The notes under the pieces were generated by a model. The model saw only the letters and a program-made list of their open reading frames with translations, was not told the origin of the DNA and did no database searches. This document shows positions 1 through 60,000 of a stretch of DNA of 60,000 nucleotides, one piece after another. The position numbers and the translations under genes are program-made. The first letter of the stretch is position 1; the number at the start of each line of letters is the position of its first letter. This stretch comes from Strigamia acuminata (lineage: Eukaryota; Arthropoda; Chilopoda; Geophilomorpha; Linotaeniidae), in NCBI GenBank assembly GCA_949358305.1, contig OX442318.1, forward strand, positions 3,646,501 through 3,706,500, written 5' to 3'.

Positions 1-434
1 AATCCTTCGCCAACAACCACGTGCCATGTCGGCCCAAACTTCTTATCCATAGATTCTTTAATATAGCGAGCAGAAGCCTAGGAAACAAAATAAAACAATA
101 AATTCAGTTGCGCCATCTAGTGACGAAATGTAATAGTTTTTTATTTTAACTTTTTGAAATTAAAATCGCATTTCTTTAAAGGCATTTTGTTTAATTTACT
201 TCGTTGTTTCCAATGTATTTTTCGCACGCTCCACTGCATATCTCGGCGCATTCGTTTTTCATTTCTTCCGGCATATCCGATTGCTAATTAATGGAAAAAG
301 CAAAACATTTCTAATTATTTGCTCGAAATAAAATTTCCAAAGAACTAAAAACGTCCTGCCTTAATTAAAGGGAAAGATGTGACCACTTTAAGCCCTCCCT
401 CGGCTAATGCTGGCGCTCCTGCTTCCTCAGACAT
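1..434 (-). CDS. DNAL4: Dynein light chain 4 (DNAL4-like), 5' part, truncated by window edge
   Basis: Small axonemal dynein light chain of the LC8-related DNAL4 group, expected in the dynein motor complex of cilia and flagella. Three exons are visible: 434-360 starts with ATG and encodes 25 residues ending in FPLIK; 283-200 encodes QSDMPEEMKNECAEICSGAC and onward; 77-1 encodes a segment with KESMDKKFG and TWHVVVGEGF. The order SDMPEEM, then CEK, then MDKKFG..WHVV.GEGF is the DNAL4 pattern and differs from DYNLL. All junctions are phase 0. The first intron starts with GC rather than GT (AAG|GCAGG), a minor-class GC-AG intron. The C-terminal beta strand lies outside the window. Family assignment is strong; the GC donor is read directly but unproven by RNA. 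Confidence 0.85.
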
Positions 435-1332
435 GGTAAAATCTTAAGAAACTCGCCGATTTCGCTTCCTACGCCGCCATGTTGTTTACAAGTGTAATCC
501 GGAAAACCCGATCCACTCATCGGCGAAAACCAACGCGAAAATCGATATAGCGCTAAGAAAACCCACAAAATGGGTCGAAATTTGGATAAATAAAGGCGAA
601 TTGGGTTTTATTTTGTAATTTCTTCGTTTAACAACACGGACGTGAAAGAGTAATTTTTTTTGCATACCGGAAGTGGATAATAACCAGAGATTATGCATTT
701 ATTTGAATTTTTATTATGAATTTAATCTTTTTTTTATTATTGTTTTTTTAGTTTGGTGGTTTTTAAACGTTAAAAGTTAAATAATTTGATCTTTTTTTCA
801 CGGATTCATGGACAATAAAGGTCAAATATAATCTCAAAATTACCTCAAATGATTATCAGTGCGTGTGATAGGAAAATTAAATTATTATTTTTTTAAAATT
901 TAATTCGCTATTTAATTAATTTCATCTTGAAAAACTTGGAAAACTGAGATACGAAACCACAAATTTATTTATTTTATTTTTCAAAATCTATTTAGTTTTC
1001 ATTCAAATTCAAAATACACAAAATCAAATAAATAAACTCTACTTCCGCCATTTTACACTTCCGCACTATGGCGCTCCGTCTCGACCACTTTCCACGCGAA
1101 AAAACCCAAATTTCTTCTATTTTAATCCCCCAAAATCACAAACGAAACATCCAAAAAGCCCCTCAACAAAATCCCCGTGTATAATCCGCAAAAAAATCCG
1201 ATTTTCTCCCCTAAAAACAACAAAAAACAACTCGAAGCAACTTGAACTTTGTTCACATCCTTAAAACTCTCAAATCTCGATACAACACTCGATTTATTCC
1301 GAACCAATCACGAGCCAGCGCCTATTTTATGA
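435..1332. other. Intergenic region between DNAL4-like gene and actin
   Basis: About 900 bp of AT-rich sequence. The two genes diverge, so this probably holds both promoters. Short reading frames on the minus strand (486-698, 1122-1307) have low-complexity composition and no recognisable domain. GC-richer patches near 1045-1100 and 1300-1330 could be promoter elements. No repeat or RNA gene was recognised. Confidence 0.5.
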
Positions 1333-1342
1333 CCATATAAGG
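1333..1342 (+). promoter_or_regulatory. CArG box (SRF-type site) of the actin promoter
   Basis: CCATATAAGG fits the serum-response-factor consensus CC(A/T)6GG exactly. It lies about 320 bp upstream of a splice donor that ends a non-coding exon and 1.4 kb upstream of the actin ATG. CArG boxes are established regulators of actin genes in animals. Function here is inferred from position and sequence only. Confidence 0.6.
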
Positions 1343-1349
1343 CAAGCGA

Positions 1350-1661
1350 ATTTCAACCAAGCGAGGTGTGCGAGAATGGAACCGACCCATTTCCCCCATC
1401 ACGAAAAAACCAAAAATCACCAATAAAAACCCCCAAAAATCCCTCAAAAAAATTCCCCAATCACCAAAACCAAACAAAACAAATTTTACGACAAAAACAA
1501 ACGTTTATTTGCCACAAATTACAAAATAAACACTTGCAAACACAACCCGTTCACCCTCGGCGGGCGAATCCATTTTGCCAACAAGTCTTTGAGGTTCGTA
1601 TTCAAACCTCCATTTGCTTTTCACGCCGATTCTCTTTGCTTGTGTTCACGCGGTTTGCTCA
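1350..1661 (+). other. Probable non-coding first exon of actin
   Basis: A strong donor (TTTGCTCA|GTAAGTAC, intron from 1662) pairs with a polypyrimidine-AG acceptor at 2750 (GTTTTCAG), 11 nt before the actin ATG. This is the usual layout of animal cytoplasmic actin genes: 5'-UTR exon, then a long 5'-UTR intron. The start of the exon is a guess because no clear TATA box or initiator could be fixed. The stretch 1366-1665 is open in one frame, but its translation is low complexity and not protein-like. Confidence 0.5.
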
Positions 1662-2335
1662 GTAAGTACACTATTTATTCACCAAATATACAAATACATA
1701 CACAATGCACACTCGTCTGTGCATTATTTGTGCATTATTAACCGCTGGTTCGATGTTTTTAACTGAAAAAAGAGGAAAAATCCACTTTTTTAGCAAGTGG
1801 CCGCCGACGAACCTCGTTATGGCGAAATTTGCAGTTAAAATTAGGATTCGGTTAAATTAACGTGAAAAATCGTTGTGGGTGGTTAATTCTAGCCTTATTT
1901 TGTGGTTTGTTTGGGTTTAGATGCGTTTTTGGGGCGGAAAATTGGTTTAAAGGGGCGTTGTCGTTTCCGGCGCCATTTTAATTGCCGGTAAATGATAAAA
2001 AATGCATTAAATGTTTGGGAAAAAAATATTTTTATGTCGAAATTTTATGAGGGAAAATCCCGTGGTGGTTTTCCGTTGGTTTCTCACGTTTTTAATTGAA
2101 TTGCAAAAGATTTTAGTCGTTTTTTCAATGTTTTTTCGATGTTTTTGTGCCTTTTTGACCGAAAAATGGCTCGAATATCATTGAATTTGTGTGCGTTCAT
2201 TCGGAAAGGTGTGTCGGATCGTCTGTAATTAAATTTAGGTGTTAACTTGATTTAGTTTATCGGGAAAAATCGAATTTGATACGATAAGCAAACCTGCGGC
2301 TTTCCGCGTAATGGTGTTTTGTAATCTGGGTAGAT

Positions 2336-2548
2336 CTAAAAGGTGGAATCGATCATGGGTATGGAGCAAAAACGAAATCCTGTAGTCTTTGAATTCTTTA
2401 GTATTTTTTTAGAAAAAATTTTTAAGATGTAAATAAATTGTTTAATGTCCGGCCGTTCCTTGACCGCACCTTTGGCTTCTAAATATGGAGTTAACGGCAC
2501 AGGATTGGCTGGTTGAATATCGCGGAAATTGAAGCGACTGTCCGCCAT
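2336..2548 (-). CDS. Hypothetical 70-aa reading frame antisense within the actin 5' intron
   Basis: Begins ATGGCGGACAG in a plausible start context. The first 37 codons are protein-like (MADSRFNFRDIQPANP, then PLTPYLEAKG) with balanced base composition; the rest is AT-rich and ends in a stop near 2336. It may be the first exon of a small gene nested on the opposite strand. I do not recognise the family and see no clear continuation exon. A chance frame is also possible. Confidence 0.22.
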   Translation of the reverse strand: MADSRFNFRDIQPANPVPLTPYLEAKGAVKERPDIKQFIYILKIFSKKILKNSKTTGFRFCSIPMIDSTF

Positions 2549-2755
2549 TTGTCGGGTCGAGTCAAAAGGCGGAACGGGGTAAATAGGTGGAACTAATTAG
2601 AAAAATGTTTAAATAAAAGACCGTGGAGCTTTAAAAAAAATATTATTTCTCTTCCGAACCTCGAACCACACAACCACACTCAGGTTGTTGATAAAAAAAG
2701 CGTTTTTCCTACGCCGGATTCGAGTTAAAACGTGATTTTCGTGTTTTCAGGTTAA

Positions 2756-5923
<3,168 letters not shown>

Positions 5924-6023
5924 ATCGATTATTTGCTTGTTTTTTTGGGAATTACATTCCATTTTGGGCGATTTTAAGAGTAAGTGTTGTCCATTCCATC
6001 GTTTATTTGAAATAAAAACGTTT

Positions 6024-6400
6024 TTTGGTTAAATAATGTACTATTTCTTTTATTTAACACGAGATTATGATGAAAGTTAGCGGTTTTAATGGAGTATCGG
6101 GCTGGTTGTAGATGCTCGAACGACGGTGGCGTCATCTTTTGTTCGAAAAAATCGTTTTCTGTTCGGTTTAATCAATTTTTATTACTTGATTAAATATTTT
6201 ATAAATATTTGAATTCTTAAATATGGATATAATAATTGTTGTTTTAGTTTTTTCTTGTTTTTTTTGTGTTGTTGTTCGTCTGACTCCAGGACGGTGCATT
6301 ATGGCGGACGTTTTTTTTGGCGGTTTGCCATATTTTTCGATGCCCAATAATACAATTTCCTCGTGACTTAATAGCCCCAAAACGACCAACATTTTAAATC
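6024..6400. other. Intergenic region 3' of actin
   Basis: AT-rich spacer after the actin polyadenylation signal. A minus-strand open frame (6168-6392) has no recognisable domain and a lysine/threonine-rich low-complexity tail. Nothing else is supported here. Confidence 0.4.
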
Positions 6401-6548
6401 ATGTGAGAACAGACGCGATTGTTTCACCACAATACAGAATTGCGCCATTTTAACACATTTAGCAAGTCTTTCTTCATTATTCTGAAAATTGATAATACTA
6501 CACAAGCTGTGGAATGTGCGAAATTTGCAGTTTTCAATCTACGACACG
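6401..6548 (+). promoter_or_regulatory. Conserved 5' block of the secreted CSD family
   Basis: This block precedes the ATG of CSD copy A and recurs, with small changes, upstream of copies B, C, D and F and as remnants elsewhere. It contains CACCACAATACAGAATTGCG, then ACACATTTAGCAAGTCTTTC, ACACAAGCTGTG, and GCAGTTTTCAATCTACGACA directly before the start codon. It probably holds the promoter and 5' UTR. No TATA box is obvious. Confidence 0.5.
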
Positions 6549-6946
6549 ATGAGAGCAGTTGTGCTGATTCTTTGCGTCATTTTGTGTGGCCCGACTGAAG
6601 CGGGGAAAGAGTAAGTTTGAACCGATAAAAGACGTGATAGATGATGGGCGAATTATTACATTTTAGGCCTCGCAGACATACTGGGACGGTCAAGTGGTTT
6701 AATTCAGACAAGGGATTTGGTTTCATCACACCGGACGATGGCGGATTTGACGTTTTTGTTCATTATTCGGAGTAATTTTTTGACTAAAAATTCAACAAAA
6801 TGTGACTAGATTAAGTTTAATTGATTGGGTTTTATTTCAGTGTTGGTGGCAGTGGTTACGGCGATTTGACTAAAGGGCAGAAAGTTGGATTCTCTGTAAT
6901 CCAGGGCCAGAAAGGTCCACAAGCTATTAATGTGGTACCGAGTTAA
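6549..6946 (+). CDS. Secreted cold-shock-domain protein, copy A
   Basis: Ninety residues from exons 6549-6610, 6667-6771 and 6841-6946, both introns phase 2. Residues 1-18 form a signal peptide ([18 protein letters not shown]) with predicted cleavage after Ala18. The remaining ~70 residues are one cold-shock domain: TGTVKWFN with Trp31, RNP1 KGFGFI (36-41), RNP2 VFVHY (50-54), then GQKVGFSV and KGPQAINVV. Cold-shock domains bind single-stranded RNA or DNA through the RNP1/RNP2 aromatics, which are all present. The mature length matches bacterial Csp proteins, but the second intron splits the Asp codon after RNP2 exactly as in the CARHSP1-like gene at 48.1-49.0 kb. AATAAA lies near 7067. Secretion and extracellular nucleic-acid binding are inferred. 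Confidence 0.85.
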
Positions 6947-7486
6947 GTTTTGATTGCCCAATTTGTGATGTTTGGCGATTTAAAAATATCAATTTGTTTT
7001 GATTGTACGGGCACATTGTGATTTTTTAAACACGTATTTCTTTTTTTGGTGAATTGGATATTAAATGAATAAAATGTGGCGTATTTAATATATTTATGTA
7101 AAGCTTGATCTGGATCTTGAGTTTATCAACTTGGTAAATGTGTTGAAGAACATTGCAGAGATATTTAATGAGATAAAAGTGCATTTCGCATTCTAGATGC
7201 ATCGGTTGTTAGATGAACCTTGTTTTTAGTCATTTATGCGGGGAAAAGATGCGTCTTAAAGGTCATGGGAAGAGAAAAATAAAAATTGAGGAGAAGATTG
7301 TTTGTGTCATTATTAGACCAAATCCATTGTTTATACGTGTTCAATTGTTTCGAGATTGTTATATCGTTCGTTTAAACGTTTAAAAATTCTCAAATGTCCT
7401 CCATTTTTAGTTTTCGAAAGTTTCCAAAAGTTGCCGTTGGTGGCGCTATTTATGACGTCATCGGCGACAAACAAGCAGCTTTTTAG

Positions 7487-7663
7487 CATGGGCTTGGCTT
7501 CATTTAAGAGCTACGAAAATTTATTATTAGTTCTTTTGAACCTATAAACTTGCAACAAATAGCAAATTGGAATATTTACTGAATATTAAAATCCCAATAA
7601 CCTAACAGTGTTGTCAAATTTGGAAAAAAAATTTCGTAGCTCTTAAATGAAGCCAAGCCCATG
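7487..7663. repeat. Short foldback: about 33-bp arms, about 105-bp spacer
   Basis: The left arm begins CATGGGCTTGGCTTCATTTA at 7487. Its reverse complement, ending GAAGCCAAGCCCATG, lies at 7628-7663. The two arms differ at one position. It may be a tiny non-autonomous element or a cruciform-forming sequence. Confidence 0.75.
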
Positions 7664-7939
7664 TGTGTGTCAAATGTCCAATATAGAATTATCCATCGTG
7701 TATGAATCGGAGAATAAAGCATTGAAAACTTTGACGTTTTCCTGACAAGTCTTGTTTTACATACAGTACATTCAATCTTCAAAAGCCGAATTAACTTATT
7801 TATGCGCAATGACTTCTCCAAACAGGACATTACGATTTTTACGTCATATCTCTGAGAAGTCAACTTGAAAAGAGGATTACGATTACGTGAAATTGATATC
7901 ACTCCTTTGACTTCTTCTGCACCTGCTATTGTTAGTTGC

Positions 7940-8110
7940 TACCACATGTTGTAACTCCTAATTAATAGCAACTTGGAAACATAGATGGCGCCACTGTTTT
8001 CTACCCGCAAACTGTCTCTGGTCGCTCCTGCCATCTGGAGACGACTAAACGAGCCTATATCGTGTTGAATACCGCCGACATTGCTTATGATCACATGTTA
8101 CCGAAGTAAC
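7940..8110 (-). repeat. Decayed interspersed repeat with GGCGCCA and CTGGTCGCTCC motifs
   Basis: The order AATAGCAACTTGGAAACATA, GATGGCGCCACTGTTTT, CAAACTGTCTCTGGTCGC and a GACATTGCTTAT box recurs at 43110-43290 and, reverse-complemented, at 11500-11720, 19240-19450, 24370-24560, 37070-37280 and 42190-42400. It codes for nothing visible. Its class is unknown. Confidence 0.7.
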
Positions 8111-8270
8111 TAGTGGTTTTAACGTTAAAAAGGAGTGTTTTACCATTTTGTCCCCAACCTTAAGTAGATGCATTCTATCTTTAAAAGACAAATTGCCTTC
8201 TCTTTAAATCTTAATGAAGTGAATTCTCGATTGAACACGCCAAAAAGCTGAACTGATCTAAAGAGATGGC

Positions 8271-8928
8271 TTCTTACAACATGTGGTAGCAACTAGCAAT
8301 AGCAGGTGCGGAAGAAGTCAAAGAAGTGATATCAATTTCACGTAATCGTAATCCTCTTTTTAAGTTGACTTCTCAGAGATATGACATAAAAATTGTCATG
8401 TTCCGGTACCGATTGGAGAAGTCATTTCGCATGAATAAGTTAATTCGGCTTTTGAAGATTGAATGTATGTGAAACAAGATTTGTCAGGTTAACATCAAAG
8501 TTTTCGATGCTTTATTCTCCGATTCATACACGATGGATAATTCTATATTTGACACCACATGTGCCCACCCTCTTCTCGGCCCTCTGGTGACCCTTGCCCT
8601 CAAACGATGCACCTACCGTATTTTCTCGATGTTAAGACGCACCTTTTCCCCGCATAAATGACTCTAAAAACAGGGTTCATCGAACAATCGATGCATCTAG
8701 AATGCGAAATGCACTTTTATCTCATTAAATGTCTCTGCAATGTTGATTTACCAAGTTGATAAACTCAAGATCCAGATCAAGCTTTACATAAATATATTAA
8801 ATATGCCACATTTTATTCATTTAATATCCAATTCACCAAAAAAAAGACATGTTCAAAAAATCACAATTTGCCCGTACAATCAAAACAAATTGATATTTTT
8901 AAATCGCCAAACATCACAAATTGGACAA
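8271..8928. repeat. Right arm of the A/B inverted duplication
   Basis: Reverse complement, with changes, of the sequence downstream of copy A, including the copy B 3' UTR. It makes A and B a tail-to-tail pair. Another A-B style block (CTTCTGCACCTGCTATTG type) found here recurs near 14840, 15830, 18240 and 43450. Confidence 0.7.
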
Positions 8929-9326
8929 TCATGTCTTAATTTTCACATTAATAGCTTGTGGGCCTTTCTGGCCCTGTATTACAGAGAATCCAACTTTCTG
9001 CCCTTCAGTCAAATAACGGTAACCACTGCCACCAATCCTGAAATAAAACGCAATCAATTAAACCATAAGTCACATTTTGTTGAATTTTTACTCAAAAAAT
9101 TACTCCGAATAATGAACAAAAACGTCAAGTCCGCCATCGTCCGGTGTGATAAAACCAAATCCCTTTTCTGAATTAAACCACTTGACCGTCCCAGTACGTT
9201 TGCCAGACCTAAAATGTAATAATTCTCCCATCATCTATCACGTCTTTTATCGGTTCAAACTTACTCTTTCCCCGCTTCAGTCGGGCCACACAAAATGACG
9301 CAAAGAATCAGCACAACTGCTCTCAT
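8929..9326 (-). CDS. Secreted cold-shock-domain protein, copy B
   Basis: Exons 9326-9265, 9208-9104 and 9037-8929. Exon 1 gives the same signal peptide as copy A. The CSD has [20 protein letters not shown] and DVFVHYSE, then [20 protein letters not shown] and KGPQAINV. The last residues are VKIKT instead of VVPS in copy A; that ending belongs to copies D and E, so the 3' end looks recombinant. Both introns are phase 2 and the middle exon is 105 nt. It is convergent with copy A. No disabling change was seen, so it is probably functional; expression is unknown. Confidence 0.82.
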
Positions 9327-9502
9327 CGTGTCGTAGATTGAAAACTGCAAATGTCGCACATTCCACAGCTTGTGTTTTATATCAATTTTCTGAATAATGA
9401 GGAAAAACTTGCTAAATGTGTTAAAATGGCGCAATTCTGTATTGTGGTGATGATTTACTCTTCTTTTCCTGTTTCTACGTACAATTCAGGGATTCAAACA
9501 AA

Positions 9503-10250
9503 TCAGATCGATCAATTCGATGTAAAGGGAGTAATAGGAGATTTCCTATTAGAAATCACCACTCAAATTAGTCTTTTCACTGTTTAATTAAGTCCTGCTG
9601 GGATGATAAAATTAATATTTTAATTTTATGACTTTGTCAGCTTTCAGTCACGTGTTTGTGTTGATATAATAAATATAAATGAAAATTGTGATTTTTATCA
9701 TAATCAAAAATCATTTTGATTTTATTTACAAATAAATTCTATTTTAATCGACAAATACATCGATGCAAATCAAAAATTCTATTTTATTTCTAGCAAGCTT
9801 TTAAATTTTACTCGCTAAAATTTAAAATAAAATAAAATAAAATAAAATATTTTTCTTTCTACTTTCGCTACGGAAACAAAAAATATTGTAACTCAAACTG
9901 ACAATCATTAAAATGATTGTCCGTTTGAGTTACAATGAAATTTTTAATAAATATTTTTTGTTTCCGTAGCGAGTAAAATTTAAAAGCTTGCTAGAAATAA
10001 AATAGAATTTTTGGTTTGCATCGATGTATTTGTCGATTAAAATAGAATTTATTTGTTTTTAAATAAAATCAAAATGATTTTTGATTATGATAAAAATCAC
10101 AATTTCCATAAAATTAAAATAAAATTAAAATATTAATTTTATCATCCCAGCAGGACTTAATTAAACAGTGAAAAGACCAATTTGGGTGGTGATTTCTAAT
10201 AGGAAATCTCCTATTAGGTACCCCCTTTACATCGAATTGATCGATCTGAT
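9503..10250. repeat. Large palindrome between CSD copies B and C
   Basis: The arms meet at about 9909 (ACAATCATTAAAATGATTGT). Outward they match through GAGTTACAAT, TTTGTTTCCGTAGCGA, AAGCTTGCTAGAAATA, ATGTATTTGTCGATTA, CCTGCTGGGATGATAAAA and on to AGATCGATCAATTCGATGTA. The left arm has about 70 bp (9640-9710) missing from the right arm. The flanking CSD copies B (minus) and C (plus) continue the symmetry head to head. A single-armed relative lies at 47700-48020. Confidence 0.9.
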
Positions 10251-10328
10251 GACGAGGGCTTATGCCACGAAACGGTCCATATCCATACGCGTAATATGCG
10301 ACATTTGCAGTTTTCAATCTACGACACG

Positions 10329-10390
10329 ATGAGAGCAGTTGTGCTGATTCTTCGTGTAATATTGAGTGGCCCGACAGAAGCGGAGGAAGA
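10329..10390 (+). pseudogene. Secreted CSD copy C: orphan signal-peptide exon
   Basis: Matches exon 1 of copies A and B (MRAVVLIL, then VILSGPTEAE) behind the conserved 5' block. The donor is altered (GAGTACCAG instead of GAGTAAGTTTG) and no CSD exon follows in the expected place. It is the mirror partner of copy B across the palindrome. Broken. Confidence 0.75.
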
Positions 10391-10673
10391 GTACCAGTTT
10401 GAACCGATAAAAGACGTGATAGATGATGGTTGATGGGAGAATTATTACATATTAGGAACATATTAGGAACACCTATATGAAAAGATGGTTATTATTATTA
10501 TTAAGAACAGCATGGCCATGCTGAAAAGTATTTTGTGTCAGAAACAGGAAAAGAAGAGTAAGGTATGTTGAAACGAAAGATAGCTTCCCTACAGTATAGC
10601 AGAATAAAACAATTTGACTTATGTGACAGCTGACAGGTGTTATTTTTGATGATTCTTCTTGGTTCTTTGTTAG

Positions 10674-10784
10674 AAAAACTACACTTTGAAGACAGAGGAG
10701 GAAGTTGAGTTTGATACTGTCAACACACCAGACGGCGCATTTGCTGAAAATGTTACAATTCTAACAAAACCAGATAGTAAATGA
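10674..10784 (+). pseudogene. Orphan C-terminal CSD exon of a different subtype
   Basis: A good acceptor (TTCTTTGTTAG) precedes an open stretch reading NYTLKTEEEVEFDTVNT, then AFAENVTILTKPDSK and stop. The pattern L..EE.VEFD.V......A.NV is the second half of a cold-shock domain. It resembles ordinary eukaryotic CSDs more than copies A to F do. It needs a phase-1 donor, whereas the family uses phase 2, and no matching exon lies upstream. Probably a relic. Confidence 0.45.
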
Positions 10785-11280
10785 ATACACAAATTATGTT
10801 CGGTAATTGAAAGAAATCGATTGTATTAAAAAAAGAATTGTTTTTTTTGGTGGATGGGATTAATTAAATTTGACACTTGGAACAAGAATTTTTTACTCGG
10901 TGCAAGTACTTTGCATTTGATGCAAGAATTGTTCATTTGGTGCAAGGATTTTTCACTTGGAGCAAAAATTTTTTATTTGGACCAAAATGTCTGAGTTTGG
11001 AGAATTTGGAGCAGAATTGGAACAGAATTTGGAGCCTTGTACAAGATACATAAGTGCACCAATTAATTCTCGGAGTGGCTGATCTATCAATTTCTCTCTT
11101 ATTGGCTAACTTGGGTGTGTTATCAGGAATGACGAATGAATGACAGGTCAGTGTAAAGTCAGGCTAACAAGTGTTTATTCAAATCATCCGATCCGGATCA
11201 ATTGCTTATTTTAGCGTTAAATCTTCCACCGATTGTAATTTTTCGCATAATTGACGATTTCGCATGCCGACAAGGACGAC

Positions 11281-11477
11281 TACTCCAATATCCCCGATAT
11301 ATTCTCCACCTTGCCCAGATCAATAACAACAGTTTTCTGCTTAATACGCTTTGTCATTGATAATAATAAATTCTCATCCTTATAAACTATCATTAAACCA
11401 TCGACATAAACTCCTAATATTAATATTTGATCTTTGTCCCTGTACAAATAAACACAAGGACCCACAAGGCCCCACAA
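11281..11477 (-). pseudogene. Copia-type reverse transcriptase fragment, unit 1
   Basis: Translates to YLYRDKDQILILGVYVDG followed by LMIV and, further on, LGKVENISGILE. This is the YVDD catalytic block and the downstream segment of a Ty1/copia RT. Here the second Asp of YVDD is Gly. No flanking pol domains or LTRs remain. It is a different family from the intact element at 28.3-33.2 kb. Confidence 0.8.
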
Positions 11478-11499
11478 ACATCGTTCTAAAAGTTGTCTT

Positions 11500-12060
11500 T
11501 ATCGGTGAATCCACTCAGCGAGTAAAATAGAAGACATTTTTCAAAAAGTATATCGCCCGTGTGTGATAAGCAATGTCGGCGGTATTCAATACGATATTGG
11601 TTCGTTTATTCGTCTCCAGGTGGCAGGAGCGACCAGAGACAGTTTGCGGTAAGAAAACAGTGGCGCCATCTATGTTTCCAAGTCGCTATTAATTAGGAGT
11701 TGAAATTTCTCTGCCTTGTGAGTGGTGGAAAGGACCCGATTTATCGCCCGTGGAAGGAATACAATACGGTATTGTTACATTAACACATAGCTCAGTTTCA
11801 ACAGGTTTGGCACGCCTGCCATAAATTCGGATACGTTTATTGGATTTGCAGTTTGGTTTCAACAAGTTTAGCACGATGGTAGGTAAATTCGGATACATTA
11901 AAGTCGTTTCTTTGACTCGCAGCTCAGTTGCAAACAGGAAGTGTTTTTTGGATATTCAGTGCAATTTTAGCTTGCATTTGTGCGTGGGCGATAAATTCGG
12001 ATGCGTTTTATGGATTTGCAGTAGATTTTCAACGAGTTCAGCCAGCAATAAGGATTCAAT
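11500..12060. repeat. Decayed interspersed repeat followed by 55-60-bp tandem units, unit 1
   Basis: The first part is the GGCGCCATCTATG repeat. From about 11765 units appear with the order TTTCAACAAGTTTAGCACG, GGTAAATTCGGATAC, and TTTATTGGATTTGCAG. The same unit family is at 19500-19870 and 42590-42840, and reverse-complemented at 21345-21580. A 125-aa open frame across it is a by-product of the repeats. Confidence 0.75.
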
Positions 12061-12566
12061 GGAATTTAGTATTTGTGACCTGAATATTTTAATATCACAT
12101 GTTGTTGCGATCCTCCGGGCTTTCCACTCTAAAAACAAATACTTACCTGGTTTGGAGTGGTTCGCAATTGAGATGCCGTTTATAGGCCTTATACTCGGTT
12201 GCCTGTGTGGTGTCTAGGGGTAATTTTATGAAAGGAAAACGACAGTTTGAATTGAATAAAATACAAAAATGTTTTATTTGTGCGAAAAGTTACAAATATA
12301 ATTATTAGAAATATAATTAATGAATTTACTAGGAAGTTATGAATTTAGTAGCTAAAACTAGGGAGAGAAAAAGAGAAGAGGAATGGGAAATGAGTCAAGT
12401 GAAACGGTTATGCTCACTTGAAACAAAGGAAAAAGGCGCCAACAACGACGGTTGATCGTTGGGCGCGAGTATTTGGCGCGCAACAAACGGCCGCTTGTTG
12501 CGCTCGGAAAATGGCGAGTCGGACTCGCCTGAGAAATATTATTTCTCGTTGAAGAACAGCTACTTT

Positions 12567-12610
12567 TATCTGTAAACTCCGGAGTAAAGCTCGCAGGTGG
12601 TTTACAGATA
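12567..12610 (-). other. LTR hairpin 1 with 22-nt conserved loop
   Basis: Perfect 11-bp stem TATCTGTAAAC/GTTTACAGATA. The loop (12578-12599, TCCGGAGTAAAGC then TCGCAGGTG) is identical to that of hairpin 2 at 12746-12785. Confidence 0.8.
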
Positions 12611-12745
12611 GCGGCGACGATTCTCTACGAGAAGTTTTGCCGTTGACGACGACGATGAGAGTACCAGAGTAAACTCGATGGCGCTCTCACAATAATCAAA
12701 CAACGAGCAGGGAACAAATTTCCTTCGCTCGTTCGATGGCGATGA

Positions 12746-12785
12746 ACAGTGAACTCCGGAGTAAAGCTCGCAGGTGGTTCACTGT
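12746..12785 (-). other. LTR hairpin 2, same loop on a compensated stem
   Basis: Perfect 9-bp stem ACAGTGAAC/GTTCACTGT around the same 22-nt loop (12755-12776). Compared with hairpin 1, three stem base pairs differ and each change is matched on the opposite strand. This is the signature of selection on base pairing. Confidence 0.8.
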
Positions 12786-13147
12786 CTTCTCACGATGGTT
12801 GACGGCGACGGGTTGCTCGATCGACGGAGGCGAATCACGGAACAAGTCAACGCGACTCGACGGCGGCGGGTGAGCAGAGTTTCTCGGGCGTTACCCGAAA
12901 TTCGTATTCTGTACGCAAATGTGGCTGGTTCCACCAAAATCTATTCAGTGGAAACAGCAATGTCTCTTAACTCACCAAAACGTGTAAACCCGGTCAGCAC
13001 TTGGAATCCTTTTGTTTGAAGTTCTTCAGTGATGATCATTTGGGTTGTTGTTGTTGGTGTGTCAGTGTCAAGAGTGGGCCAAACCGCCAAAATTTGGGGT
13101 TTTATGCACTCTCGAAATCTGCGCACGAAATATGTGCAGATTACTAA

Positions 13148-13309
13148 TTTTGGCACAACAAAGGATCTTGTTGCGCCAAAAGCCGTTATTATTGCATCAT
13201 AACCGTTGGCTATGGGAAGGGTGGCGTGCGCCAGACACGCTTCAGATATGCGCAGCGGATGCTGCGCAGACGTCTTAATTTAGTGAGACAAAGGATTTTG
13301 CCTCACTAA
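13148..13309 (-). other. Cluster of LTR hairpins with GGAT-containing loops
   Basis: Three stems: 13148-13181 (14 bp, one A·C mismatch, loop AGGATC), 13249-13268 (8 bp perfect, TGCGCAGC/GCTGCGCA, loop GGAT) and 13280-13309 (13 bp, one A·C mismatch, loop GGAT). An A·C mismatch on the plus strand is a G·U pair in RNA read from the minus strand, which is the LTR sense strand. Confidence 0.75.
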
Positions 13310-13690
13310 GCGGTTAATTAACGCCTCACCCCTCACAATATTGGGGTGAGCCGTGCTAGGGGAGGATTTTCTCCCCTAATTATGTAATTGTTTGGCTTGT
13401 GCCAAACACAAATATTACAGAATAAAATGTAAATACAACTTCTTTCGTGGTGACTCTTTTTATTAAATAAAACACATTAAAATTGAATAAAAGTGGCTCA
13501 GGGTCACCACAATGTAAACATTTGTTTGCATCCAAAAATATACGTTGAAACGGGAAAAGAAGAGTAAATCATCACCACAATACAGAATTGCGCAATTTAA
13601 ACACATTTAGCAAGTCTTTCGTCATTATTGTGAAAATTGGTATACTACACAAGCTGTGAGTTGCGAAATTTTCAGTTTTCAATCTACGAC

Positions 13691-14101
13691 ATGATGAGAG
13701 CAGTTGCGCTGATTCTTTGTGTAATATTGAGTGGCCAGACAGAAGCGGGCGAAAAGTAAGTTTGAACCGATGAAAGACGTGATAGATGATGGGCGAATCA
13801 TTACATTTTAGGTCTGGCAAACGTACTGGAACGGTCAAGTGGTTTAATTCAGAAAAGGGATTTGGTTTCATCACACCGGACGATGGCGGAGCTGATGTTT
13901 TTGTTCATTACAAGGAGTAATTTTTTTTACTAAAAATTCAACAAAATGTGACTAGATTAAGTTCTGGTTTTATTGATTGCGTTTTATTTCAGCATTAGTG
14001 GCAGTGGGTACCGTAATTTGGATGAAGGGCAGAAAGTTGAATTCTATGTAAACCAGGGTCCAAAAAGCATACATGCTTCTGATGTGGAAATTAAGACATG
14101 A
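13691..14101 (+). CDS. Secreted cold-shock-domain protein, copy D
   Basis: Exons 13691-13755, 13812-13916 and 13993-14101, introns phase 2. The signal peptide reads [20 protein letters not shown]. The CSD has [27 protein letters not shown], then [20 protein letters not shown] and the tail VEIKT. RNP1 and RNP2 are intact. It belongs with copy E to a second subfamily ([12 protein letters not shown]) distinct from A, B and F. It lies 180 bp downstream of the solo LTR, whose insertion interrupts the conserved 5' block upstream at ATGT/AAACATTTG. ATG 13691 was chosen; the next codon is also ATG. Confidence 0.82.
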
Positions 14102-15070
14102 TCGCCCAATTTGTGATGTTTGGCGATTTAAAAATATCAATTTGTTTTGATTCTATGGGCAAATTGTATTTTTTTGAAAACGAACGTATTTGGTTTTTTT
14201 TTGGTGAATTGGATATTAAATGAATAAAATGTGGCTTATTTAATATACTTATGTGAAGGTTGATATTAATCTGGAGTTCATCAACTTGGTAAATGTGTTG
14301 AAGAACTTTGCAGAGATATTAATGAGATAAAAGTGCATTTTGTTAGATATTATGTGTTACGGCTGCCAATATAAGTACGTCACCCGGAGGCGCCAATGTG
14401 TCCATCGACATGTTGGTTAAGGGGGTTTATTGTCCATCGACCTGGACTTTGAGGGCAACAATGAGAGAGGGGGAGGGGCACCTCCACATCTGGACCATAC
14501 GAGAACCAATCAACCAATAGTGCAACGACCCATATACAGGGTGAGTCAAAAGTCTGGAAACACCTTTTTTTCTTGAAAATGACCGAAGATATATCAATTC
14601 TATTGATGTAGGCGCATAGGAAGTCGATGGTGGGCTATCGAATGAGAGAATAAAGCATTGAAAACTTTGACGTTAACCTGACAAGTCTTATTTCACATAC
14701 AGTACATCCGATCTTCAAAAGCCGAATTAATTTATTCATCTGAAATGACTTCTTCAAATAAGACTTTACGATATCTCTGAGAAGTCAACTTGAAAAATTC
14801 AAATAAGAGGATTGTGATTAAGTGTCACTAATCTCTTCAGCACCTGCTATTGCCCCAAAAATAAGACCATGGTGTTGTATTCGTCAGCCAATATCATGTA
14901 AGTTTGTCGTAAAAGTAAAATTGCTATTTACTCTATTTGTATTCATTACGCCGATTAAAAAAACAAAAAAGATATATAAATTAACAAAAACAACGATATA
15001 CTGTATGTTTTAAATATTTTTATACCAATCCGAATATAACACCATGAAGTATATTCGAATATAACACCAT
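14102..15070. repeat. Downstream repeats of copy D, unit 1
   Basis: Copy D 3' UTR (AATAAA near 14224), the shared TTGGTAAATGTGTTGAAGAA block, a GC-richer patch at 14390-14530 (CACCCGGAGGCGCCAATGTG), and a motif GGTGAGTCAAAAGTCTGGAA at 14540 that resembles the end of a mariner-like transposon. The 14822-15013 open frame is not protein-like. Nothing coding is supported. Confidence 0.55.
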
Positions 15071-15075
15071 GGTGC

Positions 15076-15699
15076 TGTTTAGAGTAGGAAATAAACCTTG
15101 TTAGAGTAGGCTTACTTAATATTAAACCTAAACAGAACTGTTGTCATGGAGATTTAACCCCTTTTTGAGAATTGCTTGAAATTACTGTTATTTCTTACAT
15201 ACTGTGTTTATTATCCTCTTTTATTGTAGTTTATTGCTTTGTGGTTGTTTAATTCCCATTTTCCTTGTTATTTGTCTGATTTCTGTTATATTTTCTATGT
15301 TCTGCTATTCCCATGTTAAACCTACTTTAAGCCTTTTTCTGGTCACTATCATTGTTAGTAATAATGCTTTGCCATATCATTAAGTGCTGTTATTATTCTA
15401 AGTTTTCTTTGTTTATGAATTGTGCATTATTAAATCAGACTAAACTTGATTTCCAAAGAGAGCACTTGTGTTTCTTTCTCTCTCTTCCCCTGAGGCCCTG
15501 GACCCTTAGCTCCCAAGACCCTCTATGGGTCAGTTGTGTCAGTAACTCTCCTTTTCATTTCCTCCGAGGTCGCTTCTGGGCAACTACGTCACCTGTGGTG
15601 GCGGGTTAGCCCAGTGCTCGCGTTGGTAGAACCAGCCTCACCTCCCCTCTTCCTCTACCACCTCAAGCAGACCAGGACAAGGCGTGACCATCCGCCACA
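15076..15699. mobile_element. Solo LTR, second family, 624 bp, unit 1
   Basis: Starts TGTTTAGAGTAGG and ends CCGCCACA, flanked by a perfect 5-bp duplication GGTGC (15071-15075 and 15700-15704). The empty site would be ACACCATGGTGC, a near-palindrome that continues on both sides (TTCGAATATAACACCATGG against AGTGGTGTTATATTCGAA). The 3' third is GC-rich. No internal region remains. Its second copy, at 27942, is split by the copia element. Confidence 0.8.
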
Positions 15700-15704
15700 G
15701 GTGC

Positions 15705-16491
15705 TTTAGCTGAAGTGGTGTTATATTCGAATTTTTCAACAATGTTTCACAACTTACAGTTTTCAAAGAAACTCGAATACAACACTACAGTGTTATTTTC
15801 GGGAGAAGACGGTAGTTGCTACCACATGTTGTAGGAAGCCATCTTTTTAGATCAGTTTGGCTTGTGTCATGTTCAATCAAGAATTCTCTTCATTAGGATT
15901 TAATGAGAACAGAATTTGTCCTTTCAAGATAGAATTCATCTACTAATTATACTCTATGGCCAATGGCCTTTTAGCAAGTGGGATGGGCCTCGGTCTGTAA
16001 AATACTGCTTGAAATTGTTTTGAAGCTTGTTTTATTCTGCACACAATACTTAAGGTTGGGGACAAAATGGTAAAACACCACTATTTAACCAATAGATACT
16101 TCGGTAACACCCATCTTAAAACATCTCAAGTAACACGAATGATAGAATTTCTATTGCATCGATATAACAAATCTATCCACCCTCGATGTAGACCATCTAC
16201 ACAGATGCATTGGGATTCTATGTAGAAATTCTGTCGAAAATGGAAATTAAACATAGACCGCTCTATCTGAAATAGATATAGACCGATTATATAGATGCGA
16301 AGAAATTCTATGTGGAAATTCTATCGAAAAAGAAAATTAAACATAGACCGCTCTATTTCGTCCTACATAGACCGCTCTATTTCGTCCTACATAGACCTTT
16401 AATGCGGATCGACAAAATGGTAAAACACCCCTTTTTAACCTTAAAGCCATTAGTTATTTCGGTAACACCTATCTGAAAAGATGGTTATACT
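15705..16491. repeat. Mosaic of decayed repeats, unit 1
   Basis: Includes the CTGCACCTGC-type block, the ACAAAATGGTAAAACACC block seen also near 8145 and 16410, and a small tandem array at about 16345-16405 (CCGCTCTATTTCGTCCTACA repeated). No gene is supported. Confidence 0.55.
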
Positions 16492-16927
16492 CTTTCCACA
16501 CTCAAAAGGCCCCCTCTGAAGCTAGGCTCCCATTGGCCAAGCCATTTCACTGGTGTACTGATACAAAAAGAAGACCCAAAACACCCGAAATGCATTATAA
16601 AGACATACAGATATAAATAGAAGGACAGACATTGCAATCGATTTGTTATTGTTTGGAAATTGTCTACTCTCCAGACATAGCAAGCAATAAAACTGAAATA
16701 AATGCATTTTATTTAAAAACAACATAAAATTTTTTTTTCAAAATAGAAAACATATTCTATTACACAATAACATTAAAAGAACATTACTTCAACCATATGA
16801 TTCAGGAAAAGACTCAAAATCAAAGGGAACTACTTTTCCTCATAGCAGTAGTCCAACTGGAGTTCTGAGTGATCAGACTAGGCCAATGGGAGCCAAGCTT
16901 CAGAGGGGGCCTTTTGAGTGTGGAAAG
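16492..16927. mobile_element. Foldback MITE with 47-bp terminal inverted repeats, unit 1
   Basis: The left end, CTTTCCACACTCAAAAGGCC onward (16492-16538), and the right end (16881-16927) are inverted copies differing at one base. The 436-bp element encodes only an unconvincing 67-aa frame. A fragment of a relative lies near 45960-46020. The superfamily is unclear. Confidence 0.85.
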
Positions 16928-17501
16928 AATATAGTGTGTTTTATTAAGAACAGCATGGCTGAAAAGTATTTTGGGTCAGAAACAGGAAAAGAAGAGTAAA
17001 GGTATGTTGAAACGAAGAATAGCTTGCCTTCAATAGCAGAATAAAACATTCTGATATATGTGACTGACAGGTGTTATTTTTGTTGATTGTTCCTGTTTCT
17101 TTGTTAAGTCTCCTGCTTTAAACTGGGAATGTTTTAAAACGTGTCAAAAGGGGTGTACTTCAGAATGGGCCCAAAACTTGGTTAGTCACCAAACAAACCC
17201 TCCTGAGTTGTAAAATGACACTCAAAAGTGTCCGAAAATAAGTTATCTGGTTGAAAACGCCGCTTTTAGCCATCGTGGTTAGCGTGTTTTATTAAGAACA
17301 GCATGGCTGAAAGGTATTTTGTGTCAGAAACAGGAAAAGAAGAGTAAGGAAGGATAGCTTCCCTACAGTAGAAAAATTAAACAGACTTATGTGACAGCTG
17401 ACAGGTGTTATTTTTGTTGATTGTTCTTGGTTCTTTGTTAGTTCTTCTACTTAAGCTGGGAATGTTTGAAAACGTGTCAAAAGTTTTCAAACTACTGCAC
17501 G
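16928..17501 (+). promoter_or_regulatory. Repeated 5' region of CSD copy E
   Basis: Two imperfect tandem copies (about 16935-17160 and 17280-17500) of GTGTTTTATTAAGAACAGCA, CAGAAACAGGAAAAGAAGAG, CAGCTGACAGGTGTTATTTT and CTGGGAATGTTT, ending at the copy E start. More remnants lie at 10490-10670 and 18390-18500. It likely contains the copy E promoter. Confidence 0.5.
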
Positions 17502-17918
17502 ATGATAATGTGGACAGCAGTTGGGCTGATTCTTTGTGCAATATTGAGTGGCCAGGCAGAGGCGGGGGAAGAGTAAGTTTAAACCGATAAAAGACGTGAT
17601 AGATGATGGGCGAATTATTACATTTTAGGTCTGGCAAACGTACTGGGACGGTCAAGTGGTTTAATCCAGAAAAGGGATTTGGTTTCATCACACCGGACGA
17701 TGGCGGACCTGATGTTTTTGTTCTTCACAAGGAGTAATTTTTTTGACTAAAAATTCAACAAAATGTGACTAGATCAAGTTCTGGTTTTATTAATTGGGTT
17801 TTATTTCAGCATTAGTGGCAGTGGGTACCGTAATTTGGCTGAAGGGCAGAAAGTTGAATTCTTTGTAAACCAGGGTGCAAAACGCATAGAAGCTTCTGAT
17901 GTGAAAATTAAGACATGA
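17502..17918 (+). CDS. Secreted cold-shock-domain protein, copy E
   Basis: Exons 17502-17572, 17629-17733 and 17810-17918, introns phase 2. The N-terminus [17 protein letters not shown] with QAEAG looks like a signal peptide; an in-frame ATG at 17508 is an alternative start. The CSD keeps [23 protein letters not shown]2 reads VFVLHKD instead of VFVHYKD, so the conserved His is replaced by Leu and the next aromatic by His. The C-terminal half is [20 protein letters not shown] and ends VKIKT. The RNP2 change may weaken or alter nucleic-acid binding. Confidence 0.8.
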
Positions 17919-18736
17919 TCGCCCAATTTGTGATGTTTGGCGATTTAAAAATATCAATTTGTTTTGATTGTACGGGCAAATTGTATTTTTTTGAAAACGT
18001 ATTTGGTTTTTTTTTGGTGAATTGGATATTAAATAAATAAAATGTGGCTTATGTAATATATTTAATATACTGTATAGTAACCTACAATACATTCAATCTT
18101 CAACAGCCGAATTACCTTATTCATGTGAAATGACTTCTCCAAACAGGACATTACGATTTTTACGTCATATCTCTGAGAAGTCAGCTTGAAAAATTGAAAT
18201 AAGAGGTTTACGATTAAGTGAAATTTATATCACTAATCTCTTCTGCACCTGCTATTGCTAGTTGCTGCCACATGTTGTAGGAAGCCATCTTTTTGGATCA
18301 GTTCAGCTTTTGGCGTGTTCAATCGATCTAACCCCGTTTGTTAACTTTAAAGCCATTAGTTACTTCGGTAATACCTATCTGAAAAGATGGTTAGCGTGTT
18401 TTATTAAGAACGGCATGGCTGAAAAGTATTTTTGGTCAGAAACAGGAAAAGAAGAGTAAGGTATGTTGAAACGAAGGATAGCTTCCCTTCAATAGCAGAA
18501 TTGGCAATTATAAATTCTCATCCTTGTAAATTATTGCGAAAAGCTTAAACATTTGTACCAGAGGTGGCAGCAGCGCGGGAAAATGGCGCCTGCTCAGTTT
18601 CATGTTTAAATTTTCTAATGAAGGAAGATGGAAATGGTTAGAGCTGGGTGTTCAAGAATAAAATATAAAAGTGACGAGTTTACTCTGATTTTGATTTTGT
18701 TTTTATTTATTTTGAGCAAAAAATATTTCTAAGATA
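17919..18736. repeat. Region downstream of copy E, unit 1
   Basis: 3' UTR with AATAAA near 18037, then the shared ACAGGACATTACGATTTTTA and CTGCCACATGTTGTAGGAAG blocks, and another remnant of the CSD 5' region at 18390-18500. No gene is supported. Confidence 0.5.
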
Positions 18737-19047
18737 GGGGCCGTCCATAAATTACGTAACGCTCCAAGGGGGGTGAGGGGGTTTCAGATTTTGTTACGGG
18801 TCATTAGTAAGGGAGAGGGGGAGTTCTCAAGAATGTTACGGTCCGTGAAAATTTTTTTTTAATGTTTTAAAATTGAAAATATACGCAGTTTTGAGACTGA
18901 TTTTTGAAAATTTTTGGGGGAGTGATTTCAGTTTTATTACGTAATTAGGGGGATGGGGGTTTGGGAATATGTTACGGCCTTGTTACAGAGGGGAGGAGGG
19001 GGTCTAAAATGCCCAAAATTGGCGTTACGTAATTTATGGACGGCTCC
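18737..19047. mobile_element. MITE with GGGGCCGTCCATAAATTACG ends, 311 bp, unit 1
   Basis: Terminal inverted repeats of about 25 bp: the left end continues TAACGC, the right end reads GCGTTACGTAATTTATGGAC then GGCTCC. The interior is G-rich with several internal TTACG.AATT repeats. There is no coding capacity. Confidence 0.85.
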
Positions 19048-19239
19048 ATAGTTGAGGAATATACAAACAATTTGAACAAATATTCCGCAACACCTTCGCT
19101 AGTGAAACCAAAAGGCGAGGGGAGGACGAGCAAAAATTTAATCAAAAGATAATTGAAAGCAGTTAAAATGGAATCTCAAATTAATTGCTCCAAATGTACA
19201 AACGATTGAAAATAATTCCATTTGCTACACAAACATCGT

Positions 19240-19994
19240 TCTAAAAGTTGTCTTTATCGGTGGCGCCACACTGCGAGTAAAAAAGAATACATTTTTTTAA
19301 AAGTAGATCGCCTATATGTGATGATAAGCGGTATTCAGTACGATATTGGTTCATTTAGTCGTCCCCAGATGGGAGGAGCGACCAGAGACAGTTTGCGGTA
19401 AGAAAACAGTGGCGCCATCTATGTTTCCAAGTCGCTATTAATTAGGAGTTGAAATTTCTCTGCCTTGTGAATGTAGGAAAGGACCCGATTTATCTCCCGT
19501 GGAAGGAATACAATACGGATTTGCAGTAGATTTTCAACGAGTTTTGCACGGTCAGCGATAAATTTGCATTCATTTTGTGGGTTTTCAACGAGTTTATCAC
19601 GGCAATAAATTCGGATACGTTTTATGAATTTCAGTGGAATTTCAACAAATTTAGCACACTGAGCGATAAATTGGGATAAATTTTGTGGATTTTCAACGAG
19701 TTTTGCACGGTGGGCCATAAATTCGGATACATTTATTGAATCGATAGCGAAGTTTTAGTTAGTTTTACACGTAGGCGGTAAATTCGGATATAATTTGTGG
19801 ATGCAAGTAAATTTTTAACAAATTTTGCACGGTTGGCGATAAATTCCGATTCATTTTGACGTTAACCTGAAAGGTCTTGTGGAGTGTTTTACACTCCATT
19901 TCTTTCTGTTGTTAATTTGTGACGCGCGTGAAGCACGTCGCGTTCCCGCGACGTTGCGAGGAGGGTTTATAGTGGAGAAAGTTCTTTTTCTTTT
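19240..19994. repeat. Decayed repeat and 55-60-bp tandem array, unit 1
   Basis: The GGCGCCATCTATG repeat is followed by about six diverged units of TTTTCAACGAGTTTTGCACG, GCGATAAATTCGGATAC and TTTTGTGGA spacing at 19510-19870. After it come GC-rich hairpin-forming sequences (GTCGCGTTCCCGCGAC near 19940; GGAGTGTTTTACACTCC near 19881). The 99-aa minus-strand frame is a repeat artefact. Confidence 0.7.
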
Positions 19995-19998
19995 GTAC

Positions 19999-20958
19999 TG
20001 TGGTGATCTCAATTTATTTCACCAACTTAGAAGATAAAATTAATTGTCTTCTAATTAATTTGACTGTGGCACACGCCAAGTCAGATCATGTGACCGAGGG
20101 GAAAAATCCTCTCGAGGCACATATCACCTCAGGTTGTCCGGGGGTGAAAACGGTTATTAACCGTTATGGTGCAATATGGTGTAATAATCCCCTGTTGCAC
20201 CAGTTTTAGCTAATTGCTCAGATTATCTGCGCAATATTGAAGCGTGCCGGGCTCGCGCCCTAGCTTCAATCGGGACTCTTGACTAAATACACAAACCACA
20301 AACATCACTGCTTTTCTACTCCTGACAAAAAGTATTGATAGTGGACCGTGTATTCCAAGTTTCACCAGCTTGCTTTGTAATAACTTACAAAGCCAGCATT
20401 CCTGCTTGAATTAGCCGCAGCTAATTACAGCCATCGAGAAAAAGAAGTTCCCGTGTCGCATGAACCATCGCCGTCGCAGCAGCGCGAACTGTTGCCACCG
20501 CCATCAAACGAGAGACGGAAGCCTGCCCGAACGTGAACCACGCCCCGCGCCGTTGTACGTCGTGCAGTAGACTCGCCGTGAACCATCATCTTAGGATCAT
20601 CGTACGTGTGAGTGACGAGAGGAAAATAGCGGAAGCCATTTTCCTAACAACTTGTGTTGTCAAGCGCAATCGCCGCGCTTTTTAGCTCGTAACAGTCGTT
20701 ACGAGCCCTTCCTTTGTATTTCCATTGTTTCGCGACTTTGTCGCATATTATTCTCATTTTCTCGTATTATTACTAGTCATTGTAATTAAAGTGTAATAAA
20801 AAGTATTCATTTGAATTGATAAACTGTCTTTTTATTTCTTTTCCATAAAATTAACCCTAGATAATTTTGGCCGCCGATTGTAAGTCTTTTATAGCATTCA
20901 CCTGCGGTTTCTGCTTACTTTATTAGAATTTAAGTAGATAAAAACCCGGATCACAGCA
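19999..20958 (+). mobile_element. Solo LTR, hairpin-rich family, 960 bp, unit 1
   Basis: Termini TGTGGTGATC..GATCACAGCA, with target duplication GTAC at 19995-19998 and 20959-20962. Same family as 12103-13511 but opposite orientation. The diverged third copy of this locus (about 42870-42950) lacks it, giving a partial empty site. Clear hairpins: 20236-20270 (ATTGAAGC/GCTTCAAT with an inner GGGC/GCCC), 20372-20393 (9 bp, loop TAAC), 20409-20426 (7 bp, loop CGCA), 20662-20680 (6 bp), 20685-20706 (9 bp, loop AGTC) and 20732-20744 (5 bp). The 69-aa open frame at 20000-20209 is not convincing as protein. Confidence 0.82.
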
Positions 20959-20997
20959 GTACAAGTATAAAAAAAGTAGAATTCGTTCAATCTCTAA

Positions 20998-21240
20998 TAA
21001 CGACCTGGTTTGGTGATAGGATTTGATTACATCACACCAGCACTGAAGATGCATATTTTTATTTTACAACATAAAATCAAAAATTCAAGAAAATATGACT
21101 GGATTATGTTGTTTTATTAATTGGATGTTATTTCAGGCACTCTTGGTATAAAGCACTACTCTTTGAAGGTAGAAGATGTAGTTGAAAAGACCACATTAAA
21201 CACAAAAGGACGAATTTATGCCTGTACAAGCTGGCCTATA
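20998..21240 (+). pseudogene. Decayed CSD gene (middle and last exons), unit 1
   Basis: The remnant of the middle exon has GACCTGGTTTGGTG and GATTACATCACACCAG, matching the family's GTCAAGTGGTTT and TTTCATCACACCGG, with a frameshift and stop. The following intron ends TTATTTCAG at 21136, and the last exon reads HYSLKVEDVVEKTTLNTKG. There is no signal-peptide exon. Confidence 0.6.
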
Positions 21241-21787
21241 ATATCAGGTATTGGCAATATCAAGCAATACCGTATTGCTTTGATATTCAATGTTCAGGAT
21301 GTTATTGCTGGTGTAATGTATCGCCCACGCACAAATGCAAACTAAAACTACTCTGTAGATGTGAAAACGCATCCGAATTTATCTCTCACGCTGTACAAAC
21401 TCAAGCTGAAACTGCACTGAATGTCTAAAAAACACTTCCTGTTTGCAACTGAGCTGCGAGTCAAAGAAACGACTTTAACGTATCCGAATTTATCGCTCAT
21501 GAATCATGATCAAACCTGGGTTCAATCTGTATACTAAATCCAAAAAACGTATTCGAATTTATGGCAGGTGTGCCAAACCTGTTGAAACTGAGTTCAATAT
21601 GGATTGGATATGGTTATAATGTTCAAAGTCTTGTTTAAAAGGCAACCTCATAAGGAAGGGTTTGGCTTTTGCCTTGCAAGAGCTATAACCCAAGAAATTT
21701 AAGCGACTGTCATACATTATGAGCACCAATAATAATTCTAGCCTTCTTTAACTTGCTTTCCATTTCATTTGGCAAGACAAATCTCAT
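21241..21787. repeat. Inverted copy of the 55-60-bp repeat family, unit 1
   Basis: Reverse-complement relatives of the 11765-12000 array (CCGAATTTATCGCTCATG, TGCCAAACCTGTTGAAACTG), then unassigned AT-rich sequence up to the Tc1 remnant. Confidence 0.6.
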
Positions 21788-22021
21788 TTATTTACAGATT
21801 TTTCTAAGGTAACCATCTTGACATCGTGAATTAGATTTTGGGTGACCAGACTGTTTCACATTTTTAACTGTTCCTGTGCATTCTAATTTCTTTATTACGT
21901 ATTGAATGGGTTTTTTACTTATTCTATGTTGATTTGAAATGGTTTTCTGGGATATTTTGTTCTTGTGCAGCAAGATAATTCGGTATTTCAGGTCATCTGA
22001 GAGTTCCTTGGTTTTGGCCAT
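21788..22021 (-). pseudogene. Tc1-family transposase N-terminal fragment, unit 1
   Basis: Begins MAKTKELSDDLKYRIILLHK and continues with ISKKPIQYVIKKLECTGTV, the paired helix-turn-helix DNA-binding start of Tc1-type transposases, ending in a stop after 77 residues. The DDE catalytic domain is absent. At the far right (near 22375-22403) GTGGTCTAATACTTTTGGCC looks like a terminal inverted repeat of the same element class. Confidence 0.82.
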
Positions 22022-22660
22022 GATGGCAGTGAAATGAAGTCATCAAATGATGGTTCAGTTATGAATATTGTTGACATCATTCAGATAAGCAATGAAATTT
22101 GTATAAAAATTGTATTGTTACATCTCATTCTGTGACAAAAGTGGTCTGGTCTAATATTTTTGTCCAGAGAACAAGGTGGTCTAATAATTTTGACCAGAGT
22201 GAGATTTTTTCAAATCAACTTTTTTGGGGTTTAATTTGCTATTTTTATAAGTTTATTTAGTTTGTTTTGTAGAGAGAAAACAGGTCTTTCCAGTGCATTT
22301 TTATTTTTGTATCTATCATTTACCACTCCAAAGTTATTGGGTGAAGAATAAAAATTTCTGTTGATTTGCTGGTGTGGTCTAATACTTTTGGCCATGGGTT
22401 GTACATTAAATTCTTGTTTATATCTTATTAATGAAATTAATAATATTAAAATAATGATTGTCAGTTTGAGTTACAATCAAATTTTGAATAAACAATGACA
22501 TGGGACTAATGTCTGCCCGCTAAAGGTCCGGCTGACGTACCCCTCTTCGATTTGAAACTAAACCTTATTCTTTTGGTCATATGAGTGTTTGTTGATCTAT
22601 AATTTTATTTCAATTGCGTTTGATTAGTTATAAAGTGTATTTGTTTGAACAGCTCACTTA
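22022..22660. repeat. Right part of the Tc1 remnant and spacer, unit 1
   Basis: Holds repeated GTGGTCTAATA..TTTTG.CCAGAG motifs at 22140-22200 and the presumed terminus near 22403, then a fragment (ATTGTCAGTTTGAGTTACAA near 22458) of the palindrome family seen at 9.5-10.25 kb. No complete gene. Confidence 0.6.
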
Positions 22661-23626
22661 GGGGCCATCCATAAATTACGTAACGCACCAAGAGGGGGGA
22701 GGGGGTTTTAAATTTTGTCATGGGTCATTACTAATGGAGAGGGGGGGTTTCAAATTTTGTTACATTCCATGTAAAAAAAAATTTAAAATTTAAAATATTA
22801 AAATTTAATTATTTTTTATATGATTTTTGGAAAATTTGGGGGAGGGGGGATTTCAGTTTGTTATGGTCCTGACTCTAAACAGTAGAAATTTTTGAAAAAT
22901 TTGTGCGCATTTTGCACCCTTCCCTTTATTTTACCCAATGATTAGAAATAGTTTTAATTTCTTCAAATTATTTTATTTTCTTCAAATTCTAAATTTCTTA
23001 TTTTATTTTATTTATTCTCACCTTTTATCTTTAATTTTGCCTGGTTTTGATCACTCCTTCCAGACATTCATGAGAATTCTGCCCATAAATTGATACATTC
23101 GCGCTTTGCTCATTTGAATATCTCGCTCTGAACACCTGTTTTTGACCAATTCCTCTTGGGAATAGACTTGGCCTGGAACATGTGATCAGAGGTGACTTGT
23201 TTAACCCAATCACTAAAAATAATCAGAATAATTTTTGCCTTTGACGCAGTCACATCTCCTATCTCAATTGGGGGATTTCAAAGTGCGATTTATATGCGTT
23301 GCAACGCAATAGGCCATTGTGCAGCCTGAATTCTGAATATCCTGCACACAAAAATATTAAATTTCACAAACAGACGCTGTCTTTACGAAGCTACCCCATG
23401 GTAACGTATTAAGAGTTGCGGCGCCTGTGGACCCACAATCTTTTGGTTACTACAATCCCTGGAAAGCCAAAATTTCCGACACTATTGTTTAAAGTCGAAT
23501 ACAACGTGACAAGCTTTGTTACGTAATTAGTGCGTAGGGGGTTCGGGAATATGTTACGACCATATTACAGAGGGAGGGAGGGAGTCTAAAAATCCCAAAT
23601 TTTGGTTAAGTAATTTATGGACGCCC
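22661..23626. mobile_element. MITE of the GGGGCC(A/G)TCCATAAATT family, interrupted, unit 1
   Basis: The left end at 22661 and right end at 23626 (AGTAATTTATGGACGCCC) match the 311-bp MITE at 18737, but about 650 bp (roughly 22880-23505) is inserted. The insert contains GACTCTAAACAG at one side and a non-protein-like 60-aa minus-strand frame. The inserted element was not identified. Confidence 0.65.
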
Positions 23627-24178
23627 TTTTATTCTGAATTGTAATAGCTTAGCCTTAAAATAATTCCAGACAGTCTTTATACTGTCTGATTTGTCTGATT
23701 AAATTATTTATGTGAAATGATTTCTCCATACAGGACAGAATTTTTTGGTGGATGGGATCAATAAAATTTGACACTTGGAACAAGAATTTTTTACTCGGTG
23801 CAAGTACTTTGCATTTGATGCAAGAATTGTTCATTTGGTGCAAGGATTTTTCACTTGGAGCAAAAATTTTTTATTTGGACCAAAATGTCTGAGTTTGGAG
23901 AATTTGGAGCAGAATTGGAACAGAATTTGGAGCCTTGTACAAGATACATAAGTGCACCAATTAATTCTCGGAGTGGCTGATCTATCAATTTCTCTCTTAT
24001 TGGCTAACTTGGGTGTGTTATCAGGAATGACGAATGAATGACAGGTCAGTGTAAAGTCAGGCTAACAAGTGTTTATTCAAATCATCCGATCCGGATCAAT
24101 TGCTTATTTTAGCGTTAAATCTTCCACCGATTGTAATTTTTCGCATAATTGACGATTTCGCATGCCGACAAGGACGAC
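23627..24178. repeat. Junction between the tandem copies and start of copy 2
   Basis: Up to the shared run at 23766-23795 the sequence follows the 41.5-kb locus (GGGATCAATAAAATTTG). After it the sequence follows the 10.87-kb locus (TTTTTTACTCGGTGCAAG). This makes 23766-23795 the crossover interval. Confidence 0.85.
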
Positions 24179-24345
24179 CACTCCAATATCCCCAATATAT
24201 TCTCCACCTCGCCCAGATCAATAACAACAGTTTTCTGCTTAATACGCTTTGTCATTGATAATAATAAATTCTCATCCTTAGAAACTATCATTAAATCATC
24301 AACATAAACTCCTAATATTAATATTTGATCTTTGTCCCCACAAAC
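24179..24345 (-). pseudogene. Copia-type RT fragment, unit 2 (deleted variant)
   Basis: Counterpart of 11281-11477. It keeps an intact GVYVDDLMIV block where unit 1 has YVDG, but has lost 32 bp that encode the upstream YLYRDKD part. Confidence 0.78.
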
Positions 24346-24968
24346 ATCGTTCTAAAAGTTGTCTTTATCGGTGAATCCACTCAGCGAGTAAAATAGAAGA
24401 CATTTTTCAAAAAGTATATCGCCCGTGTGTGATAAGCAATGTCGGCGGTATTCAATACGATATTGGTTCGTTTATTCGTCTCCAGGTGGCAGGAGCGACC
24501 AGAGACAGTTTGCGGTAAGAAAACAGTGGCGCCATCTATGTTTCCAAGTCGCTATTAATTAGGAGTTGAAATTTCTCTGCCTTGTGAGTGGTGGAAAGGA
24601 CCCGATTTATCGCCCGTGGAAGGAATACAATACGGTATTGTTACATTAACACATAGCTCAGTTTCAACAGGTTTGGCACGCCTGCCATAAATTCGGATAC
24701 GTTTATTGGATTTGCAGTTTGGTTTCAACAAGTTTAGCACGATGGTAGGTAAATTCGGATACATTAAAGTCGTTTCTTTGACTCGCAGCTCAGTTGCAAA
24801 CAGGAAGTGTTTTTTGGATATTCAGTGCAATTTTAGCTTGCATTTGTGCGTGGGCGATAAATTCGGATGCGTTTTATGGATTTGCAGTAGATTTTCAACG
24901 AGTTCAGCCAGCAATAAGGATTCAATGGAATTTAGTATTTGTGACCTGAATATTTTAATATCACATGT
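24346..24968. repeat. Decayed repeat and tandem array, unit 2
   Basis: Identical counterpart of the 11500-12060 region as far as compared. Confidence 0.75.
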
Positions 24969-26377
24969 TGTTGCGATCCTCCGGGCTTTCCACTCTAAAA
25001 ACAAATACTTACCTGGTTTGGAGTGGTTCGCAATTGAGATGCCGTTTATAGGCCTTATACTCGGTTGCCTGTGTGGTGTCTAGGGGTAATTTTATGAAAG
25101 GAAAACGACAGTTTGAATTGAATAAAATACAAAAATGTTTTATTTGTGCGAAAAGTTACAAATATAATTATTAGAAATATAATTAATGAATTTACTAGGA
25201 AGTTATGAATTTAGTAGCTAAAACTAGGGAGAGAAAAAGAGAAGAGGAATGGGAAATGAGTCAAGTGAAACGGTTATGCTCACTTGAAACAAAGGAAAAA
25301 GGCGCCAACAACGACGGTTGATCGTTGGGCGCGAGTATTTGGCGCGCAACAAACGGCCGCTTGTTGCGCTCGGAAAATGGCGAGTCGGACTCGCCTGAGA
25401 AATATTATTTCTCGTTGAAGAACAGCTACTTTTATCTGTAAACTCCGGAGTAAAGCTCGCAGGTGGTTTACAGATAGCGGCGACGATTCTCTACGAGAAG
25501 TTTTGCCGTTGACGACGACGATGAGAGTACCAGAGTAAACTCGATGGCGCTCTCACAATAATCAAACAACGAGCAGGGAACAAATTTCCTTCGCTCGTTC
25601 GATGGCGATGAACAGTGAACTCCGGAGTAAAGCTCGCAGGTGGTTCACTGTCTTCTCACGATGGTTGACGGCGACGGGTTGCTCGATCGACGGAGGCGAA
25701 TCACGGAACAAGTCAACGCGACTCGACGGCGGCGGGTGAGCAGAGTTTCTCGGGCGTTACCCGAAATTCGTATTCTGTACGCAAATGTGGCTGGTTCCAC
25801 CAAAATCTATTCAGTGGAAACAGCAATGTCTCTTAACTCACCAAAACGTGTAAACCCGGTCAGCACTTGGAATCCTTTTGTTTGAAGTTCTTCAGTGATG
25901 ATCATTTGGGTTGTTGTTGTTGGTGTGTCAGTGTCAAGAGTGGGCCAAACCGCCAAAATTTGGGGTTTTATGCACTCTCGAAATCTGCGCACGAAATATG
26001 TGCAGATTACTAATTTTGGCACAACAAAGGATCTTGTTGCGCCAAAAGCCGTTATTATTGCATCATAACCGTTGGCTATGGGAAGGGTGGCGTGCGCCAG
26101 ACACGCTTCAGATATGCGCAGCGGATGCTGCGCAGACGTCTTAATTTAGTGAGACAAAGGATTTTGCCTCACTAAGCGGTTAATTAACGCCTCACCCCTC
26201 ACAATATTGGGGTGAGCCGTGCTAGGGGAGGATTTTCTCCCCTAATTATGTAATTGTTTGGCTTGTGCCAAACACAAATATTACAGAATAAAATGTAAAT
26301 ACAACTTCTTTCGTGGTGACTCTTTTTATTAAATAAAACACATTAAAATTGAATAAAAGTGGCTCAGGGTCACCACA
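24969..26377 (-). mobile_element. Solo LTR, hairpin-rich family, unit 2 copy
   Basis: Counterpart of 12103-13511, with the same ATGT duplications on both sides. It arrived with the segmental duplication, not by a new insertion. Confidence 0.82.
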
Positions 26378-26556
26378 ATGTAAACATTTGTTTGCATCCA
26401 AAAATATACGTTGAAACGGGAAAAGAAGAGTAAATCATCACCACAATACAGAATTGCGCAATTTAAACACATTTAGCAAGTCTTTCGTCATTATTGTGAA
26501 AATTGGTATACTACACAAGCTGTGAGTTGCGAAATTTTCAGTTTTCAATCTACGAC

Positions 26557-26967
26557 ATGATGAGAGCAGTTGCGCTGATTCTTTGTGTAATATTGAGTGG
26601 CCAGACAGAAGCGGGCGAAAAGTAAGTTTGAACCGATGAAAGACGTGATAGATGATGGGCGAATCATTACATTTTAGGTCTGGCAAACGTACTGGAACGG
26701 TCAAGTGGTTTAATTCAGAAAAGGGATTTGGTTTCATCACACCGGACGATGGCGGAGCTGATGTTTTTGTTCATTACAAGGAGTAATTTTTTTTACTAAA
26801 AATTCAACAAAATGTGACTAGATTAAGTTCTGGTTTTATTGATTGCGTTTTATTTCAGCATTAGTGGCAGTGGGTACCGTAATTTGGATGAAGGGCAGAA
26901 AGTTGAATTCTATGTAAACCAGGGTCCAAAAAGCATACATGCTTCTGATGTGGAAATTAAGACATGA
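26557..26967 (+). CDS. Secreted cold-shock-domain protein, copy D' (duplicate of D)
   Basis: Exons 26557-26621, 26678-26782 and 26859-26967. Sequence and splice sites match copy D at 13691-14101 with no difference seen. It encodes the same signal peptide and CSD with intact RNP1 (KGFGFI) and RNP2 (VFVHY). If the tandem duplication is real, the animal has two identical genes for this protein. Confidence 0.8.
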
Positions 26968-27941
26968 TCGCCCAATTTGTGATGTTTGGCGATTTAAAAA
27001 TATCAATTTGTTTTGATTCTATGGGCAAATTGTATTTTTTTGAAAACGAACGTATTTGGTTTTTTTTTGGTGAATTGGATATTAAATGAATAAAATGTGG
27101 CTTATTTAATATACTTATGTGAAGGTTGATATTAATCTGGAGTTCATCAACTTGGTAAATGTGTTGAAGAACTTTGCAGAGATATTAATGAGATAAAAGT
27201 GCATTTTGTTAGATATTATGTGTTACGGCTGCCAATATAAGTACGTCACCCGGAGGCGCCAATGTGTCCATCGACATGTTGGTTAAGGGGGTTTATTGTC
27301 CATCGACCTGGACTTTGAGGGCAACAATGAGAGAGGGGGAGGGGCACCTCCACATCTGGACCATACGAGAACCAATCAACCAATAGTGCAACGACCCATA
27401 TACAGGGTGAGTCAAAAGTCTGGAAACACCTTTTTTTCTTGAAAATGACCGAAGATATATCAATTCTATTGATGTAGGCGCATAGGAAGTCGATGGTGGG
27501 CTATCGAATGAGAGAATAAAGCATTGAAAACTTTGACGTTAACCTGACAAGTCTTATTTCACATACAGTACATCCGATCTTCAAAAGCCGAATTAATTTA
27601 TTCATCTGAAATGACTTCTTCAAATAAGACTTTACGATATCTCTGAGAAGTCAACTTGAAAAATTCAAATAAGAGGATTGTGATTAAGTGTCACTAATCT
27701 CTTCAGCACCTGCTATTGCCCCAAAAATAAGACCATGGTGTTGTATTCGTCAGCCAATATCATGTAAGTTTGTCGTAAAAGTAAAATTGCTATTTACTCT
27801 ATTTGTATTCATTACGCCGATTAAAAAAACAAAAAAGATATATAAATTAACAAAAACAACGATATACTGTATGTTTTAAATATTTTTATACCAATCCGAA
27901 TATAACACCATGAAGTATATTCGAATATAACACCATGGTGC
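26968..27941. repeat. Downstream repeats of copy D'
   Basis: Counterpart of 14102-15075; no gene. Confidence 0.55.
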
Positions 27942-28259
27942 TGTTTAGAGTAGGAAATAAACCTTGTTAGAGTAGGCTTACTTAATATTAAACCTAAACA
28001 GAACTGTTGTCATGGAGATTTAACCCCTTTTTGAGAATTGCTTGAAATTACTGTTATTTCTTACATACTGTGTTTATTATCCTCTTTTATTGTAGTTTAT
28101 TGCTTTGTGGTTGTTTAATTCCCATTTTCCTTGTTATTTGTCTGATTTCTGTTATATTTTCTATGTTCTGCTATTCCCATGTTAAACCTACTTTAAGCCT
28201 TTTTCTGGTCACTATCATTGTTAGTAATAATGCTTTGCCATATCATTAAGTGCTGTTAT

Positions 28260-28470
28260 TGTTGGGATTATTTGATGTGGAAAATCACCACTTGATGTCA
28301 TTGTGTAATTGATGTAGTTTGAGTTTTTTTATATCCTGTGGTGACACTCCTACCATATATGGAGTGAACATCCTTCCTGTGTTTTTTCCCCACTCTTTCA
28401 CTTGATGTAGAACAGTGAGGTTGCTCTAACCTTGTATTAAACTTCAACCGTTATTTCCATATTCATAACA
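28260..28470 (+). repeat. 5' LTR of the copia element
   Basis: 211 bp, TG..CA ends, with a CATATATGG promoter-like motif near 28356 and a TTGTATTAAAC motif near the end. Matches the 3' LTR at every position compared. Confidence 0.95.
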
Positions 28471-28780
28471 AATGGTAGCAGAGAGGAAGGTTGAACAATC
28501 ATCAGCCACACTGAATAGAAGAAAAACGGTATTGAGACCGAAAAACAAGAAGTTTTGAGTGGATTTGAGGCGACGGTTGAGAGCAACCACGAGGCGAAAA
28601 CCGAGAGTAACGACGCGCCATCTTGAAGAGCACGATACGAGACGACGAGAAACAACTTTAACAAAGACTGTGAGCAACAATTCGATTCGAGGTGAATTAA
28701 ACAATATTGAGATTGTGCCACAGAACTGAGACGAGGAAAAAGTTGAACAATACGTGCAAATTGAGACGAAACCAACAAAG

Positions 28781-31700
28781 ATGAGCGACACCGGTAATTG
28801 GAGTTTGGCTAACATTGAGCCATTAAATGATGCGAATTATTTCCTATGGGAATCGAGAGTGGAGGGAGTCCTCAGGGCCAAGAAATTGTGGAAAGAAGTA
28901 ATAGTTGGAGCCGAACCGCAACGAGGAGTCCAAGGAGAAGCGGATTTTGCCGCACAAGAGAAAACTTGGAACGATTGGGACGATAAAAACGCGGCGGCCC
29001 ACTTCACGATGATCAGCACCATGACGGCACCACAAGTTTTGAAATACTCAAACACAAAAGGTGCAAAGGCACTTTGGGATTTGGTGAAAACAAATATGGC
29101 GGCAAAAACCCAAGAATTACAAATGAGGAGTGCCTGCGAGCTGACACAGCTGAAAATGAGCAGTAAAGAAGATGTTGACACGTACATGAACAGGGCCGAA
29201 GCCATAATTAACCGCTGTGCGAAACTTGGCAAAAATATAGACGACTACGAGTGCAAGTTTTACGTGACGAAAGGACTGAGACGAGAGTTTGACGCGAATG
29301 TGCGCGCAATTGAAGTGCAGGCGGATTTAGACATGTCAAAAATCCGCAACATACTAAAAATGGAGGAAGGTCGAATTTCAACTAGAAAAGAAGAGAAAAA
29401 TACGACAACAAACGAGGCTGCACTAAAAACACGAGAGAAGGGACAAAAGCCAAAGCGCACATGCTTCAACTGTGGCCGTGGAGGACATATGGCAAGAGAA
29501 TGCTACAGTGAAGCAAAATGTTACAACTGCCAGGAGTTTGGTCACTTATCGAAAGATTGTTCGAAACCGAAACGAGAATTTAAAAGTGGCGACTCAAGAG
29601 GACGTGGTCGAGGCAGAGGCAATCAGCGAGGTCGCGGCAGAGGAAAAAGCGAAATAGCAATGATGGCGTACGAGGAAAAGCCTGAATTCACGCTCATGAC
29701 GTATGAGATGGATGAAAACACCAATGATGAAGAGACGAATGAAGAACCAAATGAAGAAAACGATTGGGTGTTGGATTCCGGAGCGACAAGCCACATGACG
29801 GCGCTGGATGCAAAACATTTCGACACATTCATCGGAATGGCGAAGAAAGGAAAAAGCATGAAATCGATTGGAATGGGCGAGATTGTGCTCGAACACGACG
29901 GGAAAAATTCCAGATTGAAGAAGGTGTTGTGCGTGCCGCAAATTGGAAGCAATTTGCTATCAGTATCGAAAATTGTCGATAATGGACTAAAAGTCACATT
30001 CTCCAAAACGAGCGCAACAATTGACGATGAGAATGGAGAAGAAGTTATGACGGTACCAAGAAAAGGAGACATGTTTGTGTTGCACGCGAACATTAAACAA
30101 TGCGAGAAGTCGTACAAAGCGGAGGAAAACGACAACAATTGGCACGTGAGATTGGGACACCTGAATTACAACACCCTGAGAGAAATGAAAAATGAAGAAC
30201 TAGCATACGGCATAGAAATTAGCAGCAAAGGTGGCGCCGTGTGTGAACCATGCATCGCAGGAAAAATGAAAAAGACGTCGCACAAATCGGTAACAGACCG
30301 ACAATCGTCCAGCATCATGGAATTATGGCACATTGATTTAATTGGACCAATTGGACCCGAATCTCGAGGAGGTGCAAACTATGTAATGACGGTAGTGGAC
30401 GATTGGAGTAGGATGTTGATGGTAAAAACATTAAATGCAAAAAGCGACGCAAAAGAGAAGTTGACAGAACTAATCACGTGCATGGAGAGACAAACTGATA
30501 AAAAGCTGAAGAAATTAAGGAGCGACAATGGCGGCGAGTTCTTGTCCAAAAGCATGAAGGAATGGACGACAAAGAGGGGCATTGAGCATCAGCTGACCAC
30601 AGCATTTAATCCGGCTAGCAATGGTGTCGCGGAACGCGCAAACCGGACAATACTTGAGATGTTGAGAGCAATGTTAAAAGATTGCAAACTGCCAAAGACG
30701 TTTTGGGCGGAGTGCGTATCGACGGTGGCGCACATCCGCAACCGGTGCAAATCCTCAGTTCATGGACGCACACCATTTGAGATATGGTTTGGGAGAAAAC
30801 CAAACTTGAAATACTTGAGAAGATTTGGATGTATAGCATATGTGCTAATTAAGGATCACAAACGAAAGAAATTGGATCCCAAAGCAGAGAAAGCAGTATT
30901 CATTGGATACTCGAATACAAGGAAGGCGTACCGAATTTATCATCCGGAAAGCGATTCAATTAGTGAAGAAATCGACGTAAAATTTGACGAGAGCGAAATT
31001 GGCGCAGATTTGCTGAATGGAGAAATCAAAGACGATGAAGAGATTGAGACAGTCAAAATCGATCTGAACTGCGAAGAAAACGAAGACGAATCAGACGATG
31101 CTGAGGATGAAGAGCAAAACGAGATAAATGAAGAAGAAAATGAAGCCAATGAATCGGAAGATAACACGGAAGAAAACGACACTGAGGTCGAACGTGACGA
31201 ACCACCACGGAGGGGACGACCAGCAGGGGTGACCAGGGAAATGAAGTTGGTCGCCGATAAAGTGCAAAGAGAAGAACACGAGAAGAGACTGGTTGACCAG
31301 GGAGCGCGAAGATCAGAGAGAATTAAGACGAAGCAAATGGCATTACTAGTAGAAGAAATCTTAACGCCGAAAAACTTCCACGAAGCAACAAACTCCCATC
31401 ACGCGACGGAATGGAAGGCCGCGATGGATGACGAAATGAGTTCGATGAAACAACACGGAGTGTGGAAAATAGGAAAATTGCCAAAAGGAAAGAAGGCGGT
31501 GAAATCCAAGTGGGTTTATAAAGTGAAGTTAAATTCCGAGGGGGAACCGGAAAGATTCCGAGCAAGACTAGTAGCCACTGGATACTCGCAGAAATTCGGG
31601 GACGATTACGAGCTGACCTTCGCCCCGGTTATCCGAATAGAGACTTTGAGAATGCTGATCAATGTAGCAGCAAAAATAAACAGACCATTGAAGCAACATG

Positions 31701-32905
31701 ACGTAAAAGCCGCATATCTTCACGGCAAGCTAAAAGAAGTAATATTTATGATGCAGCCGGAAGGATACGTTGAAGGAGGAAAAGGACATGTGTGCCAACT
31801 AATTAAGAGCATCTATGGATTGAAACAGGCAGGGAGATGTTGGTTTGAGATGTTAGATAAAACATTGAAGAAAATTGGATTTAGACCATCTCCAGAGGAC
31901 CCATGCCTTTATGTGATTTTTGTTGATGGCAACTTTATGTTCCTAGGCGTGTACGTGGACGATGACTTATCTTTGGCATCCACAGACGAATTTGAGACGG
32001 AACTAATGTCGAAAATGAAGGCAGAAATTGAGTTCGTGAGCATAGGAAGACTGGAATACATCCTGGGAATCCAAGTTGAGTATGGAAATGGAAGAATCAG
32101 CATCCACCAAGGCGGATACATTAGAAGATTGGTGGAGAGTGAAGGATTGGAGGGATGCAATGCAGCAATAACCCCAGTGAACCCCAATCAAAACTTGGAT
32201 GAATTTGAGGAAAGCGAAAAGGTTGATGCAACACAGTACCAGGAACTGCTGGGCAAGATGATGTACCTTGCCACACACACGAGACCAGACCTGAGCTTCC
32301 CAATGAGCCTGTTATCGCAATATAACAAGGACCCACGAAAGATTCATTTTACAGCATTGAAGCGTGTGCTGAGATACCTGAAGGGGACGGTGGACTACAA
32401 GCTGAGCTACGGGAGAGAAGAGAGCCATATCCATGGTTACTCGGACGCAAGTTGGGACCGGACATCGAACGCACGATCGTTCTCCGGATTCATCACACTT
32501 GACGGGAGTTCGATTATTAACTGGAAATGCCAGAAACAAGCGATAGTCGCGATGTCGAGTACAGAGAGTGAGCTCTTGGCGCTGACCGAAGGAGTGCGAG
32601 AATTAATTTGGTTGAAACAACTCGCAATTGGACTAAATGGAGAAGTCGACGACGGAAATGCCACAACGATGCACTGTGACAGTTTGAACGCAGTGAAACT
32701 GTTGCGAGGCGGTGCACAGAAGACGAGGACCAAGCACTTGAATCGAAAAGTGCATTTCATTAAGCAAGAGATCGAGGATGGAAACATTATCGTGGAACAT
32801 GTCGCAAGCCAAGACATGTTAGCAGACTTTTTAACGAAGCCTTTAGCCGGACCTGCACTGAACGGAATACTAGAAGCATTAGGACTAAAGACTGTGGGGG
32901 AATAA
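28781..32905 (+). CDS. Copia Gag-Pol polyprotein, 1,374 aa, intact
   Basis: A single frame encodes the retrotransposon capsid and replication enzymes. In order: a Gag region; two CCHC zinc knuckles ([18 protein letters not shown], then [14 protein letters not shown], encoded near 29464-29560); aspartic protease [11 protein letters not shown] (near 29770); GAG-pre-integrase [12 protein letters not shown]; integrase core with [10 protein letters not shown] and a VVDDW region; an acidic linker near 31020-31190; RT with [17 protein letters not shown] and catalytic YVDDDLSL (near 31950); RNase H with YSDASWD and STESELLAL. The ATG at 28781 (MSDTGNWSL) was chosen; an upstream in-frame GTG is not a likely start. 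All key residues are present, so it may be active. Confidence 0.97.
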
Positions 32906-33006
32906 TGACTTTATTGTGTGCAGTGTTCATATTGATTGTTTTTATATAATTGTGTTTTTGAGAAGTGTTTTTGTGATGAAATCGAATTGTTGATTTTGGG
33001 GGAATT

Positions 33007-33217
33007 TGTTGGGATTATTTGATGTGGAAAATCACCACTTGATGTCATTGTGTAATTGATGTAGTTTGAGTTTTTTTATATCCTGTGGTGACACTCCTAC
33101 CATATATGGAGTGAACATCCTTCCTGTGTTTTTTCCCCACTCTTTCACTTGATGTAGAACAGTGAGGTTGCTCTAACCTTGTATTAAACTTCAACCGTTA
33201 TTTCCATATTCATAACA
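33007..33217 (+). repeat. 3' LTR of the copia element
   Basis: Same sequence as the 5' LTR, followed by the GTTAT target duplication. Confidence 0.95.
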
Positions 33218-33533
33218 GTTATTATTCTAAGTTTTCTTTGTTTATGAATTGTGCATTATTAAATCAGACTAAACTTGATTTCCAAAGAGAGCACTTGTGT
33301 TTCTTTCTCTCTCTTCCCCTGAGGCCCTGGACCCTTAGCTCCCAAGACCCTCTATGGGTCAGTTGTGTCAGTAACTCTCCTTTTCATTTCCTCCGAGGTC
33401 GCTTCTGGGCAACTACGTCACCTGTGGTGGCGGGTTAGCCCAGTGCTCGCGTTGGTAGAACCAGCCTCACCTCCCCTCTTCCTCTACCACCTCAAGCAGA
33501 CCAGGACAAGGCGTGACCATCCGCCACAGGTGC

Positions 33534-34320
33534 TTTAGCTGAAGTGGTGTTATATTCGAATTTTTCAACAATGTTTCACAACTTACAGTTTTCAAAGAAA
33601 CTCGAATACAACACTACAGTGTTATTTTCGGGAGAAGACGGTAGTTGCTACCACATGTTGTAGGAAGCCATCTTTTTAGATCAGTTTGGCTTGTGTCATG
33701 TTCAATCAAGAATTCTCTTCATTAGGATTTAATGAGAACAGAATTTGTCCTTTCAAGATAGAATTCATCTACTAATTATACTCTATGGCCAATGGCCTTT
33801 TAGCAAGTGGGATGGGCCTCGGTCTGTAAAATACTGCTTGAAATTGTTTTGAAGCTTGTTTTATTCTGCACACAATACTTAAGGTTGGGGACAAAATGGT
33901 AAAACACCACTATTTAACCAATAGATACTTCGGTAACACCCATCTTAAAACATCTCAAGTAACACGAATGATAGAATTTCTATTGCATCGATATAACAAA
34001 TCTATCCACCCTCGATGTAGACCATCTACACAGATGCATTGGGATTCTATGTAGAAATTCTGTCGAAAATGGAAATTAAACATAGACCGCTCTATCTGAA
34101 ATAGATATAGACCGATTATATAGATGCGAAGAAATTCTATGTGGAAATTCTATCGAAAAAGAAAATTAAACATAGACCGCTCTATTTCGTCCTACATAGA
34201 CCGCTCTATTTCGTCCTACATAGACCTTTAATGCGGATCGACAAAATGGTAAAACACCCCTTTTTAACCTTAAAGCCATTAGTTATTTCGGTAACACCTA
34301 TCTGAAAAGATGGTTATACT
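33534..34320. repeat. Decayed repeat mosaic, unit 2
   Basis: Counterpart of 15705-16491, including the small CTCTATTTCGTCCTACATAG array near 34180-34225. Confidence 0.55.
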
Positions 34321-34756
34321 CTTTCCACACTCAAAAGGCCCCCTCTGAAGCTAGGCTCCCATTGGCCAAGCCATTTCACTGGTGTACTGATACAAAAAGA
34401 AGACCCAAAACACCCGAAATGCATTATAAAGACATACAGATATAAATAGAAGGACAGACATTGCAATCGATTTGTTATTGTTTGGAAATTGTCTACTCTC
34501 CAGACATAGCAAGCAATAAAACTGAAATAAATGCATTTTATTTAAAAACAACATAAAATTTTTTTTTCAAAATAGAAAACATATTCTATTACACAATAAC
34601 ATTAAAAGAACATTACTTCAACCATATGATTCAGGAAAAGACTCAAAATCAAAGGGAACTACTTTTCCTCATAGCAGTAGTCCAACTGGAGTTCTGAGTG
34701 ATCAGACTAGGCCAATGGGAGCCAAGCTTCAGAGGGGGCCTTTTGAGTGTGGAAAG
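34321..34756. mobile_element. Foldback MITE with 47-bp inverted repeats, unit 2
   Basis: Counterpart of 16492-16927. Confidence 0.85.
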
Positions 34757-35330
34757 AATATAGTGTGTTTTATTAAGAACAGCATGGCTGAAAAGTATTT
34801 TGGGTCAGAAACAGGAAAAGAAGAGTAAAGGTATGTTGAAACGAAGAATAGCTTGCCTTCAATAGCAGAATAAAACATTCTGATATATGTGACTGACAGG
34901 TGTTATTTTTGTTGATTGTTCCTGTTTCTTTGTTAAGTCTCCTGCTTTAAACTGGGAATGTTTTAAAACGTGTCAAAAGGGGTGTACTTCAGAATGGGCC
35001 CAAAACTTGGTTAGTCACCAAACAAACCCTCCTGAGTTGTAAAATGACACTCAAAAGTGTCCGAAAATAAGTTATCTGGTTGAAAACGCCGCTTTTAGCC
35101 ATCGTGGTTAGCGTGTTTTATTAAGAACAGCATGGCTGAAAGGTATTTTGTGTCAGAAACAGGAAAAGAAGAGTAAGGAAGGATAGCTTCCCTACAGTAG
35201 AAAAATTAAACAGACTTATGTGACAGCTGACAGGTGTTATTTTTGTTGATTGTTCTTGGTTCTTTGTTAGTTCTTCTACTTAAGCTGGGAATGTTTGAAA
35301 ACGTGTCAAAAGTTTTCAAACTACTGCACG
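34757..35330 (+). promoter_or_regulatory. Repeated 5' region of CSD copy E'
   Basis: Counterpart of 16928-17501, with the two imperfect tandem copies of the CSD upstream block. Confidence 0.5.
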
Positions 35331-35747
35331 ATGATAATGTGGACAGCAGTTGGGCTGATTCTTTGTGCAATATTGAGTGGCCAGGCAGAGGCGGGGGAAG
35401 AGTAAGTTTAAACCGATAAAAGACGTGATAGATGATGGGCGAATTATTACATTTTAGGTCTGGCAAACGTACTGGGACGGTCAAGTGGTTTAATCCAGAA
35501 AAGGGATTTGGTTTCATCACACCGGACGATGGCGGACCTGATGTTTTTGTTCTTCACAAGGAGTAATTTTTTTGACTAAAAATTCAACAAAATGTGACTA
35601 GATCAAGTTCTGGTTTTATTAATTGGGTTTTATTTCAGCATTAGTGGCAGTGGGTACCGTAATTTGGCTGAAGGGCAGAAAGTTGAATTCTTTGTAAACC
35701 AGGGTGCAAAACGCATAGAAGCTTCTGATGTGAAAATTAAGACATGA
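35331..35747 (+). CDS. Secreted cold-shock-domain protein, copy E' (duplicate of E)
   Basis: Exons 35331-35401, 35458-35562 and 35639-35747, matching copy E at 17502-17918. It has the same signal peptide, KGFGFI RNP1 and altered VFVLH RNP2. Both copies keep open frames and splice sites, so if the variant RNP2 is a defect it arose before the duplication. Confidence 0.78.
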
Positions 35748-36565
35748 TCGCCCAATTTGTGATGTTTGGCGATTTAAAAATATCAATTTGTTTTGATTGT
35801 ACGGGCAAATTGTATTTTTTTGAAAACGTATTTGGTTTTTTTTTGGTGAATTGGATATTAAATAAATAAAATGTGGCTTATGTAATATATTTAATATACT
35901 GTATAGTAACCTACAATACATTCAATCTTCAACAGCCGAATTACCTTATTCATGTGAAATGACTTCTCCAAACAGGACATTACGATTTTTACGTCATATC
36001 TCTGAGAAGTCAGCTTGAAAAATTGAAATAAGAGGTTTACGATTAAGTGAAATTTATATCACTAATCTCTTCTGCACCTGCTATTGCTAGTTGCTGCCAC
36101 ATGTTGTAGGAAGCCATCTTTTTGGATCAGTTCAGCTTTTGGCGTGTTCAATCGATCTAACCCCGTTTGTTAACTTTAAAGCCATTAGTTACTTCGGTAA
36201 TACCTATCTGAAAAGATGGTTAGCGTGTTTTATTAAGAACGGCATGGCTGAAAAGTATTTTTGGTCAGAAACAGGAAAAGAAGAGTAAGGTATGTTGAAA
36301 CGAAGGATAGCTTCCCTTCAATAGCAGAATTGGCAATTATAAATTCTCATCCTTGTAAATTATTGCGAAAAGCTTAAACATTTGTACCAGAGGTGGCAGC
36401 AGCGCGGGAAAATGGCGCCTGCTCAGTTTCATGTTTAAATTTTCTAATGAAGGAAGATGGAAATGGTTAGAGCTGGGTGTTCAAGAATAAAATATAAAAG
36501 TGACGAGTTTACTCTGATTTTGATTTTGTTTTTATTTATTTTGAGCAAAAAATATTTCTAAGATA
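35748..36565. repeat. Region downstream of copy E'
   Basis: Counterpart of 17919-18736; no gene. Confidence 0.5.
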
Positions 36566-36876
36566 GGGGCCGTCCATAAATTACGTAACGCTCCAAGGGG
36601 GGTGAGGGGGTTTCAGATTTTGTTACGGGTCATTAGTAAGGGAGAGGGGGAGTTCTCAAGAATGTTACGGTCCGTGAAAATTTTTTTTTAATGTTTTAAA
36701 ATTGAAAATATACGCAGTTTTGAGACTGATTTTTGAAAATTTTTGGGGGAGTGATTTCAGTTTTATTACGTAATTAGGGGGATGGGGGTTTGGGAATATG
36801 TTACGGCCTTGTTACAGAGGGGAGGAGGGGGTCTAAAATGCCCAAAATTGGCGTTACGTAATTTATGGACGGCTCC
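36566..36876. mobile_element. MITE with GGGGCCGTCCATAAATTACG ends, unit 2
   Basis: Counterpart of 18737-19047. Confidence 0.85.
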
Positions 36877-37068
36877 ATAGTTGAGGAATATACAAACAAT
36901 TTGAACAAATATTCCGCAACACCTTCGCTAGTGAAACCAAAAGGCGAGGGGAGGACGAGCAAAAATTTAATCAAAAGATAATTGAAAGCAGTTAAAATGG
37001 AATCTCAAATTAATTGCTCCAAATGTACAAACGATTGAAAATAATTCCATTTGCTACACAAACATCGT

Positions 37069-37823
37069 TCTAAAAGTTGTCTTTATCGGTGGCGCCACAC
37101 TGCGAGTAAAAAAGAATACATTTTTTTAAAAGTAGATCGCCTATATGTGATGATAAGCGGTATTCAGTACGATATTGGTTCATTTAGTCGTCCCCAGATG
37201 GGAGGAGCGACCAGAGACAGTTTGCGGTAAGAAAACAGTGGCGCCATCTATGTTTCCAAGTCGCTATTAATTAGGAGTTGAAATTTCTCTGCCTTGTGAA
37301 TGTAGGAAAGGACCCGATTTATCTCCCGTGGAAGGAATACAATACGGATTTGCAGTAGATTTTCAACGAGTTTTGCACGGTCAGCGATAAATTTGCATTC
37401 ATTTTGTGGGTTTTCAACGAGTTTATCACGGCAATAAATTCGGATACGTTTTATGAATTTCAGTGGAATTTCAACAAATTTAGCACACTGAGCGATAAAT
37501 TGGGATAAATTTTGTGGATTTTCAACGAGTTTTGCACGGTGGGCCATAAATTCGGATACATTTATTGAATCGATAGCGAAGTTTTAGTTAGTTTTACACG
37601 TAGGCGGTAAATTCGGATATAATTTGTGGATGCAAGTAAATTTTTAACAAATTTTGCACGGTTGGCGATAAATTCCGATTCATTTTGACGTTAACCTGAA
37701 AGGTCTTGTGGAGTGTTTTACACTCCATTTCTTTCTGTTGTTAATTTGTGACGCGCGTGAAGCACGTCGCGTTCCCGCGACGTTGCGAGGAGGGTTTATA
37801 GTGGAGAAAGTTCTTTTTCTTTT
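37069..37823. repeat. Decayed repeat and 55-60-bp tandem array, unit 2
   Basis: Counterpart of 19240-19994. Confidence 0.7.
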
Positions 37824-37827
37824 GTAC

Positions 37828-38787
37828 TGTGGTGATCTCAATTTATTTCACCAACTTAGAAGATAAAATTAATTGTCTTCTAATTAATTTGACTGTGGCA
37901 CACGCCAAGTCAGATCATGTGACCGAGGGGAAAAATCCTCTCGAGGCACATATCACCTCAGGTTGTCCGGGGGTGAAAACGGTTATTAACCGTTATGGTG
38001 CAATATGGTGTAATAATCCCCTGTTGCACCAGTTTTAGCTAATTGCTCAGATTATCTGCGCAATATTGAAGCGTGCCGGGCTCGCGCCCTAGCTTCAATC
38101 GGGACTCTTGACTAAATACACAAACCACAAACATCACTGCTTTTCTACTCCTGACAAAAAGTATTGATAGTGGACCGTGTATTCCAAGTTTCACCAGCTT
38201 GCTTTGTAATAACTTACAAAGCCAGCATTCCTGCTTGAATTAGCCGCAGCTAATTACAGCCATCGAGAAAAAGAAGTTCCCGTGTCGCATGAACCATCGC
38301 CGTCGCAGCAGCGCGAACTGTTGCCACCGCCATCAAACGAGAGACGGAAGCCTGCCCGAACGTGAACCACGCCCCGCGCCGTTGTACGTCGTGCAGTAGA
38401 CTCGCCGTGAACCATCATCTTAGGATCATCGTACGTGTGAGTGACGAGAGGAAAATAGCGGAAGCCATTTTCCTAACAACTTGTGTTGTCAAGCGCAATC
38501 GCCGCGCTTTTTAGCTCGTAACAGTCGTTACGAGCCCTTCCTTTGTATTTCCATTGTTTCGCGACTTTGTCGCATATTATTCTCATTTTCTCGTATTATT
38601 ACTAGTCATTGTAATTAAAGTGTAATAAAAAGTATTCATTTGAATTGATAAACTGTCTTTTTATTTCTTTTCCATAAAATTAACCCTAGATAATTTTGGC
38701 CGCCGATTGTAAGTCTTTTATAGCATTCACCTGCGGTTTCTGCTTACTTTATTAGAATTTAAGTAGATAAAAACCCGGATCACAGCA
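37828..38787 (+). mobile_element. Solo LTR, hairpin-rich family, 960 bp, unit 2
   Basis: Counterpart of 19999-20958 with the GTAC duplications conserved. Confidence 0.82.
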
Positions 38788-38826
38788 GTACAAGTATAAA
38801 AAAAGTAGAATTCGTTCAATCTCTAA

Positions 38827-39069
38827 TAACGACCTGGTTTGGTGATAGGATTTGATTACATCACACCAGCACTGAAGATGCATATTTTTATTTTACAACA
38901 TAAAATCAAAAATTCAAGAAAATATGACTGGATTATGTTGTTTTATTAATTGGATGTTATTTCAGGCACTCTTGGTATAAAGCACTACTCTTTGAAGGTA
39001 GAAGATGTAGTTGAAAAGACCACATTAAACACAAAAGGACGAATTTATGCCTGTACAAGCTGGCCTATA
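38827..39069 (+). pseudogene. Decayed CSD gene, unit 2
   Basis: Counterpart of 20998-21240; same stops and frameshift. Confidence 0.6.
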
Positions 39070-39616
39070 ATATCAGGTATTGGCAATATCAAGCAATACC
39101 GTATTGCTTTGATATTCAATGTTCAGGATGTTATTGCTGGTGTAATGTATCGCCCACGCACAAATGCAAACTAAAACTACTCTGTAGATGTGAAAACGCA
39201 TCCGAATTTATCTCTCACGCTGTACAAACTCAAGCTGAAACTGCACTGAATGTCTAAAAAACACTTCCTGTTTGCAACTGAGCTGCGAGTCAAAGAAACG
39301 ACTTTAACGTATCCGAATTTATCGCTCATGAATCATGATCAAACCTGGGTTCAATCTGTATACTAAATCCAAAAAACGTATTCGAATTTATGGCAGGTGT
39401 GCCAAACCTGTTGAAACTGAGTTCAATATGGATTGGATATGGTTATAATGTTCAAAGTCTTGTTTAAAAGGCAACCTCATAAGGAAGGGTTTGGCTTTTG
39501 CCTTGCAAGAGCTATAACCCAAGAAATTTAAGCGACTGTCATACATTATGAGCACCAATAATAATTCTAGCCTTCTTTAACTTGCTTTCCATTTCATTTG
39601 GCAAGACAAATCTCAT
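39070..39616. repeat. Inverted 55-60-bp repeat family, unit 2
   Basis: Counterpart of 21241-21787. Confidence 0.6.
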
Positions 39617-39850
39617 TTATTTACAGATTTTTCTAAGGTAACCATCTTGACATCGTGAATTAGATTTTGGGTGACCAGACTGTTTCACATTTTTAACTGT
39701 TCCTGTGCATTCTAATTTCTTTATTACGTATTGAATGGGTTTTTTACTTATTCTATGTTGATTTGAAATGGTTTTCTGGGATATTTTGTTCTTGTGCAGC
39801 AAGATAATTCGGTATTTCAGGTCATCTGAGAGTTCCTTGGTTTTGGCCAT
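39617..39850 (-). pseudogene. Tc1-family transposase N-terminal fragment, unit 2
   Basis: Identical in translation to 21788-22021; DNA-binding part only. Confidence 0.82.
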
Positions 39851-40489
39851 GATGGCAGTGAAATGAAGTCATCAAATGATGGTTCAGTTATGAATATTGT
39901 TGACATCATTCAGATAAGCAATGAAATTTGTATAAAAATTGTATTGTTACATCTCATTCTGTGACAAAAGTGGTCTGGTCTAATATTTTTGTCCAGAGAA
40001 CAAGGTGGTCTAATAATTTTGACCAGAGTGAGATTTTTTCAAATCAACTTTTTTGGGGTTTAATTTGCTATTTTTATAAGTTTATTTAGTTTGTTTTGTA
40101 GAGAGAAAACAGGTCTTTCCAGTGCATTTTTATTTTTGTATCTATCATTTACCACTCCAAAGTTATTGGGTGAAGAATAAAAATTTCTGTTGATTTGCTG
40201 GTGTGGTCTAATACTTTTGGCCATGGGTTGTACATTAAATTCTTGTTTATATCTTATTAATGAAATTAATAATATTAAAATAATGATTGTCAGTTTGAGT
40301 TACAATCAAATTTTGAATAAACAATGACATGGGACTAATGTCTGCCCGCTAAAGGTCCGGCTGACGTACCCCTCTTCGATTTGAAACTAAACCTTATTCT
40401 TTTGGTCATATGAGTGTTTGTTGATCTATAATTTTATTTCAATTGCGTTTGATTAGTTATAAAGTGTATTTGTTTGAACAGCTCACTTA
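39851..40489. repeat. Right part of Tc1 remnant and spacer, unit 2
   Basis: Counterpart of 22022-22660. Confidence 0.6.
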
Positions 40490-41455
40490 GGGGCCATCCA
40501 TAAATTACGTAACGCACCAAGAGGGGGGAGGGGGTTTTAAATTTTGTCATGGGTCATTACTAATGGAGAGGGGGGGTTTCAAATTTTGTTACATTCCATG
40601 TAAAAAAAAATTTAAAATTTAAAATATTAAAATTTAATTATTTTTTATATGATTTTTGGAAAATTTGGGGGAGGGGGGATTTCAGTTTGTTATGGTCCTG
40701 ACTCTAAACAGTAGAAATTTTTGAAAAATTTGTGCGCATTTTGCACCCTTCCCTTTATTTTACCCAATGATTAGAAATAGTTTTAATTTCTTCAAATTAT
40801 TTTATTTTCTTCAAATTCTAAATTTCTTATTTTATTTTATTTATTCTCACCTTTTATCTTTAATTTTGCCTGGTTTTGATCACTCCTTCCAGACATTCAT
40901 GAGAATTCTGCCCATAAATTGATACATTCGCGCTTTGCTCATTTGAATATCTCGCTCTGAACACCTGTTTTTGACCAATTCCTCTTGGGAATAGACTTGG
41001 CCTGGAACATGTGATCAGAGGTGACTTGTTTAACCCAATCACTAAAAATAATCAGAATAATTTTTGCCTTTGACGCAGTCACATCTCCTATCTCAATTGG
41101 GGGATTTCAAAGTGCGATTTATATGCGTTGCAACGCAATAGGCCATTGTGCAGCCTGAATTCTGAATATCCTGCACACAAAAATATTAAATTTCACAAAC
41201 AGACGCTGTCTTTACGAAGCTACCCCATGGTAACGTATTAAGAGTTGCGGCGCCTGTGGACCCACAATCTTTTGGTTACTACAATCCCTGGAAAGCCAAA
41301 ATTTCCGACACTATTGTTTAAAGTCGAATACAACGTGACAAGCTTTGTTACGTAATTAGTGCGTAGGGGGTTCGGGAATATGTTACGACCATATTACAGA
41401 GGGAGGGAGGGAGTCTAAAAATCCCAAATTTTGGTTAAGTAATTTATGGACGCCC
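40490..41455. mobile_element. Interrupted MITE, unit 2
   Basis: Counterpart of 22661-23626, with the same unidentified insert. Confidence 0.65.
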
Positions 41456-41989
41456 TTTTATTCTGAATTGTAATAGCTTAGCCTTAAAATAATTCCAGAC
41501 AGTCTTTATACTGTCTGATTTGTCTGATTAAATTATTTATGTGAAATGATTTCTCCATACAGGACAGAATTTTTTGGTGGATGGGATCAATAAAATTTGA
41601 CACTTGGAACAAGAATTTTTTATTTGGTGCAAGTACTTTGCATTTGATGCAAGAATTGTTCATTTTGGTGCAAGGATTTTTCACTTGGAGCAAGAATTTT
41701 TTATTTGGACCAAAATGTCTGAGTTTGGAGAATTTGGAGCAGAATTGGAACAGAATTTGGAACCTTGTGCAAGATACGTAAGTGCACCAATTAATTCTCG
41801 GAGTGGCTGATCTATCAATTTTTTCCCTATTGGCTAACTTGGGTGTGTTATCAGGAATGACGAATGAATGACAGGTCAGTGTAAAGTCAGGCTAACAAGT
41901 GTTTATTCAAATCATCCGAACCGTAGCAATTGCTTATTTTAGCGTTAAATCTTCCACCGATTGTAATTTTTGGCATAATTGACGATTTC

Positions 41990-42177
41990 GCATGCCGACA
42001 AGGACGACTACTCCAATGATCAATAACAACAGTTTTCAGCTTAATACGCTTTGTCATTGATAATAATAAATTCTCATCCTTAAAAACTATCATTAAATCA
42101 TCGACATAAACTCCTAATATTAATATTTGATCTTTGTCCCTGTACAAATAAACACAAGGACCCACAAGGCCCCACAA
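41990..42177 (-). pseudogene. Copia-type RT fragment, third copy
   Basis: Encodes YLYRDKDQILILGVYVDD and LMIVFKDENLLLSMTKRI. The YVDD motif is intact and the 32 bp lost in unit 2 are present, so it best preserves the ancestral fragment. It lacks about 30 bp near 42015 (the CCCC.ATATATTCTCC part). Confidence 0.8.
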
Positions 42178-42948
42178 ACATCGTTCTAAAAATTGTCTTT
42201 ATCGGTAAATCCACTCGGCGAGTAAAATAGAAGACATTTTTTAAAAAGTATATCGCCCATGTGTGATGATAAGCAATGTCGGCGGCATTCAATACGATAT
42301 TGGTTCGTTTATTCGTCTTCAGATGGCAGGAGCGACCAGAGACAGTTTGCGGTAAGAAAACAGTGACGCCATCTATGTTTCCAAGTTGCTATTAATTAGA
42401 AGTTGACATTGCTCTGACTTGTGAGTGGTGGAAAAGACCCGATTTATCGCCCGTGGAAAGAATTCCCTACGGTATTGTTACATTAACACGTGAACACATC
42501 TCAGTTTTAACAGGTTTGGCACACCTGCCATAAATTCGAATACGTTTTTTGGATTTAGTGTACAGATTGAACCCAGTTTTGATCAAGACCGATAAATTCG
42601 GATACGTTTATTGGATTTGCAGATGAGTTTCAACAAGTTTTGCTCGGTGGATGGTAATTTCGGATGCGTTTTTTGGACGGTCAGCGATAAAATTGCATTC
42701 ATTTTGTGGGTTTTCAACAAATTTTGCAAGGTGGGCGATAAATTCGGATTCATTTTGTGGATTTGCAGTGCAACTTCCACAAGTGTTGCACACAGGCGAT
42801 AAATTGGGATATATTTTGTGGATTTTAAGAGGTAGAGGGGTAAAGATTCTTGTGCTTTGGAGGGTTTATAGTGGAGAAAGTTCTTTTTCTTTTGGTCCAA
42901 AAACCATTAAAATCCTTTGGATAAGAAAAGTAGAATTCGTTCAATCTC

Positions 42949-43016
42949 TAATAACGACCTGGTTTGGTGAAAGGATTTGATTACATCACACCAGCACTGA
43001 AGATGCATATTTTTAT
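42949..43016 (+). pseudogene. Remnant of a CSD middle exon, third copy
   Basis: CGACCTGGTTTGGTGAAAGG then GATTACATCACACCAG, equivalent to the start of the pseudogenes at 20998 and 38827. No last exon follows. Confidence 0.5.
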
Positions 43017-43060
43017 TTTACGACATAAAATCAAAAGCTATGTCTTAATGTAACAATACC

Positions 43061-44110
43061 GTATTGTATTCCTTCCATGGGCGATAAATCGGGTCCTTTC
43101 CACCCACTCACAAGGCAGAGTAATATCAACTCCTAATTAATAGCAACTTGGAAACATAGATGGCGCCACTGTTTTCTACCCGCAAACTGTCTCTGGTCGC
43201 TCCTGCCATCTGGAGACGACTAAACGAGCCGATATCGTGTTGAATACTGCCGACATTGCTTATCATCACACGTTACCGAAGTAACTAATGGTTTTAACGT
43301 TAAAAAGGAGTGTTTTACCTTTTTGTTCCCAACCTTAAGTAGATGCATTCTATCTTTAAAGGACAAATTGCCTTCTTCTTAAATCCTAATGAAGTGAATT
43401 CTCGATTTAACACGCGAAAAGTTGAACTGATCTAAAGAGATGGGTGGCTTCTTACAACTAGCAATAGTAGGTGCGGAAGAAGTCAAAGGAGTGATATCAA
43501 TTTCACGTAATCGTAATCCTCTTTTCAAGTTGACTTCTCAGAGATATGATGTAAAAATCGTAATGTTCTGTTTGGAGAAGTCATTTCGCATGATTAAGTT
43601 AATTCGGCTTTTGAAGATTGAATGTACTGTATGTGAAACAAGACTTGTCAGGAAAACGTCAAAGTTTTCTCTGCTTTATTCTCCTATTCATACACGATGG
43701 ATAATTCTACATTTGACACCACATGAGCCCACAGTCTTCTCGGCTCTTTGGTGACCCTTGCCCTCTAACGATGCACCTACCATATTTTCTCGATGTTAAG
43801 ACGCACCTTTTCCCCGCATAAATGACTCTAAAAACAGGGTTCATCTAACAATCGATGCATCTAGAATGCAAAATGCACTTTTATCTCATTAAATATCTCT
43901 GCAATGTTCTTCAACACATTTACCAAGTTGATAAACTCAAGATCCAGAACAAGCTTTACATAAATATATTAAATATGCCACATTTTATTCATTTAATATC
44001 CAATTCACCAAAAAAAAAATACGTGTTCAAAAAAATCACAATTTGCCCGTACAATCAAAACAAATTGTTATTTTTAAATCGCCAAACATCACAAATTGGG
44101 CAATCAAAAC
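43061..44110. repeat. Repeat mosaic and 3' region of CSD copy F
   Basis: Holds the GGCGCCACTGTTTT repeat at 43110-43290, the GTGCGGAAGAAGTCAAAGGA block, and a good match to 8271-8928 (GATGTTAAGACGCACCTTTT, ATGCATCTAGAATGC). The plus-strand open frames here are low-complexity or antisense to repeats. No gene before copy F. Confidence 0.6.
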
Positions 44111-44505
44111 TTAACTAGGCACCACATTAGTAGCTTGTGGGCCTTTATGGCTCTTTATTACAGAGAATTTAACTTTCTGCCCTTCAATCAAATCACGGTA
44201 ACCACTGCCACCAATCCTGAAATAAAACGCAATCAATTAAACCATAAGTCACATTTTGTTGAATTTTTACTCAAAAAATTACTCCGAATAATGAACAAAA
44301 ACGTCAAGTCCGCCATCGTCCGGTGTGATAAAACCAAATCCCTTTTCTGAATTAAACCACTTGACCGTCCCAGTACGTTTGCCAGACCTAAAATGTAATA
44401 ATTCACCCATCATCTATCGCGTCTTTTATCGGTTCAAACTTACTCTTTCCCCGCTTCAGTCGGGCCACACAAAATTACGCAAAGAATTAGCACAACTGCT
44501 CTCAT
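44111..44505 (-). CDS. Secreted cold-shock-domain protein, copy F
   Basis: Exons 44505-44444, 44387-44283 and 44216-44111, introns phase 2. It shares the signal peptide of copies A and B ([18 protein letters not shown]). The CSD has [28 protein letters not shown], then [20 protein letters not shown] and [15 protein letters not shown]1 and RNP2 are intact and splice sites are good. It sits head to head with the broken copy G, with part of the palindrome family between them (44560-44720). Confidence 0.82.
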
Positions 44506-44925
44506 CGTGTCGTAGATTGAAAACTGCAAATGTCGCATATTCCACAGCTTGTGTTTTATATCAATTTCATTTATATTCTTTATATCAACACAAACACGTG
44601 ACTGAAAGCTGACAAAGTCATAAAATTAAAATATTAATTTTATCATTCCAGCAGGACTTAATTAAACAGTGAAAAGACTAACTTGGGTGGTGATTTCTAA
44701 GAAGAAATCTCCTATTACCTGTTTTACATCGAATTGATCAATCTGATTTGTTTGCATCCCTGAATTGTACGTAGAAACGGGAAAAGAAGAGTAAATCATC
44801 ACCACAATACAGAATTGCGCATCTTTAACACATTTAGCAACATTTAATTTTTACACATTTAATTTTTTTGACTAAAAATTCAACAAAATGTGACTTATGG
44901 TTTAATTGATTGGGTTTTATTTCAG

Positions 44926-45031
44926 GATTGGTGGCAGTGGTTACAAAAATGTAATCGAAGGGCAGAAAGTTGAATTCTCTGTAGTAAACAGCCACAAAGG
45001 CCCACAAGCTATTAATGTGGTACCTTATTAA
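44926..45031 (+). pseudogene. Secreted CSD copy G: last exon only
   Basis: Behind an intact intron end (GGTTTTATTTCAG) it reads IGGSGYKNVIEGQKVEFSVV then [14 protein letters not shown] and stop. Upstream, the conserved 5' block (to TTTAACACATTTAGCAAC near 44845) runs straight into intron-2 sequence, so exons 1 and 2 were deleted in one event. Confidence 0.78.
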
Positions 45032-45445
45032 GTTTTGATTGCTCAATTTGTGATGTTTGGCGATTTAAAAATATCAATTTGTTTTGATTGTACGGGCAAA
45101 TTGTGATTTTTTAAACATGTATTTTTTTTTTTGGTGAATTGGATATTAAATGAATAAAATGTGGCGTATTTAATATATTTATGTAAAGCTTGATCTGGAT
45201 CTTGAGTTTATCAACTTGGTAAATGTGTTGAAGAACATTGCAGAGATATTTAATGAGATAAAAGTGCATTTTGCATTCTAGATGCATCGATTGTTAGATG
45301 AACCCTGTTTTTAGAGTGATTTATGCGGGGAAAAGGTGCGTCTTAACATCGAGAAAATACGGTAGGTGCATCGTTAGAGGGCAAGGGTCACCAGAGAGCC
45401 GAGAAGAAGGTGGGCACATGTGGTGTCAAATGTAGAATTATCCAT
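45032..45445. repeat. 3' region of copy G
   Basis: Repeats the sequence downstream of copy A (AATAAA near 45153; GCATCGATTGTTAGATGAAC). Ends at the insertion at 45446. Confidence 0.6.
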
Positions 45446-45630
45446 AATGTGTTTCTTGGGTTGATTCTATCGGTTCAAAACCTTGCAATTATGGAGTCGT
45501 GAAAGAAACAGCCATGTTGGATGGTGGAATTAACATAAGTGTTTTATTGACAGGTTTTTACATAGGTGGCGCTGATGGTTGACCAGCGTCACAAATTAGC
45601 ATAATTTGAAGATGGAGTGCGGACACTCCA
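45446..45630. mobile_element. Unclassified 185-bp insertion with 6-bp direct repeat
   Basis: Compared with the matching block near 7690-7705, the order ATTATCCAT..CGTGTATGAATCGG is split here. The insert is flanked by ATCCAT on both sides (45440-45445 and 45631-45636). Its end forms a small hairpin GGAGTGCGGACACTCC. No inverted termini or coding capacity were seen. Confidence 0.5.
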
Positions 45631-45636
45631 ATCCAT

Positions 45637-46805
45637 CGTGTATGAATCGGAGAATAAAGCATTGAAAACTTTGACGTTTTCCTGACAAGTCTTGTTTCAC
45701 ATACAGTACATTCAATCTTCAAAAGCCGAATTAACTTATTCATGTAAAATGACTTCTCCAAACAGGATATTACGATTTTTACGTCATATCTCTGAGAAGT
45801 CAACTTGAAAAGAGGATTACGATTACGTGAAATTTTATTGGTTGCTTTGTCTGGAAAGCAAACAATTTTAAAATTTTGACTGTCACCTAGGCAATCGATT
45901 ACAATGTCTGTACATTGTAATGCATTTCTGGTGTTTCGGTCTATATTTTTGGATCACTACTCCAGTGATACGGCTCGGCCAATGGGAGAAGGCCACCCTT
46001 TTGAGTTGAACAAGAGTGTAGAGTGTTGTGCCTTTCAGGGTTTGTAGAGAAGGTCCTCTATATCGTTTGGTTTTTTAAATAAAAAAATCCGTGGTCAGGT
46101 TGTTGAGATATTGGGGTTTGAAGTTGTGGCACCAGATTTGGAAATTTAGTACAAGTCTTTTTTGTGCCATATTCAAATGCTTGCTGCTCGAAAACGAAGA
46201 TGAGTAGAGACTTGTGCTGTTCACGGTTTGTTTAGGAGAAAGTCATCTATCCTTTCGTGTAAAAACCATTAAAATCCGTGGTAAAAAAAAATTGGGATTT
46301 GTTCTATCTGTAGTTTGGGCGAATGTGAATGTGGTGCCAACTTCAGCCTGGCTTGCCCTCTTCGATTTGAAACTAAACCTTATTCTTTTGGTCATATTAG
46401 TATTTAATCTATAATTTATATTTCAATAGTGTTTGATTAGTTATAAAGTGTATTTGTTTGAACAGCTCACTTAGGGGCCGTCCATAAATTACACACCAAG
46501 AGAAGGGAGGGATTATGCTTATCCGACTTTGTGTAAGCCACGTAATAATATCTATTTCCAGAATAATTAATAAAGAAAGAGTTGCTAAATATGCTAAAAT
46601 TGCTCAATTTTGTATTGTGGTTAAACAATCGGCTCTGTTCTCACATGATTTACTCTTCTTTTCCTATAATATCAGGAATTGCTTGATATTCAATGTCCAG
46701 GATGTTATTGCTGGTGTAATCTGACATTTTATTACTTGTTTAATTATACACGCACTCAATTGTGATGCAGATCAAAGGTAATTATCTATTTTAAATCTAT
46801 TTTTA
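45637..46805. repeat. Decayed repeats between copies G and H
   Basis: Includes remnants of the foldback MITE end (45960-46020), two relatives of the GGAGAAAGT..AAAACCATTAAAATCC block (46050-46080 and 46230-46285), a truncated GGGGCCGTCCATAAATTAC end (46475), and a reverse-oriented remnant of the CSD 5' block (46555-46660). No gene is supported. Confidence 0.6.
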
Positions 46806-47271
46806 TTATATTCTGTTATCAAAATCATTTTCTAACACATTTTTCACCACTTCCACGTGACATGTGTGCAAAGTCTTATTTTCGCTGCATATTTCAAAAC
46901 GTATTTCACCAACCACATTGGGATCGATCATATTTCCCATTCTGAAATAAATGAAAATAATTAATTAGAAAGATAAATGTCCCTCCAGTGACCACCACCA
47001 TCTTTATTCACTTCATTTGGTACAGAAAAACCTCTTTTCCTCCTGAATTTGGTTCTATGTAACCAAATCCATTCGGTTTAAAGAAATATTTCACCGGTTC
47101 TGTTTGAGTTGGATTTCTAGAAAACGAAAAGAAAAATTATTCTCAAATATTTTTTTAAAAAAAATGTTTTTACTTAGAAACTCACACTGTGGGTGCTGAC
47201 GTGTCTATTGGAGCACCCATGATTGCATAACTAAGATATACTGTCCAAGAAATCAAAAAAACTGCTTTCAT
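46806..47271 (-). CDS. Divergent secreted cold-shock-domain protein, copy H
   Basis: Exons 47271-47186, 47116-47012 and 46941-46806; 108 residues; introns phase 2 and middle exon 105 nt as in the family. The N-terminus MKAVFLISWTVYLSYAIMGA is a signal peptide. The CSD is degenerate: TEPVKYFFKPNGFGYIEP keeps an RNP1-like NGFGYI, RNP2 reads EVFLYQM, and the last exon has VVGEIRFEICSE plus two new Cys (ICSEN, HTCHV) absent from the other copies. AATAAA-like signals follow. It may be an older branch between CARHSP1 and copies A to F. Expression is unknown. Confidence 0.7.
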
Positions 47272-48095
47272 GGTGAACTATTTTCGCTTGGTTGTCGAAC
47301 ATAAGTTAATGGAGTTTGAGTTTTACGACGAGTTTTATGTTTTTGTTGATTCCATTGATTCATTCGAGGGTCATTTAATGTTTCAAGAATTTATATTTAT
47401 ATTTATATTATTATATTTGTTCGATGAATTTTTATTTTTAAATGTTTTAAATTTTGAATTTAGCGGTTTTGAATTAGGAGCGCCGTAATGCTATCTAGCG
47501 ACAAGCGATGATACTTAATTTGTGAGTATTTTATTTAGGGTTACTTTCGTTTTCTGGAAGCGTCGTAGGATTCAAGATGGACGCCATTGAACAAAGGTAA
47601 TTTTATGCTTTTGAGTTTATATTTTTTTGGCAATTCTAAGTGTTATTTTAAAAATTATTTATAAACATTCCTTTATCTTATCTTTAATGAAGAGATAAAA
47701 TGTCCTGCTAGGATGATGAAATTGATATTTTAATTTTATGACTTTGTCAGCTTTCAGTCACGTGTTTGTGTTTATATAATAAATATAAATGAGAGTTGTG
47801 ATTTTTATCATAAACAAAAATCATTTTGATTTTATTTAAAAACAAATAAATCTATTTTAATCAACAAATACATTTACGCAAATCAACAATTCTATTATAT
47901 TTATATATTAAATTCTTGATTTTATATTTTATATATCTTATTAATTTCATTAATAATATTAAAATAATGATTGTCAGTTTGAGTTACAATCAAATTTTGA
48001 ATAAATCTTTTTTTGGTTTTCGTTTAACGAAGATGGTAAAACAGGCGAAAATAGAAGGAATAAAATTTGTTCCGGGGTAAATAATTTCAAAAATG
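47272..48095. repeat. Spacer with a single arm of the palindrome family
   Basis: 47700-48020 matches one arm of the 9.5-10.25-kb palindrome (TTTTATGACTTTGTCAGCTT, CGTGTTTGTGTTTATATA, GTCAGTTTGAGTTACAATC). 47270-47488 is AT-rich and open in one frame but not protein-like. A CCAT-centred GC-richer patch at 47560-47600 (AGATGGACGCCATTGAACAA) was noted without a gene. Confidence 0.55.
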
Positions 48096-48993
48096 TCACT
48101 GAAGGTTGGCAGAATCGTCCCATTTTTGGTGTTTGGCAGGACTTAATTGGACGATTTCCACATGCGTGGCTTGAAAACCCTCGTTTTTGGGCGGCATCGG
48201 GCACAATTTGTATCGCACTTCGTCACCTTCCAACGGCACCACTTCACCGTCAATGCTAAAATAGAAATTAGAAAATATTTACTAGATTAATACATTTTGA
48301 TTTTATTAGAAACAAAAATACTTATCAGAAATGTCGTTTTTCTACACAAAAAAAGAGTAAAGCAACAAAATATAGAAAAGATACACAGATAAATATAACA
48401 AAAACACCCAAAAATTGAAAATAAATACCAAAAAATGAAATAAAACACCAAAATATAAAATAAAACATCAAAATATAAAATAAAACACCAAAAACCAAAA
48501 TTAAACAGCAAAAATCAAAACAAAATACCAAAAAACCTGAAATAAAACCCCACTAATTCCATCCAAAACAATTACGTAATCCCCGCCATTTTGCTGAGTT
48601 TCCCGTCCCTAATCGCACCAAAATGGCCGCCCAACCAACAAACCTACTCTGAAATATGCACGAAAATATCGATTCCTCCCGAAGTTGGCGTTATAAAACC
48701 GTGTCCCTTCTGTCTGCAAAAATATTTCACCTTCCCAGTCTCTGTCGGATTCCGAAAAGCCCTTTCGCACCTAAAAAAACAAAACAAATTAACATTTTCA
48801 TTCATTTTCCCGCAAATCCCCACACTAAACCTTACGCTGAGTAAGTACGTGTCCTCTTAGTAATAATCGGACTTGGAATGTAAAATAATCGGCCAGAGGA
48901 AGCCGTCGGAGACCGAATAGGCGACGAACTGTGTGTCGATGTCGATGTCGATGTCGATCTTGTTTTCTGTGGCGCATTCATTGGTGAACTCAT
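48096..48993 (-). CDS. CARHSP1/CSDC2-type cold-shock-domain protein
   Basis: Exons 48993-48836, 48770-48648 and 48255-48096 give 146 residues, close to mammalian CARHSP1. The N-terminus is Ser/Thr-rich with a TSTSTSTST run; then come the family's phospho-site segment [14 protein letters not shown], the CSD with [20 protein letters not shown] and DIFVHISD, and the hallmark [20 protein letters not shown], ending in [18 protein letters not shown]1 and CSDC2 are cytosolic RNA-binding proteins that regulate mRNA stability. There is no signal peptide. Both introns are phase 2, and the second splits the Asp codon after HIS, the same place as in the secreted copies. It is the probable parent-type gene of the cluster. 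Confidence 0.9.
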
Positions 48994-49605
48994 GGTTGCG
49001 CAATCCGCAACCAGATGTTGTTGAAAAAATGGTAAAATGAAATGAATGCACGAATAATTTTTTCCTGTCGTTTAAATGTCGTACGATGGAATTTTGTTTA
49101 AATACTGCGCTGTTTATGCGCTGAAAGTTCGTTATCTGGGTTAATCACGCCTTGGTTTAGCAATTAGCACCATGTGCAGAAAATGCGTGATGGTATCTAC
49201 GGTATCCCGATAGGAACATTTTGTTTTTTAAAATTTGAAATTAATGGTAATAAATTAGAGATTAATTAATTTTGTCGTCTTATAGAGAGATTTTACTCAG
49301 TTTTTGCATTAATTTGATTAATGTTTATTAAGAGTTGTTATTTTTTATTATCAAAGTGAGTTCTGGATCAGTGGGAATAAGATCTGGGAGTGAATGTTTG
49401 GGATTTTTGCCACTGCTGGCGCTGCTTGTGTTGTAAATAGTTGTGGTTTGTTCTGAGATGTTTGTGTTTGTTTGTAATGTTCAAAGGGGGAGATAAGATG
49501 ATTTAAACGTATATAATGAGTGGTAAATCATTTGATATTTCTTTATTGATTGATAATTTATATCTTGTGTTTTATAGCACTTTAGCAGGATTTATAAATA
49601 CCAGA
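48994..49605. other. Intergenic region and 5' flank of the first PLCXD gene
   Basis: AT-rich. An upstream in-frame ATG at 49516 would add a hydrophobic stretch to the PLCXD protein, but a plausible acceptor (TGTTTTATAG) at about 49579 suggests this part is intron. Nothing else was recognised. Confidence 0.45.
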
Positions 49606-51622
49606 ATGGCAACAGCTTTTGACATAACCACTATGGACAATTCTAACTGGATGGGTGAATTGCCTGCTTCTTTCACCAACAGACCAATTCACACAATAGC
49701 TATTCCAGGTATAAGATTATTTTGCTGACCATACAGTACCCTGTAGCTTGAAATTTCTAATCATTTTTTCCTAAATATTTGATTTCTTATACATAATCTG
49801 AAAATTACACAGCAGAATGTCCAGAATATATCCACAAGTTCACAGAATGTCCAGAATATATCCAAATGTCCACAGAATGTCCAGAATATATCTAAATGTC
49901 CACAGAATGTCCAGGATATAGCTAAATGGTCCACAGAATGTCCAGAATATATTCAAATGACCACAGAATGCCTTACAGATAGATATTCTAGAGCAGGGTT
50001 TCCCAAACGGTGAGGCGCGAGCTGATTATTGGTGGGCGCACCCATCATACATGCCTAAATAAAACAAGCTTATTTTGAAAACTTTTGTAAATTTTTATGC
50101 AAAATTATATAAAATTATATAAAAAAATTATACAAAGTTTTATGCAAAATTATATAAAAATTTCTTTTTTTCTTTTTAGTAGTATATTTTTTAAAAATTT
50201 AATGCACTGGTAGATGAAGTGGGGCGCAGAAGATCGCCTTGCTTAAAAGTGGGGCGCGATGATCAAAAGTTTGGAAACCCCTGTTCTAGAGCAATCATTA
50301 AAAAAGCCAAACATATACTGTGTAAAGCCGAAGGTATACTGCGTAAAGCTGAAGGTATATGCCGAAGGTGTACTGTGTAAAGCCGAAGTTGATCTATCTA
50401 GACCCTTTTTCCTTTCCACTCAGTGCTGGACTGGTTCTATGGGATACCGAGAATTTACTGGCTCGGCGGGATATCTGGAATTTCTCGGTGGACTGTGACG
50501 CTTTTAATATTTTTTTCCTTGTTTTGGCCCAATCTATCCAGATGTCCCGGTACTAAATTCGTTCCCGTGGCCCGACCTATCCAGATTTCCCGGTACTAAA
50601 TTTGTTCCCAGTTCAGCAGTGCTTCCACTACAGCACTGCGTAATACGGCATACACGGTAATTCTCAATGTTCTAAGGATCCTTATGAGATGTTTCTGAGA
50701 CAACTTTGTGCAGAAATAAACACAAGTATTAACAGACTACTATGGCCATGGTTAACTTTATGAAGATTCTAATTCTACCACTAATAATCTTAATTTCACA
50801 GGTTCACACAATTCTTTTACGTACTCCATCTCGACCAGCATGGGGATCTCACCGGATGAACCAGAAATTCAATGCTTTGGCCAAATACCTTGCATAGGAC
50901 CAGTTGCCAAGCCAGTGGTATATAATTGGTCGCTTACGCAGAACAAGACTTGTGTCGAACAACTGGAAATCGGAGTTCGGTATTTCGACTTTCGCCTGGC
51001 ACCGTATCCGAAAACCGGCACCGTCAACATTGTGCATGGTTTGTTTGGAATGGCAGTGGAGAACTCTCTGAAAGAACTCATGACATTTCTGAAAACACAT
51101 CCGAAGGATATTGTCTTGTTAGATTTCCAACATTTTTATAAGACTTCGGTGGAAGACCACATTTGGTTGATCGAAAGAATTAAATCTATTTTTTCCTCCA
51201 GTTTGTGCCCTGTTGTGAAGAATTTAAATAACCTCACTCTGGAGTATCTATGGAACCATAAATACCAAGCTTTAGTCTTTTATAGGTGGGAAGGTTGTCC
51301 GCCGGAGTTTTGGCCAAGCTGTTCCATTCCTAATCCGTGGCCGAACACGGACGATGGAAAAAAGCTTTGGAATTTTTTGCAAAATAATTATGAACAAGGG
51401 AGGCCCCAAAATAAGTTTTATGTAACTCAAGTGATCTTAACACCAGGTAGAGAATATGTTGTGTGGCATCTTCTGTCAAAGTTAAGCGGTTTGTCGAAAC
51501 AAGCGAATAAGTTGTTGCTTGAATGGTCGATAGACAAGGAAGCTAGAGGGTTGAATGTGGTCTTGTGTGATTTTGCTGATACTGACTTGACTAAATTTAT
51601 AATTGACATAAATTACAAATAA
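49606..51622 (+). CDS. PLCXD-type phospholipase (PI-PLC X domain), gene 1
   Basis: Exons 49606-49708 and 50802-51622 give 307 residues. PLCXD proteins carry only the X catalytic domain of phosphoinositide phospholipase C. Visible landmarks: WMGELPASF, HTIAIPGSHNSFTYSI with the first catalytic His, QLEIGVRYFDFRLAP with the active-site Arg, NIVHGLFGM with the second catalytic His, and IVLLDFQHFY. The intron interrupts the GSH motif at the Gly codon (phase 1), as in gene 2. The polyadenylation signal overlaps the stop (TAAATAAAG). The intron carries a short tandem repeat and a hAT-like insertion. ATG 49606 was preferred over 49516 by comparison with gene 2. Confidence 0.88.
49815..49980 (+). repeat. 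About 30-bp tandem repeat in the PLCXD gene 1 intron
   Basis: Five to six copies of CACAGAATGTCCAGAATATA followed by TCCAAATGTC, with small variations; it lies directly upstream of the hAT-like insertion. Confidence 0.85.
49994..50283. mobile_element. Non-autonomous hAT-like element, 290 bp
   Basis: The inverted ends CAGGGTTTCCCAAAC..GTTTGGAAACCCCTG are flanked by a perfect 8-bp duplication TTCTAGAG (49986-49993 and 50284-50291), the hallmark of hAT transposons. The interior repeats GGGGCGC and ATTATATAAA motifs and codes for nothing. Confidence 0.9.
50305..50395 (+). repeat. Short tandem repeat, about 20-bp unit
   Basis: Four copies of TACTG(T/C)GTAAAGC(C/T)GAAGG; one is truncated. It creates the appearance of an open frame. 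Confidence 0.8.
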
Positions 51623-52141
51623 ATAAAGAGTAGTTGGATGACCGGTAAAGGGTCGAAAGGCTTTCGGTAAACAACATTGTGTTTGTCATTCAAATCAATC
51701 TTTATTAGGCATACACTGTGCAATGGGCCTGCAGCTTCAGGAGCCCCAAAATTCGCTCCAAAATTCCCTTCAAATTTATTGATTTATTGATTATTATATG
51801 AAAGACCTAGTGAGTGTGAATCAAATTTCCCACCTTATACCCACAATGCAATGCAATCAAAGCTGAAGTGCTGCACTGCAATGCCCTGACTTGCAGTTGC
51901 ATATGCTGAGTGCCAGTACAACAGTTAAGTATCCCAGCACAAATAAAAGTTGTCTTAGTTGTATTTTATTCTTGGATTTTAGGTCTTAATTTTGGTCATT
52001 TAAATATACCATCTGTTAATGCTCCATGCTGATTTGTTGATTTCAGACCATTGAAACTGGCAAGTATAAAAATACAATAAAAATATTGATGAAACTAAGT
52101 TAAAGCAATTTCATTTCTTGTTAAAAACCTTCAGGTTTTTC
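51623..52141. other. Spacer between the two PLCXD genes
   Basis: About 520 bp with no gene. An acceptor-like TTAAAAACCTTCAG at about 52133 suggests a 5'-UTR intron of gene 2 ending just before its start. Confidence 0.4.
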
Positions 52142-53191
52142 ATGGAAAAAATGTTGAAGCCAAACAGGAAGTTGAAACAGGAGGAAATGGATTATTCCAA
52201 CTGGATGGCTAATTTACCAAAATCATCGACATCAAAACCGATACACACAATAGCTATGCCAGGTAAGTTACGTACAGTCGTGGACAAAAAAGACTTCCCT
52301 TCAGTTTAGCTGTTTTAAGTTTATCTATCATTATTGGCCCGGTCTATCACGAAAGGTTCCCACGATTCATTCAGTTACGCCATATCGTGGAAAACCAAGA
52401 TAGGTCCCGACGAGCCGTCGCTCGCTTGGTTCAACTACATCCCCTTATTTGGACCAATTGTGAAGCGCTTCATCTACCAATGGTGGGTCACCCAAGAAGC
52501 CACATTCACTCATCAACTGGAACTTGGAATACGCTACTTCGATTTAAGATTAGCGCCCAATCCAGACACCGGCTGCATACACTTGCTTCACGGCTTATAC
52601 GCTATGCCTCTAATGGAGGCTTTGGAGGAGATGTCAGTGTTCCTAGAAACCCATTTGAAGGAGGTTATCTTGCTGCACTTCCAACATGTTTACAATTTCA
52701 CAAATGAACATCACAATTTTGTCATCGACAAACTACGACAAGTCTTCGGAGCCAAAATATGCCCAGTTAGTGGCAATGTGTTAAGTCTGCAGGAGTTGTG
52801 GGAAGGGAATTTTCAAGTTTTTGTCTTTTATAGATCAGATAAATGCACTCCTGATTTGTGGCCCAATCAAGTAATTCCAAACCCATGGCCTCAAACAACA
52901 GAACCTAAAGAATTGCTGCTTTTTCTGGAGAGAAATTATGCAAAGGGGAGATTAAAGGATAAGTTTTATGTAACTCAGGGCATTTTGTCATCCACAAAGT
53001 TGTTTGGCTTGAAACATTTGTTCAGTAATTTGAAATCCAGTCTGGCAAGGAAAGCTAATCATGTTTTGTTTGCTTGGTTGAAAGGCAAACAGGCAGGGCC
53101 TTCAGGATTGAATGTTGTGATGTTTGATTTTGTTGATTCATCGATTGAAATTGTTCAATATGTCATCCAAATTAACTATAAAGAAATCTAA
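52142..53191 (+). CDS. PLCXD-type phospholipase (PI-PLC X domain), gene 2
   Basis: Exons 52142-52262 and 52356-53191 give 318 residues. It is a tandem paralogue of gene 1 with the same intron position (MP|GSH) and order of motifs: WMANLPKSS, HTIAMPGSHDSFSYAI, QLELGIRYFDLRLAP, IHLLHGLYAM. Both catalytic His and the active-site Arg are kept. The position of gene 1's LLDFQHFY reads LLHFQHVY here, so a conserved acidic residue is His. This may change metal or substrate handling. AATAAA lies near 53358. The start was chosen at ATG 52142 after the putative 5'-UTR acceptor. Confidence 0.87.
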
Positions 53192-53640
53192 AAGGTGATA
53201 AATTTATTTTTTGTGGATTATAAAAGCTGATTTCAGTGTTTTTGGCATTTTTATTGCTTTTTGTGATGTATAAATGATTGAAACAGCAATTTATTCATTG
53301 TCCTTTAATTTATTTTGTATTATTTTGTTATTTGATGTGTCTATTGTGTTAAAAATTGAATAAACAATATATTTTGGTACCTAAACCAGACCGCTTTAGG
53401 TAGAATTGTTTAAAATGCCCACTAGTCTGCGCCGACATCGTTTTTATTTACATTATGGCGGCGACTCAGCTAGAATGTATTTTTTTTCCGATTGCTATTT
53501 ATTTCAATGAATAATCAATTAAACCACAACCAGCTAGAAAACAGTTTGTAATTCTACACGGAAACCAAGGTAAATAAAAAAATCCACAACTAAATAGACG
53601 AAAAGTTTTTAAAAAAATTCAATTTTTATTCAATTTTTAG
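53192..53640. other. Intergenic, 5' flank of the coiled-coil gene
   Basis: Gene 2 3' UTR up to about 53370, then a short GC-richer stretch with CCACTAGTCTGCGCCGAC and ATTATGGCGGCGACTC, a likely promoter. A donor/acceptor pair (CCAAGGTAAATAAA to CAATTTTTAG, about 53568-53640) could mark a 5'-UTR intron ending at the start codon. Confidence 0.45.
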
Positions 53641-56600
53641 ATGAATCCTTGGAACGGTTCAAACTATGGCCGACCATCACAATCGGCTCCGAATTCAAGA
53701 AAAGCGAGTCCAGTGCTGAAACCCGGGGTTCCACGGACCCCAAATGCATCACCCATTCGACTCGCGAATACAACACACAATTCGTCCGGGTATTCGTCCT
53801 ACACAACGTCGAAAGAACGGAGGAATCATATCTCAGCTTGCGTCAACGACGTTGCAATTCGTGCCGGAGATGACCGGGTACGCATCCATCGAATCCACAC
53901 ATACCCGGATGGAGAACCATTGGATGTATAAGCAAAAAACTTGTGAAAAAATTACGAACATTTTATAAAAATGTGTTTTTTTTTCGACAGAGAACTCGAG
54001 ATGAAGACGTGAAGGATGATTTGAAGGGTTTTTATGAGAATTTACTATGCGGAAAAGATGATATTATCAAGAAAATGGAGAAAAAAGGTTTTAATTTTTA
54101 AAATAATGAAGACGAATCGAATTCCACTATAGTTGTGAAGGTTTGATTACGCTTGTTTTGCGTTAGTGCCGTTCACAACTGTACGGGAATAGGGAAAAAA
54201 TGGCGGAATGTTGAAAAATAAATAAAATATGAATTTTTTTTTAGTTGATCATTTACATCGTGAGCTGACGTGTGTTCGACAAGCGAAGGATAAGGAAATT
54301 GATATGTTGCGACAGTCGAACGAATCCAGCTCGAGAATGGTGGAAAGCGAATTTGAAAAACGAGTTTAGTCGAATTTTCCATTTAAAAAATGTCAAAAAA
54401 ATTGAATTTTTTGTTTTTTGTAGTTAAATGAAACGATAGTTGAAGCTGATAAACAGAAAATGGTGATGCACCGAGAACACACGAGACGGGTGCAGGAATT
54501 GCTCGAAACGACGAACCGAAGATTGCAAAAAATGGAGGAAAGTTACGGCGATCGAATTTCGTTTTTGTCGCGGATGGTGGACGAGTTGGAGAACAAATTG
54601 ACGTCGTTGACCAAAGACATGGAGCAGAGTTTGATGATGAAGAAGCATTTGAAGGAGGAGCGAGATCGGTTGGATTGCGATATGAATTTGCTGCAAGACC
54701 GAAACATCAATTACGAGCACCGGTTGAAGGAGTTGAGCACCGACTACGAAATGGCCAAAGAAAGGTCGAAAATTAACCGTTTTTGTTCGATTTTTAGTGA
54801 ATTAATTTGATTTTTAGTCAATTAATTCGATTTTTAGTGAATTTATTCGATTTTTATTGAATTTATTCGATTTTTATTGAATTTATTCGATTTTTATTGA
54901 ATTTATTCGATTTTTATTGGATTTATTCGATTTTTATTGAATTAATTCGATTTTTATTGAATTTATTCGATTTTTATTGAATTTATTCGATTTTTATTGA
55001 ATTTATTCGATTTTTATTGAATTTATTCGATTTTTATTGAATTTATTCGATTTTTATTGAATTTATTCGATTTTTATTGAAATTTTTTGATTTTTAGTCA
55101 ATTAATTCGATTTTTAGTGAATTAATGCGATTTTTATTGAATTTATTCAATTTTTATTGAATTTATTGAATTTTTATTGAATTTCTTCGATTTTTATTGA
55201 ATTTCTTCGTTTTTTAGTCAATTAATTCGATTTTTAGTGAATTTATTCGATTTTTGTGAATTTATTCGATTTTTATTGAATTTATTCGATTTTTATTGAA
55301 TTTAATCGATTTTTATTGAATTTATTCGATTTTTAGTGAATTTATTCGATTTTTATTGAACTTATTCGATTTTTAGTGAATTAATTCGATTTTTATTGAT
55401 TTAACGCGATTTTTATTGAATTTATTCGATTGTTATTGAATTTATTCGATTTTTATTGATTTTATTCGATTTTTATTGAATTTAATCGATTTTTATTGAA
55501 TTTATTCGATTTTTAGTGAATTTATTCGATTTTTATTGAACTTATTCGATTTTTAGTGAATTAATTCGATTTTTAGTGAATTAATTCGATTTTTATTTTT
55601 ATTTTTTAGGTTATGCGAAGTTGAACTTGAGAAAAAGTGCATCCACGAATCGTCCGAGAAAGCAATTGCTGAATATCGTTCGCATGTGGAATGCGAAATG
55701 CAAAGATTGAAGGATAAAGCAGCTCAGGACGAGTTTCAAGTAGGAATTTTTAATTTCTTAGTTATTTTTTTGTTTCCAGTTGAGTTTTGAATGAGGAAAT
55801 AACTGTTGCAGTTTGGTTGTGAATTCAAAATTAAACTGGAAAATGGTGAAATGGTAAAAATAGTTGAGTTTTGAATTCACAACTGTGCTAGAAATGTGAA
55901 AAACGATTTGAAATTTGTTTTTTGTTTTGGTTTGGTTGATTTTGATTTGACTTTATTGATTTTAATTGTAGAAAAGTGGATTTTGTGCTTGTTTTCTCCA
56001 TTTTATTTCCCTAGCAAGCTTGCAATGGCAATTCAGGCTCGAATGCAACTAATTCGGTAACTTCCGTTCATGTAAGTGGTCGAATCACCTTTTCTGGTTG
56101 TCGCCGCCTATTTTTCTTCTACAACTTTCCACCTTCTATAAAACTCCTTTCAAACTGATTTTTAAACGATTTCTGTCATTTTTATCGATAAATTTAACTC
56201 GATTTCAGTATAATTCTAAAAAATCAGCTCTGGAACAATGCCTGGTATCACTAAAAGAAGATCTCAAACAGACGCAAGAATGCCACGAAATTCAAATTAA
56301 CGTAAGGAGATTTTTTTAAAAATGAAATAAATTAATGAAATAATGAAATAATTTTTTTTTTAATGTTAGGAATGTAAATGTCAACATCATCAACACGTAC
56401 AAGCGATTGAATTCAATCATAAGAAGGAAATTCAAGAAATGCAGAGGGAAATTGATAATTTAGTTCGCGATTATAGCACCAGAGTGAATGCATTAGAAAT
56501 TTGTGCAAGGTATTGATAAGAGGCGGAACGGAACGTTTTATGCTACAGTATTGCAAAATGTTGCAAAAATGGTTGTTTTAAACGCAAAAACTGCATGTTA

Positions 56601-58741
56601 AGTGCGGAAATGTGATTTTTGAAGCAAAAAATTACGTTTTTAAGCACAAAATTGCACTTTTTCGGTCAAAATTGATCTTTTTAACATTTTTACGTACGAA
56701 AATGCCCTTTTTCGGTCCAATTTTTGACCCGCCAATGCAAAACTTGATTTATTTTTATTTTTTTATTTATTTATCAGTGAAAAAGAACGACAAATTAACC
56801 AATTGAAAAACCAAATGCAGTTATTATCTAAGGATTTTGAAGAGAAAATTCGGCGTGAGAAAGAGTGTTTCGGTCGAGTAGAAAACGAAATAAAAGAGCG
56901 AGACATGAAGGTAAACCAACGAAAAATCGGAGGCAATTTAAACGATTTAAATTCGCATTTAGATCCACGCACTACGCGAACAGTTGGCCGAAACCACGGC
57001 CCAGCGCGACAAACAAATGGAGGAAGCGTGCCGGTGTACGGAAGACCAGAAACGACAATACAACGAAGAGGTGAAACGAATTTTTGAATTTAACATTAAA
57101 AAATCAAATTTATTAAACAGATTCGAGTACTTAGCGGAAATATTCAGCATTTGCAACGAGTTGCGGAGCTGCAAACCGAAGAATCCGTTCGGATGTTGGA
57201 AGAGGAGAAACGGAGATGCGACGAAAAGGTGAGGAATAAAATGGCGCCTAATATCACTAGCGCCATCTGTTGGTGTCTTGAAACTAAAATGGAAGCCAAA
57301 GTACTCGCTTCAACTTAAATTTGTTTCGTTTTTATGTGAAAAAAGGCTTCGATAATTCTGAAACAAGTCCTGTTTTGTAGAGAATTTAATTGTGTATAAA
57401 ACTGTTATTTTTGTTTTTGCATTATCACAAGAAAAATTACTAATTTTTGCGATTTTCGGCGCGGGCACAAAAAATGCACGATAATGGCGCACCAACACGA
57501 ATGCCTAAATCCAAAATCGTAATATTTAAAATATTTATTCGTCGTAATTTGTTTTTAAGGTGAATAAAGTGAGCGAACAATTGAAACAGTCCATTTGTTT
57601 GTACGACAAGGAAGCGAACGAACTTTCGAAGCAGTTGGACGACGAACGAAACTTACGCTGCGAACAAGTGAAGGAATTGACGGAACAAGTGCAGCAAATG
57701 AAGCGAATTTTGCAGCAGCAATCGGACGAATACATGTGCCAGGTGGAGGAAGAGAAGAGACAGTTCCGCAAACAGGTTCGGAACGTTAATTTTCAAATTA
57801 AATTTGATTTATTTTATTTGTTTCGTTGAAAAAATGGCGGGAATCGGAAAAATAGATTCAGGAGTTGAGCAAACAAGTGGAGCAGTTCCGCACCATGTGT
57901 GAGAAACAGTCGCACGACTACGTGCAGCAGCTAGAGGACGAACGGCGCTTTCACCAGGAACAAACTGCGCAGATGCAGTGCCAACACGAGCTGGAGCAGC
58001 AGGAATTGTGCAGGCGCCAGCAGAAGGAAATGGAGTCGCTCAAACGAGATCCGCAGAATTATGTTCGTTGTTTGGAGGATAAATTCACGAAACTTTTGAC
58101 TCAGGCGGAAGATAAGGCGTGGGATCAGGAGCAGAAATATGTTAAAGTGAGTTTGGTTTTGGGTTTTTTGGTTTTTTGATTTTTTTGATTTTATTTCGAT
58201 AGAAAATCGGAGAATTGGAAGCGCAGCTGCAGCAGTTGCACTGTGATGGCGTCATAGGTCAGCGGGCTCCTAGCGGCAATACTGCGCACTCGGTGTTGAG
58301 GAGACAGCCAGTGAGTTATTGAGATAAATGGAAATAAATGCAGTAAAATTGATTTGTAGTAGGCGAATTCAAAGTTTTGGTTTTTACTGAACCTTTGAAC
58401 TTACATATTGCTTTAATATACGGAAAAATGTTTTTAATGATCAGTAAACGTTAATTTCAACCGAGTTTGCGCATTTTATTTGAAAATATCGATTTTGTTG
58501 CACATTATGTGCAGAAAAACGATAATTATTGCAGTTTTTGCACATTTTTGTTAGGTAAGACGTGAAAATAACGATTTAATTGCACAACATGTGTAGAATA
58601 TTCTTAACATTTACTGATTTTTCTGTTTTTGTGCAAAAAAATTGACAAAAAATTGATTTTTATTTTATTCAAGTATTTATTTTATTTATTTAAAAGCCTG
58701 CTGAATTAATAGCAGCTCAATTACAGGATATTTTACTATAA
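53641..58741 (+). CDS. Long coiled-coil protein, 756 aa, 15 exons
   Basis: Exons: 53641-53925, 53991-54087, 54245-54363, 54424-54764, 55610-55739, 56015-56071, 56209-56301, 56370-56509, 56778-56910, 56963-57070, 57121-57228, 57560-57775, 57856-58146, 58203-58310, 58697-58741. All junctions keep frame. The first ~80 residues are Ser/Pro/Asn-rich and unstructured (MNPWNGSNYGRPSQSAPNSR). The rest is nearly all heptad-like coiled coil rich in Glu, Gln, Arg and Lys (for example QLTEQ-type and LEDERRFHQEQTAQMQ segments), with a short break at exon 6. No catalytic domain is visible. The layout suggests a structural, possibly centrosomal or ciliary, protein, but I do not recognise the family. Intron 4 is an 845-bp minisatellite. 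Confidence 0.8.
54785..55605 (+). repeat. 20-bp minisatellite filling intron 4 of the coiled-coil gene
   Basis: About 40 copies of GAATTTATTCGATTTTTATT with variants such as GAATTAATTCGATTTTTAGT. A higher-order repeat is visible: the block at about 55300-55400 recurs at about 55480-55580. It runs right up to the acceptor of exon 5. Confidence 0.95.
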
Positions 58742-58828
58742 GGTAGTGCTTAATTGCAAAAGAGATTAAAATAAAAATTTTAAATTTTAAATAATATTTT
58801 TTAATTTTTTAATTTTTTAATTTTCTAG

Positions 58829-58885
58829 GAATACGAATGCGGCTCGCATTGCGACAAGGATTGCTCCAGAATGAAACTTTATTGA
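58829..58885 (+). CDS. Alternative last exon of the coiled-coil gene
   Basis: A good acceptor (TTAATTTTCTAG) precedes EYECGSHCDKDCSRMKLY and stop, in the same phase (0) as the last exon at 58697. Splicing exon 14 to this exon instead would give a 760-residue protein with a Cys-rich tail in place of PAELIAAQLQDILL. Which one is used cannot be told from DNA alone; reading through the exon 14 donor gives a third, short ending. Confidence 0.5.
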   Translation, partial: EYECGSHCDKDCSRMKLY

Positions 58886-59700
58886 TATTTTTGCTTGTAA
58901 AATTCATTCACTGCCATTTGTTATTTGGAATAACCGAATTTGTTTCCGATTTATTTATTACATTTATTTATTTATTAATTTTGATAAACATCTGCAGCTT
59001 TCGGAACATTTCTCAGCACTTTTCTGTTATTTAGTGCTGCTTGTTACGGCATTTGTTTTTACTATTATACTTTTTATATGCAAAGTTTAGGATGGAGATT
59101 GTTGATGTTGGACGATATTTGATATTTGAACGATTTTATAAAGAATTTTAAACGTGTAATTGATTTAGATTAGCTTTTACGTATACAATCGACAGTATTA
59201 CAGGTTACAAAGCTTTACGAAAATTGTGATAACAATAAAAATTAGGAAAACGAGTTAGAAAATTACAAATTCCAAGTTATTTTTATATAAATGAAAAATT
59301 TGTGTTGAAATCGAACGGAAAAAACGCTGTTTTGTTGATTAAATAACATTTTCCAATGCTTATTTCTAAGAAATGTTTATTACTCATGCAAATAAATGTG
59401 TTTTTAGTCATGTTTTATTCGTTTTTCTCCTTTTATTCAACTAAATTAATAAACAAAAAATTATTCATTTCGATTTTTATATAGTCTATACAATCCGCCA
59501 TTTGCAATGGCGGGCGTATATTGCGGCTGATAGTCAACGAGTAGCGCTGTATAGGAGATCTATAAAACAATAAAAAGAATTTTAATTTAAAGTTATTTTT
59601 ATTTTTATTTGTATTGAATAATAACGACATAATATTTATTAACATTTCGAATTTTGTAAGTTGAATGATGCCGCACACCGACACCAGATGGGAGTTTGAT
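58886..59700. other. AT-rich 3' flank
   Basis: No gene recognised. Candidate polyadenylation signals (AATAAA near 59235, 59392) may belong to the coiled-coil gene. The open frames here are AT-rich and not protein-like. Confidence 0.4.
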
Positions 59701-59733
59701 AATGAGTACTCGTTTTCGTTTAGTGAATCGAGA

Positions 59734-59741
59734 TGACGTCA
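59734..59741. promoter_or_regulatory. CRE-type palindrome TGACGTCA
   Basis: Perfect cAMP-response element core, about 140 bp upstream of a strong splice donor, in a GC-richer island. Suggests the promoter of a gene to the right of the window. Confidence 0.4.
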
Positions 59742-59744
59742 CTT

Positions 59745-59879
59745 TACAAAGCGGCATGAGGTTATGGCCGAAAGAAACGAACACTCATTCAAAGTAGGAT
59801 CGCTGAAACGGTGATTGTGTGGAGTATTTCCGTTATGAAACGAGTGGAATTGGAGTGCGATTATTAGTCGGCGAGCGCA
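59745..59879 (+). other. Possible non-coding first exon of the next gene
   Basis: Ends at a consensus donor (GCGCA|GTAAGTAAT). The only ATG in it (ATGAAACGAGTGGAATTGGA) runs into a stop after ten codons, so any coding starts beyond the window. Confidence 0.3.
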
Positions 59880-60000
59880 GTAAGTAATTATTTTGGGGTT
59901 TGGCGTGCATTTGAGCGAATGCGAGCGCTGTGGAGAGCCAAGTTTGACTTTGATCGTTTGTAAGGGGAATTCAATGTTATTTTAGGCCTAACGAGTGAGT

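Follow-up and report, generated by a model that had tools for sequence, protein, structure and literature searches.

The cold-shock domain is an ancient nucleic-acid-binding fold which is normally at work inside cells. Bacterial CspA-type proteins are cytosolic, have no signal peptide and are encoded by intronless genes; in LIN28 the cold-shock domain is followed by two CCHC zinc knuckles. In this article we describe a cluster of genes, the copies A to F, in a 60,000-nt stretch of Strigamia acuminata contig OX442318.1 (the window, in which all coordinates below are positions). They resemble the bacterial CspA-type proteins (PF00313) in having a single domain of about 65-70 residues with the KGFGFI and VFVH[YF] motifs, and A and B carry GQKVxFxVxQGxKGPQAxNV as well; they differ from them in their predicted signal peptide, their two spliceosomal introns and their location on an animal chromosome, and furthermore D and E are devoid of the KGP motif and E of the RNP2 histidine. 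The gene adjoining the cluster is of the CARHSP1/CSDC2 type (CG9705 in Drosophila). A-F share its phase-2 intron past RNP2, and the divergent copy H keeps its NPTxT..VKYF signature; nevertheless, three traits of the CARHSP1 type are absent from A-F in the alignment (KGHGF, the PPKNE stretch together with three additional columns, and a loop two residues shorter), and so is the RTRTYS amino-terminus.

The preliminary description of this locus had assumed that animal cold-shock-domain proteins are all intracellular, which is contradicted by the account of export in PMC6158828: there the export of YB-1 is non-classical and that of DbpA may involve the Golgi. A-F, whose export is predicted from sequence, would have an occurrence outside cells in common with these Y-box proteins; unlike YB-1 they encode a signal peptide and almost nothing past the domain. 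Bacterial genes carrying introns have a precedent in centipedes, as the venom families ascribed to horizontal gene transfer in PMC7864903 combine, like A-F, bacterial-type sequence, introns in a centipede genome and paralogous copies; A-F differ in their cysteine-free mature product. The words 'cold shock' do not occur in the main text of that paper, nor does 'cold' in that of PMC6878950. Three-finger toxin genes, as presented in PMC2474615, also have three exons and two introns, with introns alike and exon parts differing between copies; they have another fold, and compared with their exon segment switching the divergence of A-F is less strong and centred on exon 3.

The explanation that we favour, with moderate confidence, is that A-F form a secreted, locally amplified family with one cold-shock domain each; this domain, of the bacterial CspA type, most likely arrived by horizontal transfer and is predicted to bind single-stranded nucleic acid. 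The gene structure, the open frames, the Csp-like sequence, the RNP1 and RNP2 motifs and the local amplification of A-F are direct observations.

Gene models and predicted signal peptides

The signal-peptide exon, 105-nt middle exon and last exon attributed earlier to eight copies (A, B, D, D', E, E', F and H) are present in all of them with open frames, and both introns are phase 2 and GT-AG in each. Copy A (6549..6946, + strand; exons 6549-6610, 6667-6771, 6841-6946) encodes 90 amino acids, copy B (8929..9326, - strand; exons 9326-9265, 9208-9104, 9037-8929) 91, copy D (13694..14101, + strand; exons 13694-13755, 13812-13916, 13993-14101) 91, copy E (17508..17918, + strand; exons 17508-17572, 17629-17733, 17810-17918; RNP2 VFVLH) 92 and copy F (44111..44505, - strand; exons 44505-44444, 44387-44283, 44216-44111) 90. 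An additional in-frame ATG stands one codon upstream of the start in D and two codons upstream in E. Copies D' (26560..26967, + strand) and E' (35337..35747, + strand) lie in the second copy (about 23741-42556) of a 12.9-kb tandem unit, the first copy of which spans 10843..24713 (no strand assigned); the second unit also harbours a Copia-type LTR retrotransposon (28259..33217, + strand) with two identical terminal repeats of 212 bp. The near-identical copies of the unit could be an artefact of assembly. Since their letters match those of D and E exactly, D' and E' are not independent copies, and they were left out when copies were compared in pairs, trees built and rates estimated.

The divergent copy H (46806..47271, - strand; exons 47271-47186, 47116-47012, 46941-46806) encodes 108 amino acids, and the neighbouring CARHSP1/CSDC2-type gene (48096..48993, - strand; exons 48993-48836, 48770-48648, 48255-48096) a protein of 146 amino acids, 86% identical to Strigamia maritima T1JBT8. 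Two further pieces were recognized beyond the eight copies: fragment C (10329..10455, + strand), a signal exon and intron 1 with nothing more, and fragment G (44926..45031, + strand), an exon 3 alone, inverted next to F. Genome searches (26 and 23 candidates scored) confined the family to the cluster, matches elsewhere being Y-box, LIN28 or CSDE1-like, and the signal exon with intron 1 was matched at 8 places, every one inside the cluster.

Exon 1 is longest in H (86 nt), with 65 nt in E and 62 nt in the other four (A, B, D, F); the length of exon 2 is 105 nt in 6/6 distinct copies (123 nt in the CARHSP1-like gene), and that of exon 3 is 136 nt in H against 106-109 nt in A-F. With the cleavage point placed by eye, the mature protein, earlier put at about 70 residues, has 72-73 residues without cysteine in A-F and 89 in H. 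Intron 2 of A-F and H does lie at the position of the CARHSP1 intron, splitting the same codon after RNP2 and a serine in phase 2 (HIS-GA|C versus HYS-GA|T), the intron of reference being that of the neighbouring gene in the window.

The hydrophobicity of the signal peptides was judged against 706 ATG starts followed by 22 open codons; the resulting P values are not independent. Those of A, B and F were equalled by 0/706 starts, that of D by 2/706, which are D and D' themselves, and that of E by 17/706, namely 7 copies of the family and 10 others. The signal of H, equalled by 66/706 starts, is weak; at the DNA level its signal exon and that of A are nonetheless alike (score 14 versus a shuffle mean of 6.8, 0/500 as good). 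No in-frame ATG was found upstream of RNP1 in exon 2 in any of the 6 distinct copies. The spliced-leader family RF00198 had no match here and none in the control genomes either, which deprives its absence of weight. The gene models support a local family with predicted secretory first exons, single cold-shock domains and the intron position of CARHSP1.

Affinity of the domains

Judged by sequence comparison, bacterial Csp is what the domains of A-F resemble most, and they are closer to it than to the animal cold-shock families. The five distinct copies A, B, D, E and F reach 83.5-103.4 bits with PF00313 (curated cut-off 27), covering almost the entire domain. They score 102.6-120.2 bits with a Csp profile, 98.2-118.6 with a second one built from phage rows, CspA and CspB, 75.5-84.5 with a LIN28/Y-box/plant profile and 38.7-48.1 with a CARHSP1 profile. 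With copy A as query, the PDB search gave 84 bits for E. coli CspA, 43 for YB-1, up to 35 for LIN28 and 33.5 for CARHSP1. Identity amounts to 57-63% with E. coli CspA and reaches 75% with the compared bacterial rows, against 45-49% with the LIN28 and 41-45% with the Y-box protein of the same genome; B. subtilis CspB, at no more than 45-55% identity, overlaps the LIN28 range. At the two places where Csp and CARHSP1 differ in length in the alignment, A-F agree with Csp. They end 1-3 residues past the PF00313 match, their mature part has no cysteine, and the CCHC knuckles of LIN28 are thus lacking.

In the protein database, where solely the 7997 candidates with most shared words were scored, the best 120 of 7989 matches are up to 75% identical and include no animal name except one flagged contamination, most of these rows being nameless. 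Eighty bacterial loci, mostly of Actinomycetota, show 65-78% identity to a query blended from the copies, and none of them is a supported sister of A-F in the tree. Csp-like domains are also encoded at 23 loci of viral contigs, to which no link of A-F was seen.

Copy H behaves differently and leans, on sequence evidence, to CARHSP1. At the DNA level its exon 2 resembles that of CARHSP1 (31 versus a shuffle mean of 8.0, 0/500 as good); the corresponding scores of A exon 2 are 24 with CARHSP1 (shuffle mean 7.8, 0/500) and 16 with H. The tree joins H to the CARHSP1 proteins of this genome and Strigamia maritima (98/94), by a very long branch. Exon 3 of H does not stand out against CARHSP1 (76/500 shuffles equally good), the alignment shows the short loop and neither KGHGF nor PPKNE, the CARHSP1 and Csp profiles give close scores (28.2 and 23.5), and the AU test does not reject a grouping of H with A-F (p 0.20). 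With 20.5 bits H stays below the PF00313 cut-off; no candidate for it was found in the protein database, and in the PDB its best match has an E value of 0.003, CARHSP1 being ninth at 0.025. The proposed origin from CARHSP1 may suit H, by its exon 2, its NPTxT..VKYF signature and its place in the tree, and not A-F, which the AU test and the Csp length states set apart.

Competing explanations

Trees and AU tests were based on 71 columns with 25 bacterial rows picked from the 80 found by similarity. In the tree of Csp, Y-box, LIN28 and CARHSP1 rows that the preliminary description had suggested, a 100/100 branch splits CARHSP1 and H from all other rows, including Y-box, LIN28 and a plant row; A-F stand apart from CARHSP1, in a fork with support 81/22 which resolves no donor.

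The identity of intron 2 with that of CARHSP1, in nucleotide and phase, speaks against transfer, because bacterial DNA cannot bring introns along, and so does the DNA-level resemblance of A exon 2 to that of CARHSP1. It is possible, if rather unlikely, that the ancestor of A-F was an old cold-shock paralogue of animals sharing the CARHSP1 intron, which kept a Csp-like sequence, gained a signal exon, and elsewhere was lost or has been overlooked: plain descent would account for the intron and for the signal exon common with H. The AU test does not reject a placement of A-F with all CARHSP1 (p 0.43; exon 2 alone 0.43), the fit for exon 3 alone even gaining 5.2 log units, or with all eukaryotic rows (p 0.32). 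However, the best 120 database matches named no animal relative despite the presence of the Strigamia maritima CARHSP1 orthologue in the same database, and the present fast change of the family ill fits an identity of up to 75% to bacteria preserved since early animals.

That the cluster is decaying and yields no product, its copies being untranscribed or non-functional, seems improbable. Turnover is indicated by fragments C and G and by the frame-shifted ends of the copies (IKT or VPS), the rate of exons 1 and 2 does not differ from that of the introns (p 0.15), and introns and 3' flank show no more than 1-5 indels per pair. Against this, in 5/5 distinct A-F copies the frames are open, the splice sites are preserved and an AATAAA or ATTAAA is present 104-122 nt past the stop; coding sequence has 0-1 indels per pair, the sole internal one being a single whole codon in E. 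The indel comparison covered the sequence without 5' flanks, which are partly non-homologous in E and F, and the keeping of frame is modest evidence. For the favoured reading counts that exon 3 outpaces the introns in the divergence between two groups of copies, its non-synonymous rate being 3.8 times that of introns and 3' flank (p 1.5e-6); against it, synonymous change is raised too (2.2 times), and equality of the two is not rejected (p 0.21). This rate test excluded fragment G, ignored gene conversion and assumed ((A,(B,F)),(D,E)), where the protein tree prefers (B,(A,F)).

That A-F arose when the LIN28 or the Y-box domain of this genome was duplicated is improbable. Such an origin is not rejected at 5% (LIN28 p 0.11, own LIN28 0.07, Y-box 0.17), and the own LIN28 exon shares a stretch of 15 residues with A-F; nevertheless the identities given above are lower than those with CspA and the bacterial rows, and the LIN28 intron, read by eye, is phase 0 and 5 nt upstream of the shared site. 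The earlier view, in the form considered here, derives A-F from the neighbouring CARHSP1 gene by recent duplication, with convergence of the domain on bacterial sequence. The common neighbourhood, the same intron 2, the resemblance in exon 2 and the possible role of H as an intermediate speak for it; it is nevertheless very improbable, since in both length differences A-F side with Csp and the AU test under the model used rejects grouping them with the CARHSP1 of this genome and Strigamia maritima (p 0.00018; 2.6e-5 with H added) or with arthropod CARHSP1 (p 0.0004). A mosaic with one foreign exon was likewise discarded: exon 2 alone rejects the nesting in own and Strigamia maritima CARHSP1 (p 0.00034) and exon 3 alone is borderline (p 0.058, quick tree), thus no clear mosaic appears.

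Possible origin and role of the putatively secreted domain

The shared intron position and the H-like signal exon mean that a link of A-F to CARHSP1 remains. H is a separate secreted gene according to its predicted signal; in view of its affinity to CARHSP1 and of its signal exon, which resembles that of A-F, it is probable that the Csp-type domain was inserted into a gene frame of CARHSP1 type whose product was secreted before, or that it arose alongside such a frame. Under the favoured reading, a transferred Csp turned secreted, a signal peptide would direct the A-F protein into the secretory pathway and be cut off near TEA|GK, and the exported product would be a cysteine-free beta-barrel of 72-73 residues predicted to bind single-stranded RNA or DNA via its KGFGFI / VFVHY face. 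The exon-3 half would vary between copies as in an arms-race protein, which might suggest a gland secretion, venom or haemolymph defence. More speculatively, a bacterial cold-shock domain could have been grafted onto the exon-intron and signal frame of a host secreted gene derived from CARHSP1, the chimera acting as a diversifying extracellular nucleic-acid-binding effector in venom, a defensive gland or immunity, with a constant binding face and a switching exon-3 half; we regard this as a tentative idea and an unlikely one.

A domain normally found inside bacteria may thus have turned into a fast-changing secreted animal protein. If this is true, the export of a bacterial-type cold-shock domain by a signal peptide would show a cytosolic RNA chaperone becoming an extracellular protein, and, due to the intron site common with a host gene, the origin of introns and export signals in foreign sequence could be tested in related centipedes. 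A-F could point to a new kind of extracellular RNA or DNA binder, or to a gland component.

Gene family and cluster

Six distinct full copies of the cold-shock-domain gene, each with a signal-peptide exon, a middle exon and a last exon, were modelled in the window (G000:C6:3646501-3706500): A (6549-6946, plus strand), B (9326-8929, minus), D (13694-14101, plus), E (17508-17918, plus), F (44505-44111, minus) and H (47271-46806, minus); C (10329-10455) and G (44926-45031) are gene fragments. Exon 2 measures 105 nt in 6/6 copies, every intron is GT-AG and of phase 2, and intron 2 matches in codon and phase intron 2 of the neighbouring CARHSP1-like gene (48993-48096, minus strand; exon 2 of 123 nt), so the three-exon family claimed in the preliminary description was borne out. 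The protein of this neighbour is 86% identical to Strigamia maritima T1JBT8 over 99% of its length (next match 66%), which, for this one gene, points to a geophilomorph centipede. In the LIN28 gene of the same genome the intron is of phase 0 and lies, by eye, 5 nt upstream of this position.

A 12.9-kb unit holding D and E occurs twice, the duplicates D' and E' being letter-identical to D and E. The 12866 aligned bases contain 8 substitutions and 1 indel, all within the first ~0.7 kb, and the repeat is either very recent or an assembly artefact. Only the second of these near-identical units carries a copia-type LTR retrotransposon (28259-33217); the 212-bp terminal repeats of the element are identical, it contains a long open frame and, by eye, it is flanked by the 5-base repeat GTTAT.

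Downstream of fragment C a short open stretch beginning KNYTLKTEEEVEFDTVNTPDGAFAENVTIL follows an AG (10674-10781, plus strand); it matches the C-terminal half of PF00313 with 18.3 bits and E 0.0021, under the cut-off of 27, and may be another, divergent cold-shock exon or what remains of one, of phase 0 by eye. A repeat of ~170-220 bp, 81-86% alike, stands beside fragment C (10498-10672) and just upstream of copy E (16941-17106, 17280-17483), one version reading MAEKYFGSETGKEE before a GT. At 50756-53191 (plus strand) there are two neighbouring PI-PLC X-domain-like open frames (Pfam 15.9 and 18.4 bits, under the cut-off of 23.1).

Identity and origin of the domain

Copies A, B, D, E and F (A-F hereafter) reached 83.5-103.4 bits with PF00313, and H 20.5, under the cut-off of 27. 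Searched against the PDB, A matched E. coli CspA with 84 bits, YB-1 with 43, LIN28 with at most 35 and CARHSP1 with 33.5. In a search of 5.8 billion proteins 7989 of 7997 scored candidates passed; the best 120 of these were 42-75% identical, and among them, most being nameless, no animal name was found except one flagged as contamination. A-F scored 102.6-120.2 bits with a profile of bacterial CspA-type proteins (Csp) built from rows found by similarity, 98.2-118.6 with an alternative one (phage rows, CspA and CspB), 75.5-84.5 with LIN28/Y-box/plant and 38.7-48.1 with CARHSP1 profiles. Identity was 57-63% to E. coli CspA and 45-55% to B. subtilis CspB, and 45-49%, 41-45% and 38-43% to the LIN28, Y-box and CARHSP1 proteins of the same genome. 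A Y-box-like cold-shock domain also lies in a single unbroken 253-aa frame (L001, G000:C11:5088149-5091364), possibly a retrocopy, unlike the Y-box exon at C1:16976247, which appears intron-split.

For the tree 56/58 rows were entered, including 25/80 bacterial loci, 7/23 viral-contig loci and 10/109 CARHSP1 matches. A 100/100 branch set CARHSP1 and H apart from all other rows, namely Csp, A-F, Y-box, LIN28 and one plant row; since Y-box, LIN28 and the plant row are on the side of A-F, this branch alone does not place A-F with bacteria, and the fork containing A-F has a support of 81/22. H groups, on a very long branch, with its neighbour CARHSP1 and Strigamia (98/94). The AU test did not reject A-F with all CARHSP1 (p 0.43), all eukaryotic rows (0.32), non-CARHSP1 eukaryotes (0.43), the LIN28 pair (0.11), own LIN28 (0.07), Y-box (0.17) or H (0.20), and A-F could also be an old animal paralogue. 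Nesting of A-F in CARHSP1 was rejected with exon 2 alone (p 0.00034); exon 3 alone gave p 0.058 and slightly preferred A-F with all CARHSP1. The groupings of A-F with the neighbouring CARHSP1 and Strigamia (p 0.00018), with these and H (2.6e-5), and with arthropod CARHSP1 (0.0004) were rejected. The CARHSP1 origin proposed earlier may hold for H and for the intron frame; it does not hold for the A-F domain. Recent descent of A-F from the neighbouring gene is thus out, and the best guess is a bacterial source.

The shared intron

Intron 2 of A-F is on the same nucleotide as that of CARHSP1, and A-F share the exon-2 length with H; bacterial DNA is not known to have spliceosomal introns. The signal exons of A-F and H are similar (DNA score 14 against a shuffle mean of 6.8, 0/500 shuffles as good), and exon 2 of A resembles that of CARHSP1 (24 against 7.8, 0/500), scoring only 16 with H; for exon 3, five pairs among A, B, H and CARHSP1 were compared, and none stood out from shuffles. 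There are three candidate histories: a Csp-type sequence took the place of the domain in a secreted gene that, like H, derived from CARHSP1; a separate, parallel gain produced the intron; or A-F represent an old paralogue. Uniform independent gain in the 66-codon domain would hit the CARHSP1 nucleotide in an estimated ~1/200 tries; rapid intron gain following transfer is reported for fungi (PMC3584928), and introns for centipede genes of foreign origin (PMC7864903).

Secretion, binding and sequence change

Signal-peptide cores were ranked by hydrophobicity against 706 ATG starts of the window with 22 open codons. Those of A, B and F exceeded all, that of D was equalled solely by D and D', and those of E and H were reached by 17 (7 from this family) and 66 starts. 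No in-frame ATG precedes RNP1 in exon 2 of 6/6 copies, so translation of the domain needs the signal exon. This exon with intron 1 has 8 matches in the 237.5-Mb assembly, all within the cluster. Mature A-F, with no cysteine and no N-glycosylation motif, are predicted to be secreted via the signal peptide. YB-1 is secreted by a non-classical route (PMC6158828); among the top literature records, judged from title and start of abstract, no signal-peptide-bearing member of the animal cold-shock proteins could be recognised, nor any relevant paper on cold shock proteins in centipedes. Cold-shock terms are absent from the main texts of PMC7864903, PMC6878950, PMC11170834, the arthropod chimera study PMC13389597 and the Strigamia genome paper PMC4244043.

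At the places aligned with the binding residues of B. subtilis CspB, A, B, D and F retain K, W, K, F, F, F, H, an aromatic residue and Y; E has L for the RNP2 histidine and several places are altered in H. These residues predict single-strand binding for A, B, D and F and less of it for E; for H it is doubtful.

The five copies A-F were compared in 10 pairs, the coding part trimmed of the last 14-17 nt, where the ends differ. Internal coding indels were absent in 6/10 pairs and amounted to one whole codon in 4/10, all with E; introns and 3' flank had 1-5 indel events per pair, or 3-12 with the partly non-homologous 5' flanks. The 6 pairs that join a copy of A/B/F with one of D/E show differences at 20-24 of 92 exon 3 sites, against 11-14 of 232-238 in introns and 3' flank (P 1.2e-7 to 8.8e-5, pairwise values not being independent). 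Within groups the exon 3 excess had P 0.0013 (A/F), 0.011 (B/F), 0.18 (A/B) and 0.39 (D/E); all exons against all noncoding sequence including the 5' flank gave the opposite direction for B/F (P 0.02) and D/E (0.012). In a joint codon/noncoding fit the non-synonymous rate of exon 3 was 3.8x the noncoding rate (p 1.5e-6) and its synonymous rate was raised 2.2x, equality of the two not being rejected (p 0.21); exons 1 and 2 did not differ from noncoding (p 0.15). This suggests, and does not prove, diversifying selection. The pattern resembles that of toxin families with similar introns and differing exon segments (PMC2474615).

The best explanation, in which we place moderate confidence, is that a Csp-type domain would have been acquired by transfer and become secreted, the gene then being amplified and fast-changing and its product binding nucleic acid. 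A-F may act in venom, in a gland or in immunity.
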